Source of the DNA: Paenibacillus sp. GP183
Lineage (GTDB): Bacteria; Bacillota; Bacilli; Paenibacillales; NBRC-103111
Assembly (NCBI RefSeq): GCF_900104695.1
Contig: NZ_FNSW01000001.1
Coordinates: 3,404,001 to 3,468,000 of the forward strand
Direction: 5' to 3'
Length of the DNA stretch: 64,000 nucleotides
Position 1 is the stretch's first letter; each line of letters opens with the position of its first letter. Under the pieces are notes generated by a model, which was given only the letters and a program-made list of their open reading frames with translations, had not been told where the DNA came from and made no database searches. Positions 1 through 64,000 of the stretch are shown one piece after another. The position numbers and the translations under genes were made by a program.

Positions 1-435
1 AATGGCCGCACCACATCTTTGTCACCCAGGACTTCAAGGTCGTCGGCGCCAATTCGAAGATGCCGCAGTAGAGCATACATCAGCTCGGACAGCTCTTCGA
101 TCCGACCGGGCGGGTGGCGCTTGTCGTCTCAAGCTCCGGCGGCGGTCGGTCGGAGCGGCGAACTCGCCGACTGCTGCGGGGTCATCATCGTGCTCGGGGA
201 AGAGGTTGGCCATCGAGGCCTCGGACAAGTAGCGGCGCTCGGCGGCCTGGTGCCATTAGAGCCCAACTGTTATTAGTCTGACTCCAACCATCAAGGGGCA
301 TCACAAACTGACGTACCCATTCTGGGTATCGCACCAGCATTTATATCGTGGGAGCACAGCAGGCCATCGAAATCGGCCTCCATGATCTGCATTGTCGACA
401 CCATCAATAAGAGCAGTCCGAGAGAGCGAATATGA
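1..435. other. GC-rich scar and gene-free left edge
   Basis: About the first 265 bases are far richer in G and C than the following TetR gene and read like coding DNA, but no frame stays open. On the minus strand one frame gives a peptide rich in Asp, Glu and Leu over roughly 1-115, and another frame carries plausible peptide over roughly 115-228, as if a frameshift separated two pieces of one gene. I cannot name the parent protein. From 290 to 435 composition returns to normal; a 61-residue minus-strand frame exists there but has no family signal that I recognise. Best read as a degraded remnant of transferred DNA. Confidence 0.4.
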
Positions 436-1074
436 TTATGAAATGGTTTGTAAAATTTTAACGATCCCTTTTTCAATAACGGAATCGTCTACAGTATCTA
501 GATATTCAGGTTTAAGCAATTGATACTGTTTCATTTTATAAAAATCAATAATTGCTTGTTTCAAGGTGACATCATACTGAATAGAAAATGATGGTTCCAT
601 GATGCACCTCAGCACAGCGTCATCTTGAACCATAAACAGCACAGCATTCATTCTGTTGAAAATCTTCTGATCCATCCCGGATTCAAAAAAAGTTTGTAAA
701 TTTTTATTTCGATTTTGTTGGGCAGCTGCAAGATTTTCAAAAAGTTGCGGATAAAATTCTTTGAGATCATGTAAGAACAAATCAGATAAATAAATAACAC
801 TTATCACCGATTGTAAAAATGTTATTTGAAAGCGCTCGATAAAAGAGACGGAATCATCTTTTACAACGGTATCAACCTCTTGCAAGTAGTTAATATAATA
901 CTCTACAACCTGCTGGATGATTTCATCTTTGGATGAAAAATGCTTATAAAGTGTCACTTTGCTAATATCCATATATTTTGCGATATCGTCTATTTTTAGT
1001 TGGCTGAATTTGATTCTTCTAATAACAGGTATAATTTTATCAATATATATATTGACGCTCACGGGTTTTCTCAC
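436..1074 (-). CDS. TetR/AcrR-family transcriptional regulator
   Basis: A 212-residue protein with the TetR pattern: an N-terminal helix-turn-helix at about residues 15-60 (IDDIAKYMDISKVTLYKHF, ending in the typical YKHFSSKDEI recognition-helix region) and a longer helical C-terminal ligand domain. TetR proteins usually repress a neighbouring gene and release DNA on binding a small ligand. It is strongly AT-rich and is transcribed away from the very GC-rich epimerase gene at 1262. The gap between them holds a perfect 12-bp-arm palindrome, so it probably represses itself, the epimerase or both. The ligand is unknown. The family call is secure; the target is inferred. Confidence 0.9.
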   Translation of the reverse strand: MRKPVSVNIYIDKIIPVIRRIKFSQLKIDDIAKYMDISKVTLYKHFSSKDEIIQQVVEYYINYLQEVDTVVKDDSVSFIERFQITFLQSVISVIYLSDLFLHDLKEFYPQLFENLAAAQQNRNKNLQTFFESGMDQKIFNRMNAVLFMVQDDAVLRCIMEPSFSIQYDVTLKQAIIDFYKMKQYQLLKPEYLDTVDDSVIEKGIVKILQTIS

Positions 1075-1140
1075 TAATTGAAGCCTCCTTTGATAATCAT
1101 AAATAATATTATATCAAATTCGCAGGCACCACAAACATTC

Positions 1141-1175
1141 TTTATTAAATTAATATATTTAACTAATTTAATAAA
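1141..1175. promoter_or_regulatory. Palindromic operator candidate for the TetR regulator
   Basis: Arms TTTATTAAATTA (1141-1152) and TAATTTAATAAA (1164-1175) are perfect reverse complements around an 11-bp centre. A further TTTATTAA half-site lies at 1186-1193 inside the promoter of the epimerase. The position between divergent TetR and epimerase genes is typical for a TetR operator. Confidence 0.65.
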
Positions 1176-1180
1176 AAAAG

Positions 1181-1209
1181 TTTACTTTATTAATTTCCCG
1201 TTGTATAAT
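1181..1209 (+). promoter_or_regulatory. Sigma-A-type promoter for the epimerase
   Basis: A TTTACT -35 box (1181-1186) and a perfect TATAAT -10 box (1204-1209) are separated by 17 bp. It is followed by the ribosome binding site GGGAGG just before the ATG at 1262. The palindromic candidate operator abuts it upstream. Confidence 0.7.
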
Positions 1210-1261
1210 CAATCCTGTATCTAACATCCTATACCTGATAAACCAAGGGAGGAAAGAAAAG

Positions 1262-2170
1262 ATGAAAAATATGCGTGTTTTTGTCACAGGAGCGACGGGC
1301 TTCATCGGTTCCGCCGTCGTCCGCGAACTCATCGATGCCGGGCATCAGGTCGTCGGCCTTGCCCGCTCAGACAATGCCGCCGCGTCGCTGACGGCTACCG
1401 GAGCCGCGGTGCACCGCGGTGCACTCGACGACCTCGACAGCCTGCGCGACGGCGCCGCGGCAGCAGACGGCGTCATTCACCTGGCGTTTAAGCACGACTT
1501 CTCGGACTACGCCGGCGCGGTCGCAGCGGATCTGCGCGCCGTCGAGACGATCGGGGCGGCGCTCGAGGGCTCCGGCAAGCCGTTCGTGATCACCTCGGGA
1601 ACATTGATGCTCGCATTTGTGCTCCCGCCGGGGCGTCTCGGGACGGAGGAGGTTGCGGTCGACGCCGCAGTGCCCCGGGGCGCATCGGAGAACGCGACGA
1701 TCGCGCTGGCTGAGCGCGGAGTGCGTTCATCGGTCGTTCGTCTCGCACCGTCCGTGCACGGCGAGGGCGACAAGGGCTTCGTCCAGAGGCTGATTGACAT
1801 TGCTCGCGACAAGGGCGTCTCTGCGTACATTGGCGACGGGTCCAACCGCTGGCCGGCCGTGCATCGCCTTGATGCGGCGCGCCTGTTCCGGCTTGCGTTG
1901 GAAGCCGCGCCGGCGGGCTCACGGCTGCACGGGGTCGGCGATGAGGGTGTGCCATTCAGTGACATCGCCGGCGTCATCGGTCGCCACTTGAACCTGCCGG
2001 TGGTCGGCATTTCCCGCGAAGAGGCAGACGCCCACTTCGGCTTTCTCGGCGCCTTCGCATCGGCCGACAACCCGACGTCGAGCGCACTGACCCAGGAACG
2101 CTTGGGATGGCGGCCATTGCACCCCGCACTGATCCCAGACCTCGAACAAGGTCACTACTTCAGGACCTGA
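1262..2170 (+). CDS. NAD-dependent epimerase/dehydratase (extended SDR)
   Basis: A 302-residue extended short-chain dehydrogenase. The N-terminal Rossmann glycine motif [12 protein letters not shown] lies at about residues 10-21, and the body resembles NAD(P)-dependent epimerases/reductases that act on nucleotide sugars or small carbonyl compounds. The substrate cannot be told from sequence. The gene is much richer in G and C than its surroundings (third positions mostly G or C), and this bias continues to about 2232, so it was probably acquired from a high-GC organism. It has a local-style promoter and a GGGAGG ribosome binding site, so it is likely expressed, and it sits opposite a TetR regulator. 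Confidence 0.88.
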
Positions 2171-2286
2171 AGATGTCCGGTCCGGGTCACGAAGACGCCG
2201 CTCCACAGTGCCGAGCAACTTAGGCTCAGGACTCATTTGGTTTACGGGTAATGACTAGCTACGCTGGTACTACCCCTCCATGCAGA

Positions 2287-2327
2287 GGGAGTTTCGTTAT
2301 GTATTTCATAACGAAACTCCCTTTTTT
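2287..2327 (+). terminator. Rho-independent terminator
   Basis: A perfect 15-bp stem (2287-2301 with 2307-2321) and a 5-base loop are followed by six T residues. It ends the epimerase transcript. Confidence 0.9.
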
Positions 2328-2717
2328 GACGGACACTTATCTTCGTCCTATTCTCCAAATAAAGTGCTTCACATAACTGCCCGTCAGCTGAGAAGGCTGC
2401 CGATCAAATTCATCCGGCAGCCATCTATTGATGTGTATTGAGCTATAGTTTCAGTTAGTGGAATAGGATATATCAACGTTAATTATCGAACAATCCTCTG
2501 CGAATCAAGTTTGCAGTAATCGGCTGCTTTCAGCTGATGAATATTTATGCGAATGCATTGCCTAAAAGTTCCCCGGTTGCTGGCAAACTGACCATATTAC
2601 TACAGTTCAGCAATACCCCAAATTTGATTTTCTCCACAATTAGTCCAAACGGTCAGTAATACACGGTGACTCGTCGGACACACCAACAGGAGGGCGTTAC
2701 GTTCGCTGCCTCTTACC
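2328..2717. other. Gene-free region downstream of the ABC exporter
   Basis: No convincing gene. It contains a hairpin with 8-bp arms GGCTGCCG / CGGCAGCC (2395-2402 and 2415-2422). Short open frames across 2666-2860 run antisense into the exporter gene and have no family signal. Confidence 0.5.
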
Positions 2718-4889
2718 TTAATAAACTAACCGTCTATGGCATTCATCCTCAAGCATTTCCCTCAGTCGAGGAGATGCCTTATCTAACATCGTTTGAAATT
2801 GGTCTCGTTGAATGGTTAAAAACGTGCAGGGCGTCAAAGTGCGAATGGTTGCCGTTCTAGGCATGGATAACATCAAAGAAATTTCTCCAAAATGGTCTCC
2901 GTCGGACAAGACGGCTGCCCGCTTCATTTCCTGCTCACCCTTGAAGAATTTTAATACTTCCACCTGCCCGCGAACGATGATATAAAATTTATTGCCCTCT
3001 TCCCCATGTTCAACTACTGTTTCTCCCATATAAACGAATTCTGTAATCAAGCTTTCGCTCAGGTACTCCAATAGATCCAAATCGAGACCTTTGAACAATT
3101 CAATATCCCTCAGCCTGTCGACTTCCACCTTAACCGAGCGGCTTTCACGGGAGAAGACAAATCCGCTTTGCTTCCTCCACATGCTTTGATACATATCACA
3201 CCGGGATAGCAGCTGTTCATGCGACCCGCTATCTCGAACCTTGCCATTATCCATCAAAATAATTTGATCCGCATCTTTTACCGAGGATAGACGGTGGGTT
3301 ACATTAATGATCGTTCTTTTCCCAATCAATTCATGCAGGCTTTGGTAAAGGATATCTTCATTTTCAGGGTCGAGGGCAGAAGCAGCTTCATCCAGCACAA
3401 GAATGCTGGGCTTGCGAATGAGCGCTCTGGCAATAGCCACACGCTGCTTTTGTCCCCCCGAGAGCGATTTTCCATTTTCACCGCATACCGTTTGATATCC
3501 ATCAGGCAGCCCCAAAATCCAATCATAAATGCCGGCACTCCGGGCGGCCGCGTCTACCTCTTCATCCGAAGCATTAGGTTTACCTAATAAAATGTTCTCT
3601 TTGATACTTAGATTAAATAAAATATTTTCCTGAGACACATATCCCGTCATTTCTCGTATAGCTGCGGCAGATAAACGACGCGTATCCGTTCCATCCAATT
3701 CAACCTGTCCATCAGAGGGATCATAAAAGCGCATAAGCAAGCTGATAATCGTACTTTTCCCCGAACCGTTCATGCCCACAATAGCCGTATAATTATAAGC
3801 GGGTACGCGTATATTCAGCTTCTCAATGACATTTCTAGCATCGGCTGGATAAGAGAAGCTCACCTGACTTAAGCGAATTTCCTGATTGAGCTGATTCACC
3901 GATAGAACAGGCTGACTTGGAAGCTCATCCTCTCCGAACTTTTCTCTCAGCAAATTATTGATACGGTTATAGCTCAAGGAAGAGGAAAGCAATTGTGGAA
4001 GATGCTCAGATAATAACTTCAGCTGTTGGCTGATACTGATAAAAAAGCTTTGAAACGCTATTAGTATCCCTATACTTATGGCATTCGTCAGGCACAAATA
4101 AGCCCCGATGAAGATAGACAGCAGATTCCATAAAAGCAGCACATTCGAAACGGAGGTCGGCATGGATCGGGATAAAAAATGAGCGCGAATCGTAAGCGGC
4201 TTTTGTTCCTCGGATGCACTCTTTAAGCGTGACAATTGCCAATGACTCAAACCGTATGCTCTAACGACACTTTGAACTGAAAAATGCTCTTGAATAATAT
4301 CCATCAGCGAAGTTTGCTTTATTTTTACCGTATCACTCGTTTCAATAGCTTTCCGGCTCATGAGTTGGGGGATACTCAAGGAAATAATCATTCCGACGAT
4401 GGAAAGAACAGCTAGACTCCAGTGCAGCGTTGCGATCAGAACCAGATAGAAGATCAGACTCATAATCGAGTAAAATGCAGGAACAAACGTCATAAAAGCC
4501 GCATGGACAGCAGCTAAGTCCGTTGTAAACCTGGACGTAAGACTGCCTCTGCTCATTCGGTCGTAAAAGGAAGCTGGAAGCCGTTGAATATGATTAAAAA
4601 GGAGCAGCCTGGAGTCTATCTGCATCGACGTACTTATTTTAGCAATCCAAAAATCTCTTAGAATGGTGCAGCTTATATGTACGATAAATCCGGCAAGCAA
4701 GACAATCAGGATGACAGCCAGTTTATCAAAGTGTTGATTCAATAGAATGATTTCATCGATGATATACTTGATGCTTAAGGAAAAAGATGAAGTATAGATC
4801 AATGTGACGATCATCGTCAGCATAATGCCTAAAGACAATTTCCTGTAATTCCAATATTGGAAAAATAGATAGTGAATTAAACTTTTCAA
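2718..4889 (-). CDS. ABC exporter (TMD-NBD) fused to a cyclic-nucleotide-binding domain
   Basis: A 723-residue half-transporter. Residues ~1-310 form a six-helix exporter membrane domain. Residues ~340-575 form the ATPase: Walker A GMNGSGKST, signature LSGGQKQR, Walker B ILVLDEAASALD and the H-loop NVTH. An extra C-terminal domain (~595-723) matches the CRP/cNMP-binding beta-roll (IVRGQVEVL, GDHFGEISLML, PRTATIRTL). Exporters of this layout move peptides, lipids or drugs and work as dimers; the added domain suggests gating by a nucleotide or a structural role. The start is a TTG with AAGGAG upstream. No precursor peptide or partner gene lies next to it, so the substrate is unknown. Confidence 0.88.
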   Translation of the reverse strand: MKSLIHYLFFQYWNYRKLSLGIMLTMIVTLIYTSSFSLSIKYIIDEIILLNQHFDKLAVILIVLLAGFIVHISCTILRDFWIAKISTSMQIDSRLLLFNHIQRLPASFYDRMSRGSLTSRFTTDLAAVHAAFMTFVPAFYSIMSLIFYLVLIATLHWSLAVLSIVGMIISLSIPQLMSRKAIETSDTVKIKQTSLMDIIQEHFSVQSVVRAYGLSHWQLSRLKSASEEQKPLTIRAHFLSRSMPTSVSNVLLLWNLLSIFIGAYLCLTNAISIGILIAFQSFFISISQQLKLLSEHLPQLLSSSLSYNRINNLLREKFGEDELPSQPVLSVNQLNQEIRLSQVSFSYPADARNVIEKLNIRVPAYNYTAIVGMNGSGKSTIISLLMRFYDPSDGQVELDGTDTRRLSAAAIREMTGYVSQENILFNLSIKENILLGKPNASDEEVDAAARSAGIYDWILGLPDGYQTVCGENGKSLSGGQKQRVAIARALIRKPSILVLDEAASALDPENEDILYQSLHELIGKRTIINVTHRLSSVKDADQIILMDNGKVRDSGSHEQLLSRCDMYQSMWRKQSGFVFSRESRSVKVEVDRLRDIELFKGLDLDLLEYLSESLITEFVYMGETVVEHGEEGNKFYIIVRGQVEVLKFFKGEQEMKRAAVLSDGDHFGEISLMLSMPRTATIRTLTPCTFLTIQRDQFQTMLDKASPRLREMLEDECHRRLVY

Positions 4890-5012
4890 ATAGAGATCTC
4901 CTTTTGTGACTGAATGTTACTTCATTCGCCAAAAAATACTGCAATCCCTTCTTTAATCCTATAATAAATGAATGCTGATTTTGCCTCAAAAATATCCAAA
5001 GGGCTGCCGTTT

Positions 5013-6559
5013 GGGACTGTTGACAAAGTGGGCTAGGGAATCAATTTTCCTTATTCCACTTTGTTTTTGCCCTTATTTACGTGTGAATTCGGAGGCTGAC
5101 CTCTCGAATCATACCACTTTTACATAACGCTTTATGTTTAAAGCCAATGCAGAAAGAAGGCAGTGTTCGGTGGCGCTCCGAATGCCCTTCTTGTATGTAA
5201 ACGTTAGGTTATGGCATCTTTTCATCGTTCCAAAGCTACCCTCACACCAGACACGCCTTGCTTTTTGAACATCGCGATATACGTTCGTTTGTGTTCGGGC
5301 TACATTTCGTTCTCTTGCTTCTTGAAATAACGGGCGTTCAATCTTCTTTTGACCCCCTGTCTTACCGAAGCAGCTAGAGCGTAATGGACATTGCTTACAG
5401 TCCTTTCTCTGCGAGGCATAAATTTTACTGGAACTTTGCCTTTCCGTTTTCCATTTAAGGTGTGAGAATCGCAGGATTTTTCCCTCTGGACACGTATATG
5501 TATCGCTTTTACTGTCATAATTAAAACCAGATTTATGTAAATGATTATCATCAGAATTTATCGGCGCTATGTATCCTTTGATCTCAAGTTTTTCTAATGT
5601 GTGGTGCACAGGAGAGCGATCGTAACCTTTATCTGCTCCAACCTTTTGGATTCGTAAATTAAACTTGTGTTGTTGTTCCCTTAATCGTGCGGTGAATGGT
5701 TCGTGGTCATTAATGTTTGCTGGCGTAACATGAATATCCGTTATGATTCCATGTTTCACATCAATGCTGGTATGAGCCAAATAGTGAAATCCCTTAGGTT
5801 TGTTAGGTCTGCTCAGTAGTCCTGCTTCAGGATCGGTTTTACTCTGTGTTACCTCTTTTTCAGACGGTTCTTCTTTTCGTTTTCTCCCGCCCTTTTTCTT
5901 GTTGGGGTTATCCCATTCAGATTCGATTCGACGGGCTTCTTGCTCTAACTCCTTTAGATATTCCGTAGGCTTTTTCTCAACTACGATTTTTTCTGTTTTG
6001 CCAATGGATGCATGAGCCTTTATGTGAGTAGAGTCTACAACAATAACTTCTCCAGCCACGATTTCTTTTGTAATACATTCTGAAACAATATGGTCAAAGA
6101 TATCCTGGAATACCTGGCTATTTTTAAACCTCCTGCGACGGTTCTGACTTAGCGTAGAGTGGTCTGGAACGGATTCGGCCAGATCTAAGCCAAGAAACCA
6201 ACGATAAGCAAGATTAACAATGATCTCTTGCTCTAATTTTCTTTCTGAAGGTATTCCAAACAAGTAACCAATGAGCAGCATCTTCATTAGGAGGACAGGG
6301 TCAATGGATTTACGCCCCATGGGTGAGTAAAGGTGTTGTACTTTCTCTTAAATAAAAGAGAAGTCAAGTTTATTTCGGATATCCCGTAGCAGGTGATCTT
6401 GTGGTACTAGATCATCTAGGCTTACATACATGAATTGGTTTTGTTTATCTTTATCCACGCCCATCATAGCGCAACCCTCCAAAGAAAAAGACCGTATAGA
6501 AACTAATTCTACACGGCCCTCAATAATCCTATTTAATTAGCTAGTTTGTCAACAGCCCC
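5013..6559. mobile_element. IS1182-family insertion sequence (about 1.55 kb)
   Basis: Imperfect terminal inverted repeats bound the element: GGGACTGTTGACAAA at 5013-5027 and its near-complement TTTGTCAACAGCCCC at 6545-6559 (14 of 15 match). It carries a single minus-strand transposase. I see no clear direct target repeat. It sits between the two arms of a former terminator hairpin. Confidence 0.85.
5109..6467 (-). pseudogene. IS1182-type transposase interrupted by an in-frame stop
   Basis: Reading from the ATG at 6467 (GGAGGG ribosome binding site just upstream), the frame gives an N-terminus ending in DFSFI, then a TAA stop at 6348-6350, then continues in the same frame as EKVQHLYSPMGRKSIDP and through to 5109. 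The intact protein would be about 452 residues with the DDE-type catalytic core (VVDSTHIKAH, GADKGYD, EGSFGTMK). In this family the stop position is usually occupied by a tyrosine (FSFIYEKV), so one base change TAT or TAC to TAA explains it. An internal Met at 6320 could start a 403-residue product lacking the N-terminal domain. Probably inactive. Confidence 0.85.
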
Positions 6560-6597
6560 GCATGGCAGCCCTTTGTTCAACTATCGAGTATTATTGA

Positions 6598-7341
6598 TTA
6601 CTGAGGAGGTACTTCCTGTACTCCCGGCGGATTCGGTGGGAATGCCTGTGCCATCCCCGGCAAAACACGGTTGGCCTCATCCCGGGCCGCCAAGGAAGCA
6701 GCTACCGAAGCAACATCTACGCCTGAAGCTGTAATACGAGCCTCAAGGAATGGAAAATCCGTATAAATATTATCGAACGTATGAATCGTTCCCGGTTCAA
6801 GGTCTATCAAGCGCTGCACATACAACGATTTGGCACTCGGTCCATCCTCCACCGGTTCTGGTGGATAGAATACCTCAAGCAGCACGCTTGCAGCTGAAGC
6901 CCCTTCATTCGAAGCCCGTGCAACCAAGGTTTTGATAGATCTCTTTTCGTTATCCATGGGGACTGATGGAAATGGGCTTGTTATAAATTGTGGTCTTCGT
7001 GGAAGTGGATTGATTACGCCAGGCAAAACAGCGCCGGTTTCATCCTTGGCTGTAAAGGTGACAGATGCCTCATCCGCCCCAGGTCCTGATGTCGTCACTC
7101 TTGCATTCACCACCGGTAAATCCGCAAATATGTTGTTAAACGTTTGAATGGTACCGGGATTAAGACTCACTTCCCGCTGTACATAAAGCACTTTGGCGCT
7201 TGGTCCGTCATCAGGCTGCGGCGCGTGGAAGACTTCCAGCCGCACATTCATGGGGGCCGTTCCTTCATTTGATGCGCGCACAGCCATTCTTTTGACCTGT
7301 CGGTTCCGATTTTCAATCGGAGCTGTAACAAATAATGCCAT
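6598..7341 (-). CDS. Hypothetical protein with two tandem repeats
   Basis: A 247-residue protein made of two copies of a roughly 115-residue module. Both copies share RASNEG, LEVF, DGPSAK, LYVQR, PGTI followed by TF.NI, AR.T.SG and VLPG, and the C-terminus is proline-rich. There is no signal peptide or membrane segment. I do not recognise a named family. The module looks like a beta-sandwich, possibly surface or spore associated (inference only). The ATG at 7341 is chosen because GGAAGGGGG lies seven bases upstream; a GTG nine bases further up would overlap that site. Its downstream terminator has been split by the IS element. Confidence 0.75.
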   Translation of the reverse strand: MALFVTAPIENRNRQVKRMAVRASNEGTAPMNVRLEVFHAPQPDDGPSAKVLYVQREVSLNPGTIQTFNNIFADLPVVNARVTTSGPGADEASVTFTAKDETGAVLPGVINPLPRRPQFITSPFPSVPMDNEKRSIKTLVARASNEGASAASVLLEVFYPPEPVEDGPSAKSLYVQRLIDLEPGTIHTFDNIYTDFPFLEARITASGVDVASVAASLAARDEANRVLPGMAQAFPPNPPGVQEVPPQ

Positions 7342-7441
7342 TGTTAACACCCCCTTCCAGTACTATATATAATCTATTATATTTTCATATAAAGAAATAG
7401 ATTGGACTAGTTGAGGTGTGCGTGGAAATTGGGTTGTTCAA

Positions 7442-8644
7442 TCAGGCTTCAGCTTCCTGCAAGCTTTGTTCTTCCAGCTTCCGGCTGGACCTGGAGCGGG
7501 AGTGGGATAGTCCGAGGGAAATGGCGACTGTTCCGGCGGCAACGGCAACTCCAGCTGCCCCGATCCAACTGATGGATGCCAGCGACGCCTGCTTCACTAC
7601 GATTCCCCCGATTCCAGCACCCGCGGCCATTCCAAACTGCAGAACCGAACTGTTTAGGCTAAGCATAATACCTGAAGCTCCCGGGGCAAGAGTCATTAAA
7701 TTATACTGCTGTGTAGGGCCCGAAGACCAGGCTGAGAATGCCCATAGCATGAGCAGCGGGAACACAACAACCGAGGATTGGGCTGCCAGCGACAGCAGGA
7801 TAAGAGTTGCAGCGTGAAGCAGCATTCCACCAATCAGAGTACGGGGTGCACCCCATCTGTCCGTGCTGTAGCCTCCGAGCTTGGATCCGATCAAGCTGGC
7901 GATTCCAAAAGCGAACAAGCCTGCGCTCACTCCCTTTTCACTCATTCCTGTAACTGTAAGAAGAAACGGTGAAATATAGGTGTAGGTGATGGAATACCCG
8001 GCGATCCAGAAGAAAGTCACCGACAAGGCTGCGGCGATTCGCGGCTGCTTCAAAAGTGCCAGCTGTTTGCGGAGCGGGACGGGTTCCTCGCCTTCGGTTC
8101 GCGGAATTGTGAAGATTATAGCGAGCATGGCGAGCAGCCCCAGTAGACCGATTCCCCCAAAGATCGCCTTCCAGTTGTAGACGGAAGCGACGACTCTTCC
8201 AAGAGGAACGCCGACAATCAGAGCGGTACTGAACCCCATAACTAGCGTCGCGATGGCACTCGCCTGCTTTTCGGGCAGAGCCAGCTTGGAGGCTACGGTC
8301 AATGCCGTGACGATGAATACTCCGGTACTGAGCGCCAGGATGATCCGTGATGCGATTAGATATTCAAATCCCTGCAAAGCTACGGCGATTCCGTTGCCGA
8401 TTACAAATACGCCGATGGAATAGAGCAGCAGCTTCCGTCGCTCCAGGCGGGCCGTAACGGCCATTAGTAAAGGAGTCCCGATGGCGTATGCGAGCGAGAA
8501 AACGGTGATGAGCTGACCCGCAGCAGACACAGAGATACCGACATTCTCCGCAACCTTATCCAGAATACCTGCAATGATAAATTCCGAAGTACCGACCAGA
8601 AAACTGACGGCCGCCAGCATGTAGATTTTCCACGTGTTTGACAT
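7442..8644 (-). CDS. MFS drug-efflux transporter (DHA1 type)
   Basis: About 400 residues with 12 predicted membrane helices. The motif after helix 2 is TARLERRKLLLYS, in the position of the MFS G-x-x-x-D-R-x-G-R-R loop, and helix 5 carries a glycine-rich GFSTALIVGVPLG stretch typical of drug/H+ antiporters of the AraJ/YdhP type. It should export small hydrophobic compounds across the membrane. The start ATG at 8644 has AGGAGC upstream; a longer start at 8674 is possible. It lies 70 bases downstream of an ArsR gene, and a copy of the same operator-like sequence stands before each, suggesting co-regulation. Confidence 0.88.
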   Translation of the reverse strand: MSNTWKIYMLAAVSFLVGTSEFIIAGILDKVAENVGISVSAAGQLITVFSLAYAIGTPLLMAVTARLERRKLLLYSIGVFVIGNGIAVALQGFEYLIASRIILALSTGVFIVTALTVASKLALPEKQASAIATLVMGFSTALIVGVPLGRVVASVYNWKAIFGGIGLLGLLAMLAIIFTIPRTEGEEPVPLRKQLALLKQPRIAAALSVTFFWIAGYSITYTYISPFLLTVTGMSEKGVSAGLFAFGIASLIGSKLGGYSTDRWGAPRTLIGGMLLHAATLILLSLAAQSSVVVFPLLMLWAFSAWSSGPTQQYNLMTLAPGASGIMLSLNSSVLQFGMAAGAGIGGIVVKQASLASISWIGAAGVAVAAGTVAISLGLSHSRSRSSRKLEEQSLQEAEA

Positions 8645-8685
8645 ATTTATTTCCAGTGCTCCTCTCCACTCCATTATTTTATATA

Positions 8686-8709
8686 TCTAGAAATATAGAA
8701 ATAATGACA
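8686..8709. promoter_or_regulatory. Operator copy 1 (before the MFS pump)
   Basis: The sequence beginning TCTAGAAATATAGAAAT matches operator copy 2 at 9026-9049 at 21 of 24 positions. It lies between the ArsR stop and the pump start. Confidence 0.6.
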
Positions 8710-8714
8710 AAAAA

Positions 8715-8996
8715 TTATTCCAGCAAATAAGGTGCGTACTTTTGCGCGAGTTCGCGGTTCACGCTGTAGTAGATATAAGTTCCTTCCTTTCGCAGATCGA
8801 GCAGGCCGCAATCCGTCAATTGCTTCAGGTGATGAGAAAGCGTCGAGCCGGCAACGGATTCCAGCTTGCCCCCGATATCCGAGCAGCACAGATTCCTCTC
8901 CTCGGTAAGCAGCATTGCTATTTTGAGCCTGGTTGGTTCCCCCAGCGCTTTATATACTTTGACGGCTTGCCGTACTTCCGCGTTATCTTCGCCCAT
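8715..8996 (-). CDS. ArsR-family winged-helix regulator
   Basis: A 93-residue ArsR/SmtB-type repressor: VYKALGEPTRLKIAMLL at about residues 13-29, recognition helix region GSTLSHHLKQLTDCGLL at about 49-65, and the wing KEGTYIYYSVN. The motif NLCCSDI sits where some members have a metal-binding ELCVCDL, but here the cysteines are adjacent, so metal sensing is doubtful. Genes of this kind repress their own operon until a ligand binds. A related 24-bp operator-like sequence is found upstream of this gene and again before the downstream MFS pump, pointing to control of both. Confidence 0.9.
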   Translation of the reverse strand: MGEDNAEVRQAVKVYKALGEPTRLKIAMLLTEERNLCCSDIGGKLESVAGSTLSHHLKQLTDCGLLDLRKEGTYIYYSVNRELAQKYAPYLLE

Positions 8997-9025
8997 TGTA
9001 CCTCACCTCTGCCAGTGTCGTTATT

Positions 9026-9049
9026 TCTAGAAGTATCGAAATAATAACA
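9026..9049. promoter_or_regulatory. Operator copy 2 (before arsR)
   Basis: The sequence beginning TCTAGAAGTATCGAAAT differs from copy 1 at three of 24 positions. It is just upstream of the ArsR start, the usual place for autorepression. Confidence 0.6.
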
Positions 9050-9126
9050 TACCTTGCCGCTAATGTAAACAGGGTCACAATATAATATGGACCCTCATAT
9101 GGAAGAAGCGATGGAAAGCATGGATG

Positions 9127-9171
9127 AAAAAAACACAAAACTCCAACCCCTTGTGGACCTGGAGTTCTGTG
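9127..9171 (-). terminator. Rho-independent terminator of the ABC exporter operon
   Basis: Read on the minus strand, near-perfect 12-bp arms (9160-9171 with 9134-9145) are followed by seven T residues (9127-9133). Confidence 0.85.
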
Positions 9172-9194
9172 CTTCTGCACGTAATGCACGGATA

Positions 9195-10001
9195 TTATAA
9201 TGGCAGGTCGCGTTTGCGAAACGTAGCTATGGCAAGTCCGAACGAAACGAATCCGATGGCAGCGAGAACGATGGAGGTTGCAACCAAATCCACATTACCG
9301 TTAATAATTTCGCCTGGCCTATACATAGAGAATATGGAGATATTTCTCATCCATTCGATCTTTACGCTGAGTTTGCCAAGCAAATCCAAACTGAAGAACC
9401 CGAACGTAATGAATCCGGAAATGCCAAGCGCCTTCTTCTCATCATTGGAAAGAGAGGACACCAGGAAAGAGATGCCGCCCACCGCAAAGAAGAGCAAGAA
9501 CGCCGAGATATTCATCTTAATGAATTTGGTTGTATCAAACTCAAAATCGCCCAGAAACCATGCCTTACCGAGAAATCCGGCGATTGTCGTGACGGCCATG
9601 ATCAAGAAAAGTCCTGTCGTCAAAACGCTTGCTTGCGTGAAAGCGACTTTTCCCCTCGTTGTCGGGGTGGATAATAAATAGGCCATGGAACCTTGATCCA
9701 CCAATTTGGCCATCAGCTGAGTTGATAACTGGACGCATACGATAGCAAGGATAAGCACCAGAATCAATCCGTAAAATTCCCCCGATATGAATGCCTCGGC
9801 ACTGCCAAAGCCGTTAAGGCCGAAGGCTCTCCCCACTCCTTCCGGCATGGCCCGGACCAGCTCATCGAGTGCTATCGTGTTTTTGGCCATGCTGGGATAC
9901 AACCAAAACATGAGAAGGATATAAAACGCAGACCCGAATGCATAGTTTACGAAACCCTTCATGTACACTTTCAACATCTGCTTATACAAGGTGGCATTCA
10001 T
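9195..10001 (-). CDS. ABC-2 type exporter permease
   Basis: A 268-residue membrane protein with about six hydrophobic segments, typical of the ABC-2 permeases paired with a separate ATPase. Its first codon overlaps the end of the upstream ATPase gene (ATGA), so the two are translated together. It would form the membrane channel for export of a drug, lipid or peptide; the substrate is unknown. A strong terminator follows. Expression is probably controlled by the TetR protein encoded divergently at 11047. Confidence 0.88.
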   Translation of the reverse strand: MNATLYKQMLKVYMKGFVNYAFGSAFYILLMFWLYPSMAKNTIALDELVRAMPEGVGRAFGLNGFGSAEAFISGEFYGLILVLILAIVCVQLSTQLMAKLVDQGSMAYLLSTPTTRGKVAFTQASVLTTGLFLIMAVTTIAGFLGKAWFLGDFEFDTTKFIKMNISAFLLFFAVGGISFLVSSLSNDEKKALGISGFITFGFFSLDLLGKLSVKIEWMRNISIFSMYRPGEIINGNVDLVATSIVLAAIGFVSFGLAIATFRKRDLPL

Positions 10002-10885
10002 TTCATCGTCTCCTTCCGATCATAGTAATTCATGAATATATCCTCCAGGTTTTGGGTAAAAATATCGATATTGCGCACCCTGTACTTGGCCGTTTCTTCC
10101 ACAAATTTATCGTAATTGCCCTGGACGGCAACCCTCACCCGATCCCCTTCATGCGATTCAATAAGCAAACCGGAATCCTGGAATGATTTCGCCTCGGCTT
10201 GGTTTTCGAAGGTCACCTCGAACAGCTTCCGCTGCATGGACTGCAGTTCGTGGATATCCTTGACGGTAATGATGACGCCATCCTTGATGATTGCAGCCCG
10301 GTCGCAGGTTCTCTCGATTTCCGGAAAGTTGTGCGAGGACATCAGGAACGTTTTCCCTCGGGTCTTCTCTTCCAGCACGATCTCGATAAATACCTTCTGC
10401 ATGAGCGGATCAAGGCCTGATGTCGGTTCATCCAATATGATCACATCGGGGTCATGCATAAAAGCGGCTACAATCCCTACCTTTTGCTTCATACCTTTGG
10501 ACATTTTTCGGATGGGCGTATGGACGTCGAATTGCAGACGGTCGATTAAGCGGGTGCGCTTGGGCAGGTCCTTCACACCCTGCATGTCAGCCATGAAATC
10601 CAGAAACGTCTTACCCGTCATTCCTTCGATAAAAGATATTTCTCCAGGCAGGTACCCGACGTAGGATTGAACTTTCCCTTGCTCCTTCCAGGTATCCAGC
10701 CCGTTAATCGTCACATATCCTTTGTCCGGCTTCATGAAGCCCATGATATGCCTGATCGTCGTAGATTTGCCTGCTCCGTTGGGTCCCAAAAAGCCGAAAA
10801 CCTCGCCTTTCTCCACAGAAAACGATACATCGAATATTCCTTTCCCGTTTGAAAATCTTTTCGTCAAATGCTGAACGGTTAACAT
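9998..10885 (-). CDS. ABC exporter ATP-binding subunit
   Basis: A 295-residue ATPase: Walker A GPNGAGKST at about residues 35-43, signature-region KMSKGMKQKVGI, Walker B VIILDEPTSGLDP and the switch histidine in MSSHN. The C-terminal part is the extension common to ABC-2 drug/lantibiotic-immunity type ATPases. It powers the permease encoded next (9195-10001), with a 4-base overlap. The gap upstream holds a perfect 11-bp-arm palindrome shared with the divergent TetR gene. Confidence 0.92.
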   Translation of the reverse strand: MLTVQHLTKRFSNGKGIFDVSFSVEKGEVFGFLGPNGAGKSTTIRHIMGFMKPDKGYVTINGLDTWKEQGKVQSYVGYLPGEISFIEGMTGKTFLDFMADMQGVKDLPKRTRLIDRLQFDVHTPIRKMSKGMKQKVGIVAAFMHDPDVIILDEPTSGLDPLMQKVFIEIVLEEKTRGKTFLMSSHNFPEIERTCDRAAIIKDGVIITVKDIHELQSMQRKLFEVTFENQAEAKSFQDSGLLIESHEGDRVRVAVQGNYDKFVEETAKYRVRNIDIFTQNLEDIFMNYYDRKETMK

Positions 10886-10908
10886 ACAGGCACCTCCAAG
10901 AATTTAAA

Positions 10909-10940
10909 ATATGAAATATTGTTGATTCCATATTTCATAT
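10909..10940. promoter_or_regulatory. TetR operator candidate between divergent genes
   Basis: ATATGAAATAT (10909-10919) and ATATTTCATAT (10930-10940) form perfect arms around a 10-bp centre. A third ATGAAATAT half-site lies at 10980-10988, nearer the TetR gene. Confidence 0.7.
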
Positions 10941-11046
10941 GTGATAATATACCCGACTGGCAGTTTCGTCAATATATTTATGAAATATGCTGTCTTTATT
11001 ATTTTATAAATTATATAATAAAATCTATGAAGTTAGGGTGAATGGG

Positions 11047-11640
11047 ATGAATGGTTTTGAGAAAAGAGCCGATTTGATCAAAAAGAAAATCATGAAAACC
11101 ACACTGGACATGCTGCGGACATCGGATCCCAAGAGGATTCGGATTGCTGATATTTCCAGGATGGCTAATGTTTCGCAGGTCACGATCTATAATTACTTCG
11201 GAAGCAAGGAGGCACTGCTCCGCGAAGTGTTCAAGAACTACATGGACAAGGCCGTCCGCGATTTCGAACAATATATGAACGAAGGCCATTCGTTAAAGGA
11301 AAAGATCGAGCATATCCTCTTTCTGGAGAAAGAATCCTATAAGGACTTCCCTCCCGGTCTTATCAAACAACTTTTGATCGAAGATTATGAGCTGACAGCT
11401 TATATCGAAAAGCAATACAAGGAGACAACGATCCCTCTGACCATTCGGATCATTGAGGAAGGGAAAGCCAGCGGCGAGATTGCGCAAGAAGTTTCCATTG
11501 AGCACGTCCTGGCTTTTATTCAGCTGTATATGAATCAGTATGAAGCGCTGCTGGAAATGGCCAAACAAAGTGCGGATACGGAAAAATTCCTCGAAGGAAT
11601 GGTTCATATATTCTTTTACGGCGTATGCGGAAAACCTTAA
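11047..11640 (+). CDS. TetR-family regulator of the ABC exporter
   Basis: A 197-residue TetR regulator with an N-terminal helix-turn-helix at about residues 20-60 (RIRIADISRMANVSQVTIYN followed by YFGSKEALLREV) and a helical effector domain. I place the start at the ATG at 11047, preceded by AGGGTG. An upstream ATG at 10987 is in frame but lies in the AT-rich promoter region and overlaps an operator half-site. It is divergent from an ABC exporter operon, with a palindromic operator candidate between them, so it most likely represses that operon and itself. The inducer is unknown. Confidence 0.9.
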   Translation: MNGFEKRADLIKKKIMKTTLDMLRTSDPKRIRIADISRMANVSQVTIYNYFGSKEALLREVFKNYMDKAVRDFEQYMNEGHSLKEKIEHILFLEKESYKDFPPGLIKQLLIEDYELTAYIEKQYKETTIPLTIRIIEEGKASGEIAQEVSIEHVLAFIQLYMNQYEALLEMAKQSADTEKFLEGMVHIFFYGVCGKP

Positions 11641-11658
11641 TCCGCCCACACCACAAAT

Positions 11659-11699
11659 AAAACAATCCACCGAGCATTAGTTGTTCGGTGGATTGTTTT
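11659..11699. terminator. Bidirectional terminator
   Basis: A perfect 15-bp stem (11659-11673 with 11685-11699) has A-rich and T-rich flanks on either side. It serves the TetR gene and the convergent EmrB-like gene. Confidence 0.85.
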
Positions 11700-11771
11700 A
11701 TTTTGCTGCCTTCCGAGAACAATCTTTTCCGCTTTTCGGCAGGTGAAAACCATAGCAAATCCGTCAATGTG

Positions 11772-13517
11772 TCATCCCAGCGGTTCATCCTCCTCCGGAT
11801 GCCGGGCACGGCGGATAAAAAAGGCCAGCACCAACGCCACGAAGGTAATGAGCGTTGCCACGACAAAAGCATCATTGATCCCATTGATAGTGGATTCCGT
11901 CATCGCGGAGCCGTATAACTGGCCGATGACGATTTGTGTACCCGTCTCGGGGGATCCTCCTGACATCGCCGCAATCCCATTTCCCAATTGTGAAACTTCG
12001 CTTAGGATAAACGGATTCGATGTCGTGACCGCATTCGAAATATTTCCCATGTGGAAATTGGCGCGATTCGACATGACCGAAACCAGCAAAGCGGTTCCGA
12101 GTGAACCGGCTACCTGCCGCATTGTATTGGATGTAGCCGTACCGTGTGCCGTAAGCCGCCTCGGCAGCTGATTCATCCCTTCCGTCATGACCGGCATCAT
12201 AAGAAATGACATCCCGAACATGCGCATGCAGTAGAGCAGCATGACATGGGCATAGGATGTATCTCCGGTTAACCTGCTGAATTCCCAGGTTGTGATGGTC
12301 GTAATCACGAGGCCGATGACGGCAAGCAGACGCGCACCAATTCGGTCGAAGATCCTTCCCGCAATCGGCTGCATGATGCCCATGAGCACTGCGCCGGGAA
12401 GCAGCAGAAGCCCGGATTGGAGCGGCGTGAAGCCGCGAATGTTCTGCAGGTAAATCGGCAGCAAAATCATCGCTGCAAACAAAGCCATATTAATGATGGA
12501 GCCGACGATGGTGGTCAGGGTGAATATATCGTAGCCAAACACCCTCAAATTGAGCATCGGTTCCTTCACCGTCAATTCTCTCCATACAAAGAGGATTAAA
12601 GAGATTACGCCAATTGCCAAGGTTACGAGCACACCCCCGCTTGACCATCCCCATGAGCCCGCTTCGCTAAAGGCGTAAAGCAATCCTCCAAAACCAATCG
12701 TCGAGAATAAAAAGCCCCAGAAATCAAAAGAGACCTTGGAAAGCTTGGTCACATTCTGGAGCAGCAAAAACGCCAGCACAATATCGATAATGCTTATAGG
12801 CAGAACGAGATAGAACAATATTCGCCAGGTATAGGTTTGCACAATCCAGCCTGAAAGCGTCGGTCCAATGGCTGGGGCAAAAATGAGCACGATGCCCATC
12901 ATGGCCATAGCCATACCTCTCTTCTCTGTCGGGAAGACGGTCAGAATGATCGTCATCATCAGCGGCATAATGATGCCTGCTCCGGTGGCCTGGACGACTC
13001 TGCCGATCATCATAACCGAAAAGCTGGGTGCCAATGCGCAAATCACCGCGCCAATGGTGAACAGCACCATGGCGATGATAAACATCCGCCTTGAACCGAA
13101 TCGCTCAATCAGGAAAGCTGTGATCGGAATCATGACACCGTTAACCAGCATGTAACCGGTAACCAGCCACTGTACTACATTCGCTGAAACGTTGAAATCG
13201 ATCATGATATGCGGGATTGCTACATTGATCAACGTTTGGTTGAGGATAGCGATAAAGGCACCCAGCATGATCACGGTCATGAGCTGGCCCATTTTGATGT
13301 CTCCCGGCTTTGCAGCTTTAGCACGCGTGAGGGTCCCACTGCCCTCCGCAAGCTCATCGGCCATTTCCATAAGCGAATCCGATGGCTTGGGCAGAGGGGA
13401 ATAACTACCATCAGCAGCGGCTGCAGCCTTTCTTTGTCCGCTTCGTATCATAAGCCAATTAGCCAGAAACACTAGGAGCAAACTTCCGACGGTGTAACCC
13501 AAGATGTAACGGTTCAT
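11772..13517 (-). CDS. EmrB/QacA-type MFS drug transporter (DHA2)
   Basis: A 581-residue, 14-helix drug/H+ antiporter: MFS motif A-like LIERFGSRRMF after helix 2, and the helix-5 antiporter motif region GIVLIFAPAIGPTLSGWI. It has an extra N-terminal membrane helix (residues ~5-22) followed by a charged linker of about 50 residues before the first MFS helix, which is not part of the standard fold. It lies 13 bases downstream of an HlyD/EmrA-type adaptor gene, so the two probably form one efflux pump. Substrates are likely hydrophobic toxic compounds (family knowledge). Confidence 0.92.
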   Translation of the reverse strand: MNRYILGYTVGSLLLVFLANWLMIRSGQRKAAAAADGSYSPLPKPSDSLMEMADELAEGSGTLTRAKAAKPGDIKMGQLMTVIMLGAFIAILNQTLINVAIPHIMIDFNVSANVVQWLVTGYMLVNGVMIPITAFLIERFGSRRMFIIAMVLFTIGAVICALAPSFSVMMIGRVVQATGAGIIMPLMMTIILTVFPTEKRGMAMAMMGIVLIFAPAIGPTLSGWIVQTYTWRILFYLVLPISIIDIVLAFLLLQNVTKLSKVSFDFWGFLFSTIGFGGLLYAFSEAGSWGWSSGGVLVTLAIGVISLILFVWRELTVKEPMLNLRVFGYDIFTLTTIVGSIINMALFAAMILLPIYLQNIRGFTPLQSGLLLLPGAVLMGIMQPIAGRIFDRIGARLLAVIGLVITTITTWEFSRLTGDTSYAHVMLLYCMRMFGMSFLMMPVMTEGMNQLPRRLTAHGTATSNTMRQVAGSLGTALLVSVMSNRANFHMGNISNAVTTSNPFILSEVSQLGNGIAAMSGGSPETGTQIVIGQLYGSAMTESTINGINDAFVVATLITFVALVLAFFIRRARHPEEDEPLG

Positions 13518-13530
13518 CTGTCGCTGCCCC

Positions 13531-14172
13531 TTACCTATGAATCCGAATGGTCGCGCTCATACCAGGCACCAGGCTCAATCCGCGATAACCGTCCAAGGAC
13601 ACAACAATAGGGATCACTTGGGTCACTTTGGTGTAATTTCCTGTTGCATTGGATGACGGCATCAATGAGAATATACTGGCTGCAGCCAGTCCGATGCGGT
13701 CCACCTTGCCGCTAAGGGCAGTTCCGCTAAAAGCATCGACATAAACATCGACGGCTTGCCCTATTTTGACTGCATTGAAATCCGTTTCCTGAATGTTGGC
13801 CGATACCCACAGCCGATCGAGATCATAGGCATAGGCTAGCGGGACGCCAGGCGCAACATTCATATTAACCACTGCGTTTTGCTGCACAATGGTTGCCGGT
13901 TGAGGCATCGTAATATCCACGCCGCCGGTCGCTGATACCACTCTCCCCAGTACGTCGCTCATGGCAAACTTCTTGCCTGCATCTGCAGTCCAAGCCGACA
14001 AACGACCCGGGACCATGGAACTGATCATGATTTGCTGCCCGTCAACGCGCGCATTGTTGGTCGATAAATAAGTGACGGATCGATTGTAATAGTAATAGCC
14101 CACTATGGCCCCGCCAACGAGAATGATGAGCAGCACCACATTTAGAAGAACCAGTCGTGTCCCGCTTTTCAT
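13531..14172 (-). CDS. HlyD/EmrA-type membrane fusion protein, short form
   Basis: A 213-residue adaptor with an N-terminal membrane anchor (residues ~8-28), then a biotinyl-lipoyl-like half (NNARVDGQQIMISSMVPGRL) and a beta-barrel part (DLDRLWVSANIQETDFNAVKIGQAVDVYVD). The long coiled-coil hairpin found in Gram-negative EmrA is absent, which fits a monoderm cell with no outer membrane channel to reach. It is encoded directly before the EmrB-like pump and probably assists it at the outer face of the membrane. Confidence 0.87.
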   Translation of the reverse strand: MKSGTRLVLLNVVLLIILVGGAIVGYYYYNRSVTYLSTNNARVDGQQIMISSMVPGRLSAWTADAGKKFAMSDVLGRVVSATGGVDITMPQPATIVQQNAVVNMNVAPGVPLAYAYDLDRLWVSANIQETDFNAVKIGQAVDVYVDAFSGTALSGKVDRIGLAAASIFSLMPSSNATGNYTKVTQVIPIVVSLDGYRGLSLVPGMSATIRIHR

Positions 14173-14261
14173 GACTCATACACACCTTTTTCCCAGTATC
14201 GTATCCACTATAGATAAGGATAATGTCCCCAAGTGTGCTCTCAATATGTATTTGTTCCCAA

Positions 14262-15719
14262 TTAAAGAATCGGCGAAAGCAGCCTTGCTACTGACTCCCT
14301 CAGTTTCATCAGCAAAGACCGATGCTGGAAGCGATCCCAGGTTAACTGAGTGGCGTTTTCGGCATCTTTTTCAAAAATGCGCATAAGCTTGACAGCCGTA
14401 GCCGAGTCATACATAAATGCATTGACTTCAAAATTCAGTTTGAAGCTTCGTATATCAATATTCGCTGTTCCTACAGACGCGAGCTTCCCGTCGACCACTA
14501 TCATTTTGGCGTGCAGAAAGCCTTTTTCGTATAAATAGCACTTTACCCCGCTCGAGAGCAGCTCTCCGATATAGGAATATGACGCCCAATACACCAGCTT
14601 GTGATCCGGTACACTTGGAATCATGATCTTCACGTCGACCCCTGACAAAGCCGCCAGCTTGATGGCCGTAAACATGCTTTCATCCGGGATAAAATAAGGC
14701 GTTTGCATATAGATACTTTCTTTGGCTGCATGAATCATTTTGATAAGCGAGTTCTTGATCTGCTGCTCATCGGAATCCGGCCCGCTGGCCACAATTTGGA
14801 TCCCCACATTACCATTGCCGACTATTGGAGGAAAGTACCGCGGCTCTATACCGATATCCTTGGAAGTCGCTATATTCCAATCCATCAGGAATTGTGCCTG
14901 AATCTGCGGGACGGCCCCTCCCTTCAGCATGAGATGGGTGTCTCTCCATTCCCCGAACCGCTCCATCAGACCCAAGTATTCATTGCCAATATTGAAGCCG
15001 CCGATAAATCCGTACTTCCCGTCAATCACGGCCAATTTGCGATGGTTCCGGTAGTTGACTCTCAGATTGATATAGCGAACTCGCGATGGAAAAAAAGCCG
15101 CCGTCTCCCCGCCAGCCTGTCTGAAAGCCTCAAAGAAACGCTTGTTCAGCCTCGATGAACCGATGGCATCATAGAGAAATCTGACTTTGACGCCCTGTCT
15201 GGCTTTTTCCGTTAAAACCTGCATCAACCTGCGCCCCAGCTCATCATCACGGACGATAAAATAAAGCAGATGGATATGATCCTCAGCTTCTCCAATCGCT
15301 TCAAACAAGGCCTCGAATTTGGTTCGGCCTTCCGTAAAAATCTCAACCTCGTTATCCTGCGTAAAAAGAGCATAGCTGGTTATCAAATTCAGCTGAATCA
15401 TATCGTGATAACCCGCAATGGCAGGGTCTTTATAGGAGATAACCCCCTGCTCCAGCTCCTGGAACTGCTTAAAAATGATCCCTTTGGTCGTGCTCAGCTT
15501 GTCCCCTCTGAACCGATACAGCTTCATGCGGCTTAAATTTTGTCCAAATATAAGGTACAAGATAAATCCGACACTGGGCAAAAAGAACAGCACCATAAGC
15601 CACGCCCAGGTTGCCGCGATATTCCTTCTTTCGAGAAAGATCACCGTGCCTGCAAAAAATAAATTAAGAATTGTCAGCCCGGTATACAAGTTATGGTAAT
15701 ATTGCACGTTGCCCGACAA
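14262..15719 (-). CDS. cls: Cardiolipin synthase
   Basis: A 485-residue phospholipase-D superfamily enzyme that joins two phosphatidylglycerols into cardiolipin at the membrane. There are two N-terminal membrane helices (residues ~12-55), then two HKD catalytic motifs: HRKLAVIDGKYGFIGG at about 215-230 and HAKMIVVDGKLASVGTANID at about 400-419. Length matches bacterial Cls (about 480-500). It is a single gene, followed on the minus strand by the EmrAB-like operon but with a clear gap. Confidence 0.95.
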   Translation of the reverse strand: MSGNVQYYHNLYTGLTILNLFFAGTVIFLERRNIAATWAWLMVLFFLPSVGFILYLIFGQNLSRMKLYRFRGDKLSTTKGIIFKQFQELEQGVISYKDPAIAGYHDMIQLNLITSYALFTQDNEVEIFTEGRTKFEALFEAIGEAEDHIHLLYFIVRDDELGRRLMQVLTEKARQGVKVRFLYDAIGSSRLNKRFFEAFRQAGGETAAFFPSRVRYINLRVNYRNHRKLAVIDGKYGFIGGFNIGNEYLGLMERFGEWRDTHLMLKGGAVPQIQAQFLMDWNIATSKDIGIEPRYFPPIVGNGNVGIQIVASGPDSDEQQIKNSLIKMIHAAKESIYMQTPYFIPDESMFTAIKLAALSGVDVKIMIPSVPDHKLVYWASYSYIGELLSSGVKCYLYEKGFLHAKMIVVDGKLASVGTANIDIRSFKLNFEVNAFMYDSATAVKLMRIFEKDAENATQLTWDRFQHRSLLMKLRESVARLLSPIL

Positions 15720-15784
15720 CTCCTTTATCCTGCTATCTTCTATATCCTATCCTATTGTATAACACCAAATGACAGGAAGAAAAC

Positions 15785-15822
15785 AAAAAGCAGGAAGGTC
15801 CGTGTCGGAGTCCCCTGCTTCT
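15785..15822 (-). terminator. Terminator of the TM2 gene pair
   Basis: Read on the minus strand, an imperfect stem with AAGCAGG / CCTGCTT arms is followed by TTTTTGTTTTC. Confidence 0.7.
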
Positions 15823-15833
15823 TTGATTGGTGC

Positions 15834-16238
15834 TTAGGATTGTTGTTGATTGCGAAATTGCGCGATACGTGAGATAAGCTGCTGCTCAACCTGAGTATTC
15901 CATGCATTCACCATGCCTGGCAGTAGAAACAAGTCAACTATAATCCAAATGGCTAGAGCTATGGCTGCGAGAGCAGTAAGCAGAAAACATAAAATGACAA
16001 ATGTGTTATTTTGAAACACACCGCTTACCGCTGCCAAAATATAAAATAAACCGGCAAATAAAAACAAGGCTAATTGCCCAAAAGCGGTTTTCTTCCGCTT
16101 GAGATAAAAACGGTGAATGCCCAAATGACCGCCGATCAGCATCAAATAAGCAATTCCAAGCGATTTCTCCGAATTTCTTAGCTCGGAATTCAGGACCATC
16201 AGTTCATTCACGGAAAGGTCATGCTTAGTCAGTTGCAT
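15834..16238 (-). CDS. TM2-domain membrane protein
   Basis: A 134-residue protein with the TM2 fold: a first hydrophobic segment followed by HLGIHRFYLKRKKTAFGQLALFL (the G-x-HRFY turn typical of TM2 domains), then further hydrophobic segments and a basic C-terminus. The function is unknown. The start codon overlaps the stop of the upstream TM2 gene by one base (TAATG), so the two are coupled. The two proteins are distantly related and probably arose by duplication; they may work as a pair. Confidence 0.8.
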   Translation of the reverse strand: MQLTKHDLSVNELMVLNSELRNSEKSLGIAYLMLIGGHLGIHRFYLKRKKTAFGQLALFLFAGLFYILAAVSGVFQNNTFVILCFLLTALAAIALAIWIIVDLFLLPGMVNAWNTQVEQQLISRIAQFRNQQQS

Positions 16239-16585
16239 TAGTATTGAACCGAAGCTGCCGGTTGGTTGATTTTGTTCAGTGTGATTTGATCCATGATGCG
16301 GTTCTCTACGGCGGAGTTATGCTCTTTCACCCATTGATGCAGTTTAAAAGCGTCTACAATCCACCAAATAAACGTGGCAATGGAGCCAATAAGCGTAATC
16401 GTTAGAATTATTTGCGCAATAGCCGAGCCAGTTTTGCCCATGTAAAAACGATGGCCTCCGATCAGTCCCAGGAAATACCACAGCACATAAGCAACGACCA
16501 TGTTTTTACCTTGGCTTTTGACTTCTGAATCCAATAAAAGCAGATCTTTTGTTTCCATTTGACTTTTTCTCAACATGTTGTCCAT
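16238..16585 (-). CDS. TM2-domain membrane protein
   Basis: A 115-residue protein: N-terminal charged stretch, helix VVAYVLWYFLGLIGGHRFYM with the diagnostic GGHRFY turn, then GSIATFIWWIVDAFKL, the usual TM2 W-x-x-D segment. The ATG at 16585 has TAGGAGG nine bases upstream. It is the first gene of a two-gene operon with 15834-16238. The TM2 family has no settled biochemical role in bacteria. Confidence 0.85.
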   Translation of the reverse strand: MDNMLRKSQMETKDLLLLDSEVKSQGKNMVVAYVLWYFLGLIGGHRFYMGKTGSAIAQIILTITLIGSIATFIWWIVDAFKLHQWVKEHNSAVENRIMDQITLNKINQPAASVQY

Positions 16586-16675
16586 GGTTATCCTCCTGTT
16601 AGAAAATGTAAGATACGTTCGACAAAATTATAGCAGACGAAATTATGGCTTACAATGAAAAATTTGTGGAAATAT

Positions 16676-16701
16676 GTTTCAACCTTGTCCGAATGGGGTA
16701 T
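16676..16701 (+). promoter_or_regulatory. Sigma-B-type promoter of ctc/L25
   Basis: GTTTCA (16676-16681) and GGGTAT (16696-16701) are separated by 14 bases, matching the Bacillales general-stress sigma-B consensus. It lies 50 bases before the chosen start of the L25/Ctc gene. Confidence 0.8.
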
Positions 16702-16750
16702 ATATGTGCAGGGCTTTAGCCGCTTTTGCAATACCTTAGGAGGTGTACGA

Positions 16751-17383
16751 ATGAGCAACTCGATTCAGCTGTTAAACCGTACCGGTAAAGTAAAGCAACT
16801 GAGAGCACAAGGGCAAGTTCCAGCTGTCGTATACAGCGGCAGAATGGACAACGAGCATGTAGCTGTTGAGGAGAAACTAATCCGTGCAGCACTTAAAAGC
16901 AATCCGCATGCGATTCTGGAAGTCGTCCTGCCTTCCAAAAAAAAGCATCCCGTGCTGATTCATCAGGTTCAAAAAGACAGCTTGAGCGGAAAGCTGCTGC
17001 ATATTGATTTTCTGCAAATTAATATGAAGGAGAAGCTCGATACCCCTGTAGCAGTTCATTACAGCGGGGAGAGCGTTGGCACCAAGGAAGGCGGAATCCT
17101 TCAGATTGAGATGCATGAGGTCATGGTTCGCTGTATGCCGAATAAGCTGCCGAGCTCTCTGGATATAGACATCAGCAAGCTGAATATTGGTGATAAGCTG
17201 CTAGTTTCTGACCTGGAGGTAAGCAAGGATGTGGAGATCTTGACCGATCCTGAAGCTGTTCTGGTGACCATATTAGCTGTTCAGAAGCTGGATGAGGCTC
17301 TCGAGCCTGCAGCCGAAGACGCTGGAGATGAAGCTGAAGCCGAGGAAACGGATGAAGCGAAAAGCAAGGAAAAAGTTCAATAA
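16751..17383 (+). CDS. ctc: 50S ribosomal protein L25/general stress protein Ctc
   Basis: About 210 residues. The N-terminal L25 domain (LNRTGKVKQLRAQGQVPAVVYSG) binds 5S rRNA, and the C-terminal TL5/CTC domain ends in an acidic tail of Glu/Asp/Ala. Bacillus subtilis Ctc is a sigma-B-dependent protein of similar size. The ATG at 16751 is chosen because TTAGGAGGTG precedes it and because a sigma-B-type promoter lies at 16676-16701, inside the longer frame that starts at 16655, which rules that start out. A strong bidirectional terminator follows. Confidence 0.93.
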   Translation: MSNSIQLLNRTGKVKQLRAQGQVPAVVYSGRMDNEHVAVEEKLIRAALKSNPHAILEVVLPSKKKHPVLIHQVQKDSLSGKLLHIDFLQINMKEKLDTPVAVHYSGESVGTKEGGILQIEMHEVMVRCMPNKLPSSLDIDISKLNIGDKLLVSDLEVSKDVEILTDPEAVLVTILAVQKLDEALEPAAEDAGDEAEAEETDEAKSKEKVQ

Positions 17384-17465
17384 AATACCTAAAATATGCA
17401 GGAGAGCCTGGCTAAAAACCAACGTCGACTCCGATCAGATTAAACCGCTGCTGTATAACTAATCA

Positions 17466-17518
17466 AAAAGGAAAGGCAGCCTGACTGGGTTATGACCAGT
17501 CAGGCTGCCTTTCCTTTT
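17466..17518. terminator. Bidirectional terminator
   Basis: A 23-bp perfect stem (17466-17488 with 17496-17518) and 7-base loop, A-rich before and T-rich after. It separates ctc from the convergent YdaT-like gene, whose last codon it overlaps. Confidence 0.9.
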
Positions 17519-17924
17519 ATTTATAGTTATGTGAAGTCTGTATAGTTCCGTCTTCCCGATGAATGATGGCGCTCAGGTTGTCCTCAGAGGCTAACTTCAG
17601 AGCCTCTTTCACCGCTTTTGCTTTGGTGTCCACCACGAGCTCCGGCTCATCCGCACCTTCGGCTTTAACGGCCCACTTCCCATCAAAAGGAAGCACGTGA
17701 AGATTATTATTGTCTTCTTCCCGTTTTCTCTTTTGTTTAGCTTTACGGCTGCTGTCAGGATGGTCTTCTGCCCATTCTTTAGCCTGGGAGGTCGCAATCG
17801 CTATTGCTCGACCTTCTTCATACCCGTCCTCCAGCAGTGCATTCGCTATTTCAACCGCCTTGTTGCGCGTGCGCGGCTCAAAGTTTTTTAATGAATCAGG
17901 GTAATCACCCTTTGTCCATGGCAT
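17517..17924 (-). CDS. YdaT-like protein (ChaB-like N-terminus plus DUF2188)
   Basis: About 135 residues. The first part (MPWTKGDYPDSLKNFEPRTR, residues 1-20 and onward) resembles the ChaB/YdaT N-terminal helix bundle. A Lys/Arg-rich linker follows, then a DUF2188 domain (HVLPFDGKWAVKAEGADEP ... IIHREDGTIQTSHNYK). The related Bacillus ydaT is reported as a general stress gene; here a weak sigma-B-like pair (GTTGAA and GGTTAA about 13 bases apart) lies upstream, but it is not decisive. The start is the second ATG at 17924 since GGAGAGG would otherwise lie inside the coding region. Biochemical role unknown. Confidence 0.85.
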   Translation of the reverse strand: MPWTKGDYPDSLKNFEPRTRNKAVEIANALLEDGYEEGRAIAIATSQAKEWAEDHPDSSRKAKQKRKREEDNNNLHVLPFDGKWAVKAEGADEPELVVDTKAKAVKEALKLASEDNLSAIIHREDGTIQTSHNYK

Positions 17925-18061
17925 TCGAATCCTCTCCATTCTGTAGATGCTTATAGTTTTATTTAACCATTAGGCGTCATTTTCAACCAAAAGGTTTATA
18001 ACCTTGTAGTAAGTGGTAATAAAATGGGGAAATATGAAACGAGCAGATGGGGTGATGGAAT

Positions 18062-18772
18062 ATGGATACAGAACGAATTGAACACATACGCCAGGAAGAA
18101 AAAGAATATCACGAAGATTGCTTTGAGCATTACAGATTGTATGAAAAAGGCTCCTGGCTGGACAAGCCGATCCCGATGGTTATGGAGCTGGCAGGACGCT
18201 TGGGCCAGAACCGGCCATTAGCCGTATTGGATCTGGGCTGCGGCGCAGGACGCAACAGCATTCCATTGGCACAATGGGTTAAGCCCGCTGGAGGAAAGGT
18301 CCTTTGTGTCGATCTTCTCGATAAAGCTTTGGAAAAGGTGCAGGATTACAGTGAGGAATTCCTCGTCGATGATGTGATCCAGACGCAGCAAGCGGACATT
18401 GGCGAATATCAAATACCCCGGAATGCCTTCGACTATATCGTCGCTGCTTCTTGTTTGGAGCATGTGAAAACACCTGAAGTGTTGAAACGGGTTTTATATG
18501 CTCTCGCTGATGGAACCAAAAGCGGGGGCATTAATTTTATCATGATGAATACCAACATCGAGGAAATGGATAAACAAACTGGCCGTAGACGGGAGACGCT
18601 GTTTGAGGTCGTCATCCCCAAAGAGCGGGCGCTGGAGCTGTTTCGCGCCAATTATGCGGGCTGGGAAGAACTTAAATTGACCGAGGAGCCGATGGAGCTC
18701 GAGATCAGCCGTGACGATGTCCCTGTTATATTAAAGGCGGACAGCTTGATCGTCGCTTATCGCAAGCCATGA
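18062..18772 (+). CDS. Class I SAM-dependent methyltransferase
   Basis: A 236-residue enzyme of the class I methyltransferase fold. Motif I is VLDLGCGAGRNSIPLAQW at about residues 54-71, motif II an acidic residue in VLCVDLLDKAL, and motif IV in NAFDYIVAASCLEHV. It is about the length of tellurite-resistance TehB-like or small-molecule methyltransferases; the substrate cannot be told. GGGGTGATGG precedes the start. It stands alone, followed by a truncated membrane-protein gene. Confidence 0.88.
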   Translation: MDTERIEHIRQEEKEYHEDCFEHYRLYEKGSWLDKPIPMVMELAGRLGQNRPLAVLDLGCGAGRNSIPLAQWVKPAGGKVLCVDLLDKALEKVQDYSEEFLVDDVIQTQQADIGEYQIPRNAFDYIVAASCLEHVKTPEVLKRVLYALADGTKSGGINFIMMNTNIEEMDKQTGRRRETLFEVVIPKERALELFRANYAGWEELKLTEEPMELEISRDDVPVILKADSLIVAYRKP

Positions 18773-18857
18773 GAAACATGTTATCTTCTTTGGTACATCA
18801 CTACGGAATTGGTTTGTACGGCGATTTCAACCCAAGGCTGGCGGGAGAGCCAGTCGC

Positions 18858-19067
18858 ATGACCCGTATCTGGAATAAATACGGCATCCCCGGACTTGGCA
18901 TTGTATCACCACTCATTACCGGATCACCATTGGGAGCAGCTATCGGGATATCGTTCGGTGCGGATCCGCGTAAGCTCATTGTATGGATGACGATCGGAAT
19001 CATCTTTTGGAGTGCGATTCTGACTACTGCCGCTGCGCTTGGAGTGAATGCTTTTAATTTCAGCTAG
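18858..19067 (+). pseudogene. Truncated small multidrug-export-family protein
   Basis: A 69-residue frame matching the C-terminal half of the small multidrug export family (Sm_multidrug_ex type): KYGIPGLGIVSPLITGSPLG, then GISFGADPRKLIVWMTIGII and a last hydrophobic helix. Family members are about 150 residues with more membrane helices. The same frame stays open upstream to about 18770 (peptide around FFGTSLRNWFVRRFQPKAGG), which also looks like family sequence, but it has no start codon and runs back into the methyltransferase gene. The 5' half is therefore probably lost. A short product from the ATG at 18858 (GGGAGAG upstream) cannot be excluded. Confidence 0.6.
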
Positions 19068-19071
19068 TTCC

Positions 19072-19572
19072 TTAAACAATGGTGTTCATCATGAATTGGA
19101 TCGCCGGCCAAGATATTATATGACGATCCCGGTAAATCGAGTTAATGGCATCCGGCTTTGTGCTGACAATTCCTCTTTGTAGAATAGCTGCTTGAAAGCC
19201 TCGTTCCATTGCACCATTAGCAGTAAAAGTGACACAATATTCTGCAGCAAAGCCGGCAACGACAACAAATCCAATTTCATGCTCACGAAGCACTTGTTCC
19301 AAATTAGTTTTCCAAAACGCATTGGAGTATTCTTTCGTAATCCGGATGTCCTTTGGGCCAACTGTAATTTCCGAAATAAATTCTCTTGCTTCTGGATCCG
19401 TATCCTCATTCGATCCCTCCATGTCTTGAATATGAATGACCATTTGATCTTTCCCACGCAATAACCCTGATACATAATTGATGTGCTCACAAGCTTCCCT
19501 TACATCCAGTTTCTCCTTTGGATCATGTAAGAAAATTTTTTGCATATCAACAACCAACAATCCCATTTTCAT
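19072..19572 (-). CDS. Isochorismatase-family cysteine hydrolase
   Basis: A 166-residue alpha/beta hydrolase of the isochorismatase/nicotinamidase superfamily. The expected catalytic triad is visible: Asp9 in LLVVDMQ, a Lys at about residue 80 in RITKEYSNAFWKT, and the nucleophile Cys at about 112 in VVAGFAAEYCVTFTA. Members hydrolyse amides, nicotinamide or isochorismate; this one cannot be assigned to a substrate. It ends five bases from the convergent truncated export gene. Confidence 0.9.
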   Translation of the reverse strand: MKMGLLVVDMQKIFLHDPKEKLDVREACEHINYVSGLLRGKDQMVIHIQDMEGSNEDTDPEAREFISEITVGPKDIRITKEYSNAFWKTNLEQVLREHEIGFVVVAGFAAEYCVTFTANGAMERGFQAAILQRGIVSTKPDAINSIYRDRHIISWPAIQFMMNTIV

Positions 19573-19611
19573 GCCTTGTCCTCCTCCATGCTTTTTAATC
19601 CATCGAAAAAA

Positions 19612-20169
19612 CTACTTAAGCTCGAAAGTGGCTTTTATGCCTTCAATGTCCTCCCACATAGAATTATAGTCAGCCGCCATCTTCTTATCGCTTGGGGCGA
19701 CCTGTACGTCAGTTGGGGTACTTAATGTATAAATCTTGTCTCCCTTTTCTCCTATCTTTGATATATGAATATTTTTCACAAGTTCTGCCCCGTCTGTACT
19801 CCATTTCTCTTTAGACCATATTGTTATAGAAAAAAGTGTCCCGTTATTTGCTTTGTAAACAAATCTGAGATTATCTCCATTCTCTTCAACATCGTATTTC
19901 CCATTCCAACTTTTCGGGATTTTGAGAATGAAATTGTATTTAGTGTTTTCATATACCATGCTTTCGGTAGCTTTCGTCGGTTGTTGAGTCGATAGTACTG
20001 CTGCTGTACTTATAGGGGCTGTAGTTGATTCTCTGGTTGCAGTGCTCACTGGCATAATTGAAGATGAACTTGTTGGTGTTTTTGCCTCAGTATTACCACT
20101 ACACCCAGAAATAACTACAAATATCAGGGTCACACCACACCAAAAAATAATTTTTTTCAAGTTGTTCAT
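19612..20169 (-). CDS. Putative lipoprotein
   Basis: About 185 residues. It has a signal peptide with a lipobox (FVVISGC), then a Ser/Thr/Pro-rich linker (residues ~28-70) and a folded domain of about 110 residues (YNFILKIPKSWNGKYDVEEN ... FSITIWSKEKW). The pattern resembles PsbP/YjhP-like small extracytoplasmic lipoproteins, but I do not recognise a named family. The ATG at 20169 is used because it begins the signal peptide and has GGTGAG upstream. Probably anchored on the outer face of the membrane; function unknown. Confidence 0.75.
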   Translation of the reverse strand: MNNLKKIIFWCGVTLIFVVISGCSGNTEAKTPTSSSSIMPVSTATRESTTAPISTAAVLSTQQPTKATESMVYENTKYNFILKIPKSWNGKYDVEENGDNLRFVYKANNGTLFSITIWSKEKWSTDGAELVKNIHISKIGEKGDKIYTLSTPTDVQVAPSDKKMAADYNSMWEDIEGIKATFELK

Positions 20170-20348
20170 ACAGAAATTCTCACCTTCATTTATTTCATAT
20201 TTTAATATTTGAACGTAAGGAAGAGGAAAAAGTTTCATCCATTTCGAAATCTGGCCACTATTTATATTCCTTTACAAGAATATTCCAAATATGGTATATT
20301 ATCGTTATAGAACAAGTTGCAAGACAAAAACACAAACTTGGAGGATGA

Positions 20349-21320
20349 ATGATGGCTGAGAGCAAAATGTTGAACAACGCAGTTGCAACTGCAAATGGTC
20401 GGGAATTGACAGTGACCCGCGTCTTCCAATCACCGAGGGAGATCGTGTTCCAAACATGGACGGACCCTCGACACTTGTCACACTGGTGGGGACCGGAAGG
20501 TTTTACGATCACGACCCAAACCATGGACATCACACCTGGGGGAGAATAGAGCTTCGTGATGCACGGACCGGATGGTACCGATTATTTCAACCGGATTCGG
20601 TACATCGAAATCGTTAGTCCCGAGAGGTTAGTTTATTCCCATGGAGACCTCGATAATGAAGAGTCTTTTCAGGTAACGGTGACCATGGAGGATAAGGGTG
20701 ATGCAACTGAACTAACCATGCGGGCGGTATTTCCAACGGCCGAGGAGTTGGAAGAGAACGTCAAGAAGTACGGAGCCATAGAAGGAGCCAAGTCGACTTT
20801 GGGCCGCCTGGCTGACGAGCTGGATTCATTTAAGACGACCAGTCTGGAGTTTATTCGGACCTTCAAAGCGCCACGCGATCTGGTGTTCAAGACTTGGACG
20901 GATCCAGAGCACCTGAAGCATTGGTGGGGACCACAGGGTTTTGACATCAACGTCTTCAAGTTCGATCTGCAACCGGGAGGCATCTTTCATTACAGTATGG
21001 TGAACGCGGAAGGTAACCAGATGTGGGGGAAGTTCGTTTTTCGAGAAGTTGCAGGACCGAGCAAGCTCGTCTTCGTGAATTCTTTCTCCGATGCGAAAGG
21101 AAATACTGTTCGACCTGAATTCAGCGAACTGTTTCCTATGGAAATTCTAAATATCGTAACCTTCACCGAGCAGGACGGTCATACGATCATGACCATGCGA
21201 GGCGGTCCCATTCAAGCCACAGATGAAGAGATTCAATTTTTTTATTCCATGCATCCCTCCATGCAGGAAGGCTTCGGCAATTCCTTCGGTCAGTTGGATG
21301 AATACTTGGCGAAAATGTAG
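20349..21320 (+). pseudogene. Double AHSA1/SRPBCC-domain gene with a nonsense codon
   Basis: One reading frame encodes two tandem AHSA1-like (Activator of Hsp90 ATPase homologue, SRPBCC fold) domains. Each begins with the family signature: FQSPREIVFQTWTDPRHLSHWWGPEGF and FKAPRDLVFKTWTDPEHLKHWWGPQGF, both followed by a D-x-x-PGG motif. Within domain 1 the frame hits TAG at 20547-20549 right after PGGE. The residue expected there in this family is Trp (PGG-x-W), so TGG to TAG explains the stop. Translation could restart at the ATG at 20556, leaving an incomplete domain 1. A good ribosome binding site (GGAGG) precedes the original start, and a terminator follows. Confidence 0.8.
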
Positions 21321-21326
21321 TAGTGC

Positions 21327-21372
21327 AAAAGCCGGGCAACGCGGACAAATCCGCCTAGTTCCCGGCTTTTTC
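21327..21372 (+). terminator. Rho-independent terminator
   Basis: Arms AAAAGCCGGG (21327-21336) and CCCGGCTTTT (21361-21370) are followed by T residues, downstream of the AHSA1 gene. Confidence 0.8.
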
Positions 21373-21580
21373 AATTGCTCAAATTTCTATTTGATCAGTT
21401 TCGGCAGGGGTTTCCCTTTTGGACGTTAACTTATCGTGTATCGCTCGCTTTTTCCGATTAAAACCCCTCCAATATTGAGCGTTTTTGATTTTCATACTGC
21501 AAATTACTCCTTGATCAAAAGCCTCTCCTCATGCATAATGATATGGCTCCATCAATCAATAGACAGGAGGCAGAAGGCCA

Positions 21581-22558
21581 GTGATATCCGTTCAAGGATT
21601 GAACAAATCGTTTAAGGTTGCTAAGCGTACGACCGGACTGGTGCAGGCGACAAAAGCATTATTCGTTCGCGAGCATACGGAAGTCCATGCATTAACCGAT
21701 ATCTCATTCAATATCCAACCAGGCGAAATCGTAGGATATATCGGGCCGAATGGCGCAGGGAAATCGACCACCATCAAGATAATGAGTGGTATTCTGGTCC
21801 CTGACAGCGGAACATGCCGCATTATGGGATACACCCCATGGAAGGAACGAGTTCCATATGTGAAGCACATCGGTGTAGTGTTCGGACAACGAACGCAGCT
21901 ATGGTGGGATGTCCCCGTGATGGACTCATTCGAACTGCTGCGGGATATTTACAAGGTTCCGCACGCAGAGTACAAAGCCAATTTAGACTTAATTGTAGAA
22001 ACATTGGATTTACAAAACCTCATTCACACCCCTGTTCGACAGCTAAGCTTGGGCCAAAGGATGCGATGTGAAATCGCGGCTTCCCTGCTCCACAGCCCCC
22101 AGATCCTATTTCTGGATGAACCTACCATTGGGCTCGATGCCATCTCCAAGATCGCCGTAAGACAATTCATCAAAACCATCAACAAGGAAAAAGGCGTCAC
22201 CATCATTCTCACCACACACGATATGAACGATATTGAAGCTCTTGCTGGTCGCATTCTTCTGATCGGTAACGGAAGCTTGTTGTACGACGGCAGCTTGAAT
22301 GCCATACGCAGCCGCTTCCACACCCGCAAAACCATCGCAATCGATTATCGCGAAACAACCGACCCGCTCCTGCTTCCAGGTACCCAAGTCCTGTCTTGGT
22401 CAGCGGAAAGAGCTGTGCTAAGTGTCGATACGGAGCAGGTCATGATCTCGGATATCATCTCTCAGCTTTCCTCTCGGTTGGAGCTCCTTGATGTTGCCGT
22501 AGAGGCGCAGCCGATTGAAGAGATCATCGTCCAACTCTACAAGGAGTACCGCATATGA
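21581..22558 (+). CDS. ABC-2 type exporter ATP-binding subunit
   Basis: A 325-residue ATPase: Walker A GPNGAGKST at about residues 56-64, signature LSLGQRMRCEIA, Walker B ILFLDEPTIGLD, switch His in TTHD. The variant LSLGQRMR signature and the two large permeases that follow place it with the DrrA/viologen-exporter-like group. The start is a GTG at 21581 with AGGAGG ten bases upstream. It overlaps the first permease gene by four bases (ATGA). The exported compound is unknown. Confidence 0.92.
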   Translation: MISVQGLNKSFKVAKRTTGLVQATKALFVREHTEVHALTDISFNIQPGEIVGYIGPNGAGKSTTIKIMSGILVPDSGTCRIMGYTPWKERVPYVKHIGVVFGQRTQLWWDVPVMDSFELLRDIYKVPHAEYKANLDLIVETLDLQNLIHTPVRQLSLGQRMRCEIAASLLHSPQILFLDEPTIGLDAISKIAVRQFIKTINKEKGVTIILTTHDMNDIEALAGRILLIGNGSLLYDGSLNAIRSRFHTRKTIAIDYRETTDPLLLPGTQVLSWSAERAVLSVDTEQVMISDIISQLSSRLELLDVAVEAQPIEEIIVQLYKEYRI

Positions 22559-23361
22559 TAACGCCCTATTGGTCCGTATTGAAGCTTCGCCTGCTGAATG
22601 GCATGCAGTATCGGTCGGCCGCCTTGGCAGGAATCGCGACTCAATTTTTCTTCGGGTTTATCTTCATCATGATCTTCGAGGCCTTCTACAACCAGACTTC
22701 AGGTCAGGCTCCCATGACGCTTCAAGAGCTTGCCACGTACACATGGCTCAGACAAGCCTTGCTTGCATTTGTTGCCTTATGGTTTCGCGACAATGAGTTT
22801 TTTCAATTGATTACCACAGGCAATATCGCTTATGAATTATGTCGTCCCACTGGCATTTATCCATTCTGGTACTCCAAGCTTATCGCTTCACGCATAGCAA
22901 GTGCTCTGCTGCGCTGTTTTCCCATTCTGATCATTGTTTTTTTCTTGCCTGAGCCCTATAAGCTGGGATTGCCGCCAAACCTTCCAACCTTTCTACTATT
23001 TTTAGCCGCTGTTATGATAGGCTTACTTCTGCTGGTGGCGATCTCCATGTTAATCTACATATCGGTATTCTGGACTCTGTCGCCAATGGGCTCCATGCTG
23101 ATCTTTGGGGTATGTGGAGAATTTTTCGCGGGCATGATTATCCCAATCCCATTGATGCCAACTTGGATGCAATCCATCTCTTATGCACTGCCTTTTCACT
23201 TAACCCTGGATTTCCCATTCCGCCTGTATTCGGGCAATATTCCGCCGAATGAAGCGCTTTTCGGAATGTGTACACAGATTGGATGGCTCATCTTTGTGGT
23301 GATCGTAGGCAAATTTCTGCTAAGCAAGGGATTGCGAAGAGTCGTCGTACAGGGAGGGTGA
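22555..23361 (+). CDS. ABC-2 family exporter permease
   Basis: A 268-residue membrane protein with about six helices, similar in pattern to the ABC-2 permeases that occur as a pair behind a DrrA-like ATPase. It starts within the last codons of the ATPase gene and is followed after six bases by a second, related permease, so the exporter is probably a heterodimeric channel with an ATPase dimer. Confidence 0.87.
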   Translation: MITPYWSVLKLRLLNGMQYRSAALAGIATQFFFGFIFIMIFEAFYNQTSGQAPMTLQELATYTWLRQALLAFVALWFRDNEFFQLITTGNIAYELCRPTGIYPFWYSKLIASRIASALLRCFPILIIVFFLPEPYKLGLPPNLPTFLLFLAAVMIGLLLLVAISMLIYISVFWTLSPMGSMLIFGVCGEFFAGMIIPIPLMPTWMQSISYALPFHLTLDFPFRLYSGNIPPNEALFGMCTQIGWLIFVVIVGKFLLSKGLRRVVVQGG

Positions 23362-23367
23362 GAAGAA

Positions 23368-24150
23368 ATGATTCTGTATTTCAAATATTTGCTGATCCTG
23401 ATCAAATCCCAGATGCAATATCGCACCTCTTTCTGGTTATTGTCGATTGGACAGTTTTTCATCCCATTTTCGGTATTTGCCGGGATGTACTTCATGTTCC
23501 AGCGGTTCGGTCAGCTGAAAGGGTGGAGTTTTTTCGAGGTCTCACTTGCATTCGGGGTTATTCATATGGCCTTCTCAATTAGCGAGTGCTTGGGGCGAGG
23601 CTTCGATGCATTCTCATCTTTGGTCGCTGGAGGGGATTTTGACAGGCTTCTTGTGAGGCCTCGGAGCACGGTCGTCCAAGTATTAGGCTCTAAGTGTGAA
23701 TTCACTAGAATCGGGAGAATAGCGCAAAGCTTGCTGATGCTAATCTGGGCGATCCTCAACCTACCAATCGAGTGGACATTGCTGAAAATGTTTACTTTAG
23801 TGCTAATGATCATCAGCGGGATCTTCATCTTCACGGGGATCTTTATGCTGGCGGCAACTCTGAGCTTCTGGACGATTCAAGGCTTGGAGGTAGCGAATGT
23901 TTTCACAGACGGCGGGAGAGAGATGTCCCAATACCCACTGAATATTTATCAGAAATGGGTGACCCGATTCTTCACCTTCGTCATCCCTTTCGGCTGTGCC
24001 AATTACTTGCCTCTTTTGTATTTGCTCGATCGAGCCAGCGGCCATGACATGCTCTACATGCTTTCGCCTCTCGCGGGGATCCTTTTCCTCTTTCCTTGCC
24101 TGCTTGTATGGCATTTCGGGGTAAGGCATTATCGATCTACGGGTTCATAA
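23368..24150 (+). CDS. ABC-2 family exporter permease (ABC2_membrane_6/DUF990 type)
   Basis: A 260-residue membrane protein with about six helices. The segment around ECLGRGFDAFSSLVAGGDFD and RLLVRPRSTVVQVLGSKCEF is characteristic of the family that pairs with DrrA-like ATPases. It is the third gene of the operon with 21581-22558 and 22555-23361. Immediately downstream lies an array of four palindromes (24181-24363). Confidence 0.87.
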   Translation: MILYFKYLLILIKSQMQYRTSFWLLSIGQFFIPFSVFAGMYFMFQRFGQLKGWSFFEVSLAFGVIHMAFSISECLGRGFDAFSSLVAGGDFDRLLVRPRSTVVQVLGSKCEFTRIGRIAQSLLMLIWAILNLPIEWTLLKMFTLVLMIISGIFIFTGIFMLAATLSFWTIQGLEVANVFTDGGREMSQYPLNIYQKWVTRFFTFVIPFGCANYLPLLYLLDRASGHDMLYMLSPLAGILFLFPCLLVWHFGVRHYRSTGS

Positions 24151-24180
24151 GAGAAGCAGAGAGTTGCTTCGTTTCAATAT

Positions 24181-24363
24181 TAAGACGTATAGTACATCTT
24201 AATTACTTGATTTAAAATTTCTAACTTCATTTAGACGTAAAACACTGCTTATATGGTTGGTTTTCTTTCATGCACCTCTAGAATGGTTCTGTAAGACGTA
24301 AAACACATCTTTTCTCGAAAGAAATCATTAAAATCCCCTAAGTAAGACGTAAAGTACGTCTTA
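24181..24363. repeat. Array A: four 21-bp palindromes with 50/61/51-bp steps
   Basis: Copies at 24181-24201, 24231-24251, 24292-24312 and 24343-24363. Copy 4 is the best palindrome (TAAGACGTA, three-base centre, TACGTCTTA); the others are degenerate versions sharing AGACGTA. Start-to-start steps are 50, 61 and 51 bp, so the set is mirror-symmetric about position 24272. The spacer between copies 1 and 2 also resembles the reverse complement of that between copies 3 and 4 (GATTT, then TTTCT, then TTC). No gene is visible in this convergent gap. Function unknown. Confidence 0.75.
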
Positions 24364-24388
24364 TCAAATTCAAGGATGCTACAAAACA

Positions 24389-24418
24389 AGCCGGTTCAGA
24401 ATCATTCTGAACCGGCTC
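24389..24418 (-). terminator. Terminator of the flavin reductase gene
   Basis: Arms AGCCGGTTCAGA (24389-24400) and TCTGAACCGGCT (24406-24417) are perfect complements; on the minus strand they are followed by TTGTTTTG. Confidence 0.8.
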
Positions 24419-24431
24419 AACTTTTAATAGC

Positions 24432-24989
24432 TTATTTTCGCAATGGCTTCAAAGCACCGCTCCATGCGACTACCTGGTCAAGCATACCGTTGACCAATGG
24501 CTCTTGATGAGCACCCGGTTTGAATACGCTGTAGTTCTCAAAATCGGTAAAGAGCGATAACATCACTGAATTACGAACGTGAGCAATCTGAAGCTCTGAC
24601 AGGATTAGCCGCAGATTCTCGATTGCGCGTGAACCTCCAACACTGCCGTAGCCTACAAATCCCGCTGCTTTATTAGTCCATTCGTTGTACAGAAAATCGA
24701 TAGCATTCTTAAGGGCACCGGATGTTGCGTGGTTATATTCAGGTGTGACAAAAACGAATCCGTCAAAAGTTGCAATCTTTGCCGCCCATGCCTTTGTATG
24801 CTCTTTCGTGTATTGACCCATTGTCGGAGGAACAGGCTCGTCAAGCAGTGGCAGGTTGAACTGGGCGATATCTACAAGTTCATACTCGGCGTCATTTCGC
24901 TTGCTTGCAATTTCGTACACCCAGCGGGCAACAGCCTCACCGTTGCGACCCGGACGCGTACTTCCAATAATGACAGCAATTCTGTTCAT
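24432..24989 (-). CDS. NADPH-dependent FMN reductase-family protein
   Basis: A 185-residue flavodoxin-like oxidoreductase: the N-terminal phosphate-binding loop IIGSTRPGRNGEAVARW binds FMN, and VTPEYNHATSGALKNAIDFL is the family PEYN signature at about residues 82-101. The family reduces flavins, quinones, azo dyes or chromate with NAD(P)H in the cytoplasm. It is a single gene with its own terminator. Confidence 0.92.
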   Translation of the reverse strand: MNRIAVIIGSTRPGRNGEAVARWVYEIASKRNDAEYELVDIAQFNLPLLDEPVPPTMGQYTKEHTKAWAAKIATFDGFVFVTPEYNHATSGALKNAIDFLYNEWTNKAAGFVGYGSVGGSRAIENLRLILSELQIAHVRNSVMLSLFTDFENYSVFKPGAHQEPLVNGMLDQVVAWSGALKPLRK

Positions 24990-25061
24990 GATTTACTCCT
25001 CCTGATTATTCAAATTACGAATAATAGTTATTACCCTTAATTGGTAGTTATATTCCAACTT

Positions 25062-25808
25062 TTAAAGATTTACCACCAATCCGCATCGCGCTAACTGGAC
25101 ATCGCCTTTGTAAATCACCTGCACCTCTTCTGCGAGCTGGCTGATCTCGCCGAAATGAGGCAGATGAATGAGAATCAGCTTGTTCACATTTGCTTTAGCG
25201 GCGAGCTGTCCGACTTCAGCGCTATTCATGTGCCCATAATCCCGGGCATTCTCGAACTCTGCATAAAAGGAGGTTTCCGCCAGCAGCAGATCCGCATCCC
25301 TGCAAAAATCGATCAAGGACTCATCGAAAAACGTATCCGCTGTATACACGATGGTTTTGTCCTTGAATTGAATTTTAACCGCTACGCAGTAAGCCCCATG
25401 AAAGGTTTTCATGAAAGAAAACCGCATATTACCCAGCTGGAAATTATCCTTGTCCGTGAACGGAATGATCACCGATCCCATCATCGACTTATAGATGGCT
25501 GTTACACCATCTTCGCCTTGAGGATCATGAGCGAAATAAATGGGCAGCGGCTCAGCGCGAAGCTTCAAATCCGTATCGATCAAGCAAGCATATTGCAGAC
25601 AGCCAAGATCGGCAACGTGATCATGGTGGGCGTGTGTGATGATCGCATGCGACAGCTCCGTTGGCTTCATATGCTTTTGCAATTGCGCCAACACTCCGCT
25701 TCCGCAGTCCAGCAGCACCTTCTCGCCTTCATCCTCCAATAAATAACCGGCGGTAGCTTCACCCGCTTCTGGATAAGCACCCCAATGTCCCAGTATGGTA
25801 AGCTTCAT
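25062..25808 (-). CDS. MBL-fold metal-dependent hydrolase (YhfI-like)
   Basis: A 248-residue metallo-beta-lactamase fold hydrolase. The metal-binding motif is THAHHDHVADL at about residues 59-69, with further ligands in TFHGAY, YTADT and LIHL. The layout matches RNase Z-like/YhfI proteins. The substrate is not predictable. It is the next gene after the LytM peptidase gene on the same strand, with a gap of about 57 bases, so co-transcription is possible. Confidence 0.88.
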   Translation of the reverse strand: MKLTILGHWGAYPEAGEATAGYLLEDEGEKVLLDCGSGVLAQLQKHMKPTELSHAIITHAHHDHVADLGCLQYACLIDTDLKLRAEPLPIYFAHDPQGEDGVTAIYKSMMGSVIIPFTDKDNFQLGNMRFSFMKTFHGAYCVAVKIQFKDKTIVYTADTFFDESLIDFCRDADLLLAETSFYAEFENARDYGHMNSAEVGQLAAKANVNKLILIHLPHFGEISQLAEEVQVIYKGDVQLARCGLVVNL

Positions 25809-25865
25809 ATTCCAGTACCTCCGTCTCTTCTATTCGTTATACAATTCCTTCATCCTCAAGTTTTA

Positions 25866-27278
25866 TCAGGGTTGAAGCCATTTAAATGGCGTGGAGTCAA
25901 AAAACATGTTCGGATTGACAGGAACGTTATTCGCCCAAAAGGTAAAATGCAGATGCGGTCCCGTGGAAAATCCCGTAGTCCCGACAAGCCCGATAATATC
26001 GCCCTTTTTTACTTTATCCCCTGTCTTCACGCGCAGTTCGGACATATGGGCATACTGCGAGAACAACCCCATGCCATGATCGAGATAAATGGAATTTCCG
26101 GTAAGATACAGCGAATCGGCCAAGGCGACAATACCATCGTTGGTGGCCTTGATCGGAGTTCCCTCTTTCGCCGCCAAGTCGATGGCCCGATGGGAGCTGT
26201 CATACTTGCCGTTCACATAACGAGTATAGCCGTAGGGCGTTGTCAAAATCCCCTCAACAGGCTGGATAAAATCCGACGAGAATAAAAACTCCGGCGCAGA
26301 CCGGCTGCGAGCCATATCGATTTTCTTTTGGTCGGCCTGGATGCGGGCTGTGTCCTGCCTCATGCTCTCCATTTGCTTGGTGACCTCAAGATATTGGGTA
26401 TCGAACTTTTTGGCTTTGACGGTCAGAATCTGATCGCCGACGGGATAGGGACCCGGTTTCAAATCAATCGACAACGGCAGGTAAGCAAAATACCCCGTAC
26501 CAAAAGACTGCAGGGGATACTTCTTCCCTTGCCAGCTTATTTCCCCCGCTTCCTTATGCCGCACAAGTACAACATCTCCCGGCGATGCCGATTTGGGGAA
26601 GAGGGTCCAATCGGACTGGATCGCTGCTTTTGCCGCTTCTTTGGCCGTGTAATAGGCAGCCTCTTGAAGAAGAGTCTGTATGCGTTTTTGCTCTGCGTTC
26701 ATCACCGATGTGACGTCCGGGGTCACTTGGTCGGTCCAGGTTCCTCCACCGTCCACGGTAACGAGCAACGTGGGATCCAAACCTTCTGCTGCAAGCACCC
26801 ACCCCACTCGATCCGTAAGAAATTGTGACTTCATTACATCGAGGGTCTTAGACTTAAAGTTTACAGTAAGCGGCTTAGGCAAAGTACCGAGCAGCGCTTG
26901 CAGTGTTTCATCCCCGGCAGAGTCCGGTGCAAGCTGATCAACGGTTGCTTCTGTCCAGCTCACTCCCCCGTCTTTGGTGATCTTGGCGCTGTCCGCGTAT
27001 CGAATCCAGCCTTGGGAAAGATTTTGCATATGAAAATCGAGGATTACCTTTTTCTTTGCCACGGGTGAAGCAGTTGGAGCCGGGGATATACTTGTCGCTG
27101 CTGTATGACCTTGCAAGGCTCCATGCTCAGGCGCCAAAACAGGCCTTCCCATAATGAAAATAACGGCCAAACCAGCGAGCGCAAAAAGTCCCAGCAGGAA
27201 TGCCCAATACCTGCCCGAGCGCCACATCGGCACACGCTTACCGACTCTAATCTTGCGAGGATTTCGTTCTGAAGCCAT
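25866..27278 (-). CDS. M23/LytM-family peptidase, membrane-anchored
   Basis: A 470-residue protein. It has a basic N-terminus and one membrane helix (residues ~24-46), then an extracytoplasmic region with two segments resembling BNR/sialidase-like turns (DGGVSWTEA and DGGGTWTDQ), an Ig-like middle (about 240-330), and the peptidase domain (about 350-460) with zinc motifs SHRAIDLA and GPHLHF plus HGMGLFSQYAHMS. Family enzymes cut glycyl peptide or peptidoglycan cross-links outside the cell. It probably acts in cell-wall remodelling; the fusion with an N-terminal sensor-like region is less common. Confidence 0.87.
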   Translation of the reverse strand: MASERNPRKIRVGKRVPMWRSGRYWAFLLGLFALAGLAVIFIMGRPVLAPEHGALQGHTAATSISPAPTASPVAKKKVILDFHMQNLSQGWIRYADSAKITKDGGVSWTEATVDQLAPDSAGDETLQALLGTLPKPLTVNFKSKTLDVMKSQFLTDRVGWVLAAEGLDPTLLVTVDGGGTWTDQVTPDVTSVMNAEQKRIQTLLQEAAYYTAKEAAKAAIQSDWTLFPKSASPGDVVLVRHKEAGEISWQGKKYPLQSFGTGYFAYLPLSIDLKPGPYPVGDQILTVKAKKFDTQYLEVTKQMESMRQDTARIQADQKKIDMARSRSAPEFLFSSDFIQPVEGILTTPYGYTRYVNGKYDSSHRAIDLAAKEGTPIKATNDGIVALADSLYLTGNSIYLDHGMGLFSQYAHMSELRVKTGDKVKKGDIIGLVGTTGFSTGPHLHFTFWANNVPVNPNMFFDSTPFKWLQP

Positions 27279-27419
27279 ACAGGCGGCCTCCCGTAATTAT
27301 GAAATTTCCGCTCTGCAGCGGTTGCTCGTCCTCCTTCTATAGTACGCTAACTTTTGAAAAAGGAGAAATAACTTCTTTGTCGAAATGCTAAATAACGCTA
27401 TGAAAGAGAGGTTATTCGA

Positions 27420-27911
27420 TTGAAGAGCATACCTTTCGAGATGCTGGAGCAAGCCGTTACAGAGGAGCAGCTCATCCAGCTGCAAATGATTGTTAATACA
27501 GAAGGGCATTCCAGCTTTTATCGTTTACTCAATGGATTTACGGCCAGAATCAAAAGCTTCACCGATCCGGAGGAGCATGAAGTCAGGAGTTTGCTCGATA
27601 AAGCAAAGCGGCTGTTTCCGACCCCCGTTCTATTCAGCCCGTCATGGGACAAAGTGTGGAATGAGCTTGAGCAGATTATTACGCATAAAGCGAAGATTTT
27701 GCAATCCGTTCCACCGGAGGAAAGAGACGGAGAATGGCAAATCGTCATGGACAATCCGGCCACGATCCAGGACGTTGTGTGTTATCCCGGCCTAGCATTC
27801 TTGGACGCTGTGTACCTCTTTGCCTACTTCCGACCGCAAATGGAAAAAAACGAGTATCTGCGTTTACAAAAAGTCCAAACCTTGTTTATGCAGCTTGGAT
27901 CGGACGCCTAA
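27420..27911 (+). CDS. Hypothetical protein
   Basis: A 163-residue, mostly helical soluble protein with no signal peptide or membrane segment, starting at a TTG preceded by AGAGAGG. I recognise no family. It contains many charged residues and the segment FRPQMEKNEYLRLQKVQTLF near the C-terminus. It lies 30 bases before a glyoxalase-like gene on the same strand, so the two may be co-transcribed, and it is divergent from the LytM peptidase gene. Confidence 0.7.
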   Translation: MKSIPFEMLEQAVTEEQLIQLQMIVNTEGHSSFYRLLNGFTARIKSFTDPEEHEVRSLLDKAKRLFPTPVLFSPSWDKVWNELEQIITHKAKILQSVPPEERDGEWQIVMDNPATIQDVVCYPGLAFLDAVYLFAYFRPQMEKNEYLRLQKVQTLFMQLGSDA

Positions 27912-27940
27912 TGAATATAACCAAATAACGAGGAGAGATC

Positions 27941-28339
27941 ATGATGAGTTCAGCACCATTTCAAATCCAAAAAATTAAGCAGCTATCCATTCCTGTGCAT
28001 GAATTGGATGCTGCCGTTGCTTTTTACCAAGAGAATCTTGGACTTCCGCTGTTGTTTCGTGTTCCGAATATGGCCTTTTTGGATTGCGATGGGATTCGCA
28101 TCCTACTCAGTGTTCCGGAGACGGAAAAGTTGGATCATCCGAGCTCGATTGTTTATTTCCAGGTTGAAGATATCGATGCTTCCTATCAAGCTTTGCTGGC
28201 GCGAGATGTCCATTTCATCGGGAAACCGCACAAAATCGCAGAAATGAATCAAATCGAAACCTGGATGGTGTTCTTCAAAGACCCGGATGAGAATGTTCAT
28301 GCCCTTACCGCGGAAAAACCGGTGTCCGCAAAAGCCTAA
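27941..28339 (+). CDS. VOC/glyoxalase-fold protein
   Basis: A 132-residue vicinal-oxygen-chelate fold protein: LSIPVHELDAAVAFYQENLGL at the start and the second half DPDENVHALTAEKP, the typical DPxGNxxxL-like ending. Family members include glyoxalases, dioxygenases and antibiotic-resistance proteins; several metal ligands expected for glyoxalase I are not obvious. GAGGAG precedes the ATG. It overlaps the convergent response-regulator gene by a few bases. Confidence 0.88.
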   Translation: MMSSAPFQIQKIKQLSIPVHELDAAVAFYQENLGLPLLFRVPNMAFLDCDGIRILLSVPETEKLDHPSSIVYFQVEDIDASYQALLARDVHFIGKPHKIAEMNQIETWMVFFKDPDENVHALTAEKPVSAKA

Positions 28340-29052
28340 AGGTGCTGCTTGGTACCCTTGTAAACCCGCTCCGGGCGCCCGACGGAACCGTAGGACAGGT
28401 CGGCTTTCAGCCGGCCTTCCGAAACCAGATACTCCAGGTATCTTCGCGCGGTAGATCGGCTTGCGCCAATAGAACGGGACACCTGCTCTGCCGTTAAGCC
28501 TTCCTGTTCCTCTGTAATGACGGAAACGATTTTTTCCAACGTCAGCTTGTCGATGCCCGTAGGTAAATAAGGGGCATCCCTCTTATCCTCACCTTTGATC
28601 AAATAATCGATTTCATCCTGGCTGATTTGTCTGCCTTCTTGCTGCAGCTGGGCCAACCGGGATCGAAATACATGATATCTTTTCAATGTGTCCTGCAATC
28701 TTTCAAAGATCAGCGGCTTCAAAATGTAATCGAAGGCGCCGCCTTTTACAGTTTCCCGGACCGTTTCAATTTCTTTGGCTGCGCTGATCATGATCACATC
28801 GGTGTGGGGATACTGTTTTTGGATGATTTTCAGCAATTCGAGTCCGCTGGTGCCCGGGAAATAAATATCCAGCAGAACCAAATCTATCTCAAGATCATCC
28901 AGCAAATCCAAAGCCTGAATAGTATCCGTCGCAATCCCCGTCACTTCAAAGCCTGCCACTCTTTCCACGAACCTGCGATTAATTTCCGCGATCCGCCTCT
29001 CATCATCTACAATCAAAACATGAAGTGTTTCCATTTGCTTCACGAGTGCCAT
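28336..29052 (-). CDS. CitB/DcuR-type response regulator
   Basis: About 238 residues: a receiver domain (LHVLIVDDERRIAEINRRFV, phospho-acceptor Asp in VLLDIYFPGTSG, switch Lys in YILKPL) and a C-terminal helix-turn-helix (LTAEQVSRSIGASRSTARRY). The layout matches regulators of the CitAB/DcuSR group, which control uptake of citrate and C4-dicarboxylates. It overlaps the kinase gene by a few bases and can start at ATG 29052 or GTG 29055. No dicarboxylate transporter gene is adjacent in this window. Confidence 0.9.
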   Translation of the reverse strand: MALVKQMETLHVLIVDDERRIAEINRRFVERVAGFEVTGIATDTIQALDLLDDLEIDLVLLDIYFPGTSGLELLKIIQKQYPHTDVIMISAAKEIETVRETVKGGAFDYILKPLIFERLQDTLKRYHVFRSRLAQLQQEGRQISQDEIDYLIKGEDKRDAPYLPTGIDKLTLEKIVSVITEEQEGLTAEQVSRSIGASRSTARRYLEYLVSEGRLKADLSYGSVGRPERVYKGTKQHL

Positions 29053-30248
29053 CACAATTCACCCCTTACTTGTTGCACCTTTGGTTTGGGTATGGCTACA
29101 GTGAAGACAGTGCCTCCGTTTGAACTCCTGGAAACCGTCACGTAGCCGTTTAATTTCGTCGCTGCCCGCTGAACCAGAAACAATCCGAACCCGCGCCCTG
29201 CTTCATTCTTGGTAGAAAACCCCAATTCGAACACCTTGTCGCCGTTTTCATCCGGTATGCCAATTCCGTTGTCCTCACACTCAATAATCAGATCGTCACC
29301 CAGATCCGTAAAAAATACCTTCACCGTTTTCTCGCTCAGATCCGATCGTTCCAATACAGCATCCATCGCATTATCAATAATGTTGCCAATGATCGTAACT
29401 AACAGATCGCGGTCCAATTCAGCTGAAACGTCCCGAAAAATGCTTTCCCGGTCAATCTCAAAATGTACCTTCAATTCCTGCGCCCGATTAAATTTGCCGA
29501 TAAGCAGGCCGCCATTAATCGGATCGGGAAATTCCTTCATGATAAAATGCACCAGATTGTGATGGATGTCCGATTCCCGCGAAATCACTTCTATGGCTTC
29601 ATGGTACGACTCAAGCTGAATAAGGCCGGAAATCATATACAGCTTATTCGAAAACTCATGCGTCTGGGCACGTAATGCTTCCGCATATTTCTTAACCTGA
29701 GACAGCTCCTGCCCCAGCTTGAATATCTCCGATTTATTCCGAAAGCTCGAGACCGCGCCGATCACCTGCCTTTGGCGATTGACGATGGGAATTCGGTTGA
29801 TGATCAGCTCATTTTCTCCAAACCACATCTGTTGATCAAATTCCGCCCTGCCGGTTCGGATCACCTCTAACAGCCGAGTGGACGGCAATAAATTCAAGAT
29901 ATGCTGTCCCGTTATCTCTTTTACATTCCTTAGCTCCAGCAAATGAATGGCGGCCTCATTGACCATGGTTATAATGCCCTTGGAGTTAATGGCAATGATG
30001 CCCTCGCGTATTGACTCGAGAATGGCTCTTTTTTCCTCATACAAGGCAGCAATTTCCTGAGGCTCTAGGCCAAGTATCGCTTTTTTCACCATATTGGCTA
30101 TGAAGATAGCCCCTGCGATTCCGAATAGCAAGGTGAAGAAGCCAATCATCATAATCTGATTCTTATAATTCCTGATCAATAACCTGAAAAAAGAAGGAAA
30201 CAGCCCATACGGGTACAAAGATTCAACCCCGCTTGCCCAATTGACCAA
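29052..30248 (-). CDS. CitA/DcuS-type sensor histidine kinase, N-terminally truncated
   Basis: A 398-residue kinase with one membrane helix (residues ~33-55), a PAS domain (about 70-180), a SpoOB-like phosphotransfer helix with the His in RAQTHEFSNKLYMISGLIQL, and an ATPase domain (NIIDNAMDA, ECEDNGIGIPD, GRGFGLFLV). Relatives begin with a first membrane helix and a roughly 130-residue extracytoplasmic sensor domain; both are missing here. Homology begins only just before helix 2 (LLIRNYKNQIMMIGFF). The upstream DNA has an in-frame stop and may belong to another gene's remnant, so the ligand-sensing part was probably deleted. The kinase may be locked in one state. Confidence 0.82.
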   Translation of the reverse strand: MVNWASGVESLYPYGLFPSFFRLLIRNYKNQIMMIGFFTLLFGIAGAIFIANMVKKAILGLEPQEIAALYEEKRAILESIREGIIAINSKGIITMVNEAAIHLLELRNVKEITGQHILNLLPSTRLLEVIRTGRAEFDQQMWFGENELIINRIPIVNRQRQVIGAVSSFRNKSEIFKLGQELSQVKKYAEALRAQTHEFSNKLYMISGLIQLESYHEAIEVISRESDIHHNLVHFIMKEFPDPINGGLLIGKFNRAQELKVHFEIDRESIFRDVSAELDRDLLVTIIGNIIDNAMDAVLERSDLSEKTVKVFFTDLGDDLIIECEDNGIGIPDENGDKVFELGFSTKNEAGRGFGLFLVQRAATKLNGYVTVSRSSNGGTVFTVAIPKPKVQQVRGEL

Positions 30249-30294
30249 GGATTATGGCGCGATTGCTGTAGCCAAAGATTCCCTCACAATTTAA
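30180..30294 (+). pseudogene. Possible C-terminal remnant of another gene
   Basis: On the plus strand, antisense to the odd N-terminus of the kinase, a frame reads NLKKEGNSPYGYKDSTPLAQ then LTKDYGAIAVAKDSLTI and a TAA stop at 30292. It looks more protein-like than the kinase frame over the same bases. I cannot name the parent family. It may mark a deletion junction that joined two genes tail to head. Confidence 0.35.
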
Positions 30295-30379
30295 CTTTTA
30301 CGCTTAAACTATTCGCGGCCGGTGAGAAGATTTATACTTCGAATTGAAGACGCTTTCTTTTAATCAGGGAGGTTAGAAA

Positions 30380-30622
30380 ATGAGTTCAGAGATCCAAGCG
30401 ATTGTTGATATCAATCAAACTGCGGCCCGTTTTAAATCGAGCATCGTGCTTCGCATTAATCACATCAAATTTGTAGACGTCAAAAGCATACTCGGTCTAA
30501 GTATTACCTTGTATCGAAGTCATGATTATAAGCTGGAAATTCACGGACCTGACGAGACGGAAGCCAGAGCCGCCATGCTGGAGGTTTTCAAAAAGCATCA
30601 TCTGCTCGTGCAACTGATTTGA
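30380..30622 (+). CDS. HPr/Crh-like protein lacking the active-site histidine
   Basis: An 80-residue protein that aligns with HPr from about HPr residue 11 onward: the Ser46 region is present as VDVKSILGLSI (Ser36 here), and the C-terminal DETEARAAMLEVFKKHH fits HPr helix 3. The HPr strand carrying GLHARPA with the phospho-accepting His15 is missing. Crh of Bacillus also lacks this His and works only through Ser46 phosphorylation in catabolite repression. A similar role is possible here (inference). A clear GGGAGG precedes the ATG. Confidence 0.7.
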   Translation: MSSEIQAIVDINQTAARFKSSIVLRINHIKFVDVKSILGLSITLYRSHDYKLEIHGPDETEARAAMLEVFKKHHLLVQLI

Positions 30623-30697
30623 TCCCTTGCGCAGTTTTTGAGGACTTCAATCACCTCGATGATGGAGTGATGGTCGAAGGCAGCTTTCAATTGGATT

Positions 30698-30883
30698 AGT
30701 GAGTGAAATCTCACTATTACTGAGTTTACTCTCATTAATGAAACTCAATAATCCAAATAAATTAGCTTTAATGAGCCTAGACTCCTTATTCGTGAACATG
30801 AGTTCGTTAATAGTGAGCCTAGACTTATTAACTCAATTCAATGGGTAATGCAGCCATTATTTAGTGAGCCTAGGCTCACTACT
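30698..30883. repeat. Array B1: six 21-bp units in a 2-3-1 layout
   Basis: Units start at 30698, 30719, 30770, 30791, 30812 and 30863. Each is a degenerate palindrome with arms AGTGAG and CTCACT around a short core such as CCTAGA, followed by AAT/ATT. Two units, a 30-base spacer, three units, a 30-base spacer, then one unit (a seventh position at 30884 is no longer recognisable). The layout is base-for-base the same as in array B2 at 44260-44466. Function unknown. Confidence 0.8.
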
Positions 30884-30917
30884 ATTAAGCTTCGCCTCCA
30901 TGGACACCACAAACGGC

Positions 30918-30967
30918 AAAAGGGATGTCTCTATAGTAGATGGATCTACTTCGGAGACATCCCTTTT
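30918..30967. terminator. Long terminator-like hairpin
   Basis: Arms AAAAGGGATGTCTC (30918-30931) and GAGACATCCCTTTT (30954-30967) pair perfectly, with a nested AGTAGAT / ATCTACT inner stem. T-rich on both strands, so it may act bidirectionally. It lies upstream of the HPt-like gene. Confidence 0.7.
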
Positions 30968-31113
30968 TATAGTCAATATAGACCACAGAAATCTGCTTTA
31001 ATCCGCAGACTGCGCCAAACGCACCAGCATATGGGCTAGATCGATATTTAGAGGATTATCAAAAAACATTGTCGAATGAAGTTGACAAAAATGTAATGGA
31101 GGGCATACATAAC

Positions 31114-31440
31114 ATGGACCCAAACGACAGCCAAGAGAAAAACAACATTCAGATACACATCAATGCGGATCTGGAGGAGAAAATTCCAGGTTATTTGGCC
31201 AACCGTCACAAGGATGTTGAACTTATACTTAAGGCGCTGGCCGCTTCCGATTATGAACCTATACGCATCGCCGGACAACGTATGAAAGACAGCGGCGTCA
31301 GCTATGGATTTGATGTTGTAACGGTTTACGGCCACATCCTGGAAAATGCCGCTAACAATAAGAATTCGGAAGAAATATGCAAAACCGTAGAAAGCCTAAA
31401 AAGATTCATAGACGTCGTAGAGGTCATCTATGAAGAATGA
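31114..31440 (+). CDS. HPt-like domain protein without the phospho-histidine
   Basis: A 108-residue helical protein. The central part DLEEKIPGYLANRHKDVELI and then IRIAGQRMKDSGVSYGF matches the histidine-phosphotransfer domain, where the signature is normally H-x-x-K-G-S-G. Here the His is Gln (GQRMKDSG), so it should not carry phosphate on that site. The ATG at 31114 is chosen because GGAGGG lies ten bases upstream. Close to a CitST-like two-component system, it might act as a non-phosphorylatable binding partner (inference). Confidence 0.65.
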   Translation: MDPNDSQEKNNIQIHINADLEEKIPGYLANRHKDVELILKALAASDYEPIRIAGQRMKDSGVSYGFDVVTVYGHILENAANNKNSEEICKTVESLKRFIDVVEVIYEE

Positions 31441-31487
31441 AACGGAGCGCTGTCTGGCAAAAGGCTGGATACTCAATAGCAAAAATA

Positions 31488-31520
31488 AATCTGGCTGGCA
31501 AAGTTAATGGCAGCCAGATT
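31488..31520 (-). terminator. Terminator of the AHSA1 gene
   Basis: Arms AATCTGGCTG (31488-31497) and CAGCCAGATT (31511-31520); on the minus strand TTTATTTTTG follows. Confidence 0.75.
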
Positions 31521-31542
31521 ATGCAGAGATATTCTTCAATCT

Positions 31543-32055
31543 TTACACGGCTTGGATTTCTTTCAGATGTTTGGCAAGGTTGTCCCAGGTTTCGGTCATC
31601 CCTTGGATTAGACCCATGTCCATTGTTGCCTTGAGTGCTTCGGCCGAGACGAATTGAGCGCGGTTAATGAGCTTGGTCTTGCCTTCGTAATCGACGAATG
31701 TCAAAGTGATCAGCAGCTCCGGCATACCCACTACCGCGTTGCCTTCCTCATCAGAGAAGACATCGGTGTAGACGATCCGCTCCGGCTCTACGATTTCGCG
31801 GTAAACAGCTTTACCCCAAGAGTTCATCTGGCCATCGGCCGATCGCATGCAATAGTGCCAGACTCCACCTGGGCGGAAATCCATCTTGCAAACCGGCAGC
31901 GTCCAGCCTTTCGGTCCAAACCATTGCGACAAGTGCTCAGGATCCTTAAATACCTTGAACACGAGCTCGCGCGGCGCATCGAAAATACGCTCCATCACCA
32001 GATCCCGATCTTCTACCTTCGTGGTCATTTTGTTTGCTCCAGGGTCATTGGACAT
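31543..32055 (-). CDS. AHSA1/SRPBCC-domain protein
   Basis: A 170-residue AHSA1-like protein: FDAPRELVFKVFKDPEHLSQ followed by WFGPKGW, then DFRPGGVWHYCM (with the Trp that is a stop codon in the 20349 relative) and a C-terminal helix. The SRPBCC fold binds hydrophobic ligands. AGGAGG precedes the ATG at 32055. It is the last gene of an operon with an ArsR regulator, a very common pairing in which the regulator is thought to sense the same ligand. Confidence 0.9.
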   Translation of the reverse strand: MSNDPGANKMTTKVEDRDLVMERIFDAPRELVFKVFKDPEHLSQWFGPKGWTLPVCKMDFRPGGVWHYCMRSADGQMNSWGKAVYREIVEPERIVYTDVFSDEEGNAVVGMPELLITLTFVDYEGKTKLINRAQFVSAEALKATMDMGLIQGMTETWDNLAKHLKEIQAV

Positions 32056-32095
32056 TTCATTGCCTCCTAAAGTTGTTGTTATATTGATTCTTTTC

Positions 32096-32407
32096 CTACT
32101 TCTGCAGGTCGCGCAGATAATCGTCCAAGCGATCAAATCTCTCGTCCCAAACACGTCGGAAGGACTCCAGCCATTCGTCCAACTCAATGAGCGGCTGGGC
32201 CCGCAGCTTGTAAATCCGCCGATTGGCGACCGGCTGCACCTCAACCAGCCCGGCCTCACTGAGGACTCGAAGATGTTTTGAAGCTTGCGGCTGGCCAAGC
32301 CCTAGTCGATCGGCAATTTCCCCTACTGTGAGAGGACCGCTTCGCAAAAGCTCGACAATGTTTAAGCGAGTTGGTTCGGCGAGAGCACTGAAAGTTGTCG
32401 CATTCAT
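32096..32407 (-). CDS. ArsR-family regulator
   Basis: A 103-residue winged-helix regulator: FSALAEPTRLNIVELLRSGP, recognition region GLGQPQASKHLRVLSEAGLV and the wing ANRRIYKLRA. It lacks the cysteine metal sites of classical ArsR and belongs to the group found with AHSA1 genes. Its start codon overlaps the stop of a 37-residue upstream frame (ATGA), so its translation is coupled to that frame. A palindromic sequence at 32574-32597 upstream may be its operator. Confidence 0.9.
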   Translation of the reverse strand: MNATTFSALAEPTRLNIVELLRSGPLTVGEIADRLGLGQPQASKHLRVLSEAGLVEVQPVANRRIYKLRAQPLIELDEWLESFRRVWDERFDRLDDYLRDLQK

Positions 32408-32517
32408 GACTGAACCCACTCCATAGATTTCTGGATGATCGAACGAACCTGGTTGCAAACATCTACTTGCCACGGTTGATTTGTCTTATTCATAGACTTG
32501 GTGACTTCTGGATTCAT
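32404..32517 (-). pseudogene. DUF1801 N-terminal remnant coupled to arsR
   Basis: A 37-residue frame with its own strong GGGAGGTG ribosome binding site. It reads MNPEVTKSMNKTNQPWQVDV then CNQVRSIIQKSMEWVQS and stops in a 4-base overlap with arsR. The start matches the N-terminus of DUF1801 proteins (about 120 residues, PWQVEVC and then a helix). The rest of that domain is absent, so this is either a remnant of a deleted gene or a leader that now drives arsR translation. Confidence 0.6.
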
Positions 32518-32573
32518 GTATAATCACCTCCCAAAAATGAGTATTTATTTGATATCTTAAATATACCATAAAT

Positions 32574-32597
32574 GGAATATTCCTGTCAAGGAATATT
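32574..32597. promoter_or_regulatory. Operator candidate for the ArsR/AHSA1 operon
   Basis: The palindrome GGAATATTCC (32574-32583) is followed six bases later by GGAATATT (32590-32597), upstream of the operon in an AT-rich promoter region. Confidence 0.5.
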
Positions 32598-32655
32598 TTA
32601 AGGAAAAAAAATCCAATCCCCTAAGGACTTGGATCATTTCTTTAAGTTCTGCTGA

Positions 32656-33049
32656 TTAATGCAGATTTGCTTTCGCAAATAGCCTGGTATCAATAGCTTG
32701 CAGTGTTTCGCGGATGAAAGCCGGCTAGTCCTTTGGAGTCCGGGAAGTGATCAGGTTGTTATCCACGACAACCTCCTCATCGCGGAACGTACCTCCCGCA
32801 TTGACCATATCATCCTGCAAAGGCGGATAGCTGGTAAGCGTACGGCCTTTCAGCAGATCCGCACTGGCCAGAATGCTGAATCGCCAATTCTGTTTCATAG
32901 TAAGCTTCTCCCTTCTTGCCTTCTAGTCTTTCTCCTGCTTTAAGACCGATAACGGCCGTTTCGTGTCCGGCCTCTCTCATAGCCACATAGGGCTTTTGCA
33001 TTTCACTGTCTTCAAATTGCGGTCCAAGTAAAAAAGCAATCCGTGCCAT
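32656..33049 (-). pseudogene. Broken DJ-1/PfpI-family gene
   Basis: The frame from 33049 gives the start of a PfpI/DJ-1 protein (MARIAFLLGPQFEDSEMQKP then YVAMREAGHETAVIGLKAGE). It then jumps, in another frame, to the family C-terminus (ASADLLKGRTLTSYPPLQDD, then VVVDNNLITSRTPKD, a TAG stop, PAFIRETL). The middle, including the nucleophile-elbow cysteine region, is missing and the frame is shifted. An internal deletion plus a nonsense codon (Leu TTG to TAG) make it non-functional. Confidence 0.85.
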
Positions 33050-33107
33050 GGAATTACATCTCCTTTCAATAATAAACGACTTAGCCGTCCTAAATCAACG
33101 AATAAAG

Positions 33108-33131
33108 AAAGCACCCCTTCGGATGCTTCTT
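33108..33131 (-). terminator. Terminator of csbD
   Basis: Arms AAGCACCC and GGATGCTT with one mismatch and a 4-base loop; on the minus strand TTTCTTTATT follows. Confidence 0.6.
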
Positions 33132-33156
33132 GATTATGTGTCTGCATCACCCAAGT

Positions 33157-33357
33157 TTATACATGCTTGTGTGACCAATCATGATATTCTTTTTCAGCGG
33201 TTTCCTTGTTGTGGCCATATCGCTCTTGAAGTTTACCAATCAGCTTCTCGCGCTCACCATCAATGACATCCAGATCGTCATCGGTCAGCTTGCCCCATCG
33301 GCTTTTGACTTCACCTTTCATTTGCTTCCATTTACCTTTGAATACATTGCTATCCAT
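33157..33357 (-). CDS. CsbD-family stress protein
   Basis: A 66-residue, highly charged protein: FKGKWKQMKGEVKSRWGKLT, DDDLDVIDGEREKLIGKLQE and RYG at its end are the CsbD signature. The family is of unknown molecular function but is induced by general stress. AAGGAG lies eight bases before the ATG at 33357, and a clear sigma-B-type promoter is at 33407-33432, which fits Bacillus csbD control. Confidence 0.92.
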   Translation of the reverse strand: MDSNVFKGKWKQMKGEVKSRWGKLTDDDLDVIDGEREKLIGKLQERYGHNKETAEKEYHDWSHKHV

Positions 33358-33406
33358 CGAACTCACTCCTTATAGTTTGTGATGAAAAACCATGCCCATG
33401 ATGTAA

Positions 33407-33432
33407 TTACCCGAAAAATGCCATTTTAAAAC
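33407..33432 (-). promoter_or_regulatory. Sigma-B-type promoter of csbD
   Basis: On the minus strand GTTTTA (33432-33427) and GGGTAA (33412-33407) are separated by 14 bases, close to the sigma-B consensus. Confidence 0.75.
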
Positions 33433-33454
33433 TAAAAATTTGGACTTGCCGGTC

Positions 33455-33952
33455 TTAATCCAATATCTTTTGGAAGCTTACTATATCCACACGTCTGCCA
33501 AATTTGAGGCCGATTTCTTTGAAATGCGCAGCTTGGGTGTAGCCATTTTTCTTAAACAATAAGGCACTTTGTTCATTTTCTCCGCTGATCGTAGCTATTA
33601 ACACATGATACTTATGCTCTCTCGCAACCTGTTCGACAAAGGCGAGTGCTTTCCCGCCAATGCCCTGACCGCTGTATTCCGGTTTGAGATAGATCGTCAC
33701 CTCTCCGGTAGCGTTATAGGCTTGTTTATTTTTGTGCTGAGTGATCAATATGTATCCGGCAATTACGCCCGCCTTTTGAATGACGAAGGTGGGATATCTT
33801 GGAATGTTATTCATGACGGTTGCTTTCATTTCTTCCCAATTCAGTGCTTCAAGATGGAAGGTTGCCGTCGAATGGAGCACATAATAATTGTAAATCTCCA
33901 TGACTTCCTGAACATGGTCTTCCCTGATTTGAATAAACTCCAATTGTTCCAT
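33455..33952 (-). CDS. GNAT-family N-acetyltransferase (Pat-like)
   Basis: A 165-residue GNAT enzyme with the acetyl-CoA loop YSGQGIGGKALAFVEQVARE (motif A, Q-x-x-G-x-G/A) and the ending LIATISGENEQSALLFKKNG typical of the phosphinothricin/methionine-sulfoximine acetyltransferase group. It transfers acetyl from acetyl-CoA to a small amine, substrate not certain. The ATG at 33952 has GGGGGA six bases upstream. Another GNAT gene lies directly upstream on the same strand. Confidence 0.9.
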   Translation of the reverse strand: MEQLEFIQIREDHVQEVMEIYNYYVLHSTATFHLEALNWEEMKATVMNNIPRYPTFVIQKAGVIAGYILITQHKNKQAYNATGEVTIYLKPEYSGQGIGGKALAFVEQVAREHKYHVLIATISGENEQSALLFKKNGYTQAAHFKEIGLKFGRRVDIVSFQKILD

Positions 33953-33979
33953 AGACAATCCCCCCAGGACATGATATTA

Positions 33980-34420
33980 TCAGTCGATTTCAGAATCCGT
34001 ATAATAGCTGCATACAAATCGCTCAACTCCGGGGTACTTTTCCCCCAAGCTGTTAATCTCAAAGCCGATACTTCTGTAAAAGTTGACTGCCTCTTCATCG
34101 GTTTCAACCAATACCCTCTCAGGCTTGAACATCGCGATCGCTTCAAGAATGAGGCCTCGTCCGAATCCCGCTCCCCGGCTGTCCGGCCGAACTGCGATGT
34201 GTTGAATTGTCAGCTCATCCCTGTCCTCTTGCTGAAACCCAAGAATACCGACGATTACATCATCAGATTCATAGCCAAATAGCTCGAGCTTCTCATTGGT
34301 TATGTAGTCCTGTATGGTTTGTTCAAGATGATCTGGATCGGGAAACACACTATAAGCAAGCAATTCTTGGATTTGATGCTCATGAATTCTCGATTTAATA
34401 AGAATTAGCACACCATTCAA
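33980..34420 (-). CDS. GNAT-family N-acetyltransferase
   Basis: A 146-residue GNAT protein: beta-strand LTIQHIAVRPDSRGAGFGRG contains the acetyl-CoA binding turn (R-G-x-G-x-G), and VETDEEAVNFYRSIGFEI is the C-terminal family motif. It likely starts at TTG 34420 with GGTGAAG upstream. It is 27 bases before the Pat-like GNAT gene, so they may share a transcript. Substrate unknown. Confidence 0.88.
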   Translation of the reverse strand: MNGVLILIKSRIHEHQIQELLAYSVFPDPDHLEQTIQDYITNEKLELFGYESDDVIVGILGFQQEDRDELTIQHIAVRPDSRGAGFGRGLILEAIAMFKPERVLVETDEEAVNFYRSIGFEINSLGEKYPGVERFVCSYYTDSEID

Positions 34421-34483
34421 TTGACTTCACCGTCCGAATTAGAAATTCCTTTACATTTTACTCCACCCTATTGCAAAAAGAAA

Positions 34484-34511
34484 GAGAGGACACCCCAGTA
34501 GGTGTCCTCTC
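34484..34511 (-). terminator. Terminator of yceI
   Basis: Arms GAGAGGACACC (34484-34494) and GGTGTCCTCTC (34501-34511) are perfect; on the minus strand TTTCTTTTT follows. Confidence 0.85.
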
Positions 34512-34523
34512 CTGCCAATGCGA

Positions 34524-35057
34524 TTAAGCTTGTTTCGCAGCTTCAATTTCAATGGATACTTTAACTTCGTCTCCGATAAGGAAACCGCCTGTTTCCAGAG
34601 CCGCATTATAAGTTAATCCGTAGTCGCTCCGTTTGAGACTTCCGTTACCGCTGAAACCTACTTTTTCATTGCCCCAAGGATCTTTTCCCGCTCCTTCAAA
34701 GCTGACAGTAAACGATTCAGGACGGGTTACGCCATGCAAGCTCACATTACCGGTAACATTGTACTCGCCCTCACCCTTTTTGGTGATGGAAGTAGATTGA
34801 AAAGTCATTCTAGGATATTGCTCGATATCAAAGAAGTCTCCTGTGCGCAGGTGATTGTCACGGTCGGCATTTCTTGTATCAATACTGCTGAGGTCTATGG
34901 AAAATTGAACATTAGCGGTGGTCAGATCATCAGGATCAGCTTCAATTTGGGCTTCAAAGCTATTGAATGAACCCTTTACCTTTGCGATCATCATGTGTTT
35001 GATGGTGAAATCGATGCTGCTGTGCGAAGCGTCCACATTCCAGTGGGATTTTGCCAT
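34524..35057 (-). CDS. YceI-family lipid-binding protein
   Basis: A 177-residue lipocalin-like beta-barrel: WNVDASHSSIDFTIKHMMIA at the N-terminus and the family pattern NADRDNHLRTGDFFDIEQYP. YceI proteins bind isoprenoid-like lipids in the barrel. There is no signal peptide, so it is cytoplasmic here, unlike the secreted Gram-negative versions. It is a single gene with its own terminator. Confidence 0.93.
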   Translation of the reverse strand: MAKSHWNVDASHSSIDFTIKHMMIAKVKGSFNSFEAQIEADPDDLTTANVQFSIDLSSIDTRNADRDNHLRTGDFFDIEQYPRMTFQSTSITKKGEGEYNVTGNVSLHGVTRPESFTVSFEGAGKDPWGNEKVGFSGNGSLKRSDYGLTYNAALETGGFLIGDEVKVSIEIEAAKQA

Positions 35058-35302
35058 TAGTAGTGCCTCCTCATATTTATTAATTATTTACTTACTTATT
35101 GTTATCTTCTTACTATTTTATATCTCTTTCTTATCTTATACTGACTTGTGGTATTTGTCAAATTAAACTGTAACTTTTTTTGCTGATAGTCTTTTTCATG
35201 GTTAGTATCCAATGTGTACCGCACCTTATCTTTTCCCGGTTACCCTAAAAATAAAATGATCCCGACAAGCTTCTTTTTGAAAGCTCTCGGGATCTATCTA
35301 TT

Positions 35303-35794
35303 TTATCGATTATCTATCTTCTCCGGATACAGATCGTGCTGGAACAATCGCTTTCTGGCCATCTCCTCGTAGGGTGTCCCAGGTTTTCCATAATTCGCAT
35401 AGGGATCAATGGAGATGCCGCCGCGAGGTGTAAACTTGCCCCAAACCTCGATGTACTTGGGCTCCATCAAATGAATCAGATCTTTCATGATGGTCACAAT
35501 GCAATTTTCATGGAAATCGCCATGGTTCCTGAAGCTGAACAAATATAGCTTGAGCGACTTGCTTTCGACCATCTGAATTCCTGGCATGTAGCTGATATAA
35601 ATTGTCGCGAAGTCAGGCTGACCTGTTATCGGGCATAAACTTGTAAATTCCGGGCAATTAAACTTCACAAAATAGTCCAGCTCCGGATGCCTATTCTCAA
35701 AGGTTTCTAAAACGCCAGGATCATAGTCATAGCTATATTTCACATTTTGGTTCCCCAGCAAGCTGATGTTCTCGAGCTCATTCTCTTTGCTCAT
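35303..35794 (-). CDS. queF: NADPH-dependent 7-cyano-7-deazaguanine reductase
   Basis: A 163-residue QueF of the short (unimodular) type. It reduces preQ0 to preQ1 for queuosine in tRNA. The nucleophile Cys54 and the acid Asp61 are in [17 protein letters not shown], and the QueF signature [20 protein letters not shown] follows. GAGGAGG precedes the ATG at 35794, which overlaps the stop of yhhQ (ATGA). The operon is headed by a preQ1-I riboswitch, so the pathway product limits it. Confidence 0.95.
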
Positions 35795-36498
35795 GCTGCT
35801 GTCCTCCTCACCCACTTAACCAGTAAATAGATAAAAGGTGTTCCGATGATTGACATGGCGACCTTCACGCCAAACTCAGTAGTCGTAGCCGCCAGCATAT
35901 CCGGAAAGGGCATGATTCCGATAAAAGCGACAGTAAAGAAAATCGCTGTATCGATGATCTGGCATAGGATTGTTGCTACATTCGTGCGAAGCCATAAATG
36001 TCTTCCGTTAGTTCTTTCCCTCAGCTTCGTGAACAGATAGACGTCCAAATTTTGACTGATGGAATATGCCGCCAAGGAAGCTAGCACAATCCTAGGCACA
36101 CCGCCTAGAATAATCTCAAGCTCCTCCTGATTATCAAAAAACGGCGCGGACGGCATCCGAATCACCAGGGTAAAAATCCCCACCATGATGACATTCATGA
36201 ACAATCCGGTCCATATCGCCCGACGAGCCACATGCCTACCCCAGATTTCGGAAATGGTATCCGCCATAATAAAGGTGATCGGGTAAAAGAAAATGGCCGC
36301 CGTCACATTAGCAAAGCCTACGTTGACGGTTTTGATCGCCACGATATTGGCGATCATTAAAGCCGCGATAAAACTTGCCGCAAGCACGATCAGCTTCTTG
36401 GTGGAAGGGTCAATCTGCAGATACGGGGTGGCCCCGACTCTCGATAAATTGCTTGTAGGCACTGCCGATTCCGCCGTTGCTGCTGCACCATATTTCAT
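35791..36498 (-). CDS. yhhQ: Queuosine precursor transporter (YhhQ family)
   Basis: A 235-residue membrane protein of the YhhQ/VUT family with about six helices: [20 protein letters not shown], then [17 protein letters not shown], the family signature with Asp and Glu in a membrane segment. It imports preQ0/preQ1. Being first in an operon with queF and behind a preQ1-I riboswitch supports this role. Confidence 0.93.
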
Positions 36499-36506
36499 GT
36501 TTCATT

Positions 36507-36549
36507 CCTCCATAGTTTTGTTTATAGACAGGATGGTCGCGAACTGTCT
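36507..36549 (-). promoter_or_regulatory. preQ1-I riboswitch
   Basis: Read on the minus strand: a 6-bp P1 stem AGACAG (36549-36544) / CTGTCT (36531-36526), a 12-base loop TTCGCGACCATC, then the A-rich tail TATAAACAAAACTATGG. The loop CCAT (36536-36533) can pair with the tail ATGG (36513-36510), which overlaps the GGAGG ribosome binding site. This is the preQ1-I pseudoknot layout, and ligand binding would hide the ribosome site of yhhQ. Confidence 0.8.
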
Positions 36550-36600
36550 TTGTACAGTTTATACCATGATCATGCAGAGAACAATGGAAAAATTACAACA

Positions 36601-38931
36601 TTATGTTTCGACTGTAAGGAACGTTTGCACACCTCGTGTTCTTTCATTGACTTGATAATGCTTCCACTCTTCCGGCAGCAGGCGCTGATACTGCGGCTGC
36701 AAATATCGATCGTCCACCAAGACGAGCACCCCGCGATCGTGTTCAGAGCGGATCAACCTGCCGCCTGCCTGCAGCACTTTGTTCATTCCCGGGAATACAT
36801 AAGCGTAATCGTATCCATTTCTGCCCGCGCTGCTAAAGTAATCCTTAATGATATTGCGCTCCAGACTGATTTGAGGCAGCCCTACTCCGATGACAACTAC
36901 ACCAGTTAAGCGATTGCCCACAAGATCAATGCCCTCGGAAAAAATACCGCCCATCACGGCAAAGCCGGCGAAGGTTCCCTGATTTTCCGCATCAAATTGG
37001 GCCAAAAAGCCCTCCCGCTCCTCTTCTGACATCTCACCCTGCTGGAGGAGGGTTCGCACGCCGCTTCTCTCTTCCATAAACGCCTCATATACACTGTTCA
37101 TGTATTCATAAGAAGGGAAGAAGAACAAGTAATTGCCCGGATTTTCGGCCGCGAGCTTCAGCAGTAGTTTCACCAAGTGAGCCTTGTTCCGTTCACGGTC
37201 CTGATAGCGAGTCGAGAGTGGCTGAATATGCACACTGAGCTGCTTACTTGAAAACGGTGACGGTATCGACACCGTATAATCGTCTTCACCCGCCCCAAGC
37301 ATATCCAAGTAATATGCGTTCGGTGAGAGCGTGGCCGAGAAGTAAATGCGTGAGCGGTACCCTTTTCCAAACATAGTTAGCAGGTACGAGGGATCGAGAC
37401 AAAACAGCTTCACACTGACCTCGCTTTTGGAGATTTCCATATAGGTTACGTAGCGCTCATCGTACAGCTTGTCAATCCGACCAAAGCTCAGGCAGGCAAA
37501 GTAAGTGTCCAGCAGCTGCGGACTCGGCAGCCTGGAGCCTGAAGCAGCAAGCTCTCGTTCGGCATGGAGCGCAAATGCCTGGACTAGGGCAGCAAGCTCT
37601 TTTGGCGAATCCTTCTCGATCCGCAGCTTGTCCCCGCTCTGTTTTCTCAAAGAAATTAAATAATCGTTGACCGCCTTAGCCGCTTGAAAAACCTCTGTAT
37701 TCACACCTTTAAACTCGCGTTGAACCGCCAAAAAATCGGATTTATGGAGTGAACTTGAGAACATCTCCCTTGCCCGATCGACCAAATTGTGTGCTTCATC
37801 AATCAAGAGAGCGGTTTGTTTTTTGGACTCGTTGAACATTCGTTTCAAAGATACTCGAGGGTCGAATATATAATTGTAGTCACATATCACCACATCCGCT
37901 GCATAGGCCGCATCCAGGGAGAACTCAAAAGGGCAAATTCTATGCTTGCGCGCATATGCCTCAATCACCTGGCGACTCATCAGCGTTTCGTTTGACAGCA
38001 AATCAAGCATAGCCTCATTGATCCGGTCATAATAACCGTCGGCAAACTCGCAATACTCCTTCGTGCATCTCGTTTCTTCTTTAAAGCACACCTTGTCCTT
38101 CGCGGTTATAGTCACCGTATGCAGCTTCAGCCCTTTGCCTTGCATCCGTGTAAAAGCTTCTTCCGCTGCTGTCCGGGTTATCGTCTTCGCTGTCAAATAA
38201 AAGAGCCGATCCAGCAGCCCTTTGCCGATGGCCTTCACGCCGGGAAACGTCGTCGATATCGTTTTGCCAATACCGGTCGGCGCTTTGGCGAAGAGGCTCA
38301 CTCCCGCTTCTATCGCTTTGTAAACCGCTCCTGACAGCTTCCGTTGACCTGCCCGGTATGTCTCAAAGGGAAAATCCAGCTCCTCGATGCTCCTGTCCCG
38401 ATCCCGCTTATGCTGCTGCAGCATTTGCGCATAGGGGGCATACCGCTGAATAACCTCGCCCGCAAAAGCCTCCAGCTCCGCAAGCTCCGCCTCCTGCACA
38501 AACCTCTTATGCTCCCCGCTTACCACTTGAACATAGGTCAATTGAATTCGCATCCGGTCGACTCGATGCTCCTTCGCATACATATAGGCATAGAATTTAG
38601 CCTGTGCCCAGTGAACGGGATACATCTCCTCTGTAATCAGCTTGATGTCCTTGGCCGTTGATTTGATTTCATCAATAGTCATGATGGAATCCTCGTCAAG
38701 CAGCAGCCCGTCGCATCTTCCATCCACGACAAAAACGAGATCGCCATAGGGGATCTCCGCGCTTAGATACACTTCTTTTTGATCCTGCTCGCGGTACTCT
38801 TTTTGCACGTTCTGGTGAGCTTTGGTGCCCTCCGTTAATGTGCTGGCCGTCCGAAACCCGGAATCAATGCTTCCGCCGCGAAATACATATTCAACAAGCG
38901 GTCTTACTGCTATTTGCAAAGGGTTCGACAA
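36601..38931 (-). CDS. Nuclease-helicase: PD-(D/E)XK domain fused to XPD/DinG-like helicase
   Basis: A 776-residue protein. Residues ~1-190 look like a RecB/Cas4-like nuclease (DGRCDGLLLDEDSIMTIDEI followed by K, the D...E-x-K core). Residues ~190-776 are a superfamily 2 helicase of the XPD/DinG/Rad3 type: Walker A APTGIGKT, DEAH box LLIDEAHNL, and an iron-sulfur cysteine set (VCFKEETRC, EYC, RICPF). It probably unwinds and processes damaged DNA. A LexA-like box next to its -10 element suggests SOS control. Confidence 0.88.
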   Translation of the reverse strand: MSNPLQIAVRPLVEYVFRGGSIDSGFRTASTLTEGTKAHQNVQKEYREQDQKEVYLSAEIPYGDLVFVVDGRCDGLLLDEDSIMTIDEIKSTAKDIKLITEEMYPVHWAQAKFYAYMYAKEHRVDRMRIQLTYVQVVSGEHKRFVQEAELAELEAFAGEVIQRYAPYAQMLQQHKRDRDRSIEELDFPFETYRAGQRKLSGAVYKAIEAGVSLFAKAPTGIGKTISTTFPGVKAIGKGLLDRLFYLTAKTITRTAAEEAFTRMQGKGLKLHTVTITAKDKVCFKEETRCTKEYCEFADGYYDRINEAMLDLLSNETLMSRQVIEAYARKHRICPFEFSLDAAYAADVVICDYNYIFDPRVSLKRMFNESKKQTALLIDEAHNLVDRAREMFSSSLHKSDFLAVQREFKGVNTEVFQAAKAVNDYLISLRKQSGDKLRIEKDSPKELAALVQAFALHAERELAASGSRLPSPQLLDTYFACLSFGRIDKLYDERYVTYMEISKSEVSVKLFCLDPSYLLTMFGKGYRSRIYFSATLSPNAYYLDMLGAGEDDYTVSIPSPFSSKQLSVHIQPLSTRYQDRERNKAHLVKLLLKLAAENPGNYLFFFPSYEYMNSVYEAFMEERSGVRTLLQQGEMSEEEREGFLAQFDAENQGTFAGFAVMGGIFSEGIDLVGNRLTGVVVIGVGLPQISLERNIIKDYFSSAGRNGYDYAYVFPGMNKVLQAGGRLIRSEHDRGVLVLVDDRYLQPQYQRLLPEEWKHYQVNERTRGVQTFLTVET

Positions 38932-38971
38932 GATTTCACCTCTCGCTGATGCAGGTTAACAATTTAATATA

Positions 38972-38984
38972 GAAACGTTTGTTC
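38972..38984 (-). promoter_or_regulatory. LexA-like SOS box
   Basis: On the minus strand GAACAAACGTTTC differs by one base from the Bacillus LexA consensus GAAC-N4-GTTC, and lies just after a TATAAT -10 box (38993-38988). Confidence 0.55.
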
Positions 38985-39104
38985 CTGTATTATAACATGA
39001 TCTTAAGAATTATGTAAAAATTTGATGTTGAAAAGGTAAATCTTCACAGTATGTCGAATAATTTGTGTTGATAAAATTTCATTCACCCAGGAAAGTGAGA
39101 AACC

Positions 39105-39881
39105 ATGATTGAATTTAAGAATGTAACCAAAACGTATCCAAATGGCACCATCGGTTTAAAAAACATCAATTTAACCATACACCCGGGTGAATTTGTCGTT
39201 ATTGTCGGTTTATCAGGTGCCGGAAAATCGACCATGCTGCGTTCGATCAACCGGCTTATTGAAATTACAGGCGGTCAAATCGTCATCGACGGGAAAGCCA
39301 TTACGTCAGCCAACGGTTCGGAGCTGCTTCGAATGCGGCGTGATATCGGGATGATTTTTCAAAGCTTTAATCTGGTAAAAAGATCTTCCGTCCTGCGCAA
39401 CGTCCTGTCCGGCCGGGTAGGCTACCACTCCACACTTCGTATGCTGCTTGGCCTGTTCCCCAAAGCCGACATTGATCTGGCTCTGAAGGCTCTGGAGCGT
39501 GTCAATATCCTTGAGAAGGCATACTCTCGCGCAGATGAGCTCTCAGGGGGCCAGCAGCAGCGGGTATCGATTGCGAGAGCACTCGCACAGGAGGCGAAGA
39601 TCATTCTCGCCGACGAACCCGTCGCATCGCTAGATCCGCTTACGACCCGCCAGGTCATGGACGATCTGAAGCGGATTAATCAGGAGCTGGGGATCACGAC
39701 GGTCGTCAACCTGCACTTCATTGATTTGGCAAGGGAATACGCGACAAGAATTATTGGGCTTAGGGCCGGAGAAGTCGTATTTGACGGACCTGTAGCGCAG
39801 GCAACCGACGCCAAATTCAGCGAAATCTATGGCCGCGTTAACCTCCAAGATGAGCTGCTTGGGGAGGCGAAGAAGCATTGA
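39105..39881 (+). CDS. phnC: Phosphonate ABC transporter ATP-binding protein
   Basis: A 258-residue ATPase of the PhnC group: Walker [10 protein letters not shown] at about residues 35-43, signature [15 protein letters not shown], Walker [13 protein letters not shown], switch His in [10 protein letters not shown] (the NLHF variant is common in PhnC). It powers import of phosphonates or phosphite. It overlaps the permease gene by four bases (TTGA), with the double PhnE permease and convergent PhnD nearby. Confidence 0.93.
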
Positions 39882-41455
39882 AAGCCAGCACCCCGCCCAT
39901 CCGCCCTTCGCGAATGAAGATATACCTGATTGCTTTGTTTTTAATCGTATTGCTTGTGGGCAGCGCCTATGAAACGGATGCAACTTTCACCAAGCTGATT
40001 GAAGGAACACCGCAAATCACCGGCTTCATCGCTGAGATGTTTCCGCCGGATTGGGGCTTCTTCGGCACCATGTGGAAGCCGATGGCCGAGACGATTCAAA
40101 TGTCCATTCTCGGCACGTTGATCGGCGCCTTGTTTGCCTATCCGATGGCCCTGCTGGCTGCGCGCAACGTAACTTCGGCACCTTGGCTCAGCCGTCCTGC
40201 ACGGTTTATCATGAATTTAATTCGTACGATTCCGGATTTGCTATACGCCGCCTTATTTGCGGTACTTGTCGGTTTTGGCCCCACTGCAGGTACGCTTGCG
40301 CTGATTTTTTTCACCTTCGGCATTCTATCCAAGCTGTCCTATGAGTCAACGGAAGCTATCGATCCAGGTCCTATGGAAGCCATGAACGCAGTCGGTGCCA
40401 ATAAGCTGAAGCTGATCCGCTATGGAGTGCTTCCTCAGGTAGCCCCTACTTATCTGGCGCATCTTCTGTATACGTTCGAGGTCAGCATTCGGGCATCCGC
40501 CATCTTGGGCTTGGTTGGCGCCGGCGGAATCGGTCTCCTGCTCCGCAATGTCCTGGATTTATTCCGCTACGATCAAGCTTGCAGTATCGTTCTTTATACG
40601 CTGGTCATTGTAGTCTTGATCGATACCGTAAGCACAAGGCTGCGCAGACAATTATTAACCGGGGGCAGCCGTACCTTATCCGCTTCGCGTACCCGCTTGT
40701 ACAAGTTTATCGGAGCAGCAGTGGTACTCGGCTTATTGGTTTGGTCATTATTCGGGCTGGAGCTTACAGGCATACAGCCTACAACCTGGATCCTTACCAA
40801 ATCCATGATGTCCGGACTGTTTCAACCCGATTGGTCTTATGTTTACAACCCGGAAGGAGAAGATTTGATCCGCACGCTTCTCGAGACATTGGCCATCTCG
40901 TATTTGGGTAATTTCGTCTCCGCAGTAGTCTGTATCCCGTTTGCTTTCTGGGCTGCAGCCAATATGAGCCGGAGCCGTCTCTTCTCCGGCAGCGGCAAAT
41001 TTATCTTAAGCCTCATTCGAACCATACCCGAAATCATCATGGCTCTGATTTTTATCAAGGCCGTAGGACCGGGGGCTTTTGCCGGAGTGATGGCACTTGG
41101 CCTTCATTCCGTTGGCATGCTCGGCAAGCTCTATGGTGAAGCGATTGAAAATATGGATATGGGACCTACTGAAGCCCTTGCCGCCTGCGGGGCCAACCGC
41201 TGGAAAACGATAGCTTTTGCCGTTATTCCGCAGGTGATTCCCGAGTTCATCTCCTATGCCCTGTATCGATTCGAAATCAATGTTCGTTCCGCGACATTGC
41301 TCGGGATCATAGGAGCAGGCGGTATCGGTACGCCGTTGGTTTTCGCCATCAATGCCAGGGGCTGGCATCGCGTCGGAATCATTTTGATCGGAATTATTGT
41401 TACGGTTTCCGTGATCGATTATATCTCTGGCGCTCTGCGAAAGAGAATCGTGTGA
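39878..41455 (+). CDS. phnE: Fused double phosphonate ABC permease (PhnE-PhnE)
   Basis: A 525-residue protein containing two PhnE-like permease domains in tandem (about residues 1-270 and 275-525). Each repeats [20 protein letters not shown]-type and E-x-x-x-x-G-A-x-x-x-x-x-I segments: [20 protein letters not shown] in the first, [20 protein letters not shown] in the second. Normally PhnE is about 260-280 residues and acts as a pair, so the fusion builds a full pore in one chain. The start is TTG, inside the end of phnC. Confidence 0.9.
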
Positions 41456-41462
41456 AGAAAAA

Positions 41463-41500
41463 AAAGCCGAGTTCTCTACAATTGTAGAAAACCCGGCTTT
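41463..41500. terminator. Bidirectional terminator between phnE and phnD
   Basis: A near-perfect stem with AAAGCC / GGCTTT ends and a TCTACA/TGTAGA core lies between the two convergent genes, with A- and T-rich flanks. Confidence 0.85.
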
Positions 41501-41532
41501 CTTATGATTTTACCAAATACTATAACTTATGA

Positions 41533-42468
41533 TTACTTCAAGCCCATTTCTTTATTAACACTGCGCACGATATCAAACTTGCTGTCTTCGGATGCCACAT
41601 AACCTTTGTGGGAATATACATCAAAGATAACCTTTTGACCTTCTGGATCCTTGCCGATCGCGATGAAAGCATCCTGGATTTTCTTTCTCCAATCGCTGGA
41701 CATATCGTTGCGAACTGCAATCGTGTCATTCGGGATTTTATCGGAAAAGCCCAGTACTCTGGTATCTTTGAAAATATTCGGATAATCCTTGGTCAGGGAC
41801 ACACGAATATCCTGGAATACACCAACAGCATCCACTTGGCCGTTTAAGAGGGCAATCATCGCTTTATCGTGGCCTTGGAATTGAACACCCGTTACATCCT
41901 TTTGCAGATCCAGACCCGCCTTTTTCAGCATATATCCTGGATACACATAACCAGCGGCGGAAGTTACACCCTGCCAACCGATTTTCTTTCCTTTCAGGTC
42001 TTTCACTTCTTTAATAGGAGAATCCGCTTTGACCACAATCATCGATTTATAAAAATCTACAAGATCCTTCGTTGCCTGTCCTGTCGCATCATCCACGCCC
42101 AAACGAGTTGCTTGCAGCAGCAGATCTGCCGCTTTACGCGTGTCATGTGCGACTACGTAGTTGCTCGGCGGCAAGAAACCAACGTCTACTTGCTTGGATG
42201 CCATAGCCTCGATTACCGTATTATAATCGGTAGATACGGAAACTTTTACAGGAATGCCAAGCTTGTCACCCAGTAATTTTTCCAAAGGCTTCGCTTTGGC
42301 TTCCAATGTTTCTGCATTTTGTGAAGGTACGAATTGCACTTTCAAATCTTTTGGAACATAAGACCCCGACCCCGAGGTTGTTTTGCTGTCTGTAGCTTTA
42401 GCGCATGCTGCGAGAAGTCCTGCGGCCAACACTACAGTTAAACCAATTGCTGCTGCCTTTTTAAACAT
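41533..42468 (-). CDS. phnD: Phosphate/phosphonate-binding lipoprotein PhnD
   Basis: A 311-residue solute-binding protein with a lipobox (AGLLAAC) and the PhnD/phosphite-binding pattern: VPSQNAETLEAKAKPLEKLL, VDVGFLPPSNYVVAH, KGKKIGWQGVTSAAGYVYPG. It would capture a phosphonate or phosphite outside the membrane and pass it to PhnCE. Unusually it is oppositely oriented and converges with phnC-phnE instead of leading the operon, so it has its own promoter. Confidence 0.92.
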   Translation of the reverse strand: MFKKAAAIGLTVVLAAGLLAACAKATDSKTTSGSGSYVPKDLKVQFVPSQNAETLEAKAKPLEKLLGDKLGIPVKVSVSTDYNTVIEAMASKQVDVGFLPPSNYVVAHDTRKAADLLLQATRLGVDDATGQATKDLVDFYKSMIVVKADSPIKEVKDLKGKKIGWQGVTSAAGYVYPGYMLKKAGLDLQKDVTGVQFQGHDKAMIALLNGQVDAVGVFQDIRVSLTKDYPNIFKDTRVLGFSDKIPNDTIAVRNDMSSDWRKKIQDAFIAIGKDPEGQKVIFDVYSHKGYVASEDSKFDIVRSVNKEMGLK

Positions 42469-42628
42469 AAGGTTCCTCCTAAAAAATTTTTACTATCCGA
42501 CAATCAATATAACCTATTTCCCATATACAGTCAGTAAATTTATTGTAAAATATATAGGACAGGCTTACCAATAATTGTATACTATGAATTGACAAACATC
42601 TACAAGAATTTAATGAGGGGTACTCGAC

Positions 42629-44215
42629 ATGCAGGTACACCATCAGCAAGTTACCATAACCATTCTGGAGACAAGTGATCTACACGGCCATATCCTTCCT
42701 ATTCATTATGGGAACAACAGCTTTCGAGAGCTGGGCCTGGCCAAGATAGCCACATTGATCCGTAAAGAACGCCGAGAAAATACCCACACCCTGCTGGTGG
42801 ACAACGGCGATTTAATCCAAGGCACACCTCTGACCTATCACCATGCCAAAGTAGATCCCAGGCAGACTAATCCAATAATCCTGATCCTAAATGCCTTACA
42901 ATATGACGCCGGCATTATAGGAAATCATGAATTTAATTATGGAAAAGACATGCTGGATAAAGCAGTAAAGGAATCGCATTTCCCCTGGCTTTCTGCGAAT
43001 ATTGCGAACAAGGCGACAGGCGCCCCTTATTTTGGCCAGCCCTATGTCATCAAGCAATATGAACATGGAATCAAAGTCGGGCTGCTGGGACTCACAACCT
43101 CTTACATACCGCATTGGGAAAATCCAAGCCATATTGAGGGGATCGACTTTCTAGATGTTGTAGCGGCAGCTCAGCATTGGGTGCGGCATCTGCGTGAGGT
43201 GGAAGGTGTTGACGTCGTCGTCGCAGCTTACCATGGAGGATTCGAGCGGGATCTGGAAAGCGGTTTGCCCAGCGAGCCATTGACTGGCGAGAATCAGGGG
43301 TATCGCTTATGCATGGAGGTTGAAGGCATAGATGTGCTTCTTACCGGGCATCAGCATCGAATGATTGCAGCTGAAGTAAACGGGGTTGCTGTTCTCCAGC
43401 CGGGCTACCAAGGATGCTGCTTGGGTAAAGCTGAAGTTCAGCTGGAGCTTCAAGGGGGACGCTGGGTTGTGAAGCAGAAAACAACCGAGCTGTTGTCTGT
43501 GGCGGGTGTGGAGCCGGCAAGTGATCTTCTCGAGCTGGCCCAGCCGTACGAGATCCTGACACAGCACTGGCTGGATCAGCCGATTGGCTGCCTGACAGGC
43601 GACATGCGCATTACGGATCCCATGAGCGTGCGTACTCGGGAGCATGTCATCATTGAATTTATCAACAAAGTGCAGATGCACTATGCGGGAGTTGAGATTT
43701 CCAACACGGCCCTGTTTGACAATGAATCAACAGGCTTTCATCAGGACATCACGGTTCGCGATGTAGTCTCGAATTATATGTATCCCAATACCCTCAAGGT
43801 CATTCGCATTACCGGCCAGGATATTAAAGATGCTCTGGAGCAAACTGCAGGATACTTCGCCCCCTATGACGGACGTGGGTATAAAGTTAGTGACGCCTTC
43901 TCGGCGCCCAAGCCGCAGCATTACAACTATGATATGTGGGAAGGAATCGAATATCAGATCAATATTTCCAGACCCTTGGGAAGACGTGTAACCTGGGTGC
44001 ACTATCAAGGAAAGCCGATCGTTCTGAGCGCCAAGTTTGATGTGGCCATGAACAATTATCGCGCTGGCGGCGGCGGAAATTACAACATGTTTCAAGGCAA
44101 GCCGGTTATCCGTGATATTCCGACCGACATCTCTGAATTAATAACCAGCTATATTATGGAAAAAGGCACTATTGAGGCCACGGTGAATGCGAACTGGGAA
44201 GTAGTTCATGATTGA
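42629..44215 (+). CDS. 5'-nucleotidase / metallophosphatase (YunD/UshA family)
   Basis: A 528-residue two-domain enzyme. The N-terminal metallophosphatase core has ETSDLHGHILPI, DNGDLIQG, GNHEFNYG and the metal-binding GHQH. The C-terminal half (about 340-528) is the nucleotidase specificity domain, with the substrate-binding NYRAGGGGNYNMF. There is no signal peptide or cell-wall anchor, so unlike UshA it should be cytoplasmic, as in YunD-type proteins. It probably removes phosphate from nucleotides or related sugar phosphates. Confidence 0.9.
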   Translation: MQVHHQQVTITILETSDLHGHILPIHYGNNSFRELGLAKIATLIRKERRENTHTLLVDNGDLIQGTPLTYHHAKVDPRQTNPIILILNALQYDAGIIGNHEFNYGKDMLDKAVKESHFPWLSANIANKATGAPYFGQPYVIKQYEHGIKVGLLGLTTSYIPHWENPSHIEGIDFLDVVAAAQHWVRHLREVEGVDVVVAAYHGGFERDLESGLPSEPLTGENQGYRLCMEVEGIDVLLTGHQHRMIAAEVNGVAVLQPGYQGCCLGKAEVQLELQGGRWVVKQKTTELLSVAGVEPASDLLELAQPYEILTQHWLDQPIGCLTGDMRITDPMSVRTREHVIIEFINKVQMHYAGVEISNTALFDNESTGFHQDITVRDVVSNYMYPNTLKVIRITGQDIKDALEQTAGYFAPYDGRGYKVSDAFSAPKPQHYNYDMWEGIEYQINISRPLGRRVTWVHYQGKPIVLSAKFDVAMNNYRAGGGGNYNMFQGKPVIRDIPTDISELITSYIMEKGTIEATVNANWEVVHD

Positions 44216-44580
44216 CGGTGATTCTTGTTACACAGCTATTATCCGTAGCGCATCCTTTAAATGAGTCTAAACTCACTAGTAGTGAGGACAATCTCCTTAT
44301 TTTGTCCTCAAATCCACCTTGCATCTCATTTAGTAGGGCTAACCTCACTATTAGCGAATTTAAGTTCACTAACAGTGAGTTTGGACTTACAAACTTATAT
44401 TTTCATGGATTACTTCGATGGAGTAGTGATCTCAGACTTACTAATAGTGAGTTTACCCTCACAATGAGTCATAAGCGATAAGCGATAAAAACTGGGATAA
44501 CCATTATCGATGGCTTTCAGATGCGAGACCGCGAAAATGAACACAATAAAGGGCACCCATCTGGTGCCCAATTTCTATTT
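44216..44580. other. Gene-free region holding array B2
   Basis: Convergent gap between the nucleotidase and the desaturase. No gene seen. It contains the seven-unit palindromic repeat array at 44260-44466. Beyond 44467 only a short direct repeat AAGCGATA (44473-44487) is notable. Confidence 0.7.
44260..44466. repeat. Array B2: seven 21-bp units in a 2-3-2 layout
   Basis: Units start at 44260, 44281, 44332, 44353, 44374, 44425 and 44446; each is a degenerate palindrome with arms like AGTGAG and CTCACT. The two 30-base spacers follow units 2 and 5. The array is mirror-symmetric about 44363 and has unit offsets identical to array B1 at 30698-30883, 13562 bases upstream. Confidence 0.82.
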
Positions 44581-45594
44581 TTATGCTTTACGTTTAAATG
44601 AAAATTGCTTAAGGTCCTTGAAGCCTACAAATTTCTTGCTCTGCTCACTCCAAAAGCGGAATCGGAGTGACTTCAAGCTGGTTAGTAAGGTTATCGTCTG
44701 TACATCGCGCAATTTAGCATTAGAGCTATGCACTTTTTCCAGGTAATAGTTAGGAACTCTTGGGCTCAAATGGTGAATATGGTGATAACCGATGTTGCCC
44801 GTAATAAAATGCAGCACTTTCGGAAGCTTATAGAAGGAACTGCCATGCATGGCAGCTTTCACAAAGTCCCAATTTTCTTCCCCTTCAAAGTAGGTATCTT
44901 CAAACTGATGCTGTACGTAAAAGAGCCAAATGCCAATTGAACCCGAGATCAAAAAGATCGGACCCTGAATCAGAAGAAATTGCTGCCAGCCGAGTAACCA
45001 GCAAAGCAATCCAGCCCCGCCAATAATGCCAACGTTGGTAATGTAAGTGTTGAAGCGTTCTTTCGTTCCGGCCTTTTTGCGGTTAAATCGGTATTCCAAT
45101 AGGAACACGTAGATGGGCCCAATAACAAACATCGAGAAGGGATTCCTGTATAAGCGGTAGAACAAACGTCGAATCCATGAAGATGATAAATACTCCTCAA
45201 CTGTAAGCGTCCATATATCGCCTGTTCCGCGTTTATCCAGATTGCCGCTTGTAGCATGATGAACAGAATGGCTGTGTCTCCATTGGAGATAGGGCACGCA
45301 TGTCAGAATACCGAATAGAGTCCCGACAATTTCATTCGCCATGCGGTTTTTGAAAAAGGATTTATGACAGCAATCATGAAAAATAATGAAAATCCGTACC
45401 AGAAACCCCCCGGCTGCAACAGCAAGCGGAAGGGTAATCCAATAAGAAACCGATAGACTTAAGTAGGCTGCGGACCAAAGTAAAAGAAAGGGTACAACAG
45501 AATTAATGATTTGCCATACACTGTGTTTGATATGGGGTCTTTCGTAAGGTGCCATGTCTTTGCGCCATTGATTGTGTTGTTCCTCTTGGAGCAT
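44581..45594 (-). CDS. Membrane fatty acid desaturase
   Basis: A 337-residue di-iron membrane desaturase with the three histidine boxes HDCCHKS, HSVHH and HIHHL and four hydrophobic segments, resembling the acyl-lipid Des of Bacillus that inserts a double bond at low temperature. GAGAGGAAG precedes the chosen ATG at 45594. No DesKR genes are adjacent. The promoter region upstream has been left next to an IS4-family insertion at 45779. Confidence 0.92.
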   Translation of the reverse strand: MLQEEQHNQWRKDMAPYERPHIKHSVWQIINSVVPFLLLWSAAYLSLSVSYWITLPLAVAAGGFLVRIFIIFHDCCHKSFFKNRMANEIVGTLFGILTCVPYLQWRHSHSVHHATSGNLDKRGTGDIWTLTVEEYLSSSWIRRLFYRLYRNPFSMFVIGPIYVFLLEYRFNRKKAGTKERFNTYITNVGIIGGAGLLCWLLGWQQFLLIQGPIFLISGSIGIWLFYVQHQFEDTYFEGEENWDFVKAAMHGSSFYKLPKVLHFITGNIGYHHIHHLSPRVPNYYLEKVHSSNAKLRDVQTITLLTSLKSLRFRFWSEQSKKFVGFKDLKQFSFKRKA

Positions 45595-45721
45595 TATATG
45601 ATTATCTTCCTCTCTCAATGACAAACACATGGATCATATTTGTCCCAATAACGGTATTACGTTTAAACTCGTAAAGGGTTCCAGTTAATTTATTCGATCC
45701 TATTCTCTTATCTCAATATAA

Positions 45722-45759
45722 AGACAGTATCGTTGGTAAACTCACCCGTCATACTGTCT
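45722..45759. promoter_or_regulatory. Palindrome upstream of the desaturase
   Basis: AGACAGTAT (45722-45730) and ATACTGTCT (45751-45759) are perfect arms around a 20-base centre, in the promoter region of the desaturase gene. It may be a regulator site or an mRNA hairpin. Confidence 0.4.
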
Positions 45760-45778
45760 ATATGAGTCATATAGAATA

Positions 45779-47299
45779 CACTAAGCTTGCATCAAACTTC
45801 ACATTAACCACTTAACTTGCTTGTTTTTGATTAAAAAATACTTAATAGTAATAATTTTACAGTAACTCAATTTCCGTAACAGCTAAAAAAGGAAAGTGGA
45901 GTTAAGACAGCGCGTATTCCCATAAAATGGAATATTCATTTATCTTGGCCTAAAGTAAGATCATTCGTTGCGACTCTTGCTTGGCTCTTCCCGCCGTGTC
46001 CACTTTTTGTCTTCCTTTTGACTGGCGCGTGGGTGGTCGATTCAGCTCCTGCTTAAACACCTTCCACGGGTGGTACATGTACGTTCGCAGCAGTTGTAAA
46101 AGGTTCCACTGACTTTTTCCTGTTTGCAAAGCTAGCTTTACAAGCATACTCACAGCAAAAGCAATCAGGGACAAAAAGAGTTGGTTCCACACTGAATCAG
46201 GTTGGCAGCCATGCAGGTTCACTAGCTTCAAATGCTGTTTCATCCATTTAAAGAAAAGCTCAATTTTCCAGCGATTCTTGTAAATGTAGGCAATCTCATT
46301 TGCAGTTAAATCCCATCGACTTGTTATTAACCGGTAGCGGCGGCCCTTGTCATCCTCAAATTCAACCAGACGTAATGGAGTTGTGGTCTTGTTTGTAAGT
46401 ACATCCACATCCTGAAGCAGCCGGAGTGGCCCAACGCTTGCCACACTCTTACGTTCACTACCGCTAATGGGATATAGATGTGTTCGATCCCGCACACGCA
46501 CCACGAAAAGCTTATTGTCCGTTATCCAGGTTTGGAAATTAGGGAGGCTTTCATAACCCCGATCCATGACATAGGTGACATCATCTTCCACAACCATATC
46601 TAGCACGACCTTATTTTCCCGTACATTGACCGTAGAAGCAATGACCTTATCCGGGAATACGGTGTCAGGATCTGCAACAACCACACGAACATGAAGACGA
46701 ACCCCTGTTTTTCGCGACCCACAGCGAGCCCAACTGCCTAATAAAGCGGGAAGGGAAATGTCCGTAGCATCGATGATATGCAGACGCCCAATGTTCGGCG
46801 TAATTCCAGCCCCCGACTTCGTTTTCTGGTCGATTTGGCTGATGAGTTGAAAGAAGATCTGCTGTAGGGTTTGGGTGCATAAGCTATTCGTTTTGCGAGA
46901 AAGCTGTGCGCTGCTGATGGACTCCAGGCCGATCGCTTGTTGCAATTGCGGATGCGCACGCAATTGTTCGGTAATGACATCATACGTAGGGAGTTGCAGC
47001 AATTGAGCGATCACATGAAGCTCGATAGCCGTACCTGAAAACAACTTTTGGGTTCGATGATCGTCGAGTACAGAACGATAACCTGAAACATTGAGAGTAC
47101 GTAGGCATTGACAAATGACGCGAATATCTTTAACGTTATCCATGGTTAAGCTCCTTATTGGAGAAATGATGGATAACACGCCGTCAATTCAACAATAAGG
47201 GCTTTTTTGTTTTTTATCCACGAAATAACATCAATTTATTCCATAAATAGGAATTAATGAGAACAATATTTTCATGTCAGGTTTGATGCAAGCTTAGTG
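45779..47299. mobile_element. Intact IS4-family insertion sequence with 9-bp target duplication
   Basis: Perfect 19-bp terminal inverted repeats CACTAAGCTTGCATCAAAC (45779-45797) and its complement at 47281-47299. It is flanked by the direct repeat TATAGAATA (45770-45778 and 47300-47308). Length 1521 bp, one transposase gene. The perfect duplication and ends point to a recent insertion between the desaturase promoter region and aarF. Confidence 0.95.
45950..47143 (-). CDS. IS4-family transposase
   Basis: A 397-residue DDE transposase: first Asp in LHIIDATDISLP, second in TYVMDRGYESLPN, and the IS4 Y-(2)-R-(3)-E-(6)-K signature in YKNRWKIELFFKWMK. The frame is uninterrupted and the element ends are perfect, so it may be active. 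TAAGGAG precedes the ATG at 47143; a longer start at 47179 falls upstream of this site. Confidence 0.95.
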   Translation of the reverse strand: MDNVKDIRVICQCLRTLNVSGYRSVLDDHRTQKLFSGTAIELHVIAQLLQLPTYDVITEQLRAHPQLQQAIGLESISSAQLSRKTNSLCTQTLQQIFFQLISQIDQKTKSGAGITPNIGRLHIIDATDISLPALLGSWARCGSRKTGVRLHVRVVVADPDTVFPDKVIASTVNVRENKVVLDMVVEDDVTYVMDRGYESLPNFQTWITDNKLFVVRVRDRTHLYPISGSERKSVASVGPLRLLQDVDVLTNKTTTPLRLVEFEDDKGRRYRLITSRWDLTANEIAYIYKNRWKIELFFKWMKQHLKLVNLHGCQPDSVWNQLFLSLIAFAVSMLVKLALQTGKSQWNLLQLLRTYMYHPWKVFKQELNRPPTRQSKGRQKVDTAGRAKQESQRMILL

Positions 47300-47325
47300 T
47301 ATAGAATATCGTTTTCAGGTGTCAA

Positions 47326-48999
47326 TCAGAACCTCCCAGACTTAAAAATCGAATACAGCAGCCACAGCAGCATCAAGCCTGCAACCGCCGAGCCGACCTC
47401 GATCACCGGGAAATGCAGGATGAGGGAGGGTGTTTTGCCTACCGATGTGGCGACGATGAGTCCGACCATGATCAGACTGAAGGAGAGCAGCACGATACTG
47501 ATCGAGATGCGGTTGCTGATCTGATCCAATTTGCGCAGCAGCAAGTCGATTTCCGGGATGCCGATCTCCACCTTCAGCTTACCGGTACGGATAAGCTTCG
47601 TCAGATGGCTGGCCTGCTTGGGAAAGCTGATGATGGTGTCGGCCAGGGCCGAAAGCTGCTTCCACCATCTTTTGTGCATCTGCTGCGGCTGGAGGCGTTC
47701 CTTCAGCAGGCGGAGTCCGAAGGGCTCGGCCAGATTGACCAAGCTTAGATGCGGATCCAGCTTCACCGCAACGCCCTCTACGGTAATCATCGCTTTGCCA
47801 AGCAGCGTCAAATCGACGGGCATCCGGATGCGATGCCGGTTGGCCACCACAAACAAATCGTTCAGGACATCGCCTAAACTGAGCTGGGACAAAGGTATAT
47901 CATAGTACAGTTCCCGCAATAGATCCAGGTCGAACTGAAGCTCATTTGTATCCATCTCCTCCTCAACCAGCCCCAGGCGCAGAATAGCTTTGAGAATTCC
48001 ATCGCTGTCCTTGCGCATCAATGCGATGAGAAGCATGATTAATTGGTCCTTCATCTCCTCATTCAAGCGCCCCACCATGCCAAAATCGACAAAAGCAATG
48101 CTTCCGTCCATGCGTACAATAATGTTCCCCGGATGGGGATCGGCATGGAAAAATCCTTCAATCAGCACTTGATGAAACATGGAGTTGACGAGCCGCTCCG
48201 CGACTAATTTGAGGTCATGTCCTTGTTTCAGAAGGGCTTCAGGCTGGTTCAGGGTGATGCCTTCGATATATGATAAAGTCAGCACTTTCGACGTGGTATA
48301 TTCCCAATATACTTTTGGGATATGTACATCAGGCTGCTGGACAAACTGCCGGGCAATTTTATCCGCATTCCTGCCTTCCAGCGTATAGTTCAGCTCTTCC
48401 CGCATCGATTTGGACAGTTCCTCGATCATTCTTCGGATCTGATTATGTGCCATCCACTCCAACCGCCTTTCGGCGATGGTTGCCAGTTCCTCAAGAATGT
48501 CCAGATCCAAATTAATCATTTGATCCACCAAAGGGCGCTGCACCTTAACCGCTACGGCTTCACCGGTGATCAGCCGGCCTACATGAACCTGGCCGATAGA
48601 AGCAGCTGCCAAAGGGATCTCCTTGAACTCCTGAAACATATCGCCGAGCGGCCGATGAAGCTCATTTTCGATGATCATCCGCACCTCTTCGAACGAAAAA
48701 GGCGGCACTTGATCCTGCAGCTTCTGCAGCTCGAAGATAACATCCTCCGGAAGCAGATCATGGCGCGTACTGGATAATTGACCTAATTTAATAAAGGTCG
48801 GCCCCAGCTCCTCCAGCACCAGCCGGATGCGTTCTCCTAGGGATTTGACCGTTTCCGGCTCTTTTCTGGCAAACCATTTTCTTGGAAGCTTCGGCATTTG
48901 GAAGAGCCCCATCTCTTCAACCATGTAACCAAAGCCATGTCGAACCAGAGTCATAATAATCTCGCGGTAGCGGTTGGTGTGCCGGAATTTGATAGCCAT
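47326..48999 (-). CDS. AarF/ABC1/UbiB-family atypical kinase
   Basis: A 557-residue protein of the ABC1/UbiB family: the invariant KxGQ motif is in FIKLGQLSSTRHDLLP, the A-rich loop replacing the normal P-loop in PLAAASIGQVHVGRL, then VAVKVQRP and the catalytic HADPHPGN and FVDFGMVG. Two hydrophobic helices lie at the C-terminus (about 500-550). Family members support quinone synthesis or lipid handling as unorthodox ATPases. It is preceded by a phasin-like gene two bases away, a pair common in Bacillales. Confidence 0.92.
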   Translation of the reverse strand: MAIKFRHTNRYREIIMTLVRHGFGYMVEEMGLFQMPKLPRKWFARKEPETVKSLGERIRLVLEELGPTFIKLGQLSSTRHDLLPEDVIFELQKLQDQVPPFSFEEVRMIIENELHRPLGDMFQEFKEIPLAAASIGQVHVGRLITGEAVAVKVQRPLVDQMINLDLDILEELATIAERRLEWMAHNQIRRMIEELSKSMREELNYTLEGRNADKIARQFVQQPDVHIPKVYWEYTTSKVLTLSYIEGITLNQPEALLKQGHDLKLVAERLVNSMFHQVLIEGFFHADPHPGNIIVRMDGSIAFVDFGMVGRLNEEMKDQLIMLLIALMRKDSDGILKAILRLGLVEEEMDTNELQFDLDLLRELYYDIPLSQLSLGDVLNDLFVVANRHRIRMPVDLTLLGKAMITVEGVAVKLDPHLSLVNLAEPFGLRLLKERLQPQQMHKRWWKQLSALADTIISFPKQASHLTKLIRTGKLKVEIGIPEIDLLLRKLDQISNRISISIVLLSFSLIMVGLIVATSVGKTPSLILHFPVIEVGSAVAGLMLLWLLYSIFKSGRF

Positions 49000-49001
49000 G
49001 A

Positions 49002-49295
49002 CTACAAGGTAGTCGGACCAGGGGGATTGATCTTCTGCTCCAATTCACGCAAATCCTGTTTGGTGGCCACATCCAGCTCGGCCAATACCTTCTTCACTTG
49101 TTCATGTACCAACCGCTTAAGTTCAAGCCTTTGTTCTTCCCCTTTGGAGATCAAATCATTGACTACATCCCTGGATTCGTTCTTGCCGAGCTCGCCCTTG
49201 AGAACCATTTCATCCACAAATTGCTGAACCTTTTCCTTGCTTGCAGCTGTAATGCCCAGCCCCAATGCGAATGCTTTTCTCAACAAATCACTCAT
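49002..49295 (-). CDS. Phasin-like helical protein next to aarF
   Basis: A 97-residue helical protein: MSDLLRKAFALGLGITAASK at the N-terminus, then a long amphipathic helix (VVNDLISKGEEQRLELKRLV) and a C-terminal coiled-coil stretch (LDVATKQDLRELEQKI). It resembles the phasin-family/polyhydroxyalkanoate regulator-like proteins usually found beside aarF. AGGAGG precedes the ATG at 49295. It is two bases before aarF, so both are one transcript and probably act together at the membrane. Confidence 0.82.
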   Translation of the reverse strand: MSDLLRKAFALGLGITAASKEKVQQFVDEMVLKGELGKNESRDVVNDLISKGEEQRLELKRLVHEQVKKVLAELDVATKQDLRELEQKINPPGPTTL

Positions 49296-49446
49296 TTTCG
49301 CACAATCCTCCTTCATTCTTCTTCTAATTTATTAACCATAATATGAACATTTCTATCTGTATGCATGTATGAAACCAAAAACCACACAAAGCTTTACAAG
49401 TGATAGTCCCCGAATATAGAATAAATCCAATTATAGATTCGTGGGA

Positions 49447-50367
49447 TTATTCCAAAGGGTAAGAAGAAAGCTTAACGAAGGTAAACCCAGCTTTTTTCAA
49501 CATCGGAACTGCCTTGATGACTCCATCGGCCGTATCTTTTTCAGGGTGATTCATATGGGCGATGACGATGGAGCCGCTCTTTGCTTTCATCAAAGCATCA
49601 TAAACCTGCTGCGTATTAAAGGTGGCACCAGCATCGCCAAGAATACTGTAATTCACCACAGTAAGTCCGAGATCCTGAGCGATATGAACAGCTACATCGT
49701 CGTAATAAGCAGTACCCGAGCGAAAAAATTGCGGACGACGACCTGTCAGCTTCTCGATTTTATCCTCATTCATTTGCACTTCATCCACGACTTCGCTGAC
49801 ATTCCTTGTACCTCGAATTTTATAGGCGGATTGTCCAATCACAGACAAGGGACGATGCTCAAAACCATGATTCTCGATATCAAAGAGCGGATTGCGAGCC
49901 AATGTCAAAAACTGCTCTGGATTCGCATCTATCCAGCGGGCATTGATAAATAGAGTAGCCGGGATCTTCTCGTGAATGAGAAAATCTATCAGCTTTTGGT
50001 CGTACCCGCTCCCTTCCGGTCCTCCACAAGCATCGAAGGTAATTGCTATCACTTTGTCTTTGGTTTGGAGTCGGGATCGTACACCAGGGACATTCTCTCC
50101 CCAATGCAAGGGTTTGATTTTATCGTAGCGTTGAAGAATGCTTTTCTTGAGAGAATTGGAGTCAATTGTGGGAGATGCCGTTTCCATCGCTGTTGATGTT
50201 GCTGTTGATGTTGCTGTTGATGTTGCTGTTGATGTTGCTGTTTCTGTTGCTACTGTCGTGGGTGGGGATGGGGATGGCTTAGATATAGAAGTAGATTTAT
50301 TGTTGTCACAAGCGGAAAGCAGACCCAAAATAAGGAAGAAGGCCAAACCGTTTAGTCGACGTGCCAA
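49447..50367 (-). CDS. Polysaccharide deacetylase-family lipoprotein
   Basis: A 306-residue NodB-fold enzyme. The TTG at 50367 with GAGGAGG seven bases upstream gives a clean signal peptide with lipobox LLSAC. Next comes a Thr/Ala/Ser-rich linker encoded by a 12-bp tandem repeat, then the deacetylase domain: Asp in TFDACGG and the metal His pair in ENHGFEHRPLS, ending with IVIAHMNHP. It should act on surface polysaccharide or peptidoglycan; the precise substrate is unknown. Confidence 0.87.
   Translation of the reverse strand: MARRLNGLAFFLILGLLSACDNNKSTSISKPSPSPPTTVATETATSTATSTATSTATSTAMETASPTIDSNSLKKSILQRYDKIKPLHWGENVPGVRSRLQTKDKVIAITFDACGGPEGSGYDQKLIDFLIHEKIPATLFINARWIDANPEQFLTLARNPLFDIENHGFEHRPLSVIGQSAYKIRGTRNVSEVVDEVQMNEDKIEKLTGRRPQFFRSGTAYYDDVAVHIAQDLGLTVVNYSILGDAGATFNTQQVYDALMKAKSGSIVIAHMNHPEKDTADGVIKAVPMLKKAGFTFVKLSSYPLE
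50189..50236. repeat. Tandem 12-bp repeat inside the deacetylase gene
   Basis: Four perfect copies of GCTGTTGATGTT (coding for Thr-Ala-Thr-Ser on the minus strand) in the linker of the lipoprotein. Such in-frame repeats can change copy number by slippage and alter linker length. Confidence 0.9.
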
Positions 50368-50479
50368 GGTATCCGCCTCCTCAGAAAAACTGCTCATACT
50401 CATCATAAACATGCATTAGCCTTAGAATCAAGTTTACATTCATATCGTCCGACTAAGCAGGATAGTCGATCCTGAAAGA

Positions 50480-50646
50480 ATGGTTACCTTCCGTACGGAC
50501 AACCCAGCTACTCATTGAAGAGCAAAGGTCCTTTTACTTTGGAAGCTATTGAAGTATTCTTGAAGGGCGATGTATTATTCGGGCTTGCCAAGGCTGCCGG
50601 TTTCATAATAGTGGCGGACTACATGATCGCACAAGGTGTTATTTAA
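50480..50646 (+). pseudogene. C-terminal remnant of an unidentified protein
   Basis: An open frame without a start reads NGYLPYGQPSYSLKSKGPFT, then LEAIEVFLKGDVLFGLAKAA, then GFIIVADYMIAQGVI and a TAA stop at 50644. The composition and hydrophobic ending look like a real protein end, but the frame is closed upstream by stops. I do not recognise the family. It lies between the deacetylase and coaW. Confidence 0.4.
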
Positions 50647-50669
50647 TTTACTTGAAAGCGGGAATTCGA

Positions 50670-51506
50670 ATGACTTCAGTTATCCCTCTCGGTATAGATG
50701 CTGGCGGCACGCTGATTAAATTTGCTTTTTGGAATCAAAATCAACTGCATACGATCAAGCTGCCGACGGCGCACATGCAAGCCGCTGCGATTTGGATCAA
50801 GGAGCGATTTTCTAATGCATCCCTTTGCGTAACAGGTGGGAAAAGCCTTTTATTTCAATCAATGCTGGGATATGAAACGCGTTCCATGATTGAATTTGAC
50901 GCAACTTGCCATGGCGTTCAGTATCTAATTCGTGAGCAGGGAATCGCCCTGCCATCTTTTATTTTGGCGAATGCGGGAACGGGAACTTCGATTCACTGGA
51001 TCCATCCAGACGGCCATTCCCGCGTTGGAGGAACAGGCGTTGGAGGCGGCACCATACTGGGGCTGTCCTCTTTGCTCACCGGAATTGATGATTACGAGGA
51101 GATTATCCAGCTCGCGAAGCAGGGGAAAACGGATCGTGTTGATCTGAAGGTCAGCCATATCTATGAGGGAGCGGTCCCGCCCATCCCTGGCGACCTTACA
51201 GCGAGCAACTTCGGTTACGTGCTGAAGCACCCGGAGAAACAGTCACCAGAGGATCTCCTTGCCTCGATCATGAGTCTCGTCGGCGAAACGGTAGCCACGG
51301 TCAGCATCCTCGCCGCACAGCAGCATGGAGTATCCAACATCGTCTTCATTGGCTCATCATTTGCAGGTAATGATGTTCTTGGTGATGTAGTCGTGCGAAA
51401 CACAGAAATCAAGGGTGCGATACCGATGGTTCTGCAGAACGGAGAATACAGCGGGGCGATCGGAGCTTTGCTCAGCATGACTCCAAAGGGTACGGCAGTT
51501 TCATGA
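50670..51506 (+). CDS. coaW: Type II pantothenate kinase
   Basis: A 278-residue ASKHA-fold kinase: phosphate-1 motif IPLGIDAGGTLIKFAF, adenosine-region NAGTGTSIHW and the glycine motif VGGTGVGGGTILG. It phosphorylates pantothenate in coenzyme A synthesis; this type is that of Staphylococcus and some Bacillales and is usually insensitive to feedback by CoA. The ATG at 50670 is used; an upstream TTG at 50652 is possible. Confidence 0.93.
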   Translation: MTSVIPLGIDAGGTLIKFAFWNQNQLHTIKLPTAHMQAAAIWIKERFSNASLCVTGGKSLLFQSMLGYETRSMIEFDATCHGVQYLIREQGIALPSFILANAGTGTSIHWIHPDGHSRVGGTGVGGGTILGLSSLLTGIDDYEEIIQLAKQGKTDRVDLKVSHIYEGAVPPIPGDLTASNFGYVLKHPEKQSPEDLLASIMSLVGETVATVSILAAQQHGVSNIVFIGSSFAGNDVLGDVVVRNTEIKGAIPMVLQNGEYSGAIGALLSMTPKGTAVS

Positions 51507-51872
51507 ACACGGACAGAGGCTGGGCGCTTGCCGCAGGAAGAATGAAAAACATTCTTCCTGCGGCAGTCCCGACTTTTGTACGCTCTGGAACGATGAAAAA
51601 CACGCTTCCAAGGTACGATTGGCCGAGATTTGGGCCTATTTGACCTCTGGAAGCATGAAAAACATCGTTGCAGAACAGATTCTTGCTGCCGCTGCTTCTG
51701 AAAGAATGTTTTTCATCTTTTCAGGGATCCGAAGACTTGCCAACCGAGTATGTATCTTTAACGCATTAGGCATCGTGGGAAGTTGCAACTTGTTCTAACT
51801 CTCAAATCCGCCAATTGACATATGGAGGTGTATCATTCAAATGAATATGAACGAATCTATAGTTACAATGTT
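51507..51872. other. Gene-free convergent region holding array C
   Basis: Between coaW and the MFS gene. It contains the four-palindrome array at 51531-51723. No gene or clear T-tract terminator seen outside it; the first palindrome may itself terminate coaW transcription. Confidence 0.6.
51531..51723. repeat. Array C: four 25-bp palindromes with 51/62/51-bp steps
   Basis: Cores at 51535-51559, 51586-51610, 51648-51672 and 51699-51723. The first has perfect 14-bp arms (CCGCAGGAAGAATG, loop AAAAA, then the complement). Copies 2 and 3 keep TGGAA and the ATGAAAAACA centre; copy 4 is the inverted orientation with a TTTTT loop. Between copies 2 and 3 a weaker hairpin (AGGT, GGCC / GGCC, ACCT) is centred on the mirror point 51629. 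GCGGCAG in spacer 1 complements CTGCCGC in spacer 3. Confidence 0.85.
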
Positions 51873-53147
51873 TCATTCAAACTTACGAATAGCGGGAAAC
51901 GAGAGAGCAAAAGCAACTATGATTAAGACTAATGCGGAGCTTATCCCAATGGTCCATAAGCCGCCAATGTTTTCAGCGAGCCAGCCTGTCAGGATGTAAC
52001 CTAATGGAAGCAGCGCGATTGAACCGAATATATCTAAACTCACCACACGTCCATAAGCCTCATGCGGCACCAATTCTTGCAAACTGACTTCCCAAATAAG
52101 TCCAAAGAGCATATACCCGGCTCCATGAATCGCCATAATGACAACAATCATGGGAATCCATGAAGCAAAAGTAAGGCAGACAAGTGCCGCGGCTGATATC
52201 GCTACTCCCAAATATGCCAAAATGCCGCGATGTTTCCATGTGCGTCTGCTGCCGAATAAGAAAGACATAACCAACGCACCAACGGCAGCCGCTGAAGATA
52301 CGATCCCGAAAATATAAGACGGGAAATTCAAATGGATATTGATTAACCACGGCAGCACAACCACGATCATCCCTCGGCCCAATATATTGATGAACGAGAA
52401 CGCCAAAATGGTGACCCACAGCCAATCATGTTTACGAAGTTCAAAATACCCGCTGAGCAGCTCATTTCGTAGTTTTTGGAAAATTTTGGTTTTCGGTTGA
52501 GGCGTATCTGATTGCTCCATTACAGGAACAGGAACTTTTACATACATCAGACTTAAGGTAGAAACCAAAAATCCCAGCGCATTGACTCCCAGACCAAAAG
52601 CGCCGGAAGAGAATCCGACAATGAGCCCGCCCAGAGAAGGACCCAGCGTCATGGCAAGCTGCTGTGAAGCCTGCGTTAAGGCATTAGCCGCATTGCGAAT
52701 ATCTTTGGTGAAGATCTGAGCTCTAGTCGCCGCATAAGCAGGTTGAAACAGAGCTTGCATCGCACCAAAAAGGATGGCAAACAGATAAAGATCCATGAGA
52801 GTCATCCTATTCATTGCTGCTAAAAAGGTAACAATTCCCAATAAAATGAAGCGAACCGAATCCGTAATGATCATCATGGGTACGCGAGGCAAGCGATCGG
52901 CCAAGATACCTGAAAATGGAAGTAAAATGACCTGGGGAATCATTAACAGTGTCATCATCCAACCAATGGTTAAAGTTGACCCGCCCAAGGAAAGCGCAAT
53001 GATGGGCAAAACTACGTTCAAGACGGCGCTGCCTAAATTTGCAAGAGACTGGCCAATCCACAGTGCGGTAAAGTTACGTGACACCTGGATCGGCCTGAAT
53101 AATTCCAGATTCCTATTATTGACAGCAATTTCTGGTTCCACGCCCAT
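51873..53147 (-). CDS. MFS transporter (DHA3/EntS-like)
   Basis: A 424-residue, 12-helix major facilitator: FTALWIGQSLANLGSAVLNV in helix 1, the loop motif GILADRLPRVPMMIITDSVR after helix 2, typical of the DHA3 group that exports macrolides or siderophores. It is the last gene of the leftward operon headed by a sugar-type ABC transporter and lies 14 bases after the ROK regulator. It may export a product or toxic intermediate of that pathway (inference). Confidence 0.88.
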   Translation of the reverse strand: MGVEPEIAVNNRNLELFRPIQVSRNFTALWIGQSLANLGSAVLNVVLPIIALSLGGSTLTIGWMMTLLMIPQVILLPFSGILADRLPRVPMMIITDSVRFILLGIVTFLAAMNRMTLMDLYLFAILFGAMQALFQPAYAATRAQIFTKDIRNAANALTQASQQLAMTLGPSLGGLIVGFSSGAFGLGVNALGFLVSTLSLMYVKVPVPVMEQSDTPQPKTKIFQKLRNELLSGYFELRKHDWLWVTILAFSFINILGRGMIVVVLPWLINIHLNFPSYIFGIVSSAAAVGALVMSFLFGSRRTWKHRGILAYLGVAISAAALVCLTFASWIPMIVVIMAIHGAGYMLFGLIWEVSLQELVPHEAYGRVVSLDIFGSIALLPLGYILTGWLAENIGGLWTIGISSALVLIIVAFALSFPAIRKFE

Positions 53148-53161
53148 ACCTCCGAGCTAGT

Positions 53162-54292
53162 CTATACCGTTGTCCACGTGACCTGTACCTTGTTTTCAAT
53201 AACTGCACGGGTAGCGCCAAATAAGCAGGCATCGTCACCCAGCGGAGTGATGTACATCTTGGGAGTTAGAGTCAACAACCCTGACAAAGCATTTAATAAT
53301 TTGCCTAAGAAATTATCGATACGAGACGTCATTATTCCCCCAAACACGATGGTATCTGGATCTAACAAAGCAGCCACATTCACAATGGCGTATGCAAAAT
53401 GCTTAATAATGGAATCCTCATGGCGGTTGTTTTCTTCATTGGAATTTTCGCTGCTTAAGCTGAGGGCCGTACTGCCATAATGGGCTTCGAAAAAACCAAG
53501 CCGATCCGACTTTTCAAATAGATTCGCCGGAATTTGGCACGGATCCACAATCAGGTTGCCGATTTCACCGGCTGCGAAGTTCGAGCCCCTGTACAGCTTG
53601 CCGTCAATTAAAATACCGGCGCCAATTCCACGGTCGAGGTGTATATAAACCGAGACACCCGACAAAGATTTTCGCTTCCAAGCATCACCCATCGCCGCTA
53701 ATTTGACATCATTCTCTACGACTACGGGAAATTGAAGATGCTTCAAAAAATACTGTTTAATCGGCTCCCGACTCCAACCGAACTCAGGAGCGTTGGAGAC
53801 GATTCCCTGGGCATTCACCACACCAGGCACTGCGATGCCAACGCCTAACATGAGCTCCGGATCGATCTGTTGCGCCGATATCAATTTCATCAAACGATCA
53901 GCCGTTTCGATACTCATGGATTGGCCATCGTCTTTGTGGGACTTGTACTGCTCTTCAGCGTAAACCTTGCCGACCAAATTGGTAATCCGGATACGAATTT
54001 TGTCTTGATTCATTTGAATGGCACCGATGTATCTGGCATCCGGATTCAATTTAATTAATTGCGGCGGTTTACCGCCCTGCGAAACTCCATCGCCGGCTTT
54101 ATGCAGCCATCCCTCGGTGAACAATTCCTTCACGATTGCAGAAACCGTGGGTGGACTAATTCCGGATATTGAACTCAATTCTGCGCGACTGGTGACGTCG
54201 ATTTGTTCAAGCAGCGAAAGAATCGAGTTTCGGTTGACTAACCGCAATAAATTGGGTGTTCCAAGCACATTGTTTTTATTATTCAATTCCAT
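53162..54292 (-). CDS. ROK-family transcriptional regulator
   Basis: A 376-residue XylR/NagC-like ROK protein: N-terminal winged helix-turn-helix (SRAELSSISGISPPTVSAIV, residues ~36-55) and a kinase-like sugar-sensing domain (VGIAVPGVVNAQGIVSNAPE, then GAGILIDGKLYRGSNFAAGE and IGNLIVDP). The cysteine zinc motif C-x-C-G-x-x-G-C that normally follows is lost here. It probably binds a sugar or sugar phosphate and controls the surrounding transporter/lyase genes. AT-rich palindromes at 58795-58822 are candidate operators. Confidence 0.9.
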   Translation of the reverse strand: MELNNKNNVLGTPNLLRLVNRNSILSLLEQIDVTSRAELSSISGISPPTVSAIVKELFTEGWLHKAGDGVSQGGKPPQLIKLNPDARYIGAIQMNQDKIRIRITNLVGKVYAEEQYKSHKDDGQSMSIETADRLMKLISAQQIDPELMLGVGIAVPGVVNAQGIVSNAPEFGWSREPIKQYFLKHLQFPVVVENDVKLAAMGDAWKRKSLSGVSVYIHLDRGIGAGILIDGKLYRGSNFAAGEIGNLIVDPCQIPANLFEKSDRLGFFEAHYGSTALSLSSENSNEENNRHEDSIIKHFAYAIVNVAALLDPDTIVFGGIMTSRIDNFLGKLLNALSGLLTLTPKMYITPLGDDACLFGATRAVIENKVQVTWTTV

Positions 54293-54342
54293 TCACCTCA
54301 TTCGCAAAACGCTTGGCGTCGGTCCGTTGACTCCCGACACCT

Positions 54343-55275
54343 TTACTCAATAATAACCGGTTTCGCGTTTTTCAACTGCAGGATTCGGGCTACATTCCCT
54401 CCAAACATTAACTGCATATCTGCTTTGGGTATCCCGATGTTGTGACAAGCGGATTCCTGTAAATCCAGGTATCTCTTAGCAAAACCACGAGGAAAATCAC
54501 TGGAATCCGAGCCAAATACGATTCTGCTCGGACCTATCGTTTCGTATGCTTTCTGAAACAAATTTTGCAGCGTCAGCGTATACGGCATCCATCGAATCCA
54601 GTCATTCGATCCCGAACCATCCACATGCACGTTCGGACTGGACCAAGCCAAATGCAGCAGCTCCTGCCAATAGCCCGCTCCAAAGTGCGGGAAAATAAAC
54701 GGAATGTCGACGTAAGTTTGAACGACATTGGCCATGGTCAGAGGATTGATATAAGGATGATGAACGACCCCGCCGGGTCCTCCCAGAACGCCAAAGTGAA
54801 TTAAACAAGGCAGTTTTCGATCAGCCAAGTAAGTCCAGAAAGATTTTAACTCAGGTGCATCAAAGGATTTCTTCATTAGTGGTCCAAACCATTTGTAGCC
54901 GTGCAATCCCAATTGTTCTACGGCAACCTGCAGTTTTTCCGTTGCTCCATCCTCTGACAAGTCGTGGTGAGCGAAGCCTGTGAATTTATCCGGATGCCTT
55001 TTTACGAGGGCTGCCAGTTTTTCATTCCCGCCACCTGTCAGAAAGTTGACGTGCTGCAGCTGGTGATCTTCCATTTGCTTCAGCCATCTTTGTTCCTGGA
55101 CTACATCGCCGGGATGCTCCTTTTCGGGCTCCTCGAATTTAAACTGTTCACGCCATTTCACCCGAAGCGCCTTTTGGTATTCCAGAATAGCCGGGGGCAC
55201 TTGACGGTGCCGAGGTGCTTGCTTTGCAGGAAAATGCACATGCATATCAATGACATTCTTAATCAAGACATTCAC
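54343..55275 (-). CDS. Amidohydrolase-family enzyme (Amidohydro_2)
   Basis: A 310-residue TIM-barrel hydrolase: metal-binding DMHVHF at about residues 10-15, a His in FPHFGAGYWQELLHLA, and the final catalytic Asp in IVFGSDSSDFPRGF. Members of this branch (decarboxylases and lactonases) act on small organic acids or lactones; the reaction here is uncertain. It lies between permease and regulator genes of the ABC operon, so its substrate probably derives from the imported compound. The start may be GTG 55275 or TTG 55266 (GAGGTG upstream). Confidence 0.86.
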   Translation of the reverse strand: MNVLIKNVIDMHVHFPAKQAPRHRQVPPAILEYQKALRVKWREQFKFEEPEKEHPGDVVQEQRWLKQMEDHQLQHVNFLTGGGNEKLAALVKRHPDKFTGFAHHDLSEDGATEKLQVAVEQLGLHGYKWFGPLMKKSFDAPELKSFWTYLADRKLPCLIHFGVLGGPGGVVHHPYINPLTMANVVQTYVDIPFIFPHFGAGYWQELLHLAWSSPNVHVDGSGSNDWIRWMPYTLTLQNLFQKAYETIGPSRIVFGSDSSDFPRGFAKRYLDLQESACHNIGIPKADMQLMFGGNVARILQLKNAKPVIIE

Positions 55276-55302
55276 CTCATGCTTCCTATTTAAATAAACA
55301 TA

Positions 55303-56127
55303 TTACTTGAGTCCTGTCAAAGAGATCCCTTCAACAATTCGTTTTTGGAAAATAAAGTATACAATGAGGATCGGTATCACAGCCATTGTACTCATCGCCA
55401 TAATCATGTTCCACTGAAGACCGCCGGCGTCCCCAGTCGAATATAACGACATCCCTACAGGCAGCGTGCGCATTCTTTCCTTCGAAACAGCGATGACCGG
55501 CCAAAGGTAGGCGTTCCAATTTCCGAGGAAAGATAGGATAGCAAGCGCCCCCAAGCCTTGTGTGACTTGCGGAAGAACGACTTTAATAAAGATGCCGAAC
55601 TCCGACATCCCATCTATCCTTGCAGCGCCTAACAGGTCGTCCGGAATACCGAGCATAAATTGTCTCATCAAAAATACGGCAAAAGCCTCAATCAATCCTG
55701 GAAACATGATGCTCCAATAGGTATCTGTCCACCCAAAATTACTGCTCATGACGTACCAAGGGATAACAAGCAATTCGGTAGGAACCATCAATGTGCTCAA
55801 GATGATAACAAAAATCAATTTATTCCCTTTAAATTGCTGCTTCGCGAGCGTATATCCAATGAGTGAAGCAAAAAACAAATTACTTATAGTGGAGACAATC
55901 GCTATTAAAAAGCTGTTTCCGTACCAGCGAACGTACTTGGTCTCTGCAAATATGGTATGGTACGCATCCAATGACCACTTCTTGGGCCAAAAACTGAATG
56001 TATAAAACTCGGGCAAGGTTTTAAACGATGATAGAACCATCCACAGGAACGGCATCGCAACCACAAAAATTCCAATCCATAGAACGAAATGGATGATGAT
56101 TGCAGCTACATCAACCTTTTTTCGCAT
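55303..56127 (-). CDS. Carbohydrate ABC transporter permease (MalG-like)
   Basis: A 274-residue permease with six helices and the EAA loop AARIDGMSEFGIFIKVVLPQ, the docking site for a shared ATPase. It pairs with the MalF-like subunit encoded just upstream. The ATG at 56127 has AAAGGGG upstream; an earlier start at 56151 would overlap the previous gene. As usual for CUT1 transporters no dedicated ATPase is in the operon; an MsmX-type shared ATPase elsewhere would energise it (family knowledge). Confidence 0.93.
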   Translation of the reverse strand: MRKKVDVAAIIIHFVLWIGIFVVAMPFLWMVLSSFKTLPEFYTFSFWPKKWSLDAYHTIFAETKYVRWYGNSFLIAIVSTISNLFFASLIGYTLAKQQFKGNKLIFVIILSTLMVPTELLVIPWYVMSSNFGWTDTYWSIMFPGLIEAFAVFLMRQFMLGIPDDLLGAARIDGMSEFGIFIKVVLPQVTQGLGALAILSFLGNWNAYLWPVIAVSKERMRTLPVGMSLYSTGDAGGLQWNMIMAMSTMAVIPILIVYFIFQKRIVEGISLTGLK

Positions 56128-56140
56128 ACTCTCATCCCCT

Positions 56141-57082
56141 TTAATATTCATAAGTCCTGTTAATCAGCTTCATCTGAACCAAAGTCACAAGTAGAATCAA
56201 TGCAAACAAAACAACGCTTACGGTGGACGCAAACGGCAGATTGAAGTTGTTGAATCCTTCATTGTACACATAAACGACGATACTCACGGTGCTATTGAGC
56301 GGTCCGCCTGCTTGACCCCCGCTGCCTCCGGTAAGGTTGGCAATTTGCGTGAAGGTTTGCAGGGCGCCAATGACGCCGGTCACCGACAAAAACACAAAGG
56401 TTGGGTTGAGCAACGGCCAGGTGATTTTCCAGAATAGCTGCCAACCGGACGCTCCATCAATTCTTGCTGCTTCATAATAGGACTTCGGAATGGATTCCAA
56501 TCCCGCCATGGAGATGAGCGTTGCATAACCGGATGATTGCCATATAATCACAATACTTACGGCCATGAGTGCCTCACTGGGACTTCTCAACCATTGGTGA
56601 GTGGGCAGATGAAGCGAATGGAGAATGACATTGATAAAGCCCATGTTAGGGTTATACATAAGACGCCAAACCCAACTGATCGCTACGGCTGATGTGATAT
56701 ACGGGAGAAAATAAATGGTCCTGTAGAACCCTTTGAATCGTTTAATCCTGCCAATCATTAGTGCCAGGATGATTCCAATGGCCAATTGGCAAGGCACAGT
56801 AATAATCACATATAAAATGGTATTCGTAAAGGCTCGCAAAAAATCCTTCGATTTAAACAACATCTGGTAGTTATCCAAGGTAAATCCCGCGCCTGATTGC
56901 TTGAAAAAAGACATCGCAAACGCATAAAGTGTCGGAGCGATACGAATCCCAAGGAAGAAAATGAGTGGAATCGCCAAAAATGTGTAGGCAGTCAGCGCCC
57001 TTTTATTTTGTAGGGATAAACGATTTGTAAAAGCAAAATGTGACGATTTCTCTTCAGGGGATTCAGCGAATACACGTTTCAC
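56141..57082 (-). CDS. Carbohydrate ABC transporter permease (MalF-like)
   Basis: A 313-residue permease with six helices and the EAA loop YYEAARIDGASGWQLFWKIT (LPL-like ending TWPLLNP). It starts at a GTG with GGTGGTGGAG upstream, 112 bases after the binding-protein gene. It forms the membrane channel with the MalG-like subunit. Confidence 0.93.
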   Translation of the reverse strand: MKRVFAESPEEKSSHFAFTNRLSLQNKRALTAYTFLAIPLIFFLGIRIAPTLYAFAMSFFKQSGAGFTLDNYQMLFKSKDFLRAFTNTILYVIITVPCQLAIGIILALMIGRIKRFKGFYRTIYFLPYITSAVAISWVWRLMYNPNMGFINVILHSLHLPTHQWLRSPSEALMAVSIVIIWQSSGYATLISMAGLESIPKSYYEAARIDGASGWQLFWKITWPLLNPTFVFLSVTGVIGALQTFTQIANLTGGSGGQAGGPLNSTVSIVVYVYNEGFNNFNLPFASTVSVVLFALILLVTLVQMKLINRTYEY

Positions 57083-57193
57083 TGCTACTCCACCACCTTC
57101 TATTATGATCTAGTTGGAAAAACCGGAACGAAGGGTATCAGTCCTTTACTGCGGCTTGATTCCCTTCGTTCCCGGCTAAACTATTGAGTAGAA

Positions 57194-58516
57194 TTACTTG
57201 ACCTGACTGAAATATTGATCGCGAATTTCTTGCTGCTTCTTGATCAGTTCATTAAATGTTTGTTCGACAGGAGCATTGTTGAGCAAAATTTTATTGGTTC
57301 CGTCAATGATCGCTTGTCTCTCATCTTTTTCATTTACGAAATAAGTCGCATGAGCGGCTTTCAGACCTTTTACAAACGGTCCGTAGATCGGATCTGCCGT
57401 AATCGACGCATCATCGGAAAGTGAAGCTGCAGCAGGCAGCTCGCCGACTTCTTTTAACCAAGTCTTCTGGGTTTCTGCAGAAATGAGGAATTTAATAAAT
57501 TTCTGCGAAGCATCCAGTTTCGCGCCGGAAACACCTTTGGCTATGCCATGAACCCAATAGGAACCGAAGTTCGACTCCATCCCGCCTTTATCTTTGGTAG
57601 GCAGCGTGGTTACTCCCCACTCGGCAGCTGTATCCTTCTTGAGGTTCTGAATCGCGAATGAGCCGTCAATGATCATGCCTGCTTTGCCGGATTTAAATGC
57701 AGTCTCATAATCAGTATTAAAGTTTTGCTCTCCGATCTTCGCTTTGGTGAACATATCCATGAAATATTGGAAGGCTGCCAATCCTTGCGGTGACGAATTC
57801 CACTGCACCTTCTTATTGTCGCTGCTAAACGGTGTAACTCCCCATTGACGAAGCATAACCTCTTCAAAAACATGGTATCCCTGACCGCCTACATCTGGAG
57901 CAAAGCCTTCTTGCTCTAGCTTTCCATCCTTGTATATAGTCATTTTTTGCGCTTGACTGATCAGATCATCCCATGTTTTTGGCGGGCTGTTAGGATCCAA
58001 TCCGGCCTTTTTGAAAAGATCTTTATTATAGAATAAAGCAAGAGAACGCACCGCTGTTGGTAAAGCGTAATACTTTCCATCTATTTTTGAGTCTTTGACC
58101 ATCGGTATGTAATATTTATCAATATCTGCTGTGCTCATGAAACCTTCAGGAATCGGTTGCAGATACCCTTGCTGCACATATTGTGGTAACCATCCATAGA
58201 ACAGGTTCATAACTTCAGGACCATTTTTGGCGTTCATTGCAGCAGTAACCTTTTGGTTGTATTGATCGTAAGGAAAGTCCTGCGTTTCAACCGTGATATT
58301 AGGGTACAGTTTCTGAAATTCCGGGATCAATTTTTTGATTAAAGATACTTTCTGCGGGTAACTGTACTGCCAATACGTAATGGTTACTTTTTCAGTGCTG
58401 GCTTTATCCGTGGTACCCTTGTCTGTGCTGGCAGCCTTATCAGTACTAGGAGTGGAACACCCCGCTAACAACGATAACGCCAGAGCAGATACTGCGACTA
58501 ATTTAACTTTGCCCAA
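57194..58516 (-). CDS. Extracellular solute-binding lipoprotein (family 1, sugar type)
   Basis: A 440-residue substrate-binding protein. The TTG at 58516 with GGGGAGG eight bases upstream gives a clean signal peptide with lipobox SLLAGC; then a Ser/Thr/Asp/Lys linker with imperfect ASTDK repeats. The folded domain carries VTITYWQYSYPQKVSLIKKL and YYALPTAVRSLALFYNKDLF, typical of family 1 oligosaccharide/glycoside binding proteins. It is first in the operon and delivers its ligand to the two permeases. The ligand is not predictable from sequence. Confidence 0.93.
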   Translation of the reverse strand: MGKVKLVAVSALALSLLAGCSTPSTDKAASTDKGTTDKASTEKVTITYWQYSYPQKVSLIKKLIPEFQKLYPNITVETQDFPYDQYNQKVTAAMNAKNGPEVMNLFYGWLPQYVQQGYLQPIPEGFMSTADIDKYYIPMVKDSKIDGKYYALPTAVRSLALFYNKDLFKKAGLDPNSPPKTWDDLISQAQKMTIYKDGKLEQEGFAPDVGGQGYHVFEEVMLRQWGVTPFSSDNKKVQWNSSPQGLAAFQYFMDMFTKAKIGEQNFNTDYETAFKSGKAGMIIDGSFAIQNLKKDTAAEWGVTTLPTKDKGGMESNFGSYWVHGIAKGVSGAKLDASQKFIKFLISAETQKTWLKEVGELPAAASLSDDASITADPIYGPFVKGLKAAHATYFVNEKDERQAIIDGTNKILLNNAPVEQTFNELIKKQQEIRDQYFSQVK

Positions 58517-58901
58517 TGCAAAAACCTCCCCAATAAAATTGAAATGCATTCCACCACATGTTGCCCCTGTAAATCGATCACCCGAACAATTTACATAGTT
58601 TCTAAACTTTCCGAATAAAGCGTATTCATGATAAATTATAATCTATTCAAAATAGTCCGTCAATTAATAATTTTTTTACAATCATACAAAGATTCTGAAT
58701 ATTGACAAATCATGCTTTCAGGCATAACATGGTCTGTGTAATTAGCAATCCGCTATAAAATATTCATAAAAATAACGGTGTGGTGATGGACAGCTTATTA
58801 AATTAATAAACTTAATTAAGTTAGTATTTTGCAACTGTTCATTTGTTCTACATCATTTATTTTATATGGATCGTAAAATCGAATTGTGAGGAGGCAAAGC
58901 A
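58517..58901. other. Divergent promoter region of the ABC and lyase operons
   Basis: No gene. AT-rich, with two abutting palindromes at 58795-58822 nearest the lyase gene and GAGGAGG at 58889-58895 before its ATG. Confidence 0.7.
58795..58822. promoter_or_regulatory. Two abutting palindromes, candidate ROK operators
   Basis: TTATTAA-A-TTAATAA (58795-58809) and AACTTAATTAAGTT (58809-58822) are both perfect. They lie between the divergent operons, one of which encodes a ROK regulator, whose family binds AT-rich palindromes. Confidence 0.55.
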
Positions 58902-60410
58902 ATGAATGTAAGACAAACCATTCTAGACCGTGAAGGACACTCCTTCCCAGGTGCTACCTATACTGAAGTTGTATTAGCTCCTGCCTACGACAATCAGAAG
59001 TATGTCTTATTAGACCCAATGATTGCTATTCACAAAGCTCACCTGATCATGTTGGTTGAACAATCATTGCTCACCCGCGAGCAGGCTGCTCACATTATGC
59101 GCGCAATCCAAGCGCTCGACTTAACACAAATTCAAGAGACCCCTTACGATGGTAACTTCGAAGATTTGTTCTTTCTTGTGGAAAGCCAAATTATGCAGCA
59201 AACCGGAGAAATTGGCGGAAGTTTGCATCTGGCTCGAAGCCGCAATGACATGGGAGTGGCGATGTATCGTCTAACCCTGAGGGAAAAGCTGTTGACTACA
59301 CTCCGATCCATTTGTACTTTCTTACAGACACTATTGGATACAGCTGATAACCATGTGGATACGGTTATGCTCGGCTATACACATACCCAACAAGCTCAAC
59401 CTATGACCTTTGCCCATTATTTAACTGCAGTATTCGATTCCGTGAGCCGCGACTTTAAACGTTTTCAAGCTGCTTATGTGACTTGCAATTGCAGTCCTCT
59501 CGGTGCTGCTGCCTTAACCACCTCCGGATTCCCTATAAGTCGTTCTCGTGTAGCCGAATTGCTCGGCTTTAACGGTCTGGTCGAGAACTCCTATGATGCC
59601 ATTGGTGGCGCCGACTACCTTGGTGAAGCTGCCACTACTTTACAATTGTCGTTCCTTGGTTTAGGCCGATTTGTTCAAGATTTACTGCTTTGGTCGACGC
59701 AGGAGTTTTCTGCGATCCGTGTGGCCGATCCCTATGTACAAATCAGTTCCATCATGCCGCAAAAGCGGAATCCTGTCTCTCTTGAACATATCCGATCACT
59801 GAGCTCCAGCGGAGTTGGTACTTCGACTACCGTCTTACATATGCTGCACAACACACCATTTGGAGACATTGTTGATACCGAAGATGATTTACAACCCCAT
59901 TTATGGCACAGTCTCAAATTGTCGGAGCAGATTCATCGCCTTTTAGGCGTAGTTGTTGGAACGCTTGAAGTGAATAAAGAAGTATTGCTTGAACGTGCAA
60001 GACGCAGTTTTGCAACCATCACCGAGTTAGCTGACACGCTTGTGCGGGAAAAGAACATTCCTTTCCGAAGTGCGCACTCCATTGCCAGCGCAGTGGTCAA
60101 GAAGGCCCTTTCTCGTCAATTGGACGCTTCCCAAGTTACCAGTGATCTCGTAGATGAGGTTGCCCAAACCGTCGTTGGACATTCCCTGAACATTTCTTCA
60201 GAATTGGTCGCACGTGCTATGGATCCGGTTCATTTTGTTGAAATCCGTACATTACCGGGGGGACCTGCACCCTCCGAGATGCAGAGAGCTCTCGCTGAAA
60301 GAAGAAAATCCCTGCAAAACGCTCTCACCTGGCTCGACACCCAGACGGAACATTTGAGAACGTCCAGCAAAAACCTGAACGAAATTACACGGGAATGGAG
60401 CCAGTATTGA
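58902..60410 (+). CDS. Argininosuccinate lyase-like enzyme
   Basis: A 502-residue member of the fumarase/aspartase/argininosuccinate-lyase superfamily: GGSLHLARSRNDMGVAMYRL near residue 105-125, GYTHTQQAQP near 165 (catalytic His), and the superfamily signature SSIMPQKRNPVSLEHIRS near 285. These enzymes release fumarate from a C2-substituted succinate. It differs from true ArgH in having an N-terminal extension of about 30 residues and GYTHTQQ in place of GYTHLQR, and it is in no arginine operon. It shares an operon with a sugar kinase and BshB2. Substrate unknown; a sugar-linked malate/aspartate is one possibility. Confidence 0.88.
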   Translation: MNVRQTILDREGHSFPGATYTEVVLAPAYDNQKYVLLDPMIAIHKAHLIMLVEQSLLTREQAAHIMRAIQALDLTQIQETPYDGNFEDLFFLVESQIMQQTGEIGGSLHLARSRNDMGVAMYRLTLREKLLTTLRSICTFLQTLLDTADNHVDTVMLGYTHTQQAQPMTFAHYLTAVFDSVSRDFKRFQAAYVTCNCSPLGAAALTTSGFPISRSRVAELLGFNGLVENSYDAIGGADYLGEAATTLQLSFLGLGRFVQDLLLWSTQEFSAIRVADPYVQISSIMPQKRNPVSLEHIRSLSSSGVGTSTTVLHMLHNTPFGDIVDTEDDLQPHLWHSLKLSEQIHRLLGVVVGTLEVNKEVLLERARRSFATITELADTLVREKNIPFRSAHSIASAVVKKALSRQLDASQVTSDLVDEVAQTVVGHSLNISSELVARAMDPVHFVEIRTLPGGPAPSEMQRALAERRKSLQNALTWLDTQTEHLRTSSKNLNEITREWSQY

Positions 60411-61444
60411 TGAAAAGAGTTCCGGTACTCGCCATTGACGCCGGAGGAACGAGCTGCCGAGCTGCCATCAGCAACATGGATGGACATATCGTCCATTATG
60501 CGGAAGGCGGTCCTTGTAACTATCAGAGTGTCGGTGTCAAACAAGCACGTGAAAATCTGACTGGTGTCCTGGATCAGCTTACAAGCGTATCAGGGCAGGG
60601 ACTTTGGGTCGAACAAGCTGTCATCGGGATTGCTGGACTTGATACGGAGCACGACCAGCTCATCATTGAGAGCTTTGTGAAAGAAGCCTTTCGCCAATCG
60701 AATGTTCAAGCGGATACTTTGGTTTTAAACAACGATGGTATGATTACATTGCTTGGCAGTATTGGTGAAGCTCCCGGAATTATCGTTGTCTCCGGTACCG
60801 GCTCGATCGTCCTCGGAAAAACAAGCGACGGACGCCAAACGCGTGTCGGGGGTTGGGGACACCGCATCGGTGACGATGGAAGCGGACACGCCATAGGGCA
60901 GTCAGCATTAAGGCACATGATCAAAGCCTTCGATGGGTGTGAACCGGTATCCGGGTTACGCGACGCGATCCTGCATGAGCTGCAGCTGCATACGATCCCG
61001 GAATTGATGGCGTGGGTTTATTCGGATTCGTACACAGTCGAACGGGTAGCTTCCTTGGCCCCGGTTGTATTCCGGCTCGCACACTCTGGAGATTCCGCTG
61101 CATCCGCAATTCTTGAGCGTGCGGGAACCGACTTGGCCAGTGCATGCGCCACGGTCATTGAACGATTGGAGCTTGAGAAAGCGCCGTTTGACATGGTTAT
61201 TGCAGGCGGCATCCTACAGAAAGATACGCTGGTCATCTATAAAATGATGGATGACCTCACTAAAAAATTTACGAATTTTCATGTCACTCAGTCTTATAAT
61301 GAACCGATTTACAGTGCCCTGCTTTACGGGTTACGCAGCCTGAATTGTGCCTCAGAGGAAGTAATGGCGAATTGTGCGCAAGAGCTGCTTCAATGGCAGA
61401 CGCAGATGAAACCCGTGCTCTCGACGGATGCCAATCAATCATAG
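60410..61444 (+). CDS. BadF/BadG-type N-acetylglucosamine kinase-like protein
   Basis: A 344-residue ASKHA kinase of the BadF/NAGK type: phosphate-1 loop VLAIDAGGTSCRAAIS, VVSGTGSIVLGKTSDG, RVGGWGHRIGDDGSGHAIG (the family's G-x-G-x-x-x-G-D-x-G-S), and IAGGIL. Such proteins phosphorylate N-acetylglucosamine or other amino sugars. Its ATG overlaps the lyase stop by one base (TGATG), so the two are translated together. Confidence 0.9.
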   Translation: MKRVPVLAIDAGGTSCRAAISNMDGHIVHYAEGGPCNYQSVGVKQARENLTGVLDQLTSVSGQGLWVEQAVIGIAGLDTEHDQLIIESFVKEAFRQSNVQADTLVLNNDGMITLLGSIGEAPGIIVVSGTGSIVLGKTSDGRQTRVGGWGHRIGDDGSGHAIGQSALRHMIKAFDGCEPVSGLRDAILHELQLHTIPELMAWVYSDSYTVERVASLAPVVFRLAHSGDSAASAILERAGTDLASACATVIERLELEKAPFDMVIAGGILQKDTLVIYKMMDDLTKKFTNFHVTQSYNEPIYSALLYGLRSLNCASEEVMANCAQELLQWQTQMKPVLSTDANQS

Positions 61445-61460
61445 GAGGTTGGAAAGCAAT

Positions 61461-61811
61461 ATGCAGCCCATCGATAAAGTGCATGTAAAGGAAAAATTAA
61501 ATCAATTCCTGGGCCAGGAGGTTTACCTTCATCTAGAGACAACCACAGGCTCGTATGCCTCCTTGCTGGGAGAGAAGGCCATGTCCGTGTGTGCTTACAT
61601 ACGCAACGGCAAAATCAAATACCATCGTGGTGAAATCACGGGGAATGGTCCGTTTCGCGTCGGACTGAAGATGCAGGATGGATGGGTGTATGCCGAAGGA
61701 TTAACCGATTACGAGGTCATGGAGGGTGAACAATTGCTGCTTGCCGGACACGATCAAGAGGGTCAACTGGGGATTGCTCTCCAGCTCAGTAACCGCCCTT
61801 TTCAAAATTAA
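61461..61811 (+). CDS. yojF: YojF-family protein (DUF1806)
   Basis: A 116-residue protein of the YojF/DUF1806 family: MQPIDKVHVKEKLNQFLGQE, VYLHLETTTGSYASL, GNGPFRVGLKMQDGWVYAEG. In Bacillus it is encoded next to bshB2 (yojG); its own function is not established. GGAGG precedes the ATG at 61461. It is followed after 22 bases by the BshB2 gene. Confidence 0.88.
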   Translation: MQPIDKVHVKEKLNQFLGQEVYLHLETTTGSYASLLGEKAMSVCAYIRNGKIKYHRGEITGNGPFRVGLKMQDGWVYAEGLTDYEVMEGEQLLLAGHDQEGQLGIALQLSNRPFQN

Positions 61812-61833
61812 TGAACCGAGGGGAGTAAATCTC

Positions 61834-62514
61834 ATGACTCAACCTGTATTGGCTGTATTTCCGCATCCGGACGATGAAACGTTCGGTAAAGCCGGTGCTC
61901 TTTCGCTGCATGCCCAGGCGGGTGTGCCGATTACGCTAATTTGTGCGACTTCAGGACAAATGGGCCGCCGGATGGGTAACCCGTTTTTTGCGAATCGGGA
62001 AACGCTGTCCTTAATCCGCGAGAAGGAACTGCAAGACGCTTGTGACATGATTGGCATCCAGGATATTCGCTTATGGCGAATGCTCGATAAGACTCTGCAG
62101 TTCGAAGACCCTGAAGAGCTCGCTGACCGAATCTTTGAAGTGATTCAGGAAATCCGCCCTTTCCGTGTTTATACCTATTATCCCGAACACGGCGTTCATC
62201 CTGATCATGATGCACTCGCTGCGGCGACGATCATCGCCATTCAGCGGCTGCCGAAGGAGCAAAGGCCGGAGATCTACGCTTCTGCGTTCTCCAAGAATTG
62301 TTTGGAGGTTCTGGGGCCCCCGAACATCATTATGGACGTCTCCAGTGTGCTTGACCGCAAGTTGGCAGCCCTTCGTGCCCATCGTTCGCAGTCGGAAGTG
62401 TTTACGAAAAAACTGGATCAAGAGTTTGCCGAGCATCCCGAACGGAAAAATGAAATTTTTGCTTCACAAATGATAGAGAAATATTGGACTTATCAATGGC
62501 CGGAGGTGCTTTAA
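61834..62514 (+). CDS. bshB2: Bacillithiol-type deacetylase BshB2 (LmbE family)
   Basis: A 226-residue LmbE/PIG-L metal-dependent deacetylase: VFPHPDDETFGKAGALSLHA (metal-binding HPDDE) and HGVHPDHDALAAATIIA (second metal motif). BshB2 enzymes remove the acetyl group from GlcNAc-malate in bacillithiol synthesis and may also act on bacillithiol S-conjugates (family knowledge). GGGGAG precedes the ATG at 61834; an upstream frame start at 61726 overlaps yojF and is rejected. It ends the lyase-kinase-yojF-bshB2 operon. Confidence 0.92.
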   Translation: MTQPVLAVFPHPDDETFGKAGALSLHAQAGVPITLICATSGQMGRRMGNPFFANRETLSLIREKELQDACDMIGIQDIRLWRMLDKTLQFEDPEELADRIFEVIQEIRPFRVYTYYPEHGVHPDHDALAAATIIAIQRLPKEQRPEIYASAFSKNCLEVLGPPNIIMDVSSVLDRKLAALRAHRSQSEVFTKKLDQEFAEHPERKNEIFASQMIEKYWTYQWPEVL

Positions 62515-62523
62515 TCTACAAAA

Positions 62524-62555
62524 GCTGCCTTCATCTCAAATGTGATGAAGGCAGC
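62524..62555 (+). terminator. Hairpin ending the bshB2 operon
   Basis: Perfect 12-bp arms (62524-62535 with 62544-62555) and an 8-base loop; no strong T-tract follows, so termination efficiency is uncertain. Confidence 0.6.
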
Positions 62556-62583
62556 CCATTATCCATACCTCAGACAAGCATCA

Positions 62584-62739
62584 TCAATGACTTACTTTTT
62601 TAATAATGGCATCCAATTTACGGTTAATTAGTTTAAGACCTCTTACTACTTTGATTAAGCCTTTCCCTAATTTCTTGTCCTTTACTAATTTGAAATCCAT
62701 TCTGGCCTGTTTAGCGCGTTTTTTAAATTTATTTTCCAT
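62584..62739 (-). CDS. Small basic protein, 51 residues
   Basis: A 51-residue frame, MENKFKKRAKQARMDFKLVK followed by DKKLGKGLIKVVRGLKLINR and KLDAIIKKVSH, with AAAGGAG eight bases before the ATG. It is very rich in Lys and Arg and looks helical. I do not recognise a family; small lysine-rich proteins of this kind may bind DNA, RNA or spore components. Its position beside spore-coat genes is suggestive only. Confidence 0.65.
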   Translation of the reverse strand: MENKFKKRAKQARMDFKLVKDKKLGKGLIKVVRGLKLINRKLDAIIKKVSH

Positions 62740-62841
62740 CTGCATGTACTCCTTTCAATCATTTAATGGATACATTTTAATAAATGCACCGAAGCATAAA
62801 ATGGCTTGGATGAGTACCCTGATTTTTGATAAAAATTCCTT

Positions 62842-63747
62842 TCACAACAGACTCTTTAATTCTTTTCTGTAAGTTCTGACCTGTTTTTTTGAAGGAAGAG
62901 CCATTCTGGCAAGCGTATTCCGGTTATGGCTTTTCAAGGAGCGGATAATGGGATAAGGCACAAGCAGCAGTGTGTACAGGATGTGCAAATCTTCATTGCT
63001 TAACGGACGCTTGCGGTCGTAATACTCGATCCAGTGACATATTTCTTTACCTTGCCAGGGGTAATTACGATGCAGCATATGAGAAAAATCCTCCATGCGC
63101 ACATGCAAGGACGTGTTTTCAAAATCAATCATATGCAGGGTGCCCGACGTATCCAGGACAAGATTAGGATAATTGTAATCCCCATGGACGAATGCCCTGT
63201 CGTCTTGCTCCTTGGTGAGCGCCTTTACCATGATCGGATTGTCCAGATGCTTCATTGCCTTATTGCACAGGGAAACAAATCGCTCCATCCCCTGTTGTTC
63301 AGCCAACATGTCTCGAGAGGCCGTTATGCGCTTTTGGAGTTTATGAAATTTGATTCTTTCTTCCGCAGTATGCTCTGCTGGGAAGCTTTGGGCAATGGAA
63401 TGAAATCGGGCAAGTAGACGTATCGCTTTTTTAAAAAGCTTTCTCTCCCCAAAATCGGGATTCTCTCCGATCACCCAGTTGGTCAGCATGTAATGGACTT
63501 CGTCTCTTGTTATCCAGGGACATCCGCTAAGTGTAAAATGAATCCTTGGCCCCTGTAAAAAGCCATTTTCTGCTAAATGCAGCATGACTTGGACAATCAT
63601 GTCTATTTCCGGCTCGGAAATAGCGTAGCTTTTCAAACAAAGAACTCCATGCTCCAGGGTATGAATCTGGAACACGTCACGAACTCTTACCTGCTTCAAA
63701 ATATGGATGCCAAATTCTTGTTCGAGATCGGCGTCTGTGATCATCAT
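62842..63747 (-). CDS. CotS-family spore coat / phosphotransferase-fold protein
   Basis: A 301-residue protein with the choline/aminoglycoside phosphotransferase fold: IKKs such as FVHGDYNYPNLVLDTSGTLH (catalytic HGD-x-x-x-x-N loop) and MIDFENTSLHVRMEDFSHML (the Mg-binding Asp). In spore formers this family includes CotS, CotI and YutH of the coat. The start overlaps the upstream CotS-like gene by four bases (ATGA at 63744-63747), and an in-frame longer start at 63795 lies inside that gene. Confidence 0.85.
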   Translation of the reverse strand: MMITDADLEQEFGIHILKQVRVRDVFQIHTLEHGVLCLKSYAISEPEIDMIVQVMLHLAENGFLQGPRIHFTLSGCPWITRDEVHYMLTNWVIGENPDFGERKLFKKAIRLLARFHSIAQSFPAEHTAEERIKFHKLQKRITASRDMLAEQQGMERFVSLCNKAMKHLDNPIMVKALTKEQDDRAFVHGDYNYPNLVLDTSGTLHMIDFENTSLHVRMEDFSHMLHRNYPWQGKEICHWIEYYDRKRPLSNEDLHILYTLLLVPYPIIRSLKSHNRNTLARMALPSKKQVRTYRKELKSLL

Positions 63748-64000
63748 GGCGACGGAGAGCTGCTGTAAGCCCATTGATCCAGCTTCTTGATACAATCCAA
63801 GCGGTCATTCCACGACCCTTTTAATATATCAAACCCCCTCGTCTTCCTCCCATATGCCAAATTTCTGGCTTCATTCCAGGCTTCACGCGGAAAACGAAAT
63901 AAGGCACTGATCAGCAAACGTTCACCCGGGCTTAAGCGCTTTATTTTTTCATAACCCTGCAATAGCGCTTCTAAAAGCTCCGGCTTATAGCCGGCTGTAT
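63744..64000 (-). CDS. CotS-family protein, C-terminal part (continues past the window)
   Basis: The last 85 or so residues of a second CotS/YutH-like protein: GYKPELLEALLQGYEKIKRL, SPGERLLISALFRFP and RKTRGFDILKGSWNDRLDCI. It is open to the right edge of the window. Directly followed, with a 4-base overlap, by another CotS-family gene, so the two are a translationally coupled spore-coat pair. Confidence 0.75.
   Translation of the reverse strand, partial: TAGYKPELLEALLQGYEKIKRLSPGERLLISALFRFPREAWNEARNLAYGRKTRGFDILKGSWNDRLDCIKKLDQWAYSSSPSP

Follow-up and report, generated by a model that had tools for sequence, protein, structure and literature searches.

Several families of short palindromic sequences are established in bacteria. 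In the Firmicutes, MITEs and other small interspersed repeats such as BOX, RUP and bcr are short, dispersed, intergenic and palindromic. Phased operators, such as the two Fis sites of the Hin enhancer or the resolvase dimer sites of res, consist of dyads that occupy one face of the helix. The closest described systems are the REP and BIME elements, which are bound by DNA gyrase, IHF or DNA polymerase I. As outlined in parts of two accounts, those of the Enterobacteria, Pseudomonas, Stenotrophomonas and Xanthomonas are imperfect extragenic palindromes with regular spacing and often alternating orientation, which form clusters of variable length, have species-specific copies and are frequent between convergent genes (PMC2817692, PMC1525189). 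The inter-REP segments of Stenotrophomonas are described there as differing substantially in length (PMC2817692).

The palindrome arrays of Paenibacillus considered here resemble REP/BIME in being extragenic, regularly spaced, clustered in variable numbers, species-specific in their copies and often situated between convergent genes. Unlike REP/BIME, however, they keep their units ~51 or 62 bp apart while the linkers between them are nearly unrelated, one genome has several unrelated palindromes on one geometry, and their hosts are Paenibacillaceae. They are as short, dispersed, intergenic and palindromic as the MITEs and the BOX, RUP and bcr repeats, but, in contrast to MITEs, they are defined by the geometry of a repeated site rather than by one terminal inverted repeat and can expand to 16 units. 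Their near whole-turn dyad spacing on one face recalls the phased operators; such operators, however, serve one promoter or recombination site, whereas the arrays are met at numerous loci that share no other visible feature. Finally, short palindromic repeats at regular distances are also a property of CRISPR, but instead of unique spacers the long arrays have linkers that are near-copies, their half-sites vary, and many four-unit copies occur per genome. Ten proteins flanking six arrays include none encoded by cas genes. In the open-licence PMC literature, at the level of titles and abstracts, we found no description of such Paenibacillus arrays, which is no proof of their absence in print.

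Four arrays lie in the window, by which we mean the whole 64-kb stretch of the Paenibacillus sp. GP183 genome that was analysed (Table 1). A sequence-only reading had noted their shared geometry, and remeasurement of the unit centres confirms it. For B1 and B2 the 51-bp steps of that reading stand, but each has seven units and not six; their mirror symmetry also holds, but its true centre is unit 4, 1.5 bp from where it had been placed. In B1 this symmetry is geometric, units 4 and 7 being weak (12/20 consensus positions). A further copy of family B (L007, at G000:C1:2368714) has steps of 21/50/21/21/50/21. In its own genome array A has 5 matches with a 183-base query (itself counted) and 7 with a 196-base query. 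Family C comprises 15 four-unit elements in the GP183 genome, together with a one-unit match at G000:C1:4691229; in array C itself the A-tract is flipped in unit 4.

Table 1. Palindrome arrays of the window and the hairpins adjoining them (steps in bp)
Feature	Coordinates	Strand	Units or character	Unit centres	Steps	Consensus
Array A	24181..24363	.	24181-24201, 24231-24251, 24292-24312, 24343-24363	24191, 24241, 24302, 24353	50/61/51	TAAGACGTAAAACACGTCTTA
Hairpin adjoining A	24387..24419	-	intrinsic-terminator-like; separate from array			
Array B1	30697..30902	.	seven ~20-bp palindromes	30706.5, 30727.5, 30778.5, 30799.5, 30820.5, 30871.5, 30892.5	21/51/21/21/51/21	TAGTGAGCCTAGGCTCACTA
Hairpin adjoining B1	30919..30968	.	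terminator-like, with T-run; read by eye			
Array B2	44259..44464	.	seven family B palindromes	44268.5, 44289.5, 44340.5, 44361.5, 44382.5, 44433.5, 44454.5	21/51/21/21/51/21	
Hairpin adjoining B2	44551..44577	.	terminator-like, with T-rich run; read by eye			
Array C	51535..51723	.	51535-51559, 51586-51610, 51648-51672, 51699-51723	51547, 51598, 51660, 51711	51/62/51	TGGAANNATGAAAAACATNNTTCCA

The same geometry underlies several unrelated palindrome sequences, as had been proposed for the window. Two additional families, D in the GP183 genome (with two weak matches of 11/21 excluded from array D) and E in P. eucommiae (G001), emerged without being sought and obey the 50-52/61-62 rule, and still other palindromes have this geometry in G021 and G085. 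The stretches of G001, G020, G021, G044 and G085 were chosen blind, and 400 kb of G001 taken in this way contained 16 called arrays. A 464-kb sample of GP183, 12 of whose 20 stretches were chosen for earlier matches, held 38 pairs of mutually similar palindromes at most 300 bp apart, with distance peaks at 51/52, 62, 113 and 163/164 bp; one first-order shuffle gave 0. Relatives of family C, with as many as 16 units per array, were found in other Paenibacillus and in Cohnella, and most family C arrays outside the GP183 genome have a half-site of approximately TARNRNTG facing an A/T core. A locus search spaced at 51 bp, and thus selected for that distance, yielded at least 120 loci. Palindromic flanks occur in 51 of those listed, among them L106, a Thaumarchaeota contig with four core matches at 51 bp, which was rejected as a 17-residue coding repeat; the same filter missed one true array (L159, Cohnella terricola). 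A sequence-blind palindrome scan at 51-62-51 recovered the C arrays and a few others, and is weak because other spacings gave similar numbers of matches, at lower scores. None of 32 pattern matches in viral contigs had both units paired at ≥5/8 arm positions, and plasmid and phage searches, each with one array as query, gave no match.

The distances themselves are narrowly distributed. Pairs of the TGAAAAACA core were measured over two ranges. Of the 118 pairs with a distance of 29-59 bp in 13 genomes, 105 have one of 51 bp and 113 one of 50-52 bp; the range of 54-84 bp, scanned in 19 genomes, holds 162 pairs, and of the 150 that were listed 138 fall at 61-63 bp. All these genomes were picked for having a 51-bp pair, so that only the within-genome spread of distances is unselected. 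A control pattern read backward gave 1 and 2 matches in the two scans. The sequence-only reading would have regarded the architecture as coincidental if other copies lacked the 51-bp step; instead, the 51/62 spacing recurs far above this control. A histogram of steps within core clusters is a selected one, since 80 of 213 clusters were kept for a mean arm match of ≥3.5/8 and for containing a step of 49-53 or 60-64 bp; 70 of these 80 entered a per-array mismatch comparison, in which G-U was not favoured. It is barely credible that the spacing is a coincidence, or that tandem duplication from a single ancestor produced it free of any constraint. The units, like the linkers, are near-copies within long tandem arrays, and hence many of the pairs and steps are repeats inside one array rather than independent events. 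Such an origin, however, is opposed by the identical steps of several unrelated palindrome families, by the lack of similar-palindrome pairs after shuffling, and by linkers that are equal in length and nearly unrelated in sequence across loci and species. With one 51-bp linker per locus from 18 loci outside P. eucommiae, mean identity in register was 30% versus 23% in a rotated control; this comparison had no identity filter, whereas earlier sets of 27 and 18 linkers had been preselected as <60% identical. In those earlier sets, as in the orientation, mismatch and arm tests and in the set with steps of 116 and 126 bp, a T-A at the outer arm was required, which drops the Cohnella arrays and GP183 family C.

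With the phase set to zero, the distances fit a period of ~10.3 bp best and rule out one of 11 bp; the peak is broad (resultant length 0.91-0.92 across 10.2-10.5 bp) and two step sizes dominate. The site distances of 21, 30-31, 51, 62, 72 and 82 bp correspond to about 2, 3, 5, 6, 7 and 8 helical turns. Several loci of G081 are built of 62-bp steps and one array of P. nanensis of 51-53-bp steps; off-turn steps of 34, 37, 47, 74 and 77 bp also occur, as do steps of 116 and 126 bp. Near-whole-turn spacing combined with nearly unrelated linkers suggests that the units are dyad sites of double-stranded DNA. We consider, with a probability of roughly 0.57, that the arrays are non-coding, interspersed, REP/BIME-like sets of such sites, phased to one helical face and read by a putative symmetric dimeric protein. 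Each palindrome would be one site composed of two half-sites. Since the sites would face one side of the helix, neighbouring bound proteins could contact one another and so build, at gene ends, a nucleoprotein patch that may be stiff, bent or bridged, presumably as a chromosome-organising element or one that insulates transcription or supercoiling. The palindromes of families A to E and the others could be the sites of diverged members of one protein family. The arrays would lengthen or shorten in modular steps (51, 62 or 113 bp); like REP/BIME repeats, they would spread through some agent.

The sequence-only reading had also envisaged a folded RNA or DNA element that evolves by compensating changes. 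In P. eucommiae, however, the two arms of a unit match at 3.253 of 4 positions against 3.226 after permutation, a value reached by 549 of 2000 permutations, and 88 of 97 non-consensus units combine two different half-sites. The arms hence vary independently, and the idea of a folded RNA fails within this species. Pairing of a left arm with the right arm of the next unit, attractive in L135 and in array C of the window, was likewise at chance level there (347/2000) and was set aside, although it exceeds chance across the other species. In arrays between co-directional genes, sense-strand mismatches comprise 74 G-U versus 84 A-C, and G-U is thus not preferred. L252 has the half-site TTTAGCGC five times and its complement not once. 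In the other species the arms do correlate (2.33 versus 1.88 permuted, 0/5000), so that the failure of pairing is shown for P. eucommiae alone. Shared ancestry or species-specific half-sites could account for this correlation, which, together with the near-perfect palindromic units of the tandem arrays L114, L173 and L176, each with its own arms, is also predicted by base pairing and to that extent counts against double-stranded dyad sites. It nonetheless appears improbable that these are arrays of RNA hairpins of conserved secondary structure that act in processing, stability or termination, a proposal largely refuted for P. eucommiae. The C elements do fold at low predicted energies (raw values only) and some copies have extended imperfect stems, but the A-tract is found on either strand, spacing by helical turns has no obvious meaning for RNA, and the window has no Rfam match at the gathering threshold. 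Moreover, A, B1 and B2 are each adjoined by a separate terminator-like hairpin; because of the one beside it, array A need not terminate its flanking genes.

All four window arrays lie in gene-free gaps, as had been observed, but according to the list of open reading frames all of these gaps, and not three, are between convergent reading frames. Pfam supports both flanking genes for A, B2 and C and the left one, an 80-aa HPr-like ORF, for B1. Elsewhere a called ORF is overlapped by 5 of 60 arrays, which are hence extragenic in the REP/BIME sense. For 60 arrays that have a called ORF to the left and to the right, the gaps are tandem in 34 cases, convergent in 20 and divergent in 6, compared with 153, 41 and 56 for all gaps >150 bp in Paenibacillaceae loci (a first background, which mixed in unrelated taxa, was recomputed on these loci alone). 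The Fisher p values are 0.006 for convergent and 0.03 for divergent gaps, the arrays being under-represented in the latter, promoter-containing class. A binding protein did not emerge, which counts against the dyad-site reading, and those flanking genes that were examined are ordinary and different at each array. Ten proteins beside six long arrays (prmC, spoIIR, purN, purH, an ABC transporter, an ECF sigma factor, a trypsin-like protease, an FMN oxidoreductase and two without a Pfam match) are ordinary and unrelated, and give no support to a binder encoded beside the arrays.

That the arrays behave as interspersed elements, as the sequence-only reading supposed, is best seen in P. eucommiae, where a common linker motif occurs in 12 of 24 extracted four-unit copies; these 12, selected on the motif itself, align through their linkers, with a conservation that fades beyond the outer units. 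Between species, one orthologous locus holds anything from 0 to 16 units; no recognised unit is present there in 20 of 29 relatives, so that the array is dispensable at this locus, a point against the dyad-site reading. The arrays might be non-autonomous mobile repeats of REP/BIME or MITE type without any host function, whose hairpin or double-stranded units are bound by a transposase and whose spacing is that of its complex. The abundance of arrays in the blind sample of G001 favours such repeats, as does a very uneven copy number (90 exact 51-bp pairs in G001 and 15 in GP183, with 83 of the 104 family genomes lacking any). In some arrays, moreover, neighbouring units alternate in the manner of BIMEs, fully in L252 (+-+-) and by their arms in L135; in many others all cores point one way. 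We nevertheless hold a purely mobile origin to be unlikely. The RAYT profile NF047646 exceeds its cut-off in none of 104 genomes; 13 of them, GP183 included, have sub-cut-off matches, and the richest genome, G001, has none at E≤0.001. A REP-associated transposase as driver is thus left without support. Furthermore, the ten flanking proteins include no transposase, no target-site duplication was seen by eye in the P. eucommiae copies, and tandem arrays of only 51-bp or only 62-bp steps are not explained by a transposition complex alone.

If the arrays are indeed phased dyad sites, they may, more tentatively, be chromosomal elements of a class new to bacteria, defined by a whole-turn geometry that persists as the palindrome diversifies between families and species. 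Such a class would point to a putative diversifying family of dimeric Paenibacillaceae proteins that bind side by side along a single face of the helix at gene ends. A common soil- and plant-associated genus would then carry a class of repeats defined by spacing and not by sequence, one that repeat finders relying on sequence would break up or overlook. The steps of 51, 62, 72 and 82 bp would constitute a natural linker series for the in vivo study of helical phasing, and array DNA used as bait would offer a handle on a putative chromosome-organising or mobilising protein.

The arrays are extragenic, and several palindromes of unrelated sequence (families A to E) obey one spacing rule near the helical repeat. 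On re-reading the window, its four arrays lie where the sequence-only reading had placed them, and the mirror symmetry ascribed to them is real as geometry. Each B array had been credited with six units, that is, single palindromes; consensus matching gives seven. The gene-free gaps were also upheld, and by a mechanical ORF list the flanking reading frames converge at all four arrays rather than at the three first claimed. Both flanks have Pfam names at A, B2 and C and one at B1, and terminator-like hairpins, separate from the arrays themselves, adjoin A, B1 and B2.

Palindrome arrays of the window, with unit centres and centre-to-centre steps obtained by family-consensus matching
Array	Position (sequence-only reading)	Units	Unit centres	Steps (bp)
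A	24181-24363	4	24191/24241/24302/24353	
B1	30698-30883	7	30706.5 to 30892.5	21/51/21/21/51/21
B2	44260-44466	7	44268.5 to 44454.5	21/51/21/21/51/21
C	51531-51723	4	51547/51598/51660/51711	

The steps of 51 and 62 bp recur in further copies of the repeats, both in the family C elements of the strain's own 5.83-Mb genome and in scans of pre-selected genomes. The family C unit has 59 own-genome matches at three or fewer mismatches, against none for a reversed control. These matches make up 15 elements of four units each, two pairs and a lone match. In ten of these elements, one of which spans contig ends, all four units belong to that match list; in each of the other five, one unit is a weaker match added from outside it. 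Their steps are 51/62/51 with one-base departures, the exceptions being one 55/62/51 and one 51/62/61. A 183-base query for family A finds five matches and a 196-base one seven, each total including the window copy; a B1 query gives three, including B1 itself and not B2, and its copy at L007 has the same seven-unit geometry, with five of those units at L008. By eye, several own-genome C elements, L017 among them, carry an extra small palindrome (e.g., GGCAC-ATT-GTGCC) midway along the 62-bp linker, with 31 bp to either neighbor, and P. eucommiae copies a similar one about 21 bp from unit 3. At L014 (G000:C1:322776) and L055 (G000:C1:1246109) the core is duplicated inside a unit (AACGATGAAAAACAATGAAAAACATCGTT type), so that one palindrome is longer.

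A search for mutually similar palindromes yielded a fourth family, D, at 52/62/52 in the own genome (L035), and in G001, taken as Paenibacillus eucommiae, both family C-like arrays and a fifth family, E, at 50/61/50. Blind 400-kb samples added further palindromes, spaced 51, 52 and 114 bp apart in G021, where other pairs stand at 33, 118 and 151, and 52, 62 and 112-114 bp apart in G085, where others stand at 102, 149, 184, 196 and 225; a blind sample of G020 gave two similar pairs, spaced 51 and 68, and that of G044, from another family, pairs at 102 and 255 bp only. Shuffled controls, one per sample, gave zero similar pairs. One G085 array (L375:15354-15715) has seven units at steps of 51 and 61-62, with family C-like arms and an altered core, TGTGAAACA alternating with TGAATTTCA.

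Core pairs were scanned over two adjoining distance ranges in genomes all pre-selected for a 51-bp pair, distance being free within them. The 29-59 bp scan (13 genomes) found 118 pairs, 105 at 51 and 113 at 50-52, with others at 30, 34, 37, 47 and 59; the 54-84 bp scan (19 genomes) found 162, and 138 of the 150 listed stand at 61-63, the other 12 at 59, 60, 64, 65, 71, 72, 74, 77, 81 and 82. G081 has 62-bp-step arrays at several loci. Many pairs share tandem arrays and cannot be counted separately; what counts as independent evidence is how many loci and families there are. The 218 distinct steps have a broad resultant peak, 0.91-0.92 over 10.2 to 10.5 bp with its top at 10.36; with the phase fixed at zero, a period of about 10.3 bp fits best and one of 11 bp is ruled out, also with each distinct step length counted once. 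Rarer steps of 30, 72, 82, 93, 103 and 124 are near whole turns and those of 47, 116 and 126 are not; family B contributes the 21-bp step. Step length is kept despite nearly unrelated linkers: identity in register is 30% against 23% in a rotated control for 51-bp linkers (one per locus, 18 loci outside P. eucommiae), and 32% against 23% for 62-bp linkers (nine loci), with similar figures in a linker set pre-picked for <60% mutual identity. Identity in register exceeds the control, and a slight linker likeness therefore remains.

Family C recurs outside the own genome. At least 120 loci in GTDB species genomes have two TGAAAAACA cores 51 bp apart; a simple filter picks out palindromic flanks at 51 of the 120 listed, and these loci, L106 and L109 aside, come from Paenibacillus, Cohnella and one Bacilli MAG. 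L106 was ruled out as an array, being a coding repeat. Exact 51-bp core pairs occur in 21 of the 104 genomes of the strain's family set (90 pairs in P. eucommiae, 15 in the own genome), against two matches over all 104 for a reversed pattern. Arrays reach 15-16 units, with steps mostly 51/62 in alternation, in P. marchantiophytorum and Paenibacillus sp. Root444D2, and 15 units at 51-53 steps in P. nanensis. Of 24 P. eucommiae copies, the 12 chosen by a linker motif can be aligned through their linkers, as would be expected of a dispersed family.

Unit number is variable, and arrays are under-represented in divergent gaps. Both flanks of the prmC-spoIIR gap were present in 29 of the genomes with the 30 best SpoIIR matches among the 104; family C units there number 16, 4, 1, 4, 2, 0, 5, 0, 0, 11, 4 and 1, then 0 in 17 genomes (at least one unit in 9/29, at least two in 7/29), at steps of 51, 62 or 63 with a single exception of 104. 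L258 and L259 have an unlike intergenic repeat, GGAACTAC(A/G)GTCCGCTAT with its inverted partner, in this gap where relatives carry palindrome arrays. Sixty arrays flanked by a called gene at either end comprise 34 co-directional, 20 convergent and 6 divergent settings, against 153, 41 and 56 for all >150-bp gaps in Paenibacillaceae loci, array gaps included (convergent excess, Fisher p 0.006; divergent deficit, p 0.03). Outside the window, 10 of the 18 classed own-genome arrays stand between tandem genes, 7 between convergent and one between divergent ones (2 unclassed). One array lies between purN and purH. Another own-genome repeat consists of hairpins at 39-40 bp steps (L044:18240-18440 and L035:14470-14550, both TTTTGCTAAAGCAAAA; L033:9470-9620, AATTTTCGTAGAAAATT), which in L044 and L035 directly precede an RBS-like AAGGAGG/AAGGGGG and a start codon.

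Compensating evolution of a folded RNA or DNA element, as first suggested, is not borne out within P. eucommiae. Half-sites vary independently in the best-sampled genome, P. eucommiae (49 arrays, 158 units): left and right share 3.253 of 4 variable positions, a value reached by 549/2000 permutations, as compared with 3.226 under permutation, and 88 of 97 non-consensus units combine two different half-sites. Complementarity between neighboring units there was not above chance (347/2000). G-U mismatches are not favored either, with 74 G-U, 84 A-C and 137 other on the sense strand of arrays between co-directional genes; pooled by core orientation, G-T is again no commoner (74 vs 106 A-C). In other species, however, arms are correlated within units (2.33) and between neighbors (2.58) against 1.88 (0/5000 each). 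Of all the results, this one weighs most against a model of half-sites alone, though it may stem from common descent and species-specific half-sites. Units are near-perfect palindromes at L114, L173 and L176 and mutually inverted at L135, and L252 has one half-site five times, its complement being absent from that gap.

An open-licence literature search found no account of such arrays. The nearest known kind is the REP/BIME (PMC2817692, PMC1525189), which the arrays resemble and whose behavior they may share. They are not filed as BIMEs because a profile search of the 104 genomes found no match above cut-off to RAYT, the REP-associated tyrosine transposase held to drive REP/BIME. The own genome has twelve sub-cut-off REP_Tyr_transpos matches; the seven on its second contig (G000:C2) are probably IS200-like transposase copies. 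We infer a putative dimeric protein on each palindrome, with the palindrome families corresponding to diverged members of such binding proteins; whole-turn spacing would let neighboring bound proteins meet on one face of the helix, and the resulting protein patch at gene ends might organize the DNA or isolate transcription units.
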